From Sipunculus nudus (Eukaryota > Annelida > Sipuncula > Golfingiida > Sipunculidae), in the NCBI GenBank assembly GCA_026874595.1, contig CM049312.1, forward strand, positions 68,230,929-68,294,928: DNA of 64,000 nucleotides, read 5' to 3'. Below, one piece after another: positions 1-64,000 of the stretch. The notes under the pieces are model-generated. The model had not been told where the DNA came from. It did not search any database and worked only from the letters and a program-made list of their open reading frames with translations. Made by a program: the position numbers and the translations under genes. Within the stretch, counting starts at the first letter, position 1. Every line of letters starts with the position of its first letter.

Positions 1-1900
1 CTTTTAGGTAGGCGAACGGATTTATTAACGCACGGGCTTTCGAAGCGCCTAGGCTTTGTCCATAGCCAATGCTGTTACATTTTATTTGTTTGTTAGCTAA
101 CCAGCCCGATATCCCGCGTGTATGCTAATATGCTCACGAAGACAATTCCAGAGCACAAAATCCTGTGAACGTTCGTAACGCGACAGGATAAATGTCAATC
201 AAAGTCAATGTAACAGGCTTAAAATGCTGGTCTGTTACCCCGTCGGCTCGATGCAGATGGTCTGTCTGAGACTGTGGTTCTAAGTTCGCAGGTTGTTTTG
301 TCAGGCGTGCTGTCATTCAAAACGAAATGTAAAAATATTGGCATTGTACTTTGCTGGCCTTATATGCGGTTTTCTGGAAACGCAAGCATGGCTACAATAC
401 AATATTGATAATTGAGCGGGAACAAGGTTGGAGGTAAATTCGAACTTTTATTTAAAAAGAGCAGGAACACCTAGGCATATTTCTTCTTTGTAAATGGTCA
501 GGCAACTGTAGGTAACTACGGCTATCTAGGGAACAAAATAGTTACTCTGAATATTTAAACATGTCAATCATGGCTGCAAAAGATGGGCGGGTTTAAGGTG
601 TCGAGTTTTCCTGAGAACTCCATTTTCCAGAACTGCAAAAAACTGATATCTACGATTTCAAAACGAGATTGCACAAATCTTATATGCATAAACGTCGAGT
701 GCAGCAGAGTGCGCTGCGACTGATACCAGGTTGTATACGGGCTGCTATAGCTGAGCTGAATAATTCAGCACGACAAAAGGTCAAGACATTTGTGGTCGTC
801 CAGAATTCAGAGACACAGGCATACTGTCAGAGCAGTCTTATTCCCCCTTGATTAGATTGACACATGTCTTATCATTGCTGCATTAGACAGTCATTGTGAA
901 ACCGGTGGGTTCTACAAGAGCGTCGGTGCTGGACAAGACAATACTTATCATATCTCGATTACACCTATTTACTAGCCGCTTATCAGTGGACAATGGCTAA
1001 CTATGAGCTCAAATAATTAGGGATGGTATTGCTAAGTGTCAATCCAAGAACCCCCCCCCCCCCCCTTCGTTTAAAATGTCTCTTTGGAATTTATATGAGT
1101 ATATACGAGTTAGTTGAGCTATAAAAAGGTGATCAAGGAGTTCCATCGTAGTTGTCCCGCAGAAAGCTCGGCGCGCAACTCGGCACCGAATTGAAAGTTT
1201 ATTTGAACAGGACTCGGCTGGCAACAACACAAAATGGTCGAATTAGCATAGTACATATATCTATAAAATGTACGATTAGCATAGATAATACAATATTTGC
1301 TTCAACGCCTATTTCCATCTTTCCATCTGCTGAGCAGGTGCATGTCTTCTGAGAGCGATATAAAATATTTCCTTTGTTTAACAAAGGGTATGTTTACTTT
1401 TTCAACATTTTTTTTAGATTTGAGGTTGGAGGGTTCCCTGAGCATTATTTATCCCGCATTTGCACGCTTGGATTGATCTTATCAACTTATAAAAATTCAA
1501 TACTGTATTCCAATTTGATGGACCGCAGTTGTTCAACCAATAAATAAATTTAGAACTCTAAATAAATCAACTTAATTTTTAAAATCTTCTTTCTTTAAAA
1601 GATTATAAAGTTTTATTCCAGTGTCAAGGCCTGTATAATACTGGTACCTGGACTCTGACACATATAATAAAATGGACAATCAAGCAGACCGATAAGCAAG
1701 TTGAAGGTCAGTTATGAATGATGTCAGTGGAAGCGATTATTAATGTAATTATTTAAGTAATGATGGATTATGATATTGACAAACAATAGCCATATTTGAA
1801 TCAGTGGATGGCACAGCCCTGTGGGCTGACTGAAACCTGCACGTGCAGTACGATTCAAACCAATTCTGCAGTGTAAAGAATATCGTGGGTGTACATCATG
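1..1900. other. Non-coding flank, nothing recognised
   Basis: No exon, RNA gene or transposon end is recognised here. A poly-C run lies at 1051-1064 and the largest open frames are about 60 codons without any familiar motif. The stretch precedes the first DNA that aligns with the duplicated units further right. Confidence 0.5.
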
Positions 1901-1909
1901 ATTCATATC

Positions 1910-2101
1910 TTAGTGACCAAATATAAAAAGGTTACCATCCACAATATCCCAGGTGCGTTTGGCCTGTAATCGTTTATTATCCAGCTTAACAAAACACATA
2001 ACATGCTTTTGACAGTAATACCGTGCTTCAGACGACAGTCCGCGGGTTTTATTTCTATATTCCTTTACAAAGCATTTCATTGTGTCGATACTCCACCGCA
2101 T
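1910..2101 (-). pseudogene. Possible relic of a PAN-domain terminal exon (unit 0)
   Basis: A 63-codon minus-strand frame ending in TAA has a Cys-x5-Cys block (YCQKHVMCF) that lines up with the ACQQKIRCL block of the PAN exon at 43469-43719. It has an S-E pair just upstream (SSEARYYC against SEEECAVAC), a T-W pair downstream where the intact exon has T-C-W, and a similar short tail after it. One of the paired cysteines is missing and no clean splice acceptor is visible at the expected place. It sits just left of unit 0, where an old gene copy could be expected. This is a weak match made by eye and could be chance. Confidence 0.25.
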
Positions 2102-2369
2102 GCAACAGATGGAAACACTAACTACGCAGGTTTCTTACAGGTTAGTACGATTATGACGATACTGATTCTTTCAAATATCAATGTTCATCAGGATGGTCCT
2201 AGACAGTCGAGTGGTAACACTCTCGGCTTTCGCCGCTGGCGACCCTGGTTCCATTCGCGGTGTTGCTGTGAGAGCAAAAATTGAATACATGATCATAGGA
2301 AAATAATCCTCATATACGACATAGATAATTGATGATAAATTATTTTTTTTTTCAAATTGTGAGCTACCT

Positions 2370-5184
2370 AATGACATAAAGATGCACAGAAACCAGTTGA
2401 AGAGAAGTCGTTTCATATTTCTATCACTGATCAGCCAGCTGTTTAATTTTATATGAAAGAAATATAAAGAAAACGTGACAAAAATGAACTGATCCCCCAA
2501 GCTGCGCTTTATTGTACTCATCAATTTTCAAACGTTAATCGGTTTTGTCAGTCCAATCTTATGAACTGATTATATTTGGAATGCTTCAAAATTCTTATCG
2601 CACAATTTATAATATCCTTAAATGCTTGCATCTGATAGAGTATTTCTTGGCAAATAAAATAGGAGTCTCCTTCCATATCAATAAGTAAGTATTTAGCAAA
2701 AAAAACTAATTATTGATTCACATCAGGCTGCATTCTTACCATTTTGACTTTGTTATTGTAGGAATGAATAGCACACAAACAAAAGCAAATGCATAACAGC
2801 ATATGCAAATAAAACAACTTTCAGATGTTACCAAAATACAAGAAATGTATGTGATGCAGGGAGACTTTTCAGTTAACGTTTGTTCCTCCCAACTCTATTT
2901 ATAAATGTTTACTAGATTCAAGAGAGAACATTCCTTGCAATGGCTCAATGCTTATGAGCAGCGCTACAACATATGAACCACTTTTATCCTATAATGAGGA
3001 TATATGTTGTACATACCATATTTTAATTCTTTGTGCAAATAACTTATTAATAGTTATAAAAAATTATTAAAAAAAACAAACAAAAATTTCCCAATTGCAA
3101 CGGTTCAATTTTTTTGCATTAGATAATTGCTTACCTTTATTGTCCCCTTCTTATTATTATAATTGCTTGAATGAGAAATCTTTATGTTCAATGCAGCCGA
3201 TAAAAACCAATAGCCATATATATACGCGAATAATATAAAATGAACAAATATATTGAATAATAAAAAGAAATACCAGAATGTTAAAAACAGACGTTTACTT
3301 TCTGAAATTTCTCCAGCATTTTCGGATCATTAAAGGATGTTCATCTTAAATATTTAATTAATAAAGGCAAATTTAAGTTGAGAGAAGGATTCAGCTCTTA
3401 TAATGTATACTTATTGTCACAAATGGTAGCTAAATGTGTATCCATATAATGTTTATACCTTTTTAAACTTAAGCGAAACGAGTGCACATGACCCCTTGGT
3501 TGTTTATCACGGCATAACTCTCCCTTGCTAATTAAAGCGTAGATACAGCCTAAACTCTAAATATAAACCAAGTCAAAACACATACTTCCAATATGTGCCA
3601 GGATATAATCACGGCAGACGCGAAGGTGCTTGATGAACAGGGAGCAGTGAGTGATCTACGATGGTTGGTATTTCTTGTAACAAAACCTTGGAATCTGGTT
3701 GCATGTTGCAGGATTCTATAAAGCTTTTAGTCTCAATTTTCTCACAGATGAAAGGAAATAAGATAGACAGGGAGACTAAAGAGTCCCTGGAACAAGAATT
3801 AAAAGGTTCGATACAGAAGTAGACAATGATTTTAACCGGCCATTAAATGATTCCTCATAACGTTAGCCACATGTGTATACATCGTGGTTGAAGCTCAATG
3901 TAAGGAAACGACTAAACGAATATTAAACTGGCATCACATATTCTCGCTCGAATTGTATCAATGTGAAAAATATATAACTATTTGTGTATCTTAAATAAAA
4001 ATGAGATAGGTTTTCAGAAGATGAGGTTGGTGTTTAGACTTACCTATTTGTCTTTACGAATAAAGCAGCAAGGGATAAGTGCGAGAAAATAAGTTTCTTC
4101 TTTGGCGCTTACCTTTCAGATGTGTGTTTATTTCAGTATAAATCAGGCTTATTATGGGAAACTATGATTATAAATGACGATGCCCAAAGCTAGGGTTCAA
4201 AATACAATGGAGGATTCTAGCAGTCGGAATTGTATATTGTATATTCATAGAAACACAGGCATGCTTGACTGCCGTTGCCAGGAAACAATAGGCTTCAAAG
4301 CCTTGCTGAAGTTGATCAAACGTACAAGTGACACCTTGGAAAAAAATGTATGTATATGTCGATTACCTCATAACAGTCAGTTCGGCCTCCATTATTTGCA
4401 TGTCAGTGGAGAAAATTCCTATAAGGGGTAGATGAAAATCATCAAATAAGTACCTGGCGATAGCTACTTAAAAATATACTGACCAATGTTTATTCAAAGA
4501 TAGCGTTATTTAAACAATTCCAGAAATAGCGTTCGCCTTTAAAAGAAGAGCCAGTAGTGGGAAGTATGTACAGTAGGTGTGAACTTTGCTCTTAGGAAGC
4601 ATAAACACGTTTTCCTGTAACACATATTGTTCATTAGAGTTGAGCCTATAGCTTGTTTGTGTACCGTCAGTTAAATGCTTTTAAAATTTACCCAGTGTAT
4701 AGAAACCGACCAGGACCCCATCTTGGAGTTCGATTGGAGATGTTGATGTAGATACCTTAAAAATACAAGGACTCCAATAGATGCCATGCCCTGGTGATAT
4801 CTGAGTTGTTTAGTTGATCACCATCCCTGCATGGATATTTTCCAGGCCACATTACATAAAAACTGGAATGTTCTCACTTGAAACGGAATGTGCTATTTCG
4901 GCAAAAAATATGCCACTTGCCATTCAAAATGAATCCCTGGACAAAAATGTAGCATGGCACGTAATAAAGAAAAACTATCAAATATGGATAAACTAAAACA
5001 ATGCAATCGATCCCATGATCAAAAGAATGATGCAATTTATGAATGAATGATAATCTTAGATTAAGATCGCAGAATGAACTGTTCCATGGTTTGGCTACGG
5101 AATGTGTTCACTGTGGCTTGACCGAGTGAATGTACACATTATATAGTCTTATGAAATCTTTACATATATATATATATAATATAA

Positions 5185-5279
<95 letters not shown>

Positions 5280-6150
5280 ACATGCTATTCTTTAAGCACC
5301 ATATTTCTGCTATTTGCAAAACATGCCAGTTTTTTCAGATATTTTTACGTCAACCTTTGTTTGGAAAACAAAGACACAGTGATAGTCATACATTGAACAT
5401 TGATAACTAACTATGCGAGCGTCATATAATCGTATGATTTACCGGGTTAGAGACACGCCCTTACTTGTTTGACTCCCCTGAGTGAACTTCATCCTTGTTA
5501 CCCCTCCTTCTCAGGTAAAGCGAGAAAATAAATGGGGCATATGTCTCTGAGATACACTGCTAATAAGCAAATCTATTTACAATAATATGGTCAAATAATT
5601 TTTAAACCAAGGGACTTTATCTAGGCTCAACAGACAACAAATCTCGAGAGAACAATAATACGCTCATGGAACCGGCTTTGCTATGATCCCATTGAAATGA
5701 AGCTTGATAGAAAATCTATAATTATCTTTCTGCAAAAGTTAATTGGTAATCGGTGTTCAAATTATGCTCCCTTATTCAATGAACAAGATATATCCATTAA
5801 CTAGATTATTCAGGATGTCTCGGGAACACTGACACTTATTTCAGCAATTTTACTGATTTTTAACGTATTCCGTTTCGAAATGAATTATTCGCTTTATTTC
5901 CTTATTATCCAACATAAACCATACTCAAAGCATCTAACAGGATATTATATTCTTATTTAAGATATTTGAAATCTTAATTGTCCCTTTTTGGAACCACCTC
6001 TGGCTTGATCACTTACAGGCGGAATTAAATGCAATAAACAGCTGTCATCGATTCATTTATCATTTTAAAACTTATGTATTAGACCTATTCAGCACTGGTT
6101 ATCAATTACCATAATATGAAATTAGGTTGACTGTCTTTGTTCGTCGCGTT
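2370..6150. repeat. Unit 0: ancient, deleted copy of the duplicated block
   Basis: Diverged but collinear matches are seen in three pieces. 2370-4550 matches 14385-16390 (for example GCAGGGAGA and TTTTCAGTTAACGTT shared near 2860 and 14780). 4550-4830 matches 18940-19255. 4830-6150 matches 40670-42200 (for example ATCTCGAGAGAA followed by ACGCTCATGG near 5642 and 41765). The jump from 16390 to 18940 and from 19255 to 40670 in the counterpart shows large losses in unit 0 or gains in the others. No intact gene remains in it. The stretch includes small open frames with no recognisable motif. Confidence 0.6.
5163..5279. repeat. (TA)n-(GA)n compound microsatellite
   Basis: An imperfect TA tract leads into about 22 TA dinucleotides followed by about 17 GA dinucleotides. 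A very similar TA-to-GA compound tract occurs inside the piggyBac-like element at 31778-31898. Confidence 0.95.
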
Positions 6151-8651
6151 CACCATATAAGACAATGCTTCTGCTGGTAAAAGGGTTTCACGTCTCCAAA
6201 TATCGTATTAGATCGAATGATGCAAATGTATCAAATAGCAAATACCTATTGTTCGTGTTTAATCTTATAAATATTAATTGGAATGGACGGTTTCGTTTAA
6301 TGGATTTATTAAGCAGTATATCACATACGTATAATATCTAATAAGGATCATTATTTCTGATGCTAAAAAGCCGTTTATATTTATATAACATTTACTGATC
6401 CATTAGTGCTAGTATTAGGAATAGTCGGGCGGCTATTTTTGCCTTCCTATTGATCTTTCATCATAAGAACACGCTAAGTAATAATTGCCGATCTAATGGC
6501 ATAAATGCTTGTTCTGCCAGGTTAATCATCAGTGCATACCGAGAAGGGTGGTCACGTCTAGGACGTAAAGCAACCCTCGTCTGCCGTCTTAATCAGACCA
6601 TTTATGACACTCAGCACAGCGGTCTCTGTGTCTGTTGCCTTCTATATGCAGATAATGCATTTTCATTAAATCGTCTTCATAAAAAAGACATTGTAACCTC
6701 TATAAAACAGTCCTACAAGGATTAATAAAAGAAAGCAAATTTTGACCTTAAATGTTTAATTTGGACTTTTTCAAAAGTGAGGCCACAACAGCGTTTATAA
6801 ACTAAAATTGGAAAGTTCCTGAAGAAAAACGTGAACATCCATAATAGATAGAATCAACAAAACCAGGTCATCTATGCTTTGCTTAAACATGATAGTGGGA
6901 ATCGGGTCCATATACAGGTTTTTAATGAACAGAGATAATAATAGAGAGCAGAAGTATACTCTTAGAAAGATAACAGTTATATACTAAAAGATGGTGTTTT
7001 TTGAGAGTCATTGTGTCTTCGAAGTTAAATTTAACGGCTCACATTTTGTTTTTCCGTCACTTTTACGTTCACTACGCTGTTAATAACATCATAAGAAAAC
7101 GTATTGTACAAGAAATATTTGCGCATTTCAGTAATTAAATATCTAAAATATTGGTTATCAAATCACCTTATAAGCCTTATAAACAGAGGTATGCATCCCT
7201 TTATTATAAAATACTAAAAGTTGTGGAAATAATGCTTTTAGATAATAAGATCAGCTTTTGAAAAAACTCTCTGAAATACGTATTAACTCCTATATTTATC
7301 AAATTTAATTCACTAAAAAAATTTAAATTCACCACATTCAAGGAAGAAAAAAAAACAGTGTTCATACAGGGAAAAGATTAGAAAGTAAAGGTGTATAGCA
7401 AGTATTATGTGCAATGTCATCAATGACTCACTCAAAGTTAAACTTAATGTGATGCATACCATTTTGCTGCGTTCAACATTCCGGAGAGTCATTTTTATCA
7501 GTTGTTTCGTTCTAATGCTCCCTAACTTGGTATAGCTTTCGGGTAACTGCCTATATGCGAAGCAGGAGTTTGGACACTGACGAATACAGAAGTTAGTAAA
7601 TACTCCATAACTTACGTCGCTTACAGAGAACATTATCCGATCAATTACTGTGTATGACAGGGAAACTAAGGTAGTTTTGGGCCTCCAATGAGAAAATAGT
7701 TCAATGACCAAGCAATTAAGCAAAATATTGTGTTTATGAATGGAAATAGATCTCGCTTTGAAACTTTGCAACCGCAATTTTTGACATTTTTTTTTAAATA
7801 CGTTCAATGATATGCGTAGCCTTTGCCCAGAGAACTGGATTGCTGACGGTTGATTCATTGTAGCAAATTGGCGGCTGGTATGCAAGGCAGATTTTTTGCC
7901 GCCTATCAAGATTTGGCAGTGATAAGCAAAGGATATGTTAAGCAAAAACATTGCCGAAGGGTAACTTACATATACTTTCGATAAAAGTTTTGATTAATTC
8001 GACATTTTTAGCTAAGATATCATGATGTAATCATTCAGTGAAATGCCTCTAGTTTTTTTTCTTATAGTTCTCCTGTTACTCTTATACAGTGTATGATTTA
8101 CCATGATTAACCATAGGTGTCTCAGTCTGCTATGACCAGTCTGATGAAGATACCATGCAAATCAGAACAAACCGCCTGAGTTCCTTGCTTTAAAACTTTA
8201 ATGCAAATTGACTTTTACAGTCAGCTGTAACGCCAGTTGGTTTGAACGTACAGTCAGAACACAAAAAATACACGCAGCATGTTGGACAAGAAAAGCATTT
8301 TCTGCTTAGCAAATACAATTTCAAAATAAATATATCATTCAAACAAAGTGTTATTCTTTGGATAATTAATGTTATTTAAATTCTGTCCTATGACTTAAGG
8401 GAATCATTTAAAAGGTTCACAGTTTCAGTGATCCATTTAGATATATTTATAGATGTTATATAATATGGACGGACATATATCATACCGAGTCGGTTTTCTC
8501 TTTTGTCATATATCTAATTTAGCATATCTAGGTATAGAGTATAGATTGAAAAGAATGATCAACTAAAGATCCACTTAATACCTATTCCATCAGGACAGAT
8601 ACACCCATCCTTTCTCATTATCACGTGAGCTCACAAAACATAGCCATAGGT
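6151..8651. other. Non-coding, left part of unit 1
   Basis: The duplication starts near 6682. The matching DNA of unit 2 (22531-24463) differs by scattered substitutions and small indels. A 212-codon minus-strand frame at 7313-7951 is interrupted in the duplicate, so it is not annotated. No exon or RNA gene is seen. Confidence 0.5.
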
Positions 8652-9826
8652 CTAATTGGAGAGGGAATTCCTCCGAATATAGTAACCTGCGCCCTTTTCA
8701 TGTCTGTAGCTATGGAAGCTCTTTGTAGTTACTTTCGTATTCATCCAGCATGAAGCATACATTTCAAACATTGTGAAACTGTTGCACCAAGGTTGCCTCT
8801 GACAGGTATCTGCGCATACCAATTTGTTGTCGCAAAGCATTTGTATAGAATCTTTTTCGAATACAATGTAATCTCTGGCCGCAATCACCCATTTTGCTGT
8901 GTATCGATGCGACATCGGTGGTGGTTCTACTAACATATGGATAAAAACATATAAACATATATACAAGCTTATAGATGATTCAAAAAGCCATTCAGTGATG
9001 CATACAGTTGAGCACTTCAGGGTTAAGTTTTAAGATCAAATTATAGCTGTTCTGCAGCCGTCGATTAAATTTTGTTGTTTTCAGCCAATTATATAAATTC
9101 ACGTTTTGATTCAGTATATCGTTATTGGAGAATATGTAAGTGTTGCAGAACTTTCAGACTTACCAAGGGTTAGTGATCTTATTTCGACAACTACCTGTAA
9201 AGAATATATAAGGCACCCATCAATTTCCACTTCTGTGAAGTAAGATTTTGCTCCCAGTGACAGCTGGTTTTGCGTTGGATGCAATAAGTACACAGTGCGG
9301 TTCCAACTACATTCATGTCCATCATAAGGTATTACCCCTGTAGAGGGAATGTAAAACCCAATGACATCACCATCCTGGACGGTCATGGGTCTTCTTGGTG
9401 TCACATTATGGATTCCTCGGCTCCTTGCAATGTACTCCTGCGTTCCACCACGGAAAAGGTAACTTAGTTTGGTTTCTTTAGGACGCCACACTTGCAAGAC
9501 GATCTTACCTGGGTTATTTGCATAAAAACTGAATCGGTTGACATTGTAGGAACCCGAACCATTTATTCTTATATATGGCCGAGGAATGACAACATGGTTA
9601 AACCACAAATCCATTTTCCTGCGATGTATTAATTCTGGACCAAATGCGATTAATTTTCCAAATGAAGACCCTGAAAAAGAAAGAAAGGAGCGTAAAAAAA
9701 TCAATAAACGTATGCAAGTAATGCATATAACATTAATAATTCCATTGTCATCCTTATATAATACATTACCTACTTACCTGCCCAGAAAAGAAGCCACATT
9801 GTATCCAAGATGTACCCGACATGCAT
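8652..9826 (-). CDS. Secreted protein: signal peptide, unnamed beta-rich domain, C-terminal PAN/apple domain (copy 1)
   Basis: Spliced as complement(8652..8929, 9164..9670, 9778..9826): 834 nt, 277 residues plus stop. Both introns (107 and 234 bp) are phase 1. Donors are GTAAGTAGG and GTAAGTCTG; the first acceptor follows a pyrimidine tract ending TTTTTCAG, the second is ATATGTTAG. Exon 1 starts MHVGYILDTMWLLFWA, a short hydrophobic signal. Exon 2 gives residues 18-185, rich in alternating hydrophobics, with LQVWRP and QDGDVIGFY motifs, two cysteines and three N-glycosylation sequons (NGS, NVT, NRT). I cannot name this domain. Exon 3 (residues 187-277) has the PAN pattern with CADTCQRQPWCNSF and SCW. 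The second copy at 24464-25637 keeps every splice site and differs at only about 14 of 834 coding positions (8 amino acids), fewer than the surrounding non-coding DNA, which supports a functional gene. An extracellular, probably ligand-binding role is inferred. The exact ATG is the first in frame before the hydrophobic stretch. Confidence 0.85.
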
Positions 9827-12800
9827 TGTCAAACTTAGTGGCTTCTCTGTTTCCAGTAGATATATTGAGAATGCTGGTGATCTGTTTCTGTAATAATTTG
9901 GAAAAAGTAAAGTAGGGCTTTAGAATAGAAAAAATATAAAGTGCAATAATTTATCAGTCGGTATTATAAGCATTTCACCATGATATATACAAGCTTGCAG
10001 GGGAAATGTGGCATGTACTAAAAGAAAAATTGCTCCTCAACAAAGTGCACGCGTATTGCTGTAGGTTGAAGTAAAAACCAGTCGGATGGAAGTTCATCTA
10101 TTCTCGAATTGTTCTTTAAATATGTTTCAATTTATATCAGTCTTTATACATTTGTTAATAATTTTTGCACCTTATAATAAAGAATATTTGTTTGCCTTTT
10201 TTTATTTATAAAAAAATATGTTACTGCAACGGGCTGACGGTTTATCAGTAACGTGAATATGCCAAAGGTAATATGATTTCTCAAATATTTTAAGCTATAT
10301 CAAGTGCAAAATATATATTAATCTTGCCTGTATATTGGGTAAATGGTTTCAAAATTTTTAGGCCAATTTGCAATGATGCTTGGTTGAATTCGACATACAG
10401 GCGATGCATTATTAATTCTTAATGTAAGTATCTAAATATAGATGCTAAGGTATATTAAATAATGAATATAATTTTACCTGGAAAGATTTTACTAAGATCT
10501 CCCTAGATGCTTAGTTTATATATTATCAACTGCTGCGGTTTGTGTCTAAATAAGGAGATAAAGTTCCAATGGATTTAGGTTAAAGCGACCTTATTTTGGA
10601 TCTCCAAAATATTTTACAGGGTCCTCCCCTGATATTCACTAAGTTAAGAGTTTCTAGGTCAAACTGCAAATTTTTAGCCCATCTGATTAATAGGAAGGTA
10701 ACATCATATTCTTTCACATTGCTCACAAAATATCATCATAGTGATCTCATTTCAGATTTCCATGATTTTTTTTTTCACAGGGAACCTCCATATCGAACGG
10801 TAACAAATTGTTCAAATCTGGCATTTAAAATGCATAAATCATGTTCTGTCACATATTTTGCAAAAAAAAATTGGTCACAGGGACCCTATTTCAGTGGTCG
10901 AGCAGACCTTACAATGACCCCCATTTACATAAAGTAGGACGTTTCTTGATCAAACCGTACTTAAAAATTATTATAATATTTTCTTCCTTTAATTAACAGA
11001 GTATATGTTACAGTGACCATATATGTTACAAAGTACATTTCCGCAGGACCTAACAGAATGTTACATTAGAAGATTCTAGGCATAATGGATGAGCATTTTG
11101 TCTCGTCTGAATGTCTCGGGGCTCGAATTCATGTTATGGGCCCGTAGTTAACAGTATATTGGTCCCCATGAGCTAATATCAGGTTTCCAAAGATGATTTG
11201 CGTGGGACTTCCCTTGAAGTTCACTTAGAAGTTCCTAAGCCTAATGATTAAAACTTACGACCTGTAAACGGACGGTCGTCTGGACGGATCGACGGACAGC
11301 TGGAAGACGCAAAAAGGGTGATCACTATAGCGTAGATGACTCATAGTCAGCTGAGTAAAGGATCTTTCTCAAACATGGAAATGTTTTAACAAACGTCAAA
11401 AGTACAGACGTTTACAATAATGAACACATCAATTGACAACAAGTTCCCAGTTTAGAATCTTTTTTGGAGACCCTTTATGTAACCATAATGATTGTTTTCA
11501 AAGTAAAATGGATAATGTACACATATCGCATCGGTCGTCAAGTGAGAGGCCTTAATGAAACGGAAGAAGTCAGGTCAACCAATATAAATTAAGAATCATT
11601 AGATTTTTTAAAAACAAATTTAAAGTTCTCAGATTAAAACAAAACTTCCTGAGTTGATCAATGTTGACTTATACAACGAACTTTGGAATTAAGATATATA
11701 AAAGCCACCTTAATGTTCCATACACCTTGAATTTGAAATAAATAAAAAAAATCTTTATCTGGATTCTGATCAACTATTTTATATTCATTGGTAAAGGATA
11801 TCCCCTAGAGCACCAGATGCCACGTTTTGCATTACATGGCTATTCCTTAGAAAATTCCTGTCATACCAAAAGAAAGATCATTGAAAGAATAAAGCAATGA
11901 ATTAACATTTCTTCACATTTCATCTACTGGTGAATGGGGGGGGGGGGGGGGGGGGGGGAGGGGGTATGGACGAACGTAAATCTTTCTATACAAGTGAATT
12001 AATTTCACCAATAACGTGATCGTGTTAATTATTTTTTTTTCTGATTCATTCTTAGAATTGGAAATTCACTATTATCTTTGTTTACCGGCCTATCATGGGG
12101 TTCACGGATGTGAAAGGTCACCTGATCACATGTTACTGCTTGTAGGTACAATCTGAATATTTTAACTATATATCTAAATTATGTCTGAGAAAATTGAGAG
12201 CATTATGATAAATTATATCTGACTAAATTTTTGTACAATTACGTGATGATGTGCGGGAACCATGAAATATACTATTTCAAACTGTTCCCATTTATTCTTT
12301 TAAATAATATATTTAACCGATATTTAACCATAGGAAAAAGTTCACAAAGTATGAATATGACGTATTTAAAAAACATGGTAATATTGAATAAGGAAAGTAT
12401 ACTTTCTTTCTAATTTTTACATTTTAATAGCTAACATAAATGATAAAAAGGAGGTAAAATTACCAATCCTTTTTGGAAACAATAATGACTACAGTGTGTA
12501 AAATGATATAAAAATGTAGATGATGAAAGGATCCGTCCATTTATTAAATATAACTCAAGTTGATCCAAAGCGGACAATATTTTTATGACAAAAGTATTTT
12601 GTTCTCAGGCTGATGCCGGTAACTGATGCCAAACTGGATTAGACAGTACTTCTAAAATAACCTTTATGAAATCTTTGAGCACAATTTACAAAATGCTTTC
12701 CTCTAAAACTAGACCCCACTCCTGATGACAGAAGGATTAAGTAATAAGGTTGAGTGGACATTTATAATGAATCGGCTGCCTCCGTGTGTAAGCGCTAAAT

Positions 12801-13639
12801 ATTGTCCACCACTTGAGTCCAAACGCTCAGGTTAGTAGTTCAAAAGGTCACCAGTAGAAGGTTAAAGGACACGCTATGTGTATAAATGGTGTATCTTGCG
12901 GGTTGGAGTTTATTAATATTCATAGGGCTAACGAGCACCTTTAGCATTGTTTACGGCCGTATTGTTATTTCTGCACCTTATGAATATTCAGTGCCTATCA
13001 GCGGGTTCTGGTTTAAATGGATAGGCTGAATCTGACACAAACGTGACTGTATATCAAGCTGTTTGAGTTGTTCGTACTTGCCACTTTGTTTGTGAATGTA
13101 ATTCTAGTTACGAAGTCTTTACTTCCAGTATGAAGACTAATTTTGAATACGTACCTTATACTTAAAAGGAAGTTTCATTTAAAGATAGGAAATGCATTTG
13201 TGATCACAAGTTCACAGTAGTTTTGAAAGGCTTCATTTTTATGGTAAGGTGATGTAAAGCAGTAGGCAGCAAAAATGTTTAATAGACAGTTTCAGGAGTG
13301 TCTGCCATTCAGTCCGTCACGTGCTCCATGCACAGATTATTGTTGTGGGTTAAAAATGGGGGTATTATGTTAAAACGCGTATTAAGGTATCACAAATCTG
13401 TTTAATTATGTCATTGCTACCAATGCCAGTGTAAGTTCGTTTGCCTTGTACAGCGCCGGAAAAACGTAATTTGAGTGAGTGACAACGTATGGCATAAGCC
13501 AAGGGTATGACATACGTTCCCGGAGTAGGAAACTTTCTAAGCAGTAGGCCCTCAAGGCATAAGTGCCTTGGTACCTGACATTGCCTTAGAATTTATGAGT
13601 ATGTTTGTGTATTTTTTCGTCATATAGCTTTCAACCGCG
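9827..13639. other. Non-coding, upstream of gene copy 1
   Basis: This is the 5' side of the minus-strand gene. No further exon is needed because the signal exon carries an ATG. The DNA matches 25638-31480 of unit 2 apart from unit-2 additions (27136-28770 and two extra 280-bp repeats). A 60-codon frame at 12231-12413 is present in both copies but has no motif. No promoter element is convincing. Confidence 0.5.
11936..11964 (+). repeat. Poly-G tract
   Basis: About 28 bases that are G apart from a single A. The duplicate at about 29923-29937 is shorter and interrupted by A, so the tract length has changed since the duplication. Confidence 0.95.
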
Positions 13640-13905
13640 AGTGAGACCCCTTCGGCGAGTGGATGGACATCACGGGATCGGGAAAGGTGTCTGGTGAGAC
13701 ACAGACTACCACTGAGAGGCCAGTGGGAGAGTGTGATTCGTCAGGGACGGGAAAGATCGAGATAAGGCTTGTCCGGGCAGTGACTAACCGAGGGCTGAGG
13801 GCGCACCAGTCCATCACAGAAGACCTAGCTGACACCAGAATAAGCGGATCGTGTTGGCGCTACAGACATCCTACCAGATCTCGTGATATCACTGTTAAGA
13901 GTAGG
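13640..13905. other. GC-rich island shared by both units, function unknown
   Basis: A roughly 265-bp block is clearly richer in G+C than its surroundings and about 95 percent identical to 33345-33605. The plus-strand frame is open for 107 codons here but stopped in the other copy (TGTTGG against TGATGG), and most differences between copies would change amino acids. It is therefore probably not a plus-strand coding exon. It could be a retained transposon fragment or a non-coding exon. Confidence 0.4.
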
Positions 13906-14081
13906 TATTTTTGTATATGTTTGGATAAAAGCATTACAGATACGTTTATCATATATGCTTGGCTTCTTCATTACTGTCAGCTTTGAGTGTGTGTGTGTGT
14001 GTGAGTATGTGCACAAGCGCCTGGTTCTTACATAACGACAACGACGTCACACTGGTAATGTCTGGGTTTTCACCGTTGGAG

Positions 14082-14261
14082 TCATAACTGCACATAAATG
14101 TGTCCACTATGTGTTGCATTACAGCTATATTTTCTAACTTGAGATGTCCTTTCAAAATCAATCGGATCATTTGGATGTGGAATAGTCACTCTGTCAAACA
14201 AAAACCTTAGTCTGGGTCGATTTATTAAATCTGATTCGAATGCAACTAGTCGACCAAACAT
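14082..14261 (-). pseudogene. Truncated relic of the beta-rich domain exon
   Basis: The frame MFGRLVAFESDLINR, continuing with FDRVTIPHP and ending IYVQL then TGA, aligns with SFGKLIAFGPELIHR, FNHVVIPRP and IVLQV of exon 2 of the intact genes. Similarity stops after about 58 residues, before the WRPKE segment, and a GT microsatellite follows. The expected acceptor region is one base short of the frame of the intact exon. No signal or PAN exon is seen next to it. Unit 2 has lost the whole segment. It is a dead third paralogue, more diverged than copies 1 and 2. Confidence 0.7.
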
Positions 14262-14289
14262 ATTCCTATTTATGAAACATAAAAAAGAA

Positions 14290-17200
14290 TACATGGATAA
14301 TGGCAAATAAGCTGAGTTACGACAAAGATAATTTTTCAAATTATATTTATATTTTATATAGAAATATTTTTTTCTCTCCAAAATGAATATGATCAACCTA
14401 ATGACATTGAGATACACAGAAGCCAGTTGAAGATAAAATTGGTAAGAATGCACTGAACCCCCCCCCCCCCCCAAGCGGCGTTTTATTTGTACTCGTCAAT
14501 TTCCACATGTTAAGCGGTTTTATCAGACCAATTTGCTGAATTTATTATATTTTCAATATTTCAAATTTCAATTGTTCACCTCAAAAGTCTGATATAGTAT
14601 TTCTAGTCCAAAATAAAGCTAGTAAGTATTGTTGATGGCACAGATGGCCTTAATCTTTCCATTTTTGACTTTATGCATGTATGAATGATTGGCACAAAAA
14701 AAAACCCATAAATATGGAAAAAATTATAACAGCCTATGCAAGTGTCAGATGTTTCCGAAACACAAAAAATATATGCATTGCAGGGAGAGTTTTCAGTTAA
14801 CGTTCGTCCCTGTCAACTCCCTGATTATAAATGTATACAAGATAAAAGAGGATATTATTTACATTTGCATTAAGCTAATGAGCAGCTTTAGAACAAATGA
14901 ACAACTCTTAAGATATAATGAGGACATCTGTTCTACATTTCAGACTTTTAATTTGTTGTGCTAAATAATTTACTTACAGTTATAGATAAATTGTTAAAAG
15001 TAAAAAACACATGCATTGTTTCTGGCAACCATTATATATTTTGCATCAGATAAACGATTACCGATATAATCTCCTTTTTCAATAACTTAAACTTGAAAAA
15101 AAATATCAAATGCAGACTATAGAAATTATATAGCCGTAAATGTACCCGAAAAATACAAAATGTAATTAAGAATAAAAAAGAATCCAAGAATATTGAAACA
15201 AGTTCATACATCCTTCACGGAATGGTTATAAGATCTTTTCATAGCCAGCATTACCCTTAGATCATAAACATATACACAGAGGAAACTATAAATTACATAA
15301 ATTCTTTATCCAGAAGTTTTTGTTTTGACAGGGCAATACAAGTAATCAACTACAATAATTATTCGAGTTTTGTTGTAGAGTACTCCTTGTTGATCAAAGC
15401 TTTAATATATACGAAACTCAACCATGTAAGTATCAATCACGTTAAAATACATACTTCCGATATATTTGCGGGACAATCGTTGCTTGATTAATGGTATATA
15501 GTGAGTGGTATAGGAGGATTGTCATTTCTTGTAACAAAACCTTCGATCCTTGTTTCCGTTTGCTGCATTCTATCAAGCTTTTGGTCTTATTTTTTCACAA
15601 ATGCTTAGAATTAAGATAGAGACGGATAATAAAGAGTTCAAGAAACCAGAAGGTTCAGTAATGAAGCAGACAATGAATTTACAAGCCATTAGATGATCTC
15701 AGATATCGTTAGCCACATGTGTTTTCATCGGGCATAAAAATATCTTTAAGGAAGAGACTTAATGAATATTTATCAAGGAAACGCAGTCCTGCTCTAAATT
15801 GCATAAATGTAAAACATTTACAGCGATATTTTGACAGACCTCTCACATGAAAATGAGCTACGTGCTCCGACTTACCAGGTTTTCTTTACACATATAGCAG
15901 CAAAGGATAGGTGCCATAAAATGTGCTTCTTCGTTGGCGCTGACCTTTTTCCTTTTGTAAGTTTAATTCATTATACACCGATAATTCTGGGAAATATATT
16001 GATTTTTAATGGCGATAACCAAAACAGGTGTTCAAAAAACAAAAGAGGATTCATGCAGTCGATAGTGTATATTTATATAAACGCAGGTTAGCTTGACTCT
16101 GATTGCCTGGAAACAAAAGCCTCAAAGGCCACACTCGAGTTGATCAAACGTTTTAAAAGTGACAACCGGTAAAAGCTGTTCGTATCTATATGCCATTTAC
16201 TTTTGAATAATCAGCTCGGCCTTTATTATCTGCGTGTCAGTAGAAACAACCCCTATAAAGGATAGATTAAAGGGACTTCATCAGAACCCTGCGAAAGCTA
16301 CTTAAATTAAGATCTGGCCAATTGTGCCAAGGGAGCTTTATTTGAACAATCGCAGAAAAGGCGTTTGCCTTAAAAATAAAACAAAAGTGTAAGCACTCTA
16401 GTCGAAAAGGAAATCACAATTGTTATGATATGAAATATTTATTATGTAGAAAATATTGTTGGCCTTTCAAAAAAAAAGATGGAGCAAAAATTCTTCTTAT
16501 AATATGAAATAGTAACTATTCTTGTAAAAGATTCACAATAGTTATGAAATGAAAACGCCCTTTTATAAGACTTCAGGAAGAAGCAAACATTGCCCATCCA
16601 CACGGTGTTTGTTTATTTAACTTAAAGTCAATCCATACATTGTATCACTATAATGTACACTACTTCTGCTAAAGCACAACAAGAAACTCCAACTTGACAT
16701 CGATATAAAATCATGTATTAGTTCAAAATAAAATGAAATTCAAGCACTGATGAGTACAACGGTCCAATAATGCACATGCCAAAAGAACACAATTAAACCA
16801 ACATGAATAAATGCCTGAAGTTTGGCAATCAACATATATAAATAAATAATCCTTATAATCAAAACTCAAATGGACGGGTATGCTGCGGTATATAATAAAA
16901 TGTATATTCTGTCATTTCAGCAAATGAGAAATAAGGAATAATGATCTTCTATATATATTAATGTATGTTTCACCAACCATTAGAGAATATTGCAGATAAG
17001 AGGGCACGAAAGCCGAATAAAAATTTTTTCCCATTTGTTATAGTTGCAATATTTTACGTTCAGACAAGAAGGTCAATTAAAGCAACGCGGGGTACTATTT
17101 AAGAGTCAGTGACTTCTATTGGAATATGCTTTATTTAGAACGGACAATGATAGGCGATCTAATATATCACCACAGGTAATTGATAAATAACTCACCCCAG

Positions 17201-18011
17201 TATTTAACAATTTTAACAAATGGTTTTTTTTAATGATTATCCGCTAAAGTGTTCCATTAAGGAAAAGACAAATTGTTATACACAAGGATGGAATACAGAA
17301 TGCTTGCAAAAAGTTCTTGATGGCTATCATGCGTTCTCAAAAATATTATTTTATGCTCCGGAAAAATCAGGATAGCCCCTGCCATATTTCCTTTGATGTG
17401 AACACTCTTTGACCAACATCCTAAAGAGGATCCAGCCATCTTGTGAGATGCGAGTATACATTATATTTAATATCGGAAATACTGCCAAGTTCTAATAACC
17501 ATTTTCGCAGCATGTTTGATAAACGTTCATTTTCTCAAATACGGTTAATAGTGTACCTGTTTTTCTGTCGCCAAACTTGATGACGAATGTCATTTGGCAG
17601 GCGAATCTTGAAAGAGCCAGTTCATGCGTATTCTTATTATTTCGGGTACGTTAATGCGGTTTACACAGATTATACGGCTTATTCCAGTTGAATTCAATGT
17701 GTATATATAATTACAGTAGGTTATTATTATAAAATGTTACCATAAACTATTGCTAAATGGATAATGTTTAATATTGTCTGAATTATCACGGAGGATTAGG
17801 TGCGAGTCCTACAGTCCTATTGACCACAGGTAATGGTACCCTTTCCACATATAAAAATTTTAATATTTTATATTTTACATCATAACAGTTTTAATTGTTT
17901 ATATGACTTAGCAGGCCTTAACTTGCCTGTCAGTTGATGCATGTTTTATTTTTTCCAATATTAAACCCGTAAGGCACATTCTTGTTTTGTGCGTCAGTGA
18001 CGTCTATTGTG
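14290..18011. other. Non-coding, middle of unit 1
   Basis: The stretch matches 33605-36884 of unit 2. A poly-C run lies at 14458-14473. A 60-codon minus frame at 17257-17439 recurs in unit 2, but its differences are nearly all amino-acid changing. No gene is supported. Confidence 0.5.
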
Positions 18012-18841
18012 TACGGAAGCGTATTGATGCCACCTGTAAAAGAAAGAATAAAGTATACGTACGACATATTATCTCGTACGTACGACATACTATCTCGTAC
18101 GTACGACATACTATCTTGTACGTACGACATAATAAATCTTAAGGATCTGATTCACAGAGTACATAACAGGCCAAATGATATATGTATAAGAAATATATAT
18201 AGGTTAAATAATGTATGTTCTCAACCTCCTTGCAAATAGCTGGAACACCGTTAAAACAAACGTATATATATATTTCTTTTTTTATATTTATATATTCTAT
18301 ACATTTAAAGGCTATTCGATTATATCCTTTTTCTGGGTTCCTAAAAAATTCCAAGGAAGCGAAATATATCAAGTCGTCTGCAGGTCATATACAGAACTTT
18401 CATTTTTAGATAGGTGATTAAATTCTGTTGGCAGCGTTTGATGTTATAACAGTGAACTTGTCATAATGTTAAAAGAAAAAAAATCTTGTCTTTGCGAAAT
18501 TTAAAACACGCGGAACCTCTACCAAATGACCTAATTTAAAGTGTTTGAGAATTAATGATATAATGTGGTTTTGTGGATCGTTAAAAACTTTTAATGCAAA
18601 TACAACCATTGATATGATATAAGGGTAGCAGAACAGTCCACAACCCATTTTATGCGGTACATATAATTTTTCTTTTGAACTAAATAAAAAAAAAAATATA
18701 TATTAAAGACTATAACTCATAGACATGCAATATATATATTTTTTATACATGTATCTGTTGGCCTGTTTTGTAGTCTGTGAATCAATTCCGTAAGATTTAT
18801 TATGTGGTACGTACGAGAAAGTATGTCAACACGCTTCCGTA
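18012..18841. mobile_element. TIR transposon with 6-bp target duplication, unit-1 copy
   Basis: The ends are inverted repeats: left TACGGAAGCGTATTGA (18012-18027) and right TCAACACGCTTCCGTA (18826-18841), 15 of 16 matching. They are flanked by a perfect direct repeat ATTGTG (18006-18011 and 18842-18847). Inside the left part lies a tandem 21-bp repeat, and one inverted copy of that repeat lies just inside the right end. No transposase is visible, so it is non-autonomous. The same element at the matching place in unit 2 shows that it inserted before the duplication. I do not assign a superfamily. Confidence 0.7.
18056..18129 (+). repeat. 21-bp tandem repeat with internal palindrome
   Basis: About three and a half units of TACGTACGACATACTATCTC plus G. 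The TACGTA core is palindromic. Unit 2 has about one unit less (36942-36992), so copy number changed after duplication. Confidence 0.85.
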
Positions 18842-19962
18842 ATTGTGGGCCCAAACCTTAAGAAACACCGCCACTTAACAACTTGTTTTTGAGAGACATG
18901 CTGTTCTTGTTTCTTATGTATACAAGACTTAACGAAAGATGGAGGCGGTATGCCTACTATGACCTGTAAGAAGTATATACAATAGGTTGGGAGCTTTGTT
19001 CAGATAGCAACAACACAGTTTCCGGTTACATATAGTGTTCATTAGAATTGGGTTTATAGCTTGTATGTGAACCTGTGCAGTGGCCACCAGTTAAATAAAT
19101 TAGAATAAAACCCAGTGTGTAGGACCGAACAGGTCGCCATCATGGACGACAATCGGAGATGTTGTTGTAGATCCCTTAGATCCTTTGATCCCTTAGATAT
19201 TAACACTTCCATAGATGCCATGAACTGGTGATGTCTGAGTTGTTTAGTTGATCATATCGCACCCCGAGAACAGAAACCCTTTAAATCACTTTTTTACACA
19301 GTGACAGAAATGAGGAAAAACTGATATGAAAATTATACTTTAGGAATTTTCTTAAATATCCTTCATACTTAAGAAATTAAATTCAGTATGAGAGTCAGTG
19401 GTGGTTAGGTGACTCATATTGTTTGTGATTTGTATTTCTGCTTGCATTACTTTCTTAATTAATTTACCGATTAGTGAGATACAGACTTATTGTACTAGAC
19501 AATAACATACACTGAAAATCATATTTCTACAACTTAATAATTTAATTTTTGTGCCCCAATAGGCCTCTTGGTAAGCCTTCCCTCAGAATATTAAAATAAG
19601 TGTATATCAATCTTATATTTGCATGTTTAATAAGATAATGTGCATATTTAAACCTGCATCGGTGGCTTATTTCTTACCAGGCAGGCGCCAGTGTCTGCCC
19701 ATATGATGAAGTCCGCATCTGGAATTTAAAATATAAGTACTCCAAACATGCTTGCACCTATTTATGATAAACATTACTGTTTTACTGTGGTCAAAACATT
19801 TACATTTATTTTGATATTTAGTCAATGTTTAAGAATTTCCCTTTGTGCACCCCTATAAATGTACTAGTAAGATAACAATAAATTGCTCTGATAAGGCCAA
19901 GTCATACGAATTCGAGCCTCACCGACTGTAAACTCCATTGCTAATGCCGATACAACCCAGAT
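18842..19962. other. Non-coding; holds the junction where unit 1 lacks 4.6 kb
   Basis: The DNA matches 37736-38683 up to about 19805, then switches at once to DNA matching 43313 onward. The 4.6 kb between those points in unit 2 is absent here. No gene is seen. Confidence 0.6.
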
Positions 19963-20000
19963 TTAACCTAGCACTAGTACGAAGCGTTTTCCTGAGCCAT
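19963..20000 (-). pseudogene. Remnant of the terminal PAN exon, cut by deletion
   Basis: These bases match the last coding bases and stop of the PAN exon at 43469-43719 (plus strand GAAGCGTTTTCCTGAGCCAT). Directly after GAGCCAT the sequence jumps to GAGCCGGAACATAG, which matches 44145 in unit 2. About 650 bp holding the rest of the exon is therefore missing in unit 1. Confidence 0.75.
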
Positions 20001-20689
20001 GAGCCGGAACATAGAAGAAAATTGTTTTTTCTTTATTTTCTTGAGCTATCATTTTGGCAGATTTGCAATTATATAAATACACACATATATATAAAACTGG
20101 ATAAAAAATATATTAAATATCAATATTCAATAGTTTGAATATACTATATAATAAAAATAAATAAACATTAATGTGTCATTTTGTTCTCTTGATGCAACAA
20201 TCAACCTTTTTTGCCTTATACACAGACCTTGAGTAATATTTTGGATAATTATCTGTGAATGTATGGAATTATCCTCTCCTTCAATAACAACATACCATAA
20301 CGTGGAAGTTAAGAACATTTACAGATGAATGCAGTATCGAGAAATAAAATGTCACCTTGCTTGAAATTAAAAATTAAATGGGTTGTATAAAGTCAAATAT
20401 ATTTATCTAAATATAAAATGATTAAATAATGTATTTTTATGATGATACCATGTTTGACCTTTTAGTCTCAGAGCTTTTCGACCAATACCCTATTCATTTT
20501 AACTTGCTTTCCTTTGTAACATCTATGGTAGATTGCAGTCAAATTTAACGTGTACCTACACAAGAATACAAAGTTAAACATGTAGTGGATACAGATTTTC
20601 CAATGTCTCCCCATTTTGTCGGACTGGAACCTGCTTCTGCAATAGTTGATAGAGAAACAAGAATGTGAAACAACACAGTCATTATCCAT

Positions 20690-20750
<61 letters not shown>

Positions 20751-22261
20751 CATTTGAAAAAAAAGTCACCCATTCACAGAGACAAACACCTATAAATATT
20801 CACCCTTCAACTATCTATTAATAACGAAACATGAAATTATCAATGAAATAAGTGAATATTACTGTTGACATGTGAGAATTAAGTTAACAATCAGTAACTT
20901 GCATGTACAACAGACACGGGGATTGACGTATCAGGGCAAATTTAGGCTTAAACACATGGATAAATGGACCAAATAGGATCGAAAAATAATTGGCTGGTCC
21001 CCCCTCCCATGTGAATAGTTAGACATTCATTGTTACAAGAATACTTTGTTATGTCACCAGCTAACCTTACCGACTAAAGCGATGAGCCATGAGATGCTGT
21101 TAATTAACAAAGAAGCAGTTATATGCTCACTTTAATCTATTCTTTGGCCGGTAATGACATTTTGCATTAACTGTTATATAAAAAAATATGCACCTGGGAT
21201 AGCACTAATAGGTTAACTAAAACGTATTCCCATACGATGCCATCATGTTTTCGAACAGAATGTCTTATCTCAGATGTTGCATGAAAAATATGTTCATAGA
21301 AATCACTTTTCACAAAAAGTATAAAACGTGTACACAATATGAAACAATATGAAAATGTCCGAAATAATTGTACTTTCTATTATTAAATTTTGATAAAGAC
21401 AAAAAAAAAATATCATATTTATATCTCACCAATACATCAGCATTAAAAACACAGTTAATCTTATTAAAATGGAGAAAAAATAATCCAAACATGCAGATAT
21501 ATTGACTAAATTTACAGACTAGATAAACACGGACTAGATATATAGCCTCTTTAAGCTAAAATACAATAAACCATCTAAAAAAATAAATAACTAAATATAA
21601 GAAACAAAAATTATAAGAAGTGTACACTTATTTATTTCATATATAATTCTTGTTGCAGTATAATAATATTATTTAAAACATATTTGTAAGAGCGGCAATA
21701 ATAAAAATATCCTATTTATATCACTGCAATACATTAGCATATAAAAGCATATAGTAACTCAAATATGAATTACAATTGCAAACCTGCAGATCGATTGAAG
21801 ACATGTACAGACTAGATAGTCACTGACTGCAACCATAGACTAAGGTTAAAAGTTTAATAAATTATCAAAATTTAAAAGAAAATAAAGAACTGATAATAAT
21901 GAAAAGGTTACTCCTTTGTGACTGGATTTTACTGTATAGTAATTCCAGAGTTTATACCAGTATATAAAATCTTTAATAGCCTTCCTTGCCTACCCTAGGT
22001 ACTAGAAAAGCTTTACGGTTACTTTATGCTACATAAGAATGGTTAACATTGCATAGTCGAAACTGATTCTTCGGATAAGCCGGAGTATTGTAATCTATGT
22101 ATTATATACATGACATAATTTTATGTATGCAACTCTGTTTTCCACAAGCAGCCCCCTACTTCTCAGAGCTACTTAAATCCAATGTGAAAAGTACTGTCAC
22201 TGCTTAGTATATAGTAAATAAGTTATTTTGACATGTTTATATTTCTTCCCACTGTTGTTAT
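20001..22261. other. Non-coding, right part of unit 1
   Basis: The stretch aligns with 44145-46280 of unit 2. It is very AT-rich, with a (TA)n tract at 20692-20746 and no supported gene. Candidate splice-like signals near 20620-20650 do not keep a common frame between the two copies. Confidence 0.5.
20692..20746. repeat. (TA)n microsatellite
   Basis: About 26 TA dinucleotides. The matching tract in unit 2 is at 44816-44859. Confidence 0.95.
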
Positions 22262-22437
22262 TATTGACGAGTACCAGCTGCTACAAGGATAACCAAAGAC
22301 ATTAGATTAGTACTGAACATCATGCTTTTCTTGTTCGTTTATCTAAGCTTATTAATGAGTACCAGCTGTTACAAGGATAACCAAAGACATAAGTTTAGTA
22401 CTGAACAAAATGCTTTTCTTGTTTGTCTATCTAACCA
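22262..22437 (+). repeat. Two-copy 86-bp tandem duplication
   Basis: GAGTACCAGCTGCTACAAGG at about 22270 is repeated as GAGTACCAGCTGTTACAAGG at about 22356, each followed by the same roughly 80 bp. The matching place in unit 2 (about 46278) has one copy, so this arose in unit 1 or one copy was lost from unit 2. Confidence 0.85.
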
Positions 22438-22530
22438 ATTGCAATTTCTGCATAAGAATTTAATCTAGAGTTACATTTCTTAATCACATCATGGACAGTG
22501 CAAGATAGATTTTAATCGACAGTTTGTTAA

Positions 22531-24463
22531 AAAAAAAGACATTGTAACCTCTATAAAACAGTCCCGTAAGGATTTATAAAAGAAAGCAAATTTTGGCACT
22601 TGCCTTAAATGTTTAATTTTGACTTTTTCGAAAGTGAGGCCACAACAGCGTTGATAAACTGAAATTGGAACTTTTCTGTAGAAAAAAACGTAAACATCCA
22701 TAATGGATCGAATCAACATAACCAGGTCATCTATGCTTTGCTGAAACATGACAGTGGGAATCATATACAGGTTTTTAATGAACAGAGATAATTTTCTGTA
22801 ATATAGAGCAGAAGTATACTCTTAGAAAGATAACAGTTATATACTAAAAGATGGTGTTGTTTGAGAGTCATTGTGTCTTTGAAGTTAAATTTACCGGCTC
22901 ACATTTTGATTTTCCGTCACTTTTACGTTCACTACGCTGTTAATAACATCATAAGAAAACGTATTGTACAAGAAATATTTGCGCATTTCAGCTAGCAATT
23001 AAATATCTAATATATTGGTTATCAAATAACCCTATAAGCCTTATAAACAGAGGTATGCATCTCTTTATTATAAAATACTAAAAGTTGTGGAAATAATGCT
23101 TTTAGATAATAATATCAGCTTTTGAAAAAACTCTCTGAAATACGCATTAACTCCTATATTTATCAAATTTAATTCAGTAAAAAATTTAAATTCACCACAT
23201 TCTCGGAAGAATAAAAAACAGTGTTCATACAGGGAAAAGATTAGAAAGTATAGGTGTATAGTAAGTATTATGTGCAATGTCATCAAGGACTCAGTCAAAG
23301 TTAAACTTAATGTGATGCATACCATTTTGCTGAGTTCAACATTCCGGAGAGTCATTTCTATCAGTTGTTTCGTTCTAATACTCCCTAACTTGGTCTAGCT
23401 TTCGGGTAACTGCCTATATGCAAAGCAGGAGTTTGGACACTGGCGAATACAGAAGTTAGTAAATACTCCAGAACTTACCTCGCTTACAGAGAACATTATC
23501 CGATCAATTACTATGTGTATGACACGGAAACTAAGGTAGTTTTGGGCCTCCAATGAGAAAATAGTTCAATGACCAAGCAATTTAGCAAAATATTGTGTTT
23601 ATGAAGGGAAATAGATCTCGCTTTAAAACTTTGCAACCGCAATTTTTGACATTTTTTAAAGATATGTTCAATGATTTGCGTAGCCTTTGGCTGCTCTTAT
23701 GCAAGGCAGATTTTTTGCCGCCTATCAAGATTTGGCAGTGATAAGCAAAGGATATGTTAAGCAAAAACATTGCCGAAGGGTAATTGACATATGCTTTCGA
23801 TAAAAGTTTTGATGAATTTTTAGCTGAGATATCATGATGTTATCGTTCAGTGAAATGCCTCTAGTATTTTCTAATAGTTCTCCTGGTACTCTTATACAGC
23901 GTATGATTTACCATGATTAACCATAGGTGTCTCAGTCTGCTATGACCAGTCTGATGAAGATACCATGCCAATCAGAACAAACCGCCTGAGTTCCTTGTTT
24001 TAAAACATTAATGCAAATTGACTTTCACAGTCAGCTGTAACGCCAGTTGGTTTGAACGTACAGTCAGAACACAAAATATACACGCAGCATGTTGGACAAG
24101 AAAAGCATTTTCTGCTCAGCAAATACAATTTCAAAATAAATATATAATTCAAACAAAGTGTTATTCTTTGGATAATTAATGTTATTTACATTCTGTCCTA
24201 GGACTTAAGGGAATCATTTAAAAGGTTCACAGTTTCAGTGATCCGTTTAGATATATTTATAGATGTTATATGATATGGACGGACATATATCATACCGAGT
24301 CGGTTTTCTCTTTGGTCATATATCTAATTTAGCATATCCAGGTATAGAGTATAGATTGAAAAGAATGGTCAACTAAAGATTCACTGAATACCTATTCCAT
24401 CAGGACAGATATACACCCAAACTTTATCTTCATCACGTGAGCTCATAAAACATAGCCATAGGT
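22531..24463. other. Non-coding, left part of unit 2
   Basis: Counterpart of 6682-8651. The long open frame of unit 1 is split here by stops and indels into pieces at 23068-23355 and 23582-23770. No gene is supported. Confidence 0.55.
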
Positions 24464-25637
24464 CTAATTGGAGAGGGAATTCCTCCGAATATAGTAACCT
24501 GCGCCCTTCTCATGTCTGTAGCTATGGAAGCTCTTTGTAGTTACTTTCGTATTCATCCAGCATGAAGCATACATTTGAAACATTGTGAAACTGTTGCACC
24601 AAGGTTGCCTCTGACAGGTATCTGCGCATACCAATTTGTTGTCGCAAAGCATTTGTACAGAATCTTTTTCGAATACAATGTAATCTCTGGCCGCAATCAC
24701 CCATTTTGATGTGTATCGATGCGACATCGGTGGTGGTTCTACTAACATATGGATAAAAACATATAGACATATATACAAGCTTACAGATGATTCAAAAAGC
24801 CATTCAGTGATGCATACAGTTGAGCACTTCAGGGTTAAGTTTTTAGATCAAATTGTAGCTGTTCTGCAGCCGTCGATTAAATTTTGTTATTTTCAGCCAA
24901 TTATATAAATTCACGTTTTGATTCGGTATATCGTTATTGGAGAATATGTAAGTGTTGGAGAACTTACAGACTTACCAAGGGTTAGTGATCTTATTTCGAC
25001 AACTACTTGTAAAGAATACGTAAGGCACCCATCAATTTCCACTTCTCTGAAGTAAGATTTTGCTCCCAGTGACAGCTGGTTTTGCGTTGGATGCAACAAG
25101 TACACAGTGCGGTTCCTACTACATTCATGTCCATCATAAGGTATTAGCCCTGTAGAGGGAATGTAAAACCCGATGACATCACCATCCTGGACGGTCATGG
25201 GTCTTCTTGGTGTCACATTATGGATTCCTCGGCTCCTTGCAATGTACTCCTGCGTTCCACCACGGAAAAGGTAACTCAGTTTGGTTTCTTTAGGACGCCA
25301 CACTTGCAAGACGATCTTACCTGGGTTATTTGCATAAAAACTGAATCGGTTGACATTGTAGGAACCCGAACCATTTATTCTTATATATGGCCGAGGAATG
25401 ACAACATGGTTAAACCACAAATCCATTTTCCTGCGATGTATTAATTCTGGACCAAATGCGATTAATTTTCCAAATGAAGACCCTGAAAAAGAAAGAAAGG
25501 AGCGTAAAAAATCAATAAACGTATGCAAGTAATGCATATAACATTAGTAATTCCATTGTCATCCTTATACAAAACATTACCTACTTACCTGCCCAGAAAA
25601 GAAGCCACATTGTATCCAAGATGTACCCGACATACAT
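24464..25637 (-). CDS. Secreted protein: signal peptide, unnamed beta-rich domain, C-terminal PAN/apple domain (copy 2)
   Basis: Spliced as complement(24464..24741, 24976..25482, 25589..25637): 834 nt, 277 residues plus stop, exactly the lengths of copy 1. Introns are 106 and 234 bp, both phase 1, with the same donors and acceptors. Against copy 1 there are eight amino-acid changes by eye: one in the signal (His2 to Tyr), four in the middle domain (Val to Leu, Trp to Arg after HECS, Thr to Arg, Ile to Thr) and three in the PAN domain. The first roughly 290 coding bases of the middle exon are identical, and every substitution in that exon lies in its 3' part. All cysteines and the three sequons are kept. 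It is a recent tandem paralogue and probably still functional. Any change of binding specificity would be speculation. Confidence 0.85.
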
Positions 25638-27859
25638 TGTCAAACTTAGTTGCTTCTTTGTTTCCAGTAGATATATTGAGAATGCTGGTGATCTGTTTCT
25701 GTAATAATTTGGAAATAGTATAGTACGGCTTTAGAATAGAATAAATATAAAGTGCAATAATTTATCAGTCAGTATTATAAGCATTTCTCCATGATATATA
25801 CAAGCTTGCAGGGGAAATGTGGCATGTACTAAAAGAAAACTTGCTCCTCAACGAAGTGCACGCGTATTGCTGTAGGTTAAAGTAAAAACCAGTCGGATAG
25901 CTGTTCATCTGTTCTCAAATTGTTCTTTAAATATGTTTCAATTTATATCAGTCTTTATACATTTGTTAATAATTTTTGCACCTTATAATAAAGAAAATTT
26001 GATTGCCTTTTTTTATTTATAAAAAATATGTTACTGCAACGGGCTGACGTGAATATGCCAAAAGTTAATATGATTTCTCAAATATTTTAAGCTATATCAA
26101 GTGCAAAATATATATTAATCTTGCCTGTTTATTTGGTAAGTGGTTTCAAAAATTTTAGGCCAATTTGCAATGACGCTTGGTTGAATTCGACATACAGACG
26201 ACGCATGTATTAATTCTTAATGTTAGGATCTAAATATAGATGCTAGGGTACATTAAATAATGAAGATAATTTTACCTGGAGAGATTTTACCAAGATCTCC
26301 CTAGATGCTAAGTTTATATATTATCAACTGCTGCGGTTTGTGTCTAAATAAGGAGATAAGTTCCAATGGATTTAGGTTAAAATCCGAAATATTTTACAGG
26401 GTCCTCCCCTGATATTCATTAAGTTAAGAGTTTCTAGGTCAAACTGCAAATTTTTAGCCCATCTGATTAATAGGAAGGTAACATCATATTCTTTCACATT
26501 GCTCACAGAATATCATCATAGTGACCTCATTTCAGATTTCCATGATTTTTTTCACAGGGAACCTTCATATTGAACGGTAACAAATTGTTCAAATCTGGCA
26601 TTTAAAATGCATAAATCATGTTCTGTCACAGATTTTGCAAAAAAAAAAATTGGTCACAGGGACCCTATTTCAGTTGTCCAGCAGACCTTACAATGACCTC
26701 CATTTACATAAAGTAGGACGTTTCTTTATCAAACCGTACTTAAATAATATTATATTTTCTTCCTATAATTTACAGAGTATATGTTACAGTGACCATATAT
26801 GTTTCAAAGTACATTTCCGCAGGACCTAACAGAATGTTACATTAGAAGATTCTAGGCATAATGGATGAGCATTTTGCCTCGTCTGAATGTCTCGGGGCTC
26901 GAATTCATGTTATGGGCCCGTAGTTAGCAGAATATTGGTCCCCATGAGCTAATATCAGGTTTCCAAGGTGATTTGCGTGGGACTTCCCTTGAAGTTCACT
27001 TAGAAGTTCCTAAGCCTAATGATTAAAACGTATGGCCTGTAAACGGACGGTCGTCTGGACGGATCGACGGATAGCTAGCAGACGCAAAAAGGGTGATCAC
27101 TTTAGCGTAGATGACTCTTAATCAGCTGAGTAAAGAATGTAACCATTCCAGCAGATATCGGAGCATAATTCAAATTTTCTTCGAAACGTTTTAATTTTCT
27201 CTTTCTCACACTTTCTATATATGAACCCAGCACTTCCTAGACGAAACGTTCAGTGGGTGATATGTAATTGGTGCCTGCTTGCTAAAAATTCGCTCAAATA
27301 AGCTCTACACCAACACCAATAATTATACTGTTAGCGAAATTTAGAGTAGTCTGGCTGCGACCGCAGAAACGACATTTGAATGATATATGATCAATGAAAA
27401 TAACCTTTCCGTTACGGCATACCAAGCGTCCGTTCACAAGGAGAGCAGCCTTATAAGTCTAGGACATATAATGACGGATCATTATATGTAACCCTCACAT
27501 TTCAGCAGAATAATTCGGTTCCTGTAGGATTTTTTTTTTCATTTCCTTTGCATGTTCTGTCTATTGTTTTCATTTTACTGCGCTAGTTACCTCTTCTTGG
27601 CTTTATTTCCCTAGCTTTCCAACCTTTGGGAATAATTCTTAAAAGCTGCCCGTCATTCATGCTGGGATAATAAAAACCATCAGCTATTGTTAAAAGGAGA
27701 ACAAATATTTGTCAGATAATAAAGCTAGATATCTGTTTTAATAAACATGAATAGGCATATGTGGGTGAAGTTTTTATTTCTTCACAGAACTACTGGGGAA
27801 AATGAGATATGCGGAAAATCAATGTTTTAACAAATTAGGAGATACACACACAGACACAA

Positions 27860-27907
<48 letters not shown>

Positions 27908-28728
27908 ACAGTTATTATAATTCAACACATGTATGGGTATATGTACAAAGAAAAAAAGCACAACATATAAGCCTGCGATCATCAATTTAATTGTTGATAT
28001 CAATAGAGTTCTTTTCATTTTATTCATGTTTATTTGAAAACCATCATATACATTTAAATAACGATTTGAAGTTTATTTGACCAGTATATTCATTATTCCG
28101 ACATGTGCCTACGTCGAGGTGATTAATAAAACTTAGATATTATGAAACCATGGTTCCCAACTAGCAATTATTCGATATAGAACTGTTACATTTGAATCTC
28201 ACTCCAGTGTGATGATATTGAAAATCTAGAGTGACTATATCTTCTTGTACATATTTAGGTTGACCCATAATGGGATTTCTGAAAGTAAAAGATACAATGT
28301 ATAGACCAGTCCATCCATACATGATGAAATGTGGTTGTTGGGCGATTTAAATCATCATTCTAAAAATTCATTTTAATGGAATATTTCAATATATTGGAAA
28401 TACCAGGGTAACTTGATAGTGACAATGATTCGTCATGTATTTTGCTTGTACATGATTTACCTAGAGTTTAAAATTACTGTTATACTTAAAAAATTATAAA
28501 ACATATTCACAAAGGATGCTTATGTAAAATATCCACAAATCAGGGGGATTGTTCTACCCGATTAAGTTAGGGTGATTCCGGAGTAAAATAAAAATTTTGT
28601 TTTACCAAATTCATATTATATTACAACAAAATATGATCAATTGATTTCAATTATATATCTGATAACACATCAGAAGCTTTCAGGTGATTCAAATAACAAG
28701 TAACGGTCTTACATCTTATTCTGTCAAC
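25638..28728. other. Non-coding, upstream of gene copy 2
   Basis: Matches unit 1 until about 27135 (GCTGAGTAAAG). From there to about 28770 it is unique to unit 2 and holds a (TA)n tract at 27867-27905 but no recognisable element ends. Unit 1 joins the same flanks at an AAAGGA-like microhomology, so deletion from unit 1 is possible. Confidence 0.5.
27867..27905. repeat. (TA)n microsatellite
   Basis: About 18 TA dinucleotides within the unit-2-specific segment. Confidence 0.95.
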
Positions 28729-29570
28729 GGGAATTGATTTGTTAATAAATAAAAAAGCGAACGTCTTATCAAAGGATTTTTCTCAAACATGGAAATGCTT
28801 TGACAAACGTCAAAAGTACAGACGTTTAAAATAATGAACACATCCATTGACATGTTTCCGGTGTAGAATCTTTTTTGCAGATTCTTTATATAACCATAAT
28901 GATTTTTTTACAAAGTAAAAGAGATAATGGATGGTCCAGTACACAAATCGCATCGGTCGTCAAGTGAGAGGCCCCAATGACACGAAAGAACTCCGTTCAA
29001 CCAAACGGGAATTGATTTGTTAATAAATAAAACAGCCACCGTCTTATCAAAGGATCTTTCTCAAACATGGAAATGCTTTAACAAACGTCAAAAGTACAGA
29101 CGTTTACAATAATGAACACATCAATTGACAACAAGTTCCCAGTTTAGAATCTGTTTTGAGGACCCTTTATATAACCATAATGATTGTTTTACAAAGTAAA
29201 AGAGATAATGGATGGTCCAGTACACAAGTCGCATCGGTCGTCAAGTGAGAGGCCCCAATGACACGAAAGAACTCGGTTCAACCCAACGGGAATTGATTTC
29301 TTAATTAATAAAAAAAGCGACCGTCTTATCAAAGGATCTTTCTGAAACATGGAAATGCTTTACAAACGTCAAAAGTACAGACGTTTACAATAATGAAAAC
29401 ATCAATTGACAACAAGTTCCCAGTTTAGAATTCTTTTTGGAGACCCTTTATGTAACCATAATGATTGTTTTCAAAGTAAAATGGATAATGTACACATATC
29501 GCATCGGTCGTCAAGTGAGAGGCCTTAATGACACGAAAGAACTCAGGTCAACCAATATAAATTAAGAATC
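28729..29570 (+). repeat. Three tandem copies of a roughly 280-bp unit
   Basis: Each copy begins GGGAATTGATTT and continues through AAAGGAT, TCTCAAACATGGAAATGC and CGCATCGGTCGTCAAGTGAG. The AAAGGAT anchor falls at 28771, 29049 and 29331, giving periods of 278 and 282. Unit 1 has a single copy at about 11355-11590. Copies differ by a few percent, so the array has existed for some time. Confidence 0.85.
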
Positions 29571-31504
29571 ATGAGATTTTTTAAAAACAAATTTAAAGTT
29601 CTCAGATTAAAACAAAACTTCCTGAGTTGATCAATGTTGAGTTATACAACGAACTTTGGAATTAAGATATGTAAAAGCCACCTTAATGTTCCATACATCT
29701 TGAATTTGAGATAATAAAAACAATCTTTATCTGGATTCTGATCAACTATTTTATATTCATTGGTAAAGGATATCCCCATGAGCACCAGATGCCACGTTTA
29801 GCATTACATGGCTATTCCTTAGAAAATTCCTGTCATACCAAAAGAAAGATCATTGGAAGAATAAAGCAATCAATTAACATTTCTTCACGTTGGATCCATG
29901 GGAATGGTATCTATTGGTGAAGGGAGGGGGGGGGGGGACTAAGGTAAATCTTTCTAAACGAGTGAATTGATTTCACCAATAACGTGATCGTGTTAATTAT
30001 TTTTCTCTGATTCATTCTTAGAATTGGAAATTCACTAGTATCTTTGTTTACCGGCCTATCATGGGGTTCACGGATGTGAAAGGTCACCTGATCACATGTT
30101 ACTGCTTGTAGGTACAATCTGAATATTTTAACTGTATATCTAAATTATGTCTGAGAAAATTGAGAGCATCATGATAAATTATATCTGACAAAATTTTTGT
30201 ACAATTACGTGATGATGTGCGGGAACCATGAAATATACTATTTCAAACTGTTCCCATTTATTCTTTTAAATAATATATTTAACCGATATTTAACCATGGG
30301 AAAAAGTTCACAAAGTATGAATATGATGTATTTAAAAAACATGGTAATATTGAATAAGAAAAGTATACTTTCTTTCTGATTTTTACATTTTAATACCTCA
30401 CATAAATGATAAAAAGGAGGTAAAATTACCAATCCTTTTTGGAAACAATAATGACTACAGTGTGTAAAATGATATAAAAATGTAGATGATGAAAGGATCC
30501 GTCCATTTATTAAATATAACTCAAGTTGATCCAAAGCGGACAATATTTTTATGACAAAAGTATTTTGTTCTCAGGATGAATTTAAAAAATGCTTTTCTCT
30601 CAAATTAGACCCCACTCCTGATGGTAGAAGAATTTAGTAATAAGGTTGAGTGAGCGCTTATAATGATTCGGCTGCCTCCGTGTTTAAGCGCTAACTATTG
30701 TTCACCACCTGAGTCCAAACGCTCAGGTTAGTAGTTCAAAAGGTCACCAATAGAAGGTTAAACGGGTTGGAGTTTATTAATATTCATAGGGCTAACGAGC
30801 ACCTTTAGCATTGTTTACGGCCGTATTGTTATTTCTGCACCTTATGAATATTCAGTGCCTATCAGCGGGTTCTGGTTTAAATGGATAGGCTGAATCTGAC
30901 ACAAACGTGACTGTATATCAAGCTGTTTGAGTTGTTCGTACTTGCCACTTTGTTTGTGAATGTAATTCTAGTTACGAAGTCTTTACTTCCAATATGAAGA
31001 CTGATTTTGAATACTTAACTTAGACTTAAAAGGAAGGTTCCTTCAAGGAAAGAAAATGCATGTGTGATCACCAGTTCACAGTAGTTTTGAAAGGCTTTAT
31101 TTTTATGGTAATGTGTTGTAAAGCAGTAGGCAGCAAAAAATGTTTAATGGACAGTTTCATGAGTGTCTGTCATTCAATCCGTCACGTGCTCCATGCACAG
31201 ATTATTGTTGTGGGGTAAAAATGGGGGTATTATGTTAATACGAGTATTTAGGTATCACAAATCTGTTTAATTATATCACGTTCCGTATTGCTACCAATGC
31301 CAGTGTAAATTCGTTTGCCTTGTACAGCGCCGGAAAAACGTATTTTGAGTGAATGACAACGTATGGCATAAGCCAAGGGGTATGACTTACGTTCCAGGAG
31401 GAGGAAACTTTCTCAGCAGTAGGCCATCAAGCATAAGTGCCTTGGCACCAAAGATGGCCTTAGAATTTATGGCTATTCTTGTGTATTTTTTCCGCCTATA
31501 GCTC
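29571..31504. other. Non-coding, matches 11590-13635 of unit 1
   Basis: No gene is supported. A 60-codon frame at 30197-30379 is shared with 12231-12413 but has no motif. A 76-bp deletion relative to unit 1 lies near 30575. Confidence 0.5.
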
Positions 31505-31811
31505 TTAACACATTCGCTGCCCAGCCAAATATTCCCCCAGTGCCAGGGCCTGCAACAGTCTCGGGGAGGTCCGGGTGAGTAAGTTCTAGGTGTGAAAAGC
31601 TGATAACGAGGGTGTGAAGTCCACATGGTGCAAGGGCCATGAAACTTGCCTGAGGTGTTATGCACAGAAGGATGTCATAACCCTGTTCGGCCTAATTAGC
31701 TAATTAGGCCTACAGCCAGAAAGGACTTCAAAGGAAACAAGCGCACACAAACACAGATACGCCCTCACATGCACAAATATATATATATAATATATATATA
31801 ATATATGTATA

Positions 31812-31863
<52 letters not shown>

Positions 31864-33333
31864 CGAGAGAGAGAGAGAGAGAGAGAGAGAAAGAAAGAAT
31901 TCATATGTTTACACCAGGACCGGGAAAGTCCAGCGGTTCAAGCAATAGCAGCTCCTGTACACACTCGGATCGACCTTCGATATATTAGTTGAAATAATAG
32001 ATGAAGATTTATAAAACGTCACAGTTATCATCATGTATGATCATCAAAATTCCAATGTCACTTCATCGATCTGGTAGAACTCGCGAGGGTTTGCGTCTTA
32101 TTCTGGTTTATGAATGCCATAAACTTTCAAGTACACATGCACATGTGGAAAGATGGCTCAGGGGTTATGTAGTAGGTCAAATGACGCGAGACGAAAAACC
32201 GCGCAAGTTCATTCCCTGTTTCTTTGTTTTTTCTTTTTCTTTCATTTTACAAACTTTTATTTTTACTGAAAAAAATTACTATTTTGCTTTTCATTACGAA
32301 CAAACTGATTCTACCAATCATTATAATTCTAAAAATTGTTTTATCTTTTATTACACACACGACACAGTCATAGTTATTTACATACCGTGGCGACAGCATG
32401 ATACAGTGGACCTCGTCATTGTCACCGTCAAAGAAAGCCGGGAATTATACGAAATTGCGTGTGATCAAAGTGTAACCTAATATGATCAACTCTAGGGCTC
32501 ATGATATAATACTTTATTATGAATTGTCTGAAAGTCATACGTCGGGGTGCATATGGTGAATTCCAAAGTGCGGTTGGGATTGTCGGTGCACAAAAGGGCC
32601 AACATATTCCGCAAGTGATCGTCCGAGTTTGCTTTCAGAATTTTACAATTTACATGCACTTGTTGGTACTTACACAAGCATATTGCTTTCTCTAAATGTA
32701 TAGGATACGTGAGATATCCAAATATGCCAAACCAATAATATGCAGCCGCGTTCTGATTACCAGCCGACCTGTGTGCCAGGCATGTGGCACGCGCCCTATT
32801 GTTGTTGATTGCGTAATAGGCTGTCGTCGCGGGGCAATAAACCTGAACGACTTCACGCCTCGCTATCTCGAGTTCACACCTACGGTGCGATCTGTCACAC
32901 CTCCGTCTCACCAGCGGGTTTGCCGCAAGTAAGTGGCTAAAATACGCCCAAGTATAAAACTAGAAAGATTTTTACGCGGTCCTCGCTTTCGTTTGATTCT
33001 AAGGAATACTCCTACACGGTATCAATTTTACACTACATCGGGTCATGAACTTATTTCACGGTAAAGGACGAGAGCCGTGGATATTTTCACGCTCCCAAAA
33101 CCTGTGTGCTTTCGAGTTATCAAGCGCACTGATGAATTACAAATTTTACTATTTCATGACAAGAAACCAATTTACAAATGAACTACTACTCACCTGCGCA
33201 GAGTTTATTGATAAATTTAAGAGATTTCTTAGTAAAAATTGCTTATAAATTTATGACGAGTATACCCGTCATAGGCACTGGGGGAATCAGAAAATATGAC
33301 GAGTATACTCGTCATAGGCAGCGAAAGTGTTAA
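31505..33333. mobile_element. piggyBac-like non-autonomous transposon in a TTAA site
   Basis: Flanked by TTAA on both sides (31505-31508 and 33330-33333). The ends are inverted repeats: left CACATTCGCTGCC, right complement CACTTTCGCTGCC, plus an inner inverted pair ATTCCCCCAGTGCC (31531-31544) and GGCACTGGGGGAAT (33274-33287). The right end also has two palindromes of the form GACGAGTATACTCGTC (33255-33270 with one mismatch, 33298-33313 perfect), and a perfect 22-bp palindrome lies at 31689-31710. Unit 1 has the empty site: removing the element and one TTAA gives CTATAGCTC-TTAA-CTACGG, matching CTATAGCTT-TCAA-CCGCGA near 13630. The internal frames (32001-32911, 33045-33248) do not resemble a piggyBac transposase. 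At 1.8 kb it is shorter than typical autonomous members. Confidence 0.85.
31778..31898. repeat. (TA)n-(GA)n compound microsatellite inside the piggyBac-like element
   Basis: Interrupted TA dinucleotides pass into about 20 GA dinucleotides with two interruptions. Confidence 0.95.
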
Positions 33334-33344
33334 CTACGGTTGAG

Positions 33345-33605
33345 ACTCCCACGGCTAGTGGATGGACATCACGGGATCGGGGAAGGTGTCTGGTGAGACA
33401 CAGACCACCACTGAGAGGGCAGTGGGAGAGTGTGATTCGTCAGGGACGAGAAAGATCGAGATAAGGCTGGTCCGGGCAGTGACTAACCGAGGACTGAGGG
33501 CGCACCAGTCCAGCACAGAAGACCTAGCTGACACCAGAATCAGTGGATCGTGATGGCGCTACAGACATCCTACCAGATCTCGTGATATTACTGTTAAGAG
33601 TAGGT
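33345..33605. other. GC-rich island, unit-2 copy
   Basis: Counterpart of 13640-13905, placed directly to the right of the piggyBac-like insertion. A TGA stop at about 33551 ends the frame that is open in the other copy. See that entry for alternatives. Confidence 0.4.
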
Positions 33606-36600
33606 ATATTTGTAAAAAAATATGATCAACCTAATGACATTCAGATACACAGAAGCCAGTTGAAGATAAAATTGATAAGAATGCACTGAAACGTCCCCCC
33701 CCCAAGCGCCGCTTTTTTGTACTCGTCAATTTCCACATGATAAGCGGTTTTATCAGACCAACTTGCTGAATTTATTATAGTTTAAATGTTTCAAATTTCG
33801 ATTGTTCCACCTCAAAAGTCTGATATAGTATTTCTACACCAAAATCAAGCTAGTAAGTATTTGGCAATAACATATTGAAGGCACATATGGCCTTAAACTT
33901 TCCATTTTTGACTTTATGCTTGTATGATTGATTGGCACAAAAAAACAATACAAAAAAAAAATATGGAAAAATTCATAACAGCCTATGCAAGTGTCAGATG
34001 TTTCTGAAACACAAAAAAATATATGCATTGCAGGGAGAGTTTTCAGTTAACGTTCATACATCCTTCATGGAAGGGTTATAAGATCTTTTCATAACCGGCA
34101 TTACCCTTAGATCATAAATATATACACAGAGGAAACTGTAAATTACATAAATTCTTTATCCAGAAGTTTTTGTTTTGACAGGGCAATACAAGTAATCAAC
34201 TACAATAATTATTCGAGTTTTATTGAAGAGTACTTCTTGTTGATCAAAGCTTTAATATATACTGAACTCAACCATGTAAGTATCAATCACGTTAAAATAC
34301 ATACTTCCGATATATTTACGGGACAATCATTGCTTGATGAATGGTGAGTAGTGAGTGGTATAGGAGGATTGTCATTTCTTGTAACAAAACCTTCGATTCT
34401 TGTTTCCGTTTGTTGGATTCTATCAAGCTTTTGGTCTTTTTTCACAAATGCTTAGAATTAAGATAGAGACGGATACTAGAGAGTTCAAGAAACCAAAAGG
34501 TTCAGTAATGAAGCAGTCAATGAATTTACCGGCCATTAGATGATCTCAGATATCGTTAGCCACATGTGTTTTCATCGTGGATAAAAAAAAAACTTTAAGG
34601 AAGAGACTTAATGAACATTTATCAAGGAAACGCAGTCTTGCTCTAATTGTATAAATGTAAAACATTTACAGCTATATTTTGACAGACCTCTCACATGAAA
34701 ATGAGCTACGTGCTCCAACTTACCAGTTTGTCTTTACACATATAGCAGCAAAGGATAGGTGCGAGAAAATGTGCTTCTTCATTGGCGCTGGCCTTTTTCC
34801 TTTTGTAAGTTTAATTCATTATACACCGACTAATTGGGAAATATATTGATTTTAAATGGCGATAACCAAAACAGGTGTTCAAAAAACAAAAGAGGATTCA
34901 TGCACTCGATAGTGTATATTTATATAAACGCAGGTTAGCTTGACTTTGATTGCCTGGAAACAGAAGCCTCAAAGGCCACACTCAAGTTGATCAAACGTTT
35001 TAAAAGTGGCAACTGGCAAAAGCTGTTCGTATTTTTAAGCCATTTACCTTTGAATAATCAGCTCGGCCTTTATTCTCATCGTGTCAGTAGAAACAACCCC
35101 CATTAAGGATAGATAAAAGGGACTATACCAGAACCCTGCGAAAGCTACTTAAATTATGGTCTGGCCAATTGTGCCAAGGGAGCTTTATCAGAACAATCGC
35201 AGAAAAGGCGTTTACCTTAAAAATAAAACAAAAGTGCAAGCACTCTTGTCGAAAAGGAAATCACCATTGTTATGATATGAAATATTTATTATGTAGAAAA
35301 TATCGTTGGCCTTTCAAAATAAAAAGATGGAGCAAACATTCTTCTTATGATATGAAATAGTAACTATTTTTGTAAAAGATTCACAATAGTTATGAAATGA
35401 AAATGCCATTTAATAAGACTTCAGGAAGAAGCAAACATTGCCTATTCACACGGTGTATGTTTAATTAACTGAAGGTAAAGCCATACATTGTATCACTATA
35501 CTGTACACTACTTCTGCTAAAGCACAACAGGAAACTCCAACTCGACATGGATATAAAATCATGTATTAGTTCAAAATAAAATGAAAACTAATTCAAGCGC
35601 TGATGAGTACAATGGACCAATAATGCAGAAGCCACAAGCACACAAACCAACATGAATAATGCCTGAAGTTTGGCAATCTACATATATAAATAAAAAATCC
35701 TTATAGTCAAAACTCAAATGGACGGGTATGCTGCGGTATATAATAAAATGTATATTTTGTCATTTCAGCAAATGGGAAATAAGGAATAATGATCTTCTTT
35801 ATATATAAATGTATGTGATTATCATTGTAAACGTCACCAACCATTAGAGCAAATTGCAGATAAAAGGGCACGCAAGCCGAATAAAAAAAATTTTCCCATT
35901 TTTTATAGTTGCAATATTTTACGTTCAGACAAAAAGATCAATTAAAGCACCGCGGGTCACTATTAAAGAGTCAGTGACTTCTATTTGAATATGCTTTATT
36001 TAGAACGGACAATGATAGGCGATCTAATATCACCACAGTTAATTGATAAATCACTCGCCCCAGTATTTAATAATTTTAACAAATGCTTTTTAAAATGATT
36101 ATTCGCTAAAGTGTTCCATTAAGGAAAAGACAAATTGTTATACACAAGAATGGAAACAAAATGCTTGCAAAAAGTTTTTGATGGCTATCATGCATTCTCA
36201 AAAATGTTATTTTATGCTCGGGAAAAATCAGGATAGTCCCTGTCATATTTCCTTTGATGTGAACACTGTTTGACCAACATCCTAAAGAGGATCCAGCCAT
36301 CTTGTGATATGCGAGTATACGTTATATTTAATATCGGAAATATTGCCAAGTTTCTAATAACCTTTTTCGGAGCATGTTTGATAAACGTTCATTTTCTCAA
36401 ATATTCTTCCTTAGCGGTTTATAGTGTACCTGTTTTTCTGCCGCCAAACTTGATGACGAATGTCATTTGGAAGGCAAATCTTGAAAGAGCCAGTTCATGC
36501 GTATTCTTATTATTTCGGGACCGTTAATTCCGTTTACACAGATTTTACGTCATTTTCCAGTTGGATTCAACGTGTAAATGTAATTACAGTAGGTAATTAG

Positions 36601-36884
36601 TATGAAATATTACCATTAACTATTGATAAATGGGTAATGTTTAATATTGTCTGAATTATCACGGAGAATTAGGTGCGAGTCCTACAGTCCTTTTGACCAC
36701 AGGTAATGGTACCTTTTCCACATATAAAAATGTCAATATTTTAAATTTTACATCATAACTGTTTTAATTGTTTATATGACTTATCAGGCAATTCTTGCCT
36801 GTCAGTTGATGTATGTTTTATTTTTTTCCAACATTAAACTCGTAAGGCACATTCTTGTTTTGTGCGTCAGTGACATCTATTGTG
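33606..36884. other. Non-coding, middle of unit 2
   Basis: Matches 14384-18011 with scattered changes, after a deletion that removed the beta-domain exon relic. A further block present at about 14805-15210 in unit 1 is missing after 34050. No gene is supported. Confidence 0.5.
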
Positions 36885-37583
36885 TACGGAAGCGTATTGC
36901 TGCCACCTGGTAAAAGGGTATAAAAATGGGAAAAATAAAGTATATGTACGACATATTATCTTGTACGTACGGCATACTATCTTGTACGTACGCCATAATA
37001 AATCTTAAGGATATGATTCACAGACTACGTAACAGGGCAACTGATATATGTATAAGCAATATATATATGTTAAATAATGTGTTCCCAACCTCCTTGCAAA
37101 CAACTGGAACACCGTTGAAACGAACGTATATATATATTTCATTTTTATATTTATATCTACTATATGTTTAAATGCTATTCGATTATATCCCTTTTCTGTA
37201 TTTCTAAAATATTCCAAGGAAGCGAAATATATTAAGTCGTCTGCAGGTCATATACAGAACTTTCATTTTTATATAGGTGATTAAATTGTGTTGGCAGCGT
37301 TTGATGTTATAACAGTGAACTTGTCATAATGTTAATAAGAAAAAAATCTTGTCTTTGCGAAATTGAAAACAAGCGGAACCACTACCTAATAACCTAATTT
37401 AAAGTGTTTGAGAATTTATGATATAATGTAGTGTTGTGGATCGTTAAAAATATTTAATGCATATACAAGCATTGAAATGATATGTAGGTAGCAGAATAGT
37501 CCACAACCCATTTTATGCGGTACATATAATTTTTCTTTTGAACTAAATAAAAAAAGTTTTAAAGACTATAACTCATAGACATG

Positions 37584-37645
<62 letters not shown>

Positions 37646-37735
37646 CATGTATCTGTTGGCCTGTTGTGTTGTCTGTGAATCAGATCCGTAAGATCGTGTG
37701 GTACGTACGACATAGTATGTCAACACGCTTCCGTA
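36885..37735. mobile_element. TIR transposon with 6-bp target duplication, unit-2 copy
   Basis: Same element as 18012-18841, with the same ends and the same ATTGTG flanks (36879-36884 and 37736-37741). It has expanded a TA tract near its right end (37586-37641) and has one 21-bp tandem unit fewer. No coding capacity is visible. Confidence 0.7.
37586..37641. repeat. (TA)n microsatellite
   Basis: About 28 TA dinucleotides within the TIR element. The unit-1 counterpart near 18730 is short. Confidence 0.95.
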
Positions 37736-38683
37736 ATTGTGGGCCAAAACCTTAAGAAACACCGCCACTTAACTTGTTTTTGAGAGACACGCTGTTCTTG
37801 TTTGTTATGTATACAAGACTTAACGAAAGATGGAGGTGGTATGCCTGCTATGACCTGTAGGAAGTATATACAGTAGGTTGGGAGCTTTGCTTTCAGATAG
37901 CAACAACACCATTCCCGGTTACATATAGTGTTCATTAGAATTGGGCCTATAGAATGTATGTGAACCTGCACAGTGGCCGCCAGTGAAATAAATTAAAAGA
38001 AAACCCAGTGTATAGGACCGACCAGGTCGCCATCATGGACGACAATCGGATATGTTGTTGAAGATCCCGTAGATCCTTAGATCCCTTAGATCTTATAACT
38101 CTCATAGATGCCATGAACTGATGATGTCTGAGTTGTTTATTTGATCATATCGCACCCCGAGAACAGAAACCCTGTAACTCATTTTTTACACAATGACAGA
38201 AATGAGGAAAAACTTATATGAAAATCATACTTCAGGAATTTTCTTAAATTTCCTTCATATTTAAGAAATCAAATTCAGTATGAGAGTCAGTGCTTGTTAG
38301 GTGACTCATATTGTTTGTGATTTATAATTTAGATTTTAAACAATATGTGACTCATATTGTTTGTGACTTATTGTACTAGACAATAACAAACACTGAAAAA
38401 CATATCTACAACTTAATAATTTAATTTTTGTGCCCCAATAGGCCTCTTGGTAAGCTTTCCTTAGAATATTAAAATAAGTGTATATCAATCTTATATTTGC
38501 ATGTTTAATTAGATAATTTGCATATTTAAACCTGCATCGGTGGCTTATTTCTTACCAGGCAGGCGCCAGTGTCTGCCCATATGATGATGTCCGCATCTGG
38601 AATTTAAAATATAAGTATTCCAAACATACTTGCACCTATTTATAATAAACTTTACCGTTTTACTGTGGTCAAAACATTTACAT

Positions 38684-41600
38684 GGTACCTTACCTTTGCT
38701 TTCAAGATCAGAGTAGACATTGTATGCATAGATTGTTCAATATAGCGCAATAGGACCAACAAGTTTAAATGGATATGATTCCATTTTGAAAAATATTACT
38801 CTCCAAATCTGTATTAATTATGACTGATCTTGACTGAAATTTTAAGAATTTATTGTTACTTAAAGGATGCTGGTCAACTATTCTTATATCAAAGCTACAC
38901 TATAAGTTACCTGCTAAAGCGATTCTCCTAATTAAGGTCATTGAGACCTAGTTCAGCTGTCTAAGGCCAGCGAATCTTTATAATTGTTTTTATATAATAC
39001 TATGCTGTCTTGGTCATCACCAATGATCTATTGAAATCATGTCATATTTATTAGAAAAATAGGTCCAAAACTAAGATTTACCAAGAGTGTAAACCTGTGT
39101 GGTTTGTTATGACTTTGCTATATAAACAAAATATAACATGGGATATTTGTATAAATAAATTAACTTCTAACCGGCTTCTGTGGTTCAGGGGTAGAGCGCA
39201 GGGCTCAAAGCCGGGAGATCGTGAGTTCGAATCTCAGCCGAGCCGGTGAGATTTTTTACGGTCGACCCCTACCTAGGGTGGGTGCACTGCAGGCCCAATG
39301 GGGAGACTGTACCCAACAGTCGGGTTTCACTCACAAACGAGTGCGCCTTTCGGGGGTTCCTCGGTTTTATGACCAAGCAAGGGGATTGGACACACCCAGA
39401 ACCCGCAGGAGTGAATCACCGAGCCTGGTTGACGCCAGAGCGTTGTGTGCAAGCCCCTGTCACGGAAACCGGAATGGAAATTCTGCGGTTGTATATAGAC
39501 TTAGTTAAGCAAGCATTTCAAAAATGGAGGCGGTTACCTCTACCAAAAAAATATTTAGAAAAAAAATAACTTCTAATATCCCCCTTGACAAAAAATAGGT
39601 TGTGTAACCATGCCTTCAGCCTATTTAAACTTGATAATATGCATGTAAGTATAACGTTTAAAGTTAATTTATATTAAATTCAAATTTAATATACAATTTT
39701 ATCATAGAGATATTCGGAATTGCCAGAGAAATCTTTCTTAGATTTGATAACCATAAAATTTGGATTAAGTTAATCTATTTATTTGTCATAAGAAACTTGT
39801 ATGGATCAATTAATGTACAGTATATAGAAAATATTACATCAGATACCCTTAAAAAAATTAGTTTCAAACTTTACTAGTTCCCTTATCTATTTTAAACTTA
39901 TTTAAGGGAACATGGGAACTCTTTTTTATTGTTCTATAGCCATACTCAATAATTAATCTGCATTTTATGAAAATGGGTCCATTGTAACCTAATTACCATT
40001 TCCGTTCCAGACAGTTTAATAATATTAAAACTTATAATTAATTCAGCAGTACATATTGACAGGAAACAGTCATTCTTGATTAAAAATCAGTTAATACCCC
40101 TTTCATTCTAAATATATTTTTTTAAATAGTGTTTGTCATTTTATTCCATAATATGATCAAAACAAATTTCTGAAATGCTGTTCAAAACCAAATATACATT
40201 TACATAACTAATAATAACTTTTTACTGGATTCTGTATGTTTTGTCATGAGCAGAAATTCTAATAAACATTTGTGTTCTTATTCTCACCAAACTGGGCAGC
40301 CATATCTAATATTATATGAAAAACTGCATGACCTTACTAAAATATAAATTACTTGAATCAATATCCACATTATGTAGAAATCTTAAGGTCTAAACTTTTG
40401 TCTGTATATCAACCTATATTTTGGTATGTTAAGTGCAGTATCTCTGTAACTCAAGTAACATGTACGAGAACACATCAAGCAGACATGTGTGACCAGTGCA
40501 GTAAACCTGTAACTCAAGTTACAGGGTTTTACAAAAAGCTGAAATGGAGTTACATATTTATTGCACTAAGCTTAAATAATTATTTTCTGTTTATATGATA
40601 CCTATCTATATGTTTATAGAAAAGCATGAAAAATCAATTATGAAAAAAAGTTAGTTACAGGGTTACCGTACTGGGGGTGCGGTATTTAAAAAACGGAACG
40701 TTCTCACCACAAATGTATTTTAAATATTTATCACACAAAATAGTTTGGAAAAATAGCGTTTTTGGCAAAATGCCTCTTTCCGTCATAAATGGATCCCTGA
40801 ACAAAAAATATGGGGTGGCACGTAATGATAAAAAGCCTCCCATATGCATGAACTTAAAGAAAACAATGTTTCAGGATCAATTAACAATTTAAGATTAAAA
40901 TCACTTAATGCTATTGAATGAGTTACTTTCATATAATTCAGATGTTTCTGATGTTTTCTACTATATACATTATTTTCCTAACTATAATATCTTTTATTTC
41001 TTTGACGGTTTAATATTTATAACTTATTAATAAGGCGGCACACCCCAGACCCATTAATCGGACCAGTTTGGCATTGGACAGACATTTTGGATTGGGACTG
41101 TTATTGGAAATGGCAAGCTGTACCAGGGAGTGCCTCACATTGTACCCGGCGCCCGTGACTGGACGTCTTAATGTGCGTCTTAATGCGTACTTCTGTCCAC
41201 CACGGCCACACAGGGCATCATCATTAAAATATTACTTATCCAATCGAATAAGAATGTAAAAACACCGTTCCTTGCATTGCATTTTAGACTCTATACTTTG
41301 TCACTCAACCATATATAAACGCTCCCATACCAGTTCACACTAACCAACTGACAAAGAAACCTATGCGCTTCCAAAGCACTTGTGTTAATAAACAAGTTAG
41401 TCTGGCTGAAAGGCGTCACTCTTTCTCTTTTTCAAAACATGCCGGTTTTTTTTCAGTATTTTAATACATTCTTGGGGACATATTTCTTCGATAATCTTAG
41501 ATTGTTCATCGATACCTTACTTTGCGAGTGTCATGTGATTAAGATCTGCGATAAACGTAGGGTCTGCAGAGTTTAAGCCAGGCCTTTATTTGTTTGACTC

Positions 41601-43312
41601 TGGCCCTGGGTGAATTTCATCCTTGGCACCCCTCCTTCAAAGTTAAAGCAATATAAACAGACATATGCCACTGAGACACATCGCTAAAACGCGACTCTAT
41701 TTACCAGAAAATAATCAAAAGAAATATTATATCATGGGTATTTATCCATGATTTACAGACAGCGTATCTCGAGAGAATAATACATACGCTCATGGCAATG
41801 GCTTTGCTACAGCCCCATTGTAATAAAACTTGACGGAAAATCAATAATAATCCTTCTGCGAAAGATTTACTAAGTGTTTTAATTGGTGTTCAAATCATGC
41901 TCGCTAAAAACGATGAAAAAGATGCCTGTGTAGGTAATTATTACGTCTCTATGTCATCATGTCTCAGGTGAAACGACAATCATTTCAGCAATTTTACTTA
42001 AAATATAATTATGATACTGGCTAGCCGGATTAATCGTAGCGTATAACAATAACTTTACAATAAACGAACGATGTAACAATCGATTATAATCGGTTAAATT
42101 TACATTTTTAATCATGTATCAGACCTATTCAACACTGGAGGACAACTATTTGTGATGTAATTAGGTCGGCTGACACTTTTCGTCGAGTTCACGATATCAT
42201 GGGGATATATCGGCAACTGCATTATCTGTACAATTTACTCATTAACACTTTATTTTTTTTTTATTTTAGTTGGAAACAATACAATTGAATCATAAAATAG
42301 ATCGAAATGTATCTTTCCTCACTGCCCTACTAATCTTTTATTTCATCAGGCCATGATAGTCTACTTCTTGGGCCAAGAGACTACGGCTCTATCCCAAAAG
42401 AAATTGAAGGCCAACACTAGTGGTTCCACTGTAGTTGTTCTGTAAACAGAAGCATAGCTATTAGATCTAATTTCTTAATAACATTTCATAGCTAAGGGAT
42501 ATTCACACCCCGGTACATATCGAGCCTGCAGTTATAACAATTAGCATGTAATTGTTTTCTTATGGCTGAAGTGTTATCCTTCAAAAACGTTGGCAATAAC
42601 GGCATGCCCATCCTATGGAAAAGACATGTCTCTCTCGGCTCAGTAAACAGCTACCAACCTAGTTTAATGTCATTTATCAAATGTCAAGGAACGCCCATAA
42701 GCTGTCTGGTGGCAATATCAATTTTACATACCCACTGGCAGAAAACAAGTACCATTTATATTTGAACGAAAGCATCTGGAATGGTTCTTCAAATGATGCA
42801 ATAAGAATACGCCCAAAGCCTGGCCACCACACTGTACTTTTGGTTTACTAACGTTAAGATAGATATGTCTGAGTGATACCTGAAAAAAAAATCCTGAAAT
42901 AAATTAAGGAGTGATATGTTTAGCCCTCTTGGTCTAAAGTATGCCAAGCTCCCGTATTTGGTCCTCTAATTAAATTAAATACCTACAAAAACGCCTGTTA
43001 TAATAACATAATAATATCATATTTTTCTTTGATAACCCATGAACTGAAGCACCTCACTAGTTCAGTCATCCCTTTAATATCTTATGGCTGATACATTTGA
43101 GTAATGAGAAACAAAAGTTAATCAACACGACGTCTATTTTGTACAATTTGTACACAGGAGGGAAGTTAAATTTCATGCAGTAATACATGAACAGAAATAC
43201 ACAAATTAAAACAACGTATAACTTGTGATCATGTGCCAAATGAAGCAGCGTTTGGTTTTAAACTGATTATTTTAAAATTACAATCTGCTGTCAAACTTCG
43301 TAATTTTCTACC
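38684..43312. other. 4.6-kb segment present in unit 2 and partly in unit 0, absent from unit 1
   Basis: The segment holds a SINE (39171-39566) and then DNA whose part 40670-42200 is homologous to 4830-6150 of unit 0. Because the oldest copy has it, loss from unit 1 is more likely than gain in unit 2. A short hairpin CCTGTAACT-CA-AGTTACAGG lies near 40506. No gene is recognised; open frames near 40353 and 42562 lack motifs. Confidence 0.55.
39161..39576 (+). mobile_element. tRNA-derived SINE with 10-bp target site duplication
   Basis: The element body is 39171-39566 (396 bp) between perfect direct repeats TAACTTCTAA (39161-39170 and 39567-39576). The head is tRNA-like: CCGGCTT pairs with GAGCCGG, there is a pol III A-box-like TGGTTCAGGGG (39181-39191) and a B box GTTCGAATC (39225-39233). 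The anticodon stem does not pair, so this is a SINE head and not a tRNA gene. The 320-bp body is GC-rich against its surroundings and ends in an A-rich tail. The perfect duplication suggests fairly recent insertion. Open frames across it are incidental. Confidence 0.85.
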
Positions 43313-43468
43313 TATTTTGATATTTAGCCAATGTTCAAGAGTTTCCCTTTGTGCACCCCTATAAATGTTATAGTAAGATTACAGTAAATTGCTCTGATAA
43401 GGCCAAGTCATACGAATTCGAGCCTCACCGACTGTAAACTCCATTGCTAATGCCGATAGAACCCAGAT

Positions 43469-43719
43469 TTAACCTAGTACATAGTACGAAGCGTTTTCCT
43501 GAGCCATTTGCCAGAAATAAGGGCTTCCAAGGGCATCTTTATGCAACCAACACGTGCCGCTATTTGCAGCATAGGTGAAACTGAGACAGCGTATTTTCTG
43601 TTGACAAGCAACAGCACATTCTTCCTCGCTTTTTAGGTTAATGGTTTCAGATTCTTCTTGAAATATTTTACCACCCTTGAATATCCGAATCCAAGACATG
43701 TTGTAGGGGGTTTTTGTTC
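43469..43719 (-). CDS. Terminal PAN/apple-domain exon of an otherwise unrecognised gene (partial)
   Basis: Frame MSWIRIFKGGKIFQ onward to YYVLG and a TAA stop. It has the PAN pattern ECAVACQQKIRCLSFTY followed by TCWLH, the same spacing as in the complete genes here. The acceptor is taken as TAGAGAG before GAACAAAA, which gives a phase-1 start like the sister exons; ATTGTAG four bases upstream is an alternative giving phase 0. No partner exon (signal, SUEL or beta-domain) was found between 43720 and 46455. The gene is either incomplete or has exons too diverged to see, or this is a surviving orphan exon. Unit 1 has lost nearly all of it. Confidence 0.6.
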
Positions 43720-44813
43720 CTCTCTACAATATATTTGAATAAAAGATGAAAAATTACATACATTATAATAAATGATATGTCATACATTATAATAAAATGA
43801 AATCAACCCTGTTCTTTGTTCATTTTATATTCTTTATAAATACCCACATGATCCTGTAAGCAACTTCTCAAAAGTCGGTTTATGGTATAATTTATCGCGG
43901 CACTCACGTCCCGTTGCAATGGACATGTGCTTTATACTCTGAGAATTCAAAACCTTATCTGATGCTTTATCAATATGATCATACAGTCATCCTTCATTCA
44001 GTAAATATCATTGATTTCATGAAAAGAACTCTGATAAGATGAATGGTGTCGTATGGCGCTGCAATAACAATGAAGTCACTCCAGCTATCACGATGAGGTC
44101 TGTTGGTCACAGGAGGGCCGATCAGCAGGGTATCGGCGTATCAATGAGCTGGAACATAGCGTAAAATTATTTTTTCTTTTTTTTTCTTGAGCTATCATTT
44201 TGGCAGATTTGCAATTAACGAATATATATATATATATAAACTGAATACAAAAAAAAATTAAATATCGATATCCAATAGTTTGAACAGACTATGTAATTAA
44301 AAAAAAGATAAACATAAATGTATCATTTGGTTCTCTGGATGCAACAATCAACTTTTTTTGCCTTATTCACAGACCTTGAGTAATATATTGGAATAATTAC
44401 CTGTGAATGTATGGAATTATCTTCTCCTTCAATAACAACATACCATAACGTGGAAGCTAAAAGCATTTACAGATAAATGCAGTATCGAGAAATAAAATGT
44501 CGCCTTGCTTGAAATTAAAAATTAAAGTGTGGTATAAAGTCAATGGCATTTATCTAAATATAAAATGATTAAATAATGTGTTTTTATGATGATACCATGT
44601 TTGACTTTTTTGTCTCAGGCTTTCCTTTGTAATATCTATGGTAGATTGCAGACAAATTTAATGTGTACCTACATAAGAATACAAGGTTACATGCAGTGGA
44701 TACAGATTTTCCCATATCTCCCCATTGTTTCGAACTTGAACCTGCTTCTGCAATAGTTGATAGAGAAACAAGAATGTGAAGTTACACAGTCATTATCCAT
44801 GTATATAAATGTT

Positions 44814-44860
<47 letters not shown>

Positions 44861-46640
44861 AAAGCATTTGAAAAAAAAGTTACCCATTCACAGAGACAAA
44901 CACCAAAAACAATCAATAACTTCCATGTACAACAGACACCGGGATTGACGTATCTGGGCAAATTTAGGCTTAAACACATGGATAAATGGACCAAATAGGA
45001 TCGAAAAATAATTGGCTGGTCCCCCCTCCCATGAGAATAATTAGACATCCATTGTTACAACATTACTTTGTTATGTCACCAGCTAACCTGCCCGACTAAA
45101 GCGGTTAGCCATGAGATGCTGTTAATTAGCAAAGAACCATTATATGCTCACTTAAATCTATTCTTTGGCCGGTAATGACATTTTGCATTAACTGATATAT
45201 AAAACATATGCTATTGGGATAGCACTAAAAGGTTAACTAAAACGTATTCCCATACGATGCCATCATGATTTCGAACAAAATGTCTTATCTCAGATGTTGA
45301 ATAAAAAATATGTTCATGGAATTCAATTTACACAAAAAGTATAAAACGTGTACACAATATGAAACAATATGAAAATGTCCGAAGTAATTGTACTTTCTAT
45401 AATTAAACTTAAATACAACCAATAAAAATATCATATTTATATCTCACCAATACAGCAGCATTAAAAACACCGTTAATCTTATTAAAATGGAGAAAGAAAT
45501 TATCCAAACATGCAGATCTATTGACTATATTTACAGACTAGATAAACACGGACTAGATATATAGCCTCAATAAGCTAAAATACAATAAATTATCTAAAAA
45601 ATAAATAACTAAATATAAGTAACAAAAATTATGAGAAGTATAAATTATATCATATATAATTCTTGTTGCAGTATTATAATATTATTTAAAACATATTTGT
45701 AAGAGCGGCAATGATAAAATATCCTATTTATATCACAGCAATACTTGGCATATAAAAGCATATAGTAACTCATATATGAATTCCAATTGCAAACCAGCAG
45801 ATCGATTGAAGACATGGACCGACTAGATAGTCACTGACTGCAACCATAGAATAAGGTTAAAAGTTTAATAAATTATCAAAATTAAAAAAAAATTAAGAAC
45901 TGATAATAATGAAAAGGCTACTCCTTTGTGACTGGATTTTACTGTATAGTAATTCAAGAGTTTATACCAGTATATAAAATCTTTCATAGCCTTTCTTGCC
46001 TACCCTAGGTACTAGAAAAGCTTTACGGTTACTTCATGCAATACAAGAATGGTTAACATTGCATAGTCGAAACTGATTCTTCGGATAAGCCAAAGTATTG
46101 TAATTTATGTATTATATACATGACATAATTTTATGTTTGCAACTCGTTTTTCACATGCAGCCCCCTACTTCTCAGAGCTGCTTAAATCCAATGTGAAACT
46201 TCCTGCCACTGCTCAGTATATATTAAATAAGTTATTTTGACATGTTTATATTTCTTCCCCACTGTTGTTGTTATTGATGAGTACCAGCTGCTACAAGGAT
46301 AACCAAAGACATTAGATTAGTACTGAACATAATGCTTTTCTTGTTCGTTTATCTAAGCAATTACAATTTCTGTTTAAGAATTTAATCAAGAGTTACATTT
46401 CTTTATCACATCATGGACAGTGCATAATCAAGATAGATTTTTATCGACAGTTTGTTCGAAGAAATAAACCCTTTCTTGATATATTATGTTTTATTCATCA
46501 CACTTTTTCATTCTTCATTTACTTCCAAATAATATTGATTCAGTTTTACCAAGATGTAAGATGGTCTGTTATCTACAAGCCATATGTGTTTATTTTAAGC
46601 CCTCTGCTGAGTTGTTGTTCAATATGTTTGTTTTTAAACA
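43720..46640. other. Non-coding, right part of unit 2 and junction
   Basis: 43720-44140 is unit-2 specific relative to unit 1 and contains two short minus-strand open stretches without recognisable motifs. 44145-46455 matches 20001-22525. After 46455 the duplication ends. A (TA)n tract lies at 44816-44859. Confidence 0.5.
44816..44859. repeat. (TA)n microsatellite
   Basis: About 22 TA dinucleotides. Counterpart of the tract at 20692-20746. Confidence 0.95.
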
Positions 46641-47310
46641 GACATGAGAAGTGCTGAGTCATCGGCATATAGCAGTAATTTACAATTAACAGCAGTTATC
46701 ATGTCTTTGATATATATTCAAAACATCAATGAACAAAGGATCGGACCCTGCAGTAGGCCAGATATAATATGTTTGAAATCTAAGGTACAACCATTAACTG
46801 TGACAATTAGTGTTCTGTCGGATATAAAGTGAAAATTTTAACAAAATTTTCATTTAAGCCTATGCCCTTCATTTTTTTCTCACGTATTGTTTTGATCCAC
46901 AGTTTTGAATGCCTCTTGTAAATCTAGTAGTACCAAACCTGTACGAATACCTCTGTCCATTTCTAATTTAATCAGATATAGTAATAGACAAGTTTCAGTA
47001 GAGTGAGATTGTAATGAATATATCAAATCCTTATTTCCCAAGATCTGATTAATTTCTGATACAGTTCGTCAAACAGTTTAGATATAATGCATAATACCGA
47101 GACTGATCTGTATTTTCTTAAACTAACCTGCTTTTCTTCTTATGTAAAGGAACGACTCTTGCAGTTGTAAAATCACTTGGGATGCGAGAAGAAGTAATTT
47201 ATACATTTATTATACGAGCAACTGTATTTTTCATTCTGGATAAATAAATATGACAGGTGGTCCATCCATCCATGTATATTTGTTGACATTTAATTTTTTA
47301 GTTATTTTCA
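46640..47310 (-). pseudogene. Degraded non-LTR retrotransposon reverse transcriptase
   Basis: On the minus strand, ordered reverse-transcriptase blocks are seen in shifting frames. They are LNVNKYTWMDG near 47290, IPSDFTTARVVPLHKK near 47170, HSTETCLL then GLVLLDLQEAFKTVDQ near 46900-47010, GLLQGPILCSLMF near 46760, and the catalytic LLLYADDSALL with YADD at 46658-46669. Order and spacing fit the palm and finger motifs of LINE reverse transcriptases; the HSTET and LLDL...AF.TVD blocks are typical of CR1/L2/jockey-like clades. Stops and frameshifts interrupt it, and no endonuclease or 3' end is identified. It lies outside the duplicated units. Confidence 0.8.
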
Positions 47311-48853
47311 AAATATTCTTCACTTATTGTTTGAAGACATAATACACATTTTTACCCTTTTGTTCGTACTGAACTCCCTTTATCTAAGCTGCATTATTTC
47401 TATCTGTCTATGGCTCCACGTATCATCAACATTCTGGACAGCACTGATGGAACTGACATAACTGTATGTTGTTGCATTAGTATAATTGAACATATTATCT
47501 GATAGTTCAAAGAAATGAACTCCTCTCTCTAGATAGTTAACACAGCTCCATGAGCATCAGTAAACTAATCATACAAAATTCTCCGAAAAAATGCAGCACT
47601 TGATATATGTCCAATCCGAACTTGCTTCACAGCTAATGGCCTTGCTTATACTTCTATTAACTCTATAACATACGGTGCAGGGCTACTTAGGTCTACGGGA
47701 CAATTTAGTCGGACCTAGACAAAGATGAATTTTTCCACATAAAAAATAGCACTAAAATATCCACCTGCAAAAAAAAAAAAAAACAGTTCTGCCAGCCATC
47801 TTGATCACGTTGAATGGATTTGCCCATGCTACTACAGGGCTTTGCGACCATTTGTTAGGGACTGCATTAGCACTTGGACATGCAATGTGCCCGTAACTGT
47901 AGGTTCCTGTATGGTTGCAACTTTTTATTGTGATGTAAAAAATACTATTTCGAACTTCCAAATACCGGTCTCCCGCTCTACCACTAATGTAAAGAGATCA
48001 CCTACCATAGTGACATCAATAATGAGTCCCTATACCTAGTATTTATAAGTATGCAAATGCGCAGATCCCTCGGGAAGCGGGAAAATGTATGCTCTAAAAG
48101 CATAAACACAGACGTGCAGAATTCATTAAAGGTAGGCACCATTAAGATAAACGTAGAATTTAGTTAGACTGTGGTAGAAGAAGGATATTTAATATTTGAA
48201 AAGAGTGAAGTATCGAGAAGCATATCCGTTGATTGTGATGCTCTGGTTAAACAGTCTGCAGCATTGAAGGTGAAATTCAGCGTTACCAGAGAGCTGCCAA
48301 ACAACCCCCTGTTATGTGCTCTCCACGCAAAACTAAATGTCATTAGGAGGTAAATACAGTGTAATGACGGTTTTTTGTTAGCTAATTTGGATTTGTAGGC
48401 GATGGTGCACGGTGGTATCAGCTGTAACCATGATTTCGGGTATCGTGATGTATCGTGTTTGACAGTTACATTTTGAAGCACAGGATGCAGAGGTATGCCG
48501 GGAAAGATGAAGGTGGCTCGTAGCACAGAAATCCGGCCGGTCCCCCTAAGTGGCCAAACAACGGTGGTTTGGGTGTTTAGGCGGACCCGATCCTACAGGA
48601 TCGAAGCATTGAGAATTTTTTTAAGGAAAGGTACAGTTGAATAGGCTGCTAGAGAGTGGTCCTTAATGGACGAGACCAGATTAGTAAGACTATCGAGGGA
48701 GATGGACTGAAATTATTTACAGTGGATAAGGGGGAAACTCCGGAGTGCTACAAAATGCGTGGTATCATTGTGGTGTATAACATCTAGAAATGCTAGATAG
48801 ACAATGTTATATTTCAGAATCATAACATAATCATTTATATATCTTGTATCAGT

Positions 48854-48893
<40 letters not shown>

Positions 48894-51683
48894 TTATACA
48901 TATAATATATATACACATGACAAATATATAGATACACATACATATACACCAATATCCACATACATATACATAACGCATATATACATACTTAAATACATAT
49001 ATATATACACACATGCGCACACATGTTTATAGACACCACTTCACACATGTATACATATGTTTTCATATACACATACATACACAAACTTGTACAAATATAT
49101 ATACAAGAACTGAACAGAGACAATGGATATCTTGTCCATTGCATAGACTAAACTAATAAGCTGACCTCTCACTGGTACCAGATACACGCATATATGTATA
49201 TCCAAATACACATACGTACATACAAACATACACGCAAACATATATCAAAATATATATAAAAGGACTTAACCGAGACAACTGCTATTCTGTCCAATGCAGA
49301 GACTGAACTAATAATCGGACCTTTCACTAGCACCAGGTCACCCGTCTAACTTGACGTGACGTCATAAAGCACGTCATTTTATCACAAAGGCAGGTATATT
49401 ATGTAAACGTTCTTAAAATAAAATATTTTACCTATACACCTAGCAGTGTAATTACCTACACTCAATGATATGCATATATATTTGTATATTCATATTCAAC
49501 TCTTTAAGTTATGTTCATTACCTCATGCAGGTCCAAAGAGTCCCGTCTGAAATGATACAAGGCCAGCTATTATATGCGGACTATTTTAAAGATACATATA
49601 AATAAGGGTCTTAACCACAAGCTTTGATTGGTCAGGGTGTTTTATATGATTTAGCATAAAGGTTGCCAAATAGTACTAATAGCATATAGGGCTTTTCGAA
49701 ATTTCTCCAGCCCGGGACAAATGGATAGTGTCGTGTTAGTCGGGCATATCAATAAGCAAAGGAAGGTCTATAAATCCAAAGCGTTATTTCTGTTTATGAA
49801 ACGTGCCCGTATTACACGTATCCTTCACCTTGTTTGCATATATTAACAATGATTAATGCATTATTGATACAATCCATTCCCTTTATTGTATTTGGATCAT
49901 CATCATATGGTTATATTTACATTTCCACTGACTTATTCTACGACCTTCCTTGATAAGTAAATTTATAATTGTATATACATTTATATTTATGCGAATTAAA
50001 TCTCATCAAAGCAACATATTTCCCCTTGAGCAAATACTTGAAATAGGGTCCTCCCATTGTTCGTCTTTATTCTGTCGTATATCTTGTTTAAACACAATTT
50101 GGACTGAAATGCGTTCAGTGGACCTTTTTCTTGCAAGATAATTTGTCATATCTAATCTGAACATTATGATTGGTTTAACTAAGAACTAAGCCTAATCTTT
50201 TTAATTAACGTGTTGTATATTTCGCTGAATTTAAATCCCAATGACTCGAAATATCATACTGCGAGCAATTAGGAACAGATCGATTTCATCAACACTACCT
50301 AACTTTCGCTTATAAACTTGGCTTTGTTCAGTTCATGAAACAGTTTAGACATCATATTAACACCTTCCTGGCATACAAAGTAATTCGTGGGATGGTTAAC
50401 ACTTTTGTTTATTATCGATTCTATACAAATTAATATTGTCCATTGTGATATACGCCCCACACGCAACGGTTAAACACTGCAGTCGTCATAGACATATTTT
50501 TGGTGTTATCGCTGCTTGCTATAGTAAGGTTCTCTGTGCGGGGAAAAAACAGGGTTCTCCCAGAACACAGAATAGTAATCAGTCCACTGATATTGCATTT
50601 TGCATCTAGCTTACATTTGAATACGCTCTCGTTTGTCTATTAACACCGTTTCTGGCCTGTTACCAAGAATAAGACAAATGAGAGCTTTTATCTCGGAGAA
50701 ATATTAAATGTGGGACATATAGTTTCATTTTAATGCAAACTTGAACGCTGAAAAAGGAGATCAAGAGTTTTAAAGATTTATATTGCGAGATGGAAATACA
50801 GTCTTTTCCACATGTTAGATTGCTGTATTTGATGAAAAAAAGTTCACGTCCCAAGTTTATATGGTATTAATTGGAGCATTATAATACTTGCGAGAAAATG
50901 CACACATTTTCACCACTATAAATATATATGTCCGATTATTTTCATTAAAAAGAGGGGAAATGATTAGATTTTAGAAAACCATACCGAAAAAAATCCGAGC
51001 ATCAATATAATATTTGTTAAAATGGAATATCCAATCACCCAGGGACGGTAAAAGGTCTTTCAGTATCTTAAAATATATTGATTTAAAGTACACAAAGAAA
51101 ATAAATACTTTCTGTCAGTGTGACAATTTTTTTCACATTTTTTTCCTCACAATTCAATATTTAATTAAAATACAATAAAAATAAATTATGGCTGAAACAA
51201 AATAATTGCCATATAGTTTATATTTATTTTTATTGCTGTACCGCCAACAGATTGGTATGGATCTTTGTTTTGGTATGGCGCTATGCTGTTGATAAAACAT
51301 GAAATCTTACTAAATAGATACAGGAACACAAAACAATGGAATTTTACTGTTGGTCATACAGGTTCGCAGTTTATATTAATATATATATATAGTTGTCCAT
51401 AACCTTACAAGGTCTATGACAAAAAAAGACGTATACTTTCACGTATCTGAGAATTATTTGATTCCAAGTGCGTTCTGATTTGGGTTTGGAAGTCCCTTCT
51501 ATTATAATGTCTCAAAAGTCTTGTTTAAAATTAATTCCTTCTGAAGCACAAATCTAATATATTTTTTTTTTCAAATGTGCTAATTGATTCTATTTATTGT
51601 TTCACGTTACGTACCTGAAATGTTTAATGGGACATTATCTTGTCATATTCCCCTTTGCAGACGGTGCAAGGCACGGTACTGAT
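47311..51683. other. Intergenic, repeat-rich, no supported gene
   Basis: 47311-47600 may be further LINE sequence. A 120-codon minus frame at 48164-48526 has no motif and no splice partners. 48856-48889 is a (TA)n tract, followed to about 49250 by ACATA/TATAC-rich simple sequence. A short duplicated phrase (CTGAACAGAGACAA... and ACTTAACCGAGACAA...) occurs near 49108 and 49263. The rest up to 51683 shows nothing recognisable. Confidence 0.5.
48856..48889. repeat. (TA)n microsatellite with ACATA-rich tail
   Basis: About 17 TA dinucleotides run into several hundred bases of CATA/TACA-rich low-complexity DNA. Confidence 0.9.
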
Positions 51684-53100
51684 ATGCAGAAGAAGAAAAT
51701 GCTGTCTATGCTTGTATTCTGGGCTGTCATGTCCACAAGTGAATGCATAGGTAGGTATATCAAACAGAGTTTAAAATTAGGAAAGATATGTTAATGTCAA
51801 AATATCGAATAATTTCAAAGTCCAGATAAGTAATTTCAGAGTTTTTGCACACGTTTGCTGAAAATTCTGATGAAAGTTTACGTTAATCCCATGCGCAAAT
51901 CCAAAGTTGAACATGACCGGCACTTAATTTTTAAGGAAAATTAAATCTTTATATTGGAGATGTAATACGGTAATATATATAATATAACAATACATTTTCT
52001 GAAATATGAAATATGATCTGAATTAGTATATTTTCTCTGGTATTTTTGTACATTTCCTTTCTTATAGTAATTCCTATGTTATCCAAACAACTTCACAGTT
52101 CCTAAGATGGGGAACGACCAAAATCTCTCTTGGGTATTTTTATTTACTGTCTTTAATGTTTGGGTTAATTGATAGATGTTTCCTTATTTAATGTCCTCCA
52201 CTTACAGAGCAGTCCGGTTTGACCTGTGAAACAAAAATAGTACAGCTGTCTTGCCCACGTGATTGTGCAATCCGCGTCATGTCTGCGTTTTATGGACGGA
52301 AGCGAATGGATCTTTGTCACCATCCTGATCCAAAGTCAGTACGGTACTGTTCGGGGATAAATGTTGTAACATATTTCCAGCAACTATGTGATGGAAAGAA
52401 TAACTGTTCCACGAGAGCTTCCAATGATATGATGGGAGACCCTTGCCAGGGAATAAGCAAATATCTGGAACTTACCTACACCTGTGAACAAATTGGAGGT
52501 CAGTAAATGATGTATAAGAAAAAGTATAGACTCTACATGTTTCAGGCGGTGACAAGGGAGAATATTACAGACACGTACAGTATATTGAGACATGGTGTGT
52601 ACCCAATAGCAGCTGTTAAAATACCAATAAACTATTCAAAAGGTGTAGACAAATGTCAGAGAGACGTATATTTTAAATATAAGAACGCGCATAATGATGG
52701 GTATGGTTACAGTAAAATCTTTGGGGTCTCAGTCCTTACGGCGTATCAAATAAAAATAGCACTAACATATGCATTTCTCTACCTGTCATATTTTATTAGT
52801 TAACTACCTTGGCCTGAAGAATTTTATGACACAGACACCTGCATATATGCTTCCTCTATAGTTTAGTTATTTTCAGATATTGGCAAGATATTTGACGATT
52901 ACCGCTACTGCCGAGTTGATCAAAACAAAGGAAATCTAGGGAAACATCAAGGTCTTATCAGGTACGGCTTGCAGTGTGCGAGGGAGCCTTGCTGTAATGG
53001 ATTCTCACTCACTTCATCGTCATCTGGTGACTTCAAATGTGATCTATGGTTTGTTAGGGAGAATCTAACGTCTCCAGTCGTTCAATATCAGCGATGTTAA
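51684..53100 (+). CDS. Secreted SUEL (rhamnose-binding) lectin with C-terminal PAN/apple domain
   Basis: Join 51684..51750, 52208..52498, 52877..53100: 582 nt, 193 residues plus stop. Both introns (457 and 378 bp) are phase 1, with donors GTAGGT and GTCAGT and acceptors CCACTTACAG and TTATTTTCAG. Exon 1 starts MQKKKMLSMLVFWAVMSTS, a clear signal peptide. Exon 2 (residues 24-119) is a SUEL/Gal_Lectin domain: LSCPRDC, the AFYGR motif, LCDGKNNC and the closing GDPCQGISKYLELTYTC, with nine cysteines against the usual eight. YGR and DPC are the segments that contact sugar in characterised rhamnose-binding lectins. Exon 3 (residues 121-193) is PAN-like: LQCAREPCCNGFSL and KCDLWF, ending QRC and stop. 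The architecture mirrors the minus-strand genes with a different middle exon. Extracellular carbohydrate binding is inferred from the family. A second ATG at 51699 is an alternative start. An upstream 5' UTR exon cannot be excluded. Confidence 0.88.
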
Positions 53101-54758
53101 ACTAAAGAAACACTGTGAACATGTTATCTCTAATAGGTTAAATATTAATGCTTCCAGGCTTCTTTGTTATGTTCGCACATTCATATAAGGGTTGGACGAG
53201 ACCATAGCATTGTTCAACTGGTACAATTACATTAGATTTAGTGATTGCATTCAGAGTGTCCTTAGAAATGAGTAATCGAATCCAGCAGTCCCCACATATA
53301 TTTAAAATGAACATTTAAAGGGACTGGGTATGCATATGGAACCCGACCAGACGCAATGGGTCAGAACTGATTGGAGTGACTTATTGGACACACACACACA
53401 TGTATATGTTGCTTTCCAGTTGTACTTGTGTGTGTCCACAAATCTGGCCTTTATTAACTCACCATGGTGGCATATGCTCAGTTTAAGTTTTATTAAATGA
53501 CATATCAGTGCTGGTGTTTTTTAAAACATTAAACTTATTAATTTCACATTTTTATTTAATACAAAGTTTCCTGCAAAAAATCAGTCAATTATAATTATGT
53601 TTCTGAAAATTTAAAATTTAAGGCCAGGAAAAACGAGTCACTCGTTAAGACATTAGCAGACAGAATGATAAAGTTTGAAGTTGGTTAACATTGAAATAAT
53701 AAATCTGATATCAACATTTTATTTATAATTTTACCATACAAATCCAGGTGCTCATGGCATAAAAAGGAGCTTTATATGTTTTATGATATTTGTTGAATAC
53801 AAAACACATATTTTGGCCTAAATCTTACACAAACATTGTTTTACATAATATACATATATATGTATGTCCTTATGTAGCACTGAATAAGATATCAAGCGCT
53901 TGGGTCTTTCTCATTAGGTTTATATAAATTTAAAAAATTAATAACATTCTTCGTGCCTTTCAGTGCCTGAGTTCTTATCGTCATAAAGTCCAGTAATATA
54001 ATGCAGATGAACATTGATACGACGAACCCAATGGCTATATTCCAATATCCTGGGCACGCTCTGCTTCAGTCGGCTCGATAACATAGTTTTCCCGTTGTTC
54101 TGAAAAAAAATTACATAGCTAATTTCCGGCAGCTAGGACCGTAATGTTCATTGAGGTTAATTTATCATTGTTTTGAGATTTATAACCTCACATTATCATT
54201 AATTATTTAATACCTCCGTAGGACATAGGAATAAGTCATACAGCTGTCTCATACGACACCTTATGTCACTATGATTTAAAATGAACTGGAGACTCTTGTC
54301 TCTCAGAGTACAGAGACTTTAATCTAACTTTAACAAACATGACAGCATTTGAAAGGTCATAATATGATATGACCCACTTGTGCACTCCCGGACTGGGGGT
54401 TCCCAGGGGCCATATGACGTGCAGACGGATATACCGCTGGTAGCGCCACCCAACAGCATACTTTCAAGGGAACAGCTATATTTCATAACAGTTTCCAAGA
54501 TATTTCACTTGCATTTATGATCATATCATTCCATATAGGTAACGGTGGGCACAGAACCTCTGAAACCAAAATTAAATTCATCAATACGGGGATCTGTACT
54601 AATGAACCACATGTACGAATGAACTATAAAGTCTGTGCATAAATATTAGTCTTTTTAATTTTTTTTCATATAAAAGTTCGTTTTTTATACATTGATTATT
54701 TTTTATTTCGTATTTGTTATCCACCTGAAGTATACGCAAAAACACACATTCCTCTCCC

Positions 54759-54761
<3 letters not shown>
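53101..54761. other. Downstream of the SUEL-PAN gene, mostly featureless
   Basis: An AATAAA lies near 53696 but its use is unproven. A minus-strand frame at 53892-54066 could encode a membrane segment and is listed separately. Otherwise no gene is seen. Confidence 0.5.
53892..54066 (-). other. Candidate exon encoding a single membrane helix (uncertain)
   Basis: A minus-strand frame ending in TGA reads CPGYWNIAIGFVVSMF, then ICIILLDFM and a basic tail (TIRTQALKGTK). That is a plausible transmembrane helix with a short cytoplasmic end. A TTTTTTTTCAG acceptor-like site lies about 50 bases upstream, but the frame from it meets a TGA; an inner CAG site at about 54068 would avoid the stop. No partner exon is known. 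AT-rich DNA often gives hydrophobic frames by chance. Confidence 0.2.

Positions 54762-54839
<78 letters not shown>
54762..54839. repeat. (TA)n microsatellite
   Basis: About 38 uninterrupted TA dinucleotides, the longest TA tract in the window. Confidence 0.95.
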
Positions 54840-54841
<2 letters not shown>

Positions 54842-54914
54842 GACCTGCGGAAATGCAGTCTTTTCTAGGAGGTCACACAGAATCACAGGTTCGCAGCAGT
54901 AGAATTTCTGTCAC

Positions 54915-54947
54915 CTGATGAAGCGATGAGGCGAAACCGGCGGTATT
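54915..54947 (+). other. Hammerhead-ribozyme-like core sequence (imperfect)
   Basis: CTGATGA (54915-54921), an 11-base possible stem II, GAAAC (54933-54937) and a short ACC-GGC-GGT hairpin followed by A follow the order of the hammerhead core. An extra A after CTGATGA breaks the usual pairing next to it, and the flanks do not form a good stem I. It may be a decayed retroelement-associated ribozyme or a chance match. Confidence 0.25.
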
Positions 54948-54978
54948 CACTCAGATCTTAATCACATGCCTTAATACA

Positions 54979-55200
54979 TACAGTGAAACTCCTACTTGCG
55001 GACAACTCAGTAAAGCGGACAACTCACTAATGTGGACACTAAATCTCAGTCCCTTCAAATTTGCCTCTGTTTAACATGAACTCAGTAAAGCGGACAACTC
55101 ACAATCGCGGACAACGGTCAAATTTTCCCGTCCCGCCTTGGTTTCTAGCACATATAACGACCCTCTAAGGCGGACAGACATCGCGAGTACCATTTTTGTT
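54979..55200 (+). mobile_element. Tigger/pogo-like transposon end (fragment)
   Basis: TA followed by CAGTGAAACTCCTACTTGCG and then four or five reiterations of GCGGACA with ACTCA. This is the usual look of a Tigger/pogo (Tc1-mariner) terminus in a TA site. No matching inverted end is seen in the next kilobase, so only one end appears to remain. The limit at 55200 is approximate. Confidence 0.4.
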
Positions 55201-57473
55201 CATATATCTGCCGGCAGATGGCGCTCCGAGGTCGTGACCTCGTATGACCTGTTTTGGTCAAAGGGACGTAGCTCGAGGAAAGCGTAATTTGATGATCTTA
55301 CATGTGAATGTACAGTCGAAATTGCTGTATATATATTTCTATAAAGGTGATTTTTTTTCATTTTGGCTAAATTTAAACGCTTGCCAGGAAAACCATCCTG
55401 GCCACAAGGGCCCTCTGTTTAATACGTTATTATGGTTCTCTGTTAAAGTACATACTGTCCACATTCAATTTTCTTCCACAACAACACTGCGCAACCAGAG
55501 ATGCGAACTTACGCATGCGCAATAACTCATCAATAAAAAGTAGAAACATGAAAGAAGGAACACTGGTTTGAAGCTTGGACATCTTGATTCGTCAAGTGGT
55601 ATGCGCTTTGTTGATGTTTTGAACCACTGAACGCGCCAGATGCAAGTTTATTTAATTTCGTGTACAGGAGTAAGCAAACGAATTTAGAAGGAAACTTTGG
55701 CAGACAGCATGATTAACTGAGGAGGAAACCTATGGTTCAAGAATATTAAACATATCCTGACATTCGAAAAGGTCCCTTTATGACTCTGGTGATTACGTGT
55801 CAGTTGTATGATAACATCTCATCAATGATCGTTCCAATAGATAGATTCAATATAGACTTCAACGATGCCAAATACATGTTCTGAACATAAATATGACGTT
55901 TTAACGATAATAAAAGTGATAATAAAACGAGACAATGTGATTATTGCACATGATGTCGGCGTCGCCAAACAGCCGGTTGGTCTATCGGAATGAGCCGTTC
56001 ATCCTTCAGGACGTTTCTAACTGCTCGATATTTTCATATATACATTCATAATATTATATATAATATATCATGCAAGTATTATAGCCTTTCATGATTTCTT
56101 AAACCCATACGTTATTGGCAGAGCGTCTGACTGGGAACCGTCCAACTGGGACCCGTCGGACTGGGACTTGTCCAGATGGGATCGAAAAAATCCGACCCGT
56201 CTATCTGAAACCCGTCCATTTGGGATGACACCACTCTGGTAAACAGCTCCAAACAGTAAATGTTGCTTATTCTGAAAAATTTAGGGCTTTAACTGCATTT
56301 ATACACATTTCTTAAAAGGGATCTTGTACTTATGGAAACACATTTTCCTAGGTTCTTACTTTTGCAGTCATTGGTCAATTTATAACAAGATGATGTTTGA
56401 GCTACTTACCTTCGGGTAAATGCAATATCAAAATTAAAATTAGTAAAAATGTTGGTGTTTGAAACCAATTTTCATGCCTTTGTTTGGTCTCCATTTCTGT
56501 TTAAAATCTGAATGCAAAGACACTCTTTAAAACTAATGGAAACCTTTTGATCCCGTTACTGTGGTAATTATTATAAATACGTTTCCTATGTCAAATTTTT
56601 TCCAGTCCTTTGTAGTTATATACCAACGCATGGACAGCCTAAGTCTACCAATGTCTCTCGCATACTGAGGTTTTGTGTCTTGATACCGCAAATAATGTAT
56701 TGTCACAGTAAATCATTAAGGTTGACATCTGTATAAAAGGGTATTGTCACGATATCAATAAATTTTTACCAGGAAACCGGTTATCGTCTTGCGACAGTCA
56801 CATGTATTCATCGGTCGGTTAACAGTGTTGCGTGGTCTATTTAATATGAACGAATGATTGACTAGGGTTTGATCAGTTCGTTATTCTCGATTGGGCATGA
56901 CCCGCTGTTCGATAAATTTTGAAGCTGTTTACTGTTTGTACATAACGACATTGGTGAAAATCTGAAATCATTACTGAGGGTGTAAGGTGGACTGTCAATA
57001 CAATATTGACTCAATTACGCTCCTATGTGTTCACTAAAAATTCCCAATACTGAACTCCTTCTGAAGGCTGTTAAGGCATATCTGGTCTTACTCGGCTTAT
57101 GAGCGTTAATAAAAAGCTGACATAGAATTCGGATAATATATCTCTTATAGACATCACCTTAACATTATTCAACTATTGCTAGAAATTTTTGTACTTTATG
57201 ATACAGAACGGTGACCTACAATAAGAGACCTTTTTTTATGAAAAACGAAAATATAAAATAAAAATGTCTAAAATTCTTAAATGATTACGTTACAATTTTA
57301 GTTTATTATTAAAAAATTGACGATAAGCTAATGACTTCACAATTCTTTTTTTCGCTCAAACATCGTTTTCCTTACACAAATATACCTACAGTAGAATATA
57401 CCTGAAAAGTACTGATAATATCCCTGGACACATTTTATGAATATATATATATATATATGAATATATATATATA
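55201..57473. other. Intergenic, no supported gene
   Basis: Only the short 15-bp repeat at 56126-56182 stands out. A 93-codon plus frame at 55244-55525 has no motif. 56250-57400 shows nothing recognisable. Confidence 0.5.
56126..56182 (+). repeat. 15-bp minisatellite
   Basis: Nearly four units of the pattern GACTGGGACCCGTCG. The plus-strand frame would read SDWEP-SNWDP-SDWDL-SRWDR, and degenerate units continue to about 56220. The flanking frame is short, so coding is unlikely. Confidence 0.7.
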
Positions 57474-57576
57474 AGATTAAGATTGTATTGATTTATTTAT
57501 TAGCTTTGTATGATCATTCAAGGCGAGACTAACTCAACATATGAATGAAAAAGTTAAGGGATGTGGCTCACGCTTA

Positions 57577-57634
<58 letters not shown>

Positions 57635-57786
57635 TTTTTATATTATAGCACAGCCTAGCTAGGTTCACATGTACACATGTACAAGATTAAGATTGTATTG
57701 ATTTATTTATTAGCTTTGTATGATCATTCAAGGCGAGACTAACTCAACATATGAATGAAAAAGTTAAGGGATGTGGCTCACGCTTA

Positions 57787-57840
<54 letters not shown>

Positions 57841-57992
57841 TTTTTATATTATAGCACAGCCTAGCTAGGTTCACATGTACACATGTACAAGATTAAGATT
57901 GTATTGATTTATTTATTAGCTTTGTATGATCATTCAAGGCGAGACTAACTCAACATATGAATGAAAAAGTTAAGGGATGTGGCTCACGCTTA

Positions 57993-58048
<56 letters not shown>

Positions 58049-58092
58049 TTTTTATATTATAGCACAGCCTAGCTAGGTTCACATGTACACAT
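57474..58092 (+). repeat. Three tandem 206-210-bp units, each containing a (TA)n tract
   Basis: Units start at 57474, 57684 and 57890 with AGATTAAGATTGTATTGATT and end with ACATGTACACATGTA. Outside the TA tract they appear identical by eye. The length differences (210 against 206) come from TA number. Such identity means very recent expansion or an assembly artefact. Confidence 0.9.
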
Positions 58093-58639
58093 TATCCGTA
58101 CATAAGATATTTAAATAAATCTGCAACTGATTTTTTTTCTATTTACATATTTTAACTTTTAATAGACCAGACATCGTTGAAATATGTAATACCAATGGCT
58201 AATATAAAATGGAACGAAAGAGGCGTTATTAAAACTGATAATTAAAAATAGCATGCCCTGTGCTATTTAGATATTGTACAAACACGCACCAATAACGCCA
58301 TGTGTGTATATTTGAATAATTGAGAAGTAACATTTTAACCAAATGTTCCATGTGTTTTTGCCTAACTATCCTGAAATTCCATCAAAATCCGTAATTACTT
58401 TATGAATAATGTTGCTAATAGACAGACAGACATACAAGCAAACAAACCACTGCCGCCAAAATCACCCCCCTCCCCCCCCCCCGCGTGTGTAATAAATTTA
58501 ATTTATGCAACATGCCTTCGTGCGAATGTGAATGTCCCATTCGCCGTCAGTCGACCTGACTTACCAAAATTTTATCAAACCACAGATAATCTCAGAGGAG
58601 GAAAAAAACTTTTTTCAAACAACCAATGAATCGGTCGAA
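58093..58639. other. Intergenic, no supported gene
   Basis: Contains a poly-C run near 58466-58481 and nothing else recognisable. Confidence 0.5.
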
Positions 58640-58915
58640 CTATTAAAACCATGGTTATCATGGTGAGATACACTGAATGATAAAAATCAACATACCTGTA
58701 AACCTTAAAAACGGTGATCTTGTAAAGGGTCTCCGCTTTTTTGTCCACTCAACGGAAAAGTGCTCCCTATTAAAAGATTTATGTGGATATGTGGTCCGCG
58801 CTTGAATTTAAAGTCTTCACCTCCTTTTGACAGAGTAAAGTTCCTTAACAGGCGATATAATGGAAATAGGGTCCCGTGGGGATTACAGGTCACCTCGTGA
58901 AAAATCGTGAGGAGA
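58640..58915. repeat. Dispersed repeat, unoccupied copy
   Basis: Matches 59400-59467 plus 60625-60850: shared AACCATGGTT, AAATCAACATACC, then CTTCCTTTTGA-like and AATGGGGATTA-like segments. In this copy neither of the two transposons found in the other copy is present, so it serves as a pre-insertion reference. Confidence 0.6.
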
Positions 58916-59399
58916 AAAATGTTTTGCTGAACGTTTGTAGAGGGTTAGGGTAAAGACATATCAATAGTCCATTTCATTTTGGAGGTAATAAGAATCACCA
59001 CAATATATATTTTATTATAACCCATTATGACAAAGGACCATTCTTTTGTCCCCGTGTGGAAGCCACCTATTCGTATTTATTTGTTCTGCCACTCGCAAGG
59101 TGAACTCGTGTTACTGAAGCATGACAGCTAGGGTTCACACATAAAACGCATACACAAGAACAGATGACTGATATAAAAGGATATTCTGGTGGACTTCTGT
59201 ACGCCCTGACTACATATTCTAATTTGTTATTAATTTAAAGATGTACTGGTGATATTTTTTCATGTTTCACCGTCCTTACAGACAACGGATCTTAACAAAT
59301 ATATGTGAACCCCAACCCACCAGCCCACCCCATCCAACCCGAATGATTATTAAGTTGTGGTGCTTCTTTTTGAAAAAAAAAACTTCATAAAACACATGC
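58916..59399. other. Intergenic, no supported gene
   Basis: No motif or element end is recognised. Confidence 0.5.
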
Positions 59400-59467
59400 C
59401 TTGGCTGAACTTTTGAAACCATGGTTTTCATGGAAAGATATTTTTGAATGTATAAAATCAACATACC

Positions 59468-59743
59468 CAGGGGCGTAACCAGACCTGACCGTCCGGGGGG
59501 CAATTCTCAAGAGGTTTCCCGATTCTTTACTTTTTTTTCTTTCTTCCCTTTCTGCTTTTTCTTTTTCTTTTCTTTTCTTTTCTTTCCTTTCTTCCTTCCC
59601 CTTCTTTTCTTCCTTCTTTTCCCTCTTTTCTTCCTTTCCTTCCTTTTTTTCCCTCCCCGATTTTTTGTCCCCTTCCCATTTTTGGGGGTCCTGGGAGGGG
59701 GGAGGCATGCTGCTCCCCGGCCACCCCACTGGTTACGCCGCTG
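59468..59743. mobile_element. hAT-like MITE (276 bp) with a polypyrimidine core
   Basis: Inverted ends CAGGGGCGTAACCAG (left) and complement CAGCGGCGTAACCAG (right), one mismatch in 15. The flanking 8-mers AACATACC (59460-59467) and ATGATACC (59744-59751) match at six of eight positions, as a decayed 8-bp target duplication would. Ends starting CAG plus an 8-bp duplication fit hAT. The interior (about 59520-59690) is almost pure C/T on the plus strand, which creates long lysine/glutamate- or phenylalanine-rich frames that are not genes. Confidence 0.65.
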
Positions 59744-59756
59744 ATGATACCTCTTA

Positions 59757-60621
59757 AGGCGCTGTCACACTCTAGCGTATAGAGCCAGCGTATGAGAAAC
59801 GTATCGAATATTTCGAAAAATTGTTTATACGCACAACTTTTCAGCGTATGAGGTCGATTTTCGGTTAATGACTGTTAGAGTAACGTGAGCCTAGCGTACC
59901 GTCAGCGTATGAGTAGCGTATGAGTAGCGTATACGCATAGCGTATGTCAGCGTATGTGATGTGATGTGTATTTGAGTTGGACGTATACCGACGTATGAGT
60001 AACGTATATCAGCGTACCTCCGACGTATGAGAAACGTATGCGGAACGTCAGCCTAACGTATCAGGAGCGTACACCGGGGGGGGGGGGGTATAAAAGGTGG
60101 CAGCGCGCGAATTTCTTCATTCCGCCTTTTCGCTGGAAATACGCATGTAATACGCATGGGATAAGTTGGCTGTACGCTCAGAACACGTTAGGCATAAGTT
60201 GAGTACGTTAGACTGTCGTTAGAGCTACCATCATAACGTTAGCAATTCGTTAGACACACGTCAGACACACGTTTATTATACGCTCCTCTAACGCTAGGTT
60301 TCCTGACCCACTCAATTTCAACGTATGAGAAGCGTACTCGACGTATGAGTAACGTACCTTCAGCGTACCTCTAGCGTGTTCAGCGTATGAGGAACGTATG
60401 AGGAGCGTAAAATTTATACGTCGGCATACGCTGAAAATTTTTGTGCATGTTCAAAAATTGTTTTGGCCGTCAGCGTACATCAGCGTACACCGACGTACCC
60501 CGGCGTACTAGAAACGTATTCCAGCGTACCCCTAGCGTGTTTCAGCGTATGTCAGCGTATGCCCAAAGAGTCCATACGTTCCTCATACGCTGGCTCTATA
60601 CGCTAGAGTGTGACAGCGCCT
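59757..60621. mobile_element. 865-bp TIR element with 40-bp perfect ends and more than 30 CGTA-type reiterations
   Basis: The ends are a perfect 40-bp inverted repeat beginning AGGCGCTGTCACACTCTAGC, extended by seven more bases after one mismatch. Flanks are TTA on both sides (59754-59756 and 60622-60624), as for PIF/Harbinger 3-bp target duplications. The interior repeats short words such as AGCGTATGAG, AACGTATGAG and AGCGTACC, mostly in the plus orientation and at least 30 times. A TATAAAAGG box follows a poly-G run at its middle. No transposase frame is present. It sits five bases from the hAT-like element. Confidence 0.75.
60089..60097 (+). promoter_or_regulatory. TATA-box-like site inside the TIR element
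   Basis: TATAAAAGG follows a run of about 12 G and precedes GTGGCAGCGCGCG. This is a good TATA match in a GC-rich setting that is unusual for the window. No gene starts downstream within the element, so function is unproven. Confidence 0.3.
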
Positions 60622-60624
60622 TTA

Positions 60625-60850
60625 CCCATAAGACATTTGTCAAACGGTGGTCACATCACTGGACTCGGTGCCCAGTGTTGACCAAACTGAAAAGCCCTCG
60701 CATTGAAAGCGGATTCATGTGGTCTTTGGATTAAAAACCTTTACTTCCTTTTGATAGAGAAAATTCCTTTAGAGGCGTTACAATGGATATTGGGGATCAA
60801 TGGGGATTATAATGGACCCGCGTGACCTCGTATTGCACGGAAATGCCTTT
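60625..60850. repeat. Dispersed repeat, right half of the occupied copy
   Basis: Continues the repeat interrupted at 59467 by the two transposons. It shares CTTCCTTTTGA, GAGAAAATTCC-like and AATGGGGATTA segments with 58750-58890. Confidence 0.55.
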
Positions 60851-61345
60851 TGGGCAGGACAGGCGCTTAGGCCACGGTCTTAACAGGCCAGTGAAAATCC
60901 CCGGGGCGCCTTCTGAAAAAGCGTCACAGGCGCGGAGGACCTTACAGCAGAAATGAAATAGGGGCACCTAATGGGGAAATATTAAAATTATTATTTATTC
61001 AGCTTAAAAGGGCATAATCCCGCAAAATAAAACAACCTTGTCCTAGAAGAGCACACTACCGACACGTCTGCCGAATTTGAAGAGTCAAATCAGAACGGAA
61101 GCAGGTAAACCGTGGTCTAGAAAAAAACCCAACTCCGTATTAATTATATAGACTAGCAATTACCAATGCTACGCACGGTTTTGGGCGAGCATTTAGTTCT
61201 GATGTCAAATAGTCTGTCATAGTTTCATGTCTTGGGTGTGCAATGTTACTGTCTCTTTGAATCCGACATTTGGTATGTGTTCTGTCTCTGAGTTAACCTT
61301 GTGTCGGAGTCTGAATGACCTGGACGAATACGTTCTTGTCCGAAT
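60851..61345. other. Intergenic, no supported gene
   Basis: Partly GC-rich repetitive DNA related to 62950-63150 (CGCGGAGG, AATGGGGA). No coding motif. Confidence 0.4.
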
Positions 61346-61457
61346 GGTGGAATGTCTTCGGACAAACCCGGAGCATATATATGTCAAAAATCACGGCAAA
61401 CCGTAGTGTCAGCGGAGACACAAAAAATTCACACAAATCGCGTTACGCTATTAATAA
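61346..61457 (+). repeat. Dispersed repeat copy A
   Basis: GGAATGTCTTCGGACAAACC and about 90 following bases recur at 63206-63324 in the same orientation, with about 80 percent identity by eye. Confidence 0.65.
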
Positions 61458-63205
61458 AAGATCCATTATATGCATGGTGTTATGCATAAAACTCTAATTG
61501 AAGCCGAGAGGTTGGCCGGAGAATTTTCGAAGAATTTGATATGTTAAATAAAATCATTTTTATATGAAAATATATATTATACTGAGCATCGCCATTTACA
61601 GTTGCCCTCCGCGCCCGTGAATCCGCCAGTAAAGGAACCTGTTATCTTGCATGGTAGTACAGTACAGCGCTGAGACGTGATCTCGATAATTGCATTCCGG
61701 TTATAACGCACAAAAACTGAGCACTCACATGGTCGGACAATCCCGCTGCGCAAAAGTTCGTGGTAGCATTATATTATGTGGTACATTTAATGGCTGTATA
61801 TATTTTTAAATATTACGCACTCCTTTCTGTTTGAAAGCTGAGCCAATGTTTTCCAGTGAGACAGTCACTGCGTCCAGGCAGTGTGTTAAACCCGGATCCC
61901 ACTCAGGATCCCGGAACCCAAGAAAAATTTGTAATTCTTAAACTCTCATGGTAATTTGTCCAGATATTTTAGCATAATCGTATCTAAAGACATATTTTTT
62001 ATTATGTTTGGTTAAAACATAAAAAATTAGTCTGTTTTGCAGCAAAATTTGATAAAAAAAAACACTTACGGACCCTGGGGCACGGACCTCACGGATTACA
62101 CGGACCCCGTTTTCTCGTTGTTTTACCATTTCTTTAGTACATACATGTATTTGAAATCACGTTTAGCCATGACACATTTGTGATTTATAATTGTGTTTGT
62201 ATCTGTATTTTTACATTTCTGTCTCAGTTTTTATTCGTAATTTTATATTTGCTATTTATTTCATTTGTGTAGCGTTTTTAAAAGTATTATAATTTAAAAC
62301 ATTTATAAAATCATTATTTTACATAACCTGTAGTTCCAAAGTAGTTGCAAGTAATCAACAATTCCTTTCAGTATTTATATTATTGCCAACTTTTAAATTG
62401 CATGGTTGTTATGAACGGAGCACGGAACCTGTTGTTATGTGGAAGTGCTCTGATATATCAGTCTCAGGTCCGCTCAACTGTTAGTGCACTTCAAATTAAA
62501 TCTCCCCCACTGTGTCCGCACTATTATATTTTCATTTAAAATAGCAAATATTATATTTAGTGTGTGACATGAGTGCTATTTTTTTTCCTCTGTTAGTCAA
62601 TAATAAAAATATGAGCGGTGGTTACTGGGGTCCGTCAAAATTGAACAGTCGGCAAATTCAAGTAAATGAGGCCCGTCTTCATCGAAATATTTTTGTAATT
62701 ATAAATCTTTCAGTGAATCGGTCATTTACAAATGTGCAACATATAGGGACTTTGCTCTGTCCTTACATCAACAATAGTGGTGTTTTTATCGGTATAAATA
62801 ATGGAAAATGAGGAAATAGGTTTATGGGGTCCGGGTACCGTGGGGTTCGGGTTTTACAAACTACCCTGCATTCACTTCCGCTCGGAAAATTTTCATTCTT
62901 TGAAATATCCCCCTTTTGAGCATTTTCCTCACGCGAGATCTCCTTGTGCACAATAGACCTTTTCGCTGCGCGGAGGCTGCCTTTTGAGAAGGGATCACCA
63001 ATGGGGATTATTTCGGGCCGGTCACCGCAAATTTAAGAAAAGCCCAGATAGGGCCCCCGGAGAAAAACTCTGTCCCGCCATCAAACACTCTGTGGCCATT
63101 GTGTTACCAGGCGCGAAAGACACAAAGAAAACAGGCGCCCGCGGGGGAGCAAATTTTAAAATTATTAATTATGCACGTTATACGCAAATATTGCAAATAA
63201 AAGTG
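61458..63205. other. Intergenic, no supported gene
   Basis: Short frames at 62345, 62560 and 62984 lack motifs. GGGGTCCG-type phrases recur around 62080, 62625 and 62825 without a clear unit. Confidence 0.45.
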
Positions 63206-63324
63206 GGTGGAATTTCTTCGGACAAACCCTGAGCATATGTATGTCAGAAATCATGGCAAACCGTACGGTAGTATCAGAGAAGATACGGAAAATTACAAAA
63301 ATCGCCTTACGCTATTAATATATA
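63206..63324 (+). repeat. Dispersed repeat copy B
   Basis: Second copy of the 61346-61457 sequence. Both copies end near TTACGCTATTAATA. Confidence 0.65.
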
Positions 63325-63795
63325 GATTGTCAATAGTTTTTTTTCACGTAAGCTATATAAGCAAACAAGCTTACGTCTCTTTAATATTTTTCTTTAATAA
63401 ATTTTCAGGATAATATCTTTAAAATGTACCGTTTGAACTATAATGTATATTCTTAAAATTGTTACATTCATTTTTTAATTGGAAATAGGAATAAATGAGT
63501 TTCAATAGTAAAATGGCTGGAACAAAGTCAGTGGATGAATCTTTACACATTTATCTCTGATATAACATCTTATTATGATGTTTACTCTTTTTAAGATTTT
63601 CAACGACTATCAGAATCTATAAGTTGATAGAATGAACAAAAAAATAAGATAATGAAACAATAAAAAAAGGCCGAACAACCCAAACCGCTTTAAATACAAT
63701 TAGGTACTCCAATGGATACTCCAATTGATAATTATACATACGCTATGGAGTGCCTATTAAAGTGTGTCTTGCGGGGTACATTTCGGTCGATCATG

Positions 63796-63845
63796 AATAT
63801 ATATATGTATATATATATATAAAGATATACATATGCATACACATA

Positions 63846-63895
<50 letters not shown>
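63796..63895. repeat. Imperfect (TA)n microsatellite
   Basis: TA dinucleotides with TG and CA interruptions, ending in about 22 uninterrupted TA units. Confidence 0.95.
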
Positions 63896-63896
<1 letters not shown>

Positions 63897-64000
63897 CTAA
63901 TGGTTTATCCGTGTTAGTCTGTAAACACGATAAAGGTCATGAGTGACGCCTTTTCGATAGACTAACATGTTTATTAACACACGATAAATAATAAAGAAGT

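Follow-up and report, generated by a model that had tools for sequence, protein, structure and literature searches.

Two predicted secreted-protein families with PAN-type terminal exons probably lie side by side in one cluster of the Sipunculus nudus genome

The window analyzed here, a stretch of 64,000 nucleotides of genomic DNA, carries three genes, A, B and C, which probably represent two separate families of predicted secreted proteins that are neighbours within a single gene cluster of an animal genome, most of the apparent domain swapping among them being ordinary duplication. A and B are recent tandem duplicates of a gene encoding a signal sequence, an unnamed domain and an A-type PAN domain, and their family would comprise dozens of relatives, both dispersed and in tandem. 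Gene C, which combines a signal exon with a SUEL lectin and a C-type PAN domain, would belong to a second, smaller family. Since both families use phase-1 introns between their modules, their plans look interchangeable.

Gene models and exon plan

Exon limits and phases of the three genes were rebuilt using GT/AG sites. Gene A (8652-9826, minus strand) consists of a putative signal exon of 16 codons plus a split codon, which ends in phase 1 (9826-9778), a middle exon of 507 bases and phase 1-1 encoding the unnamed domain (9670-9164), and a terminal exon with an A-type PAN domain and the stop (8929-8652; E 2e-33 with the family profile, which includes A). Gene B (24464-25637, minus strand) repeats this plan with a copy of exon 1 of gene A (25637-25589), a 1-1 middle exon whose domain is 98% identical to that of gene A (25482-24976), and a terminal PAN exon with the stop (24741-24464). 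Gene C (51684-53100, plus strand) comprises a putative signal exon ending in phase 1 (51684-51750), a middle exon of phase 1-1 in which Pfam detects a SUEL lectin domain (52208-52498), and a terminal exon carrying the stop and a divergent C-type PAN domain, as assigned by profile-profile comparison and PAN trees (52877-53100). In all three genes the cumulative phase is 1 after exon 1 and again after exon 2, and the models are open throughout, with 0 internal stops or frame breaks, and terminate in a stop. Hence, the rebuilt exons agree with the single layout proposed in the initial annotation, i.e. a phase-1 signal exon, a 1-1 middle exon and a PAN exon with the stop. Pfam also agrees with its assignment of a SUEL lectin to one gene and an unnamed domain to the other two. 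The signal-exon part of this layout fares differently among the genes: exon 1 of C passes a simple hydrophobicity scan for a signal peptide, whereas exon 1 of A fails the same scan. A signal-peptide reading of the first exons is nevertheless plausible, and judged by sequence A, B and C look like real genes for small proteins of an animal genome, predicted to be secreted.

Extracellular modules spread by shuffling in Metazoa are, as a rule, of class 1-1 (PMC8001218). Every internal boundary of A, B and C is likewise phase 1, and phase-1 introns flank the middle module in these genes as well as in their relatives. The genes differ from modular extracellular proteins of this class by their very short architecture, one domain plus PAN, and by the lack of a Pfam name for the domain of A and B.

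The middle exon of gene C matches Pfam PF02140 (SUEL) over profile positions 1-80 of 80 with an E-value of 4.1e-19 (69.2 bits versus a cut-off of 31.4), and in phmmer it matches 5h4s at 2.1e-47 across three stretches. C therefore shares a full-length SUEL domain with the SUEL/L-rhamnose-binding lectins, among which 5h4s and CSL3 (2zx0) are solved relatives. However, the SUEL domain of C is single and precedes a PAN exon at the C-terminus, while the matched stretches number three in 5h4s and two in CSL3. No title on a SUEL-PAN architecture was found among the literature matches listed.

Duplication of genes A and B and their unnamed domain

The proteins encoded by A and B are 97% identical, and the genes are copies within one tandem segmental duplication, which was absent from the initial annotation. 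By comparison of the duplicated units, the first (6681..22531) contains gene A and the second (22532..46456) contains gene B together with a relic, D; the 4.7 kb surrounding the two genes are 93% identical, and the units share additional blocks. The coding sequences are constrained, as they carry 14 substitutions in 834 positions versus 89 in 2087 positions of introns and flanks (Fisher p = 3.5e-4), with a dN of 0.013 and a dS of 0.031. Being near-identical recent duplicates, A and B count as one case rather than two.

Decayed pieces of the family, also absent from the initial annotation, are present in the window as well, all on the minus strand. Relic D retains an open A-type PAN exon (43472..43723; PAN_1 47.5 bits) and a truncated remnant of a middle-domain exon (43997..44140), and relic E is a truncated middle-domain exon (14085..14258; profile E 4e-10). 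Other neighbours with a decayed appearance are L041, L042 and L051.

The middle exon of A and B matched 0 Pfam families at E 0.05, and with the limit raised to E 10 that of A gave a single sub-threshold match (E 0.23). Nine members of the domain, scanned against Pfam and NCBIfam, revealed no significant family; the best E-values of the profile, 0.086 and 0.07, respectively, are taken as chance. When solved structures were searched with the profile of the nine domains, no match was obtained up to an E-value of 10, and a scan of viral contigs found no relative. An AlphaFold model, for which two near-identical sequences served as input, contains strands only, but its pLDDT of 37 is too poor for a fold search. 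The 'beta-rich' character originally ascribed to this exon is thus hinted at by the strands and weakened by the confidence of the model.

In the genome the domain has 83 matches, some of which are pieces of one exon. Among the 30 top-scoring loci, 21 have, downstream and on the same strand, an A-type PAN exon at a distance of up to 1.5 kb (seven of these PAN exons sat in the training set of the profile and one more is that of gene B), while no PAN exon lies within 1.5 kb in the remaining 9/30. The C-type profile outscores the A-type profile in 0/30. At mechanically chosen best sites, phase 1 was observed for 27/30 acceptors and 26/29 donors of the middle exon and for 17/20 PAN acceptors, and in the 21 relatives having a PAN exon the stop follows 1 to 7 codons past the PAN match. 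Accordingly organized loci make the middle domain and the A-type PAN a predicted, stable two-domain family. A different arrangement of the middle domain is seen at L090 on C9. Locus L074, with PAN and middle domain in one open frame, was considered as an intronless copy and rejected, as a phase-1 donor is present that leaves an intron without stops.

Two types of PAN exon

Against PAN_1 (Pfam PF00024) the terminal exon of A scores 18.2 bits and the open frame of B 16.4 bits, both under the cut-off of 21.4. The A exon is, however, related to the exon of D (tblastn 2.5e-5) and to L019 (tblastn 8e-17; 37 bits), both of which pass this cut-off. On these grounds the A/B terminal exons are clearly homologous to recognized PAN exons, and the likeness to PAN/apple domain proteins runs through D, whereas the A exon itself stays below the cut-off and the C exon is without a Pfam match.

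For the terminal exon of C, 0 Pfam families were found at E up to 10, and a local profile made from 17 PAN exons did not detect it at significance (E 2.1). The C-type family profile nevertheless aligns to the A-type PAN profile over 30 columns (hhalign 82.6%, E 9.6e-6), versus 0.3% or less in each of three control pairs. AlphaFold places a core helix plus a hairpin in the exon at low confidence (pLDDT 53); in a Foldseek search with this model no match reached E 0.001, and the best 50 of 420 matches contained no PAN structure. The profile comparison argues that the C terminal exon is a distant PAN and that A-type and C-type PAN are remote homologues.

The C terminal exon has nine matches in the genome, C included, and a SUEL exon is located upstream in four of these loci (C, L042, L043, L044/L048). 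In a tree of 31 rows these nine C-type PAN exons form one clade with 100/99 support, and L005, L011 and L015 have long branches. A second tree omitting the five divergent rows L001, L005, L011, L015 and L016 gave 100/100 for this clade, which sits on a long branch in alignments of 88-89 columns. Both trees omit gene B, a near-copy of A, and L018, a near-copy of L010, and gene D was entered once, as L002. A clade of A and C PAN exons was rejected (p-AU 2.3e-5), as was a single clade of a chosen set of C7 PAN exons (p-AU 0.005). The common PAN chassis claimed for the three genes is not borne out by this phylogeny, which had been set as a check: the PAN exons of A/B and C are not closest to each other, and the closeness of A and B reflects nothing but their recent duplication.

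Domain exchange and the meaning of the cluster

The cluster extends past the window and is indeed mixed, with genes in opposite orientations, as described initially. It would grow and decay through segmental duplication, deletion and pseudogenisation. Beyond the window, L051 (C7:68.334-68.336 Mb) combines, all on one strand, a middle-domain exon, an open ORF that might represent a linker exon of phase 1-1, and a C-type PAN exon, which the middle-domain exon precedes. This locus carries stops and a frame break and may be a deletion relic, but it indicates that the separation of the two families is not perfect. At three C16 loci another ORF precedes the C-type PAN exon. Together with L051, these upstream ORFs leave room for exchange on the C-type exon; no intact hybrid was seen among the sequences read. 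Earlier, exon shuffling had been proposed for all three genes. For the domain of A this does not fit its pairing with the A-type PAN, while L051 and the C16 ORFs preserve the idea for the C-type exon. Tentatively, the C-type PAN terminal exon could be a genuine acceptor, via phase-1 introns, for first domains that are unrelated to each other (SUEL, the unnamed domain, the C16 ORF). Deletion between neighbouring genes that share the same phase could still be producing such hybrids in the mixed C7 cluster, with L051 as a failed example; we consider this whole reading rather doubtful.

Still less probable is a single family to which A/B and C would both belong, as variants built on one PAN chassis with middle exons swapped by exon shuffling. 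It would account for the common three-exon plan and phases, the location of A, B and C in the same cluster, the composition of L051, the C16 ORFs and the remote homology of both PAN types. It conflicts, however, with the rejection of both the A+C clade and the C7 clade, with the failure of the 17-exon profile on the C exon, with the A-type partner in 21/30 middle-domain loci, and with the decay of L051. That A, B and C are pieces of larger multi-exon genes, or pseudogenes, is very improbable, since the decayed-looking neighbours are outweighed by the lower divergence of the A and B coding exons, the intact frames of all three genes and the stops shortly past PAN in 21 relatives.

We thus favor two neighbouring families shaped mostly by duplication. 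On balance, we lean slightly towards a role in sugar or microbe recognition, in which SUEL, and perhaps the unnamed domain, would bind and PAN would provide the contact or oligomer-forming part. Bivalve C1q-domain genes, as presented in PMC6835236, are secreted, lectin-like and expanded by tandem duplication; the tandem expansion of lectin-like genes is similar here, but the domains are others. The analysis illustrates how domain exchange can be mimicked by phase-1 modularity of a generic kind, and that data from a single genome can tell duplication from shuffling. A further outcome is a domain with 83 genomic matches and, for the nine members scanned, no significant Pfam or NCBIfam family, and the analysis marks the cluster as a place to look directly for exon exchange between lectin-like genes.

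Exon organization of genes A, B and C

Spliced models with GT/AG sites were rebuilt for the three candidate secreted-protein genes of the window (G000:C7:68230929-68294928 within the 1.43-Gb genome), yielding products of 277 aa for both gene A (8652-9826) and gene B (24464-25637), which lie on the minus strand, and of 193 aa for gene C (51684-53100) on the plus strand. In all three, exon 1 ends in phase 1, the middle exon is 1-1 and the stop lies in the last exon, confirming the exon limits, phases and orientation of the initial annotation. Pfam identified the middle exon of C as a SUEL lectin and returned no family for that of A/B, subsequently designated the middle domain, whose AlphaFold model was of too low quality for use. 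From the shared plan, domain exchange on a common PAN chassis had been deduced for these genes. Phase 1-1 is described in PMC8001218 as general for shuffled extracellular modules of animals, alongside an excess of phase-1 introns near signal-peptide cleavage sites, and therefore common phase alone does not count as evidence of a common chassis.

The A/B family and its tandem duplication

Genes built on the A/B plan make up a large and stable family. Searching the genome with the middle exon yielded 83 matches, some of which are fragments belonging to the same exon; 46 are located on C7, the others on C3, C4, C8, C9, C12 and C16. Among the 30 best middle-domain loci, 21 have a PAN exon of the type found in A/B (A-type) on the same strand at most 1.5 kb downstream, seven of these PAN exons stemming from the profile's training set and one being that of gene B, and nine lack it. 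When sites were chosen mechanically, phase 1 was obtained for 27/30 middle-exon acceptors, 26/29 donors and 17/20 PAN acceptors. The exceptions are the broken copies L062, L068, L071 and L073, the donor of L083, which was read otherwise by hand, the PAN acceptor of L086 (the gene of L008), which is ambiguous, and, at L088, the acceptor. Inspection of 20 PAN loci, each extended by flanks of 1.5 kb, detected a middle-domain exon upstream of PAN at six loci besides that of gene D, a relic (43472-43723 and 43997-44140, minus strand). Read by hand, these six have a middle exon that is phase 1-1 and, after it, a PAN exon of phase 1, with the PAN acceptor ambiguous in L008 and the frame broken in L007. 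The middle domain also occurs in a different architecture: at L090 (C9:55089000-55091300, minus strand), a 2.3-kb stretch contains pieces of two middle-domain copies, apparently split by an intron, so that the domain is not tied to the A/B plan everywhere.

Genes A and B reside in a tandem segmental duplication of ~16 kb (unit 1, 6681-22531) and ~24 kb (unit 2, 22532-46456). Positions 6681-11363 match 22532-27138 at 93%, and more collinear blocks between the units reach 22348 and 46358. The A and B proteins are 97% identical and both genes count as one case. Their coding exons look constrained, because they carry fewer substitutions (14/834) than introns plus flanks (89/2087; Fisher p = 3.5e-4). 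Unit 1 is devoid of collinear matches to 38683-43313 and to 43516-44144, the latter containing the gene D pieces, and unit 2 of a match to 13915-14386, containing the piece of gene E, a middle-exon relic (14085-14258, minus strand). Diverged copies of parts of the duplication (identity 64-74%) occupy 2494-6158. Adjoining these, a possible signal exon of 49 bases (2368-2416, minus strand; MKRLLFNWFLCIFMSL) ends in phase 1 before GTAGCT; a downstream exon for it was not found. Unit 2 also contains a 281-bp tandem repeat in three copies (28726-29555), represented in unit 1 by one matching stretch from 11357.

The C family and partners of its last exon

Gene C belongs to a family other than that of A/B. 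Its last exon (C-type) has nine genome matches including itself, of which six fall on C7 and the other three on C16. All nine form one clade (support 100/99 with 31 rows and 100/100 with 26 rows) at the end of a long branch. The proposal of a common PAN chassis for A/B and C was not supported: constraining the A and C exons, the pair named by that proposal, into one clade was rejected (p-AU 2.3e-5), as was grouping an 11-row C7 set picked by us into a single clade (p-AU 0.005). Neither Pfam nor Foldseek showed a PAN identity of the C-type exon; its assignment as a putative PAN domain rests on hhalign of the C-type and A-type profiles (82.6%), on weak cross-hits of these two profiles and on a low-confidence helix-plus-hairpin model.

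A SUEL exon is present upstream in four of the nine C-type loci. It is located within ~1.1 kb in C, L042 and L043, and ~4.6 kb away in L044/L048, where tblastn with the queries used detected no module in between. At L050 the closest SUEL match is 7 kb off, the gap between having been read in part. As to other features of this side of the window, reverse transcriptase is weakly matched (RVT_1, 1.8e-5) somewhere within 42673-64000, the match not being recovered from 59401-64000 on a repeat scan at E 0.01, and a 206-bp tandem repeat (three copies, 98%) occupies 57473-58092.

At L051 (C7:68.334-68.336 Mb), a middle-domain exon, an open ORF and a C-type PAN exon follow in order on one strand within 1.6 kb. 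The middle-domain donor and the C-type acceptor are both phase-1, and the ORF could be a 1-1 exon. The locus carries stops and a frame break, and its middle domain sits on the longest branch of ten; no signal exon was detected in 3.5 kb upstream by a scan that equally missed that of gene A. On C16, a conserved cysteine-containing ORF precedes three C-type PAN exons (L053, L054 and L055; 27-33% identity to that of C). This ORF encodes neither a SUEL nor a middle domain, with its acceptor read as phase 0; a Pfam scan including L053 and L055 gave family names without loci. In favour of a possible exchange, the arrangements at L051 and on C16 show that the C-type exon has kept company with different upstream modules.

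Proposed working of the proteins

The products of A, B and C would be small secreted proteins, whose first domain may bind a ligand, i.e. sugars in case of SUEL, and whose PAN domain may contact protein or sugar. The proteins of both families might conceivably serve in defence, and gene copy number would shift through duplication and loss.
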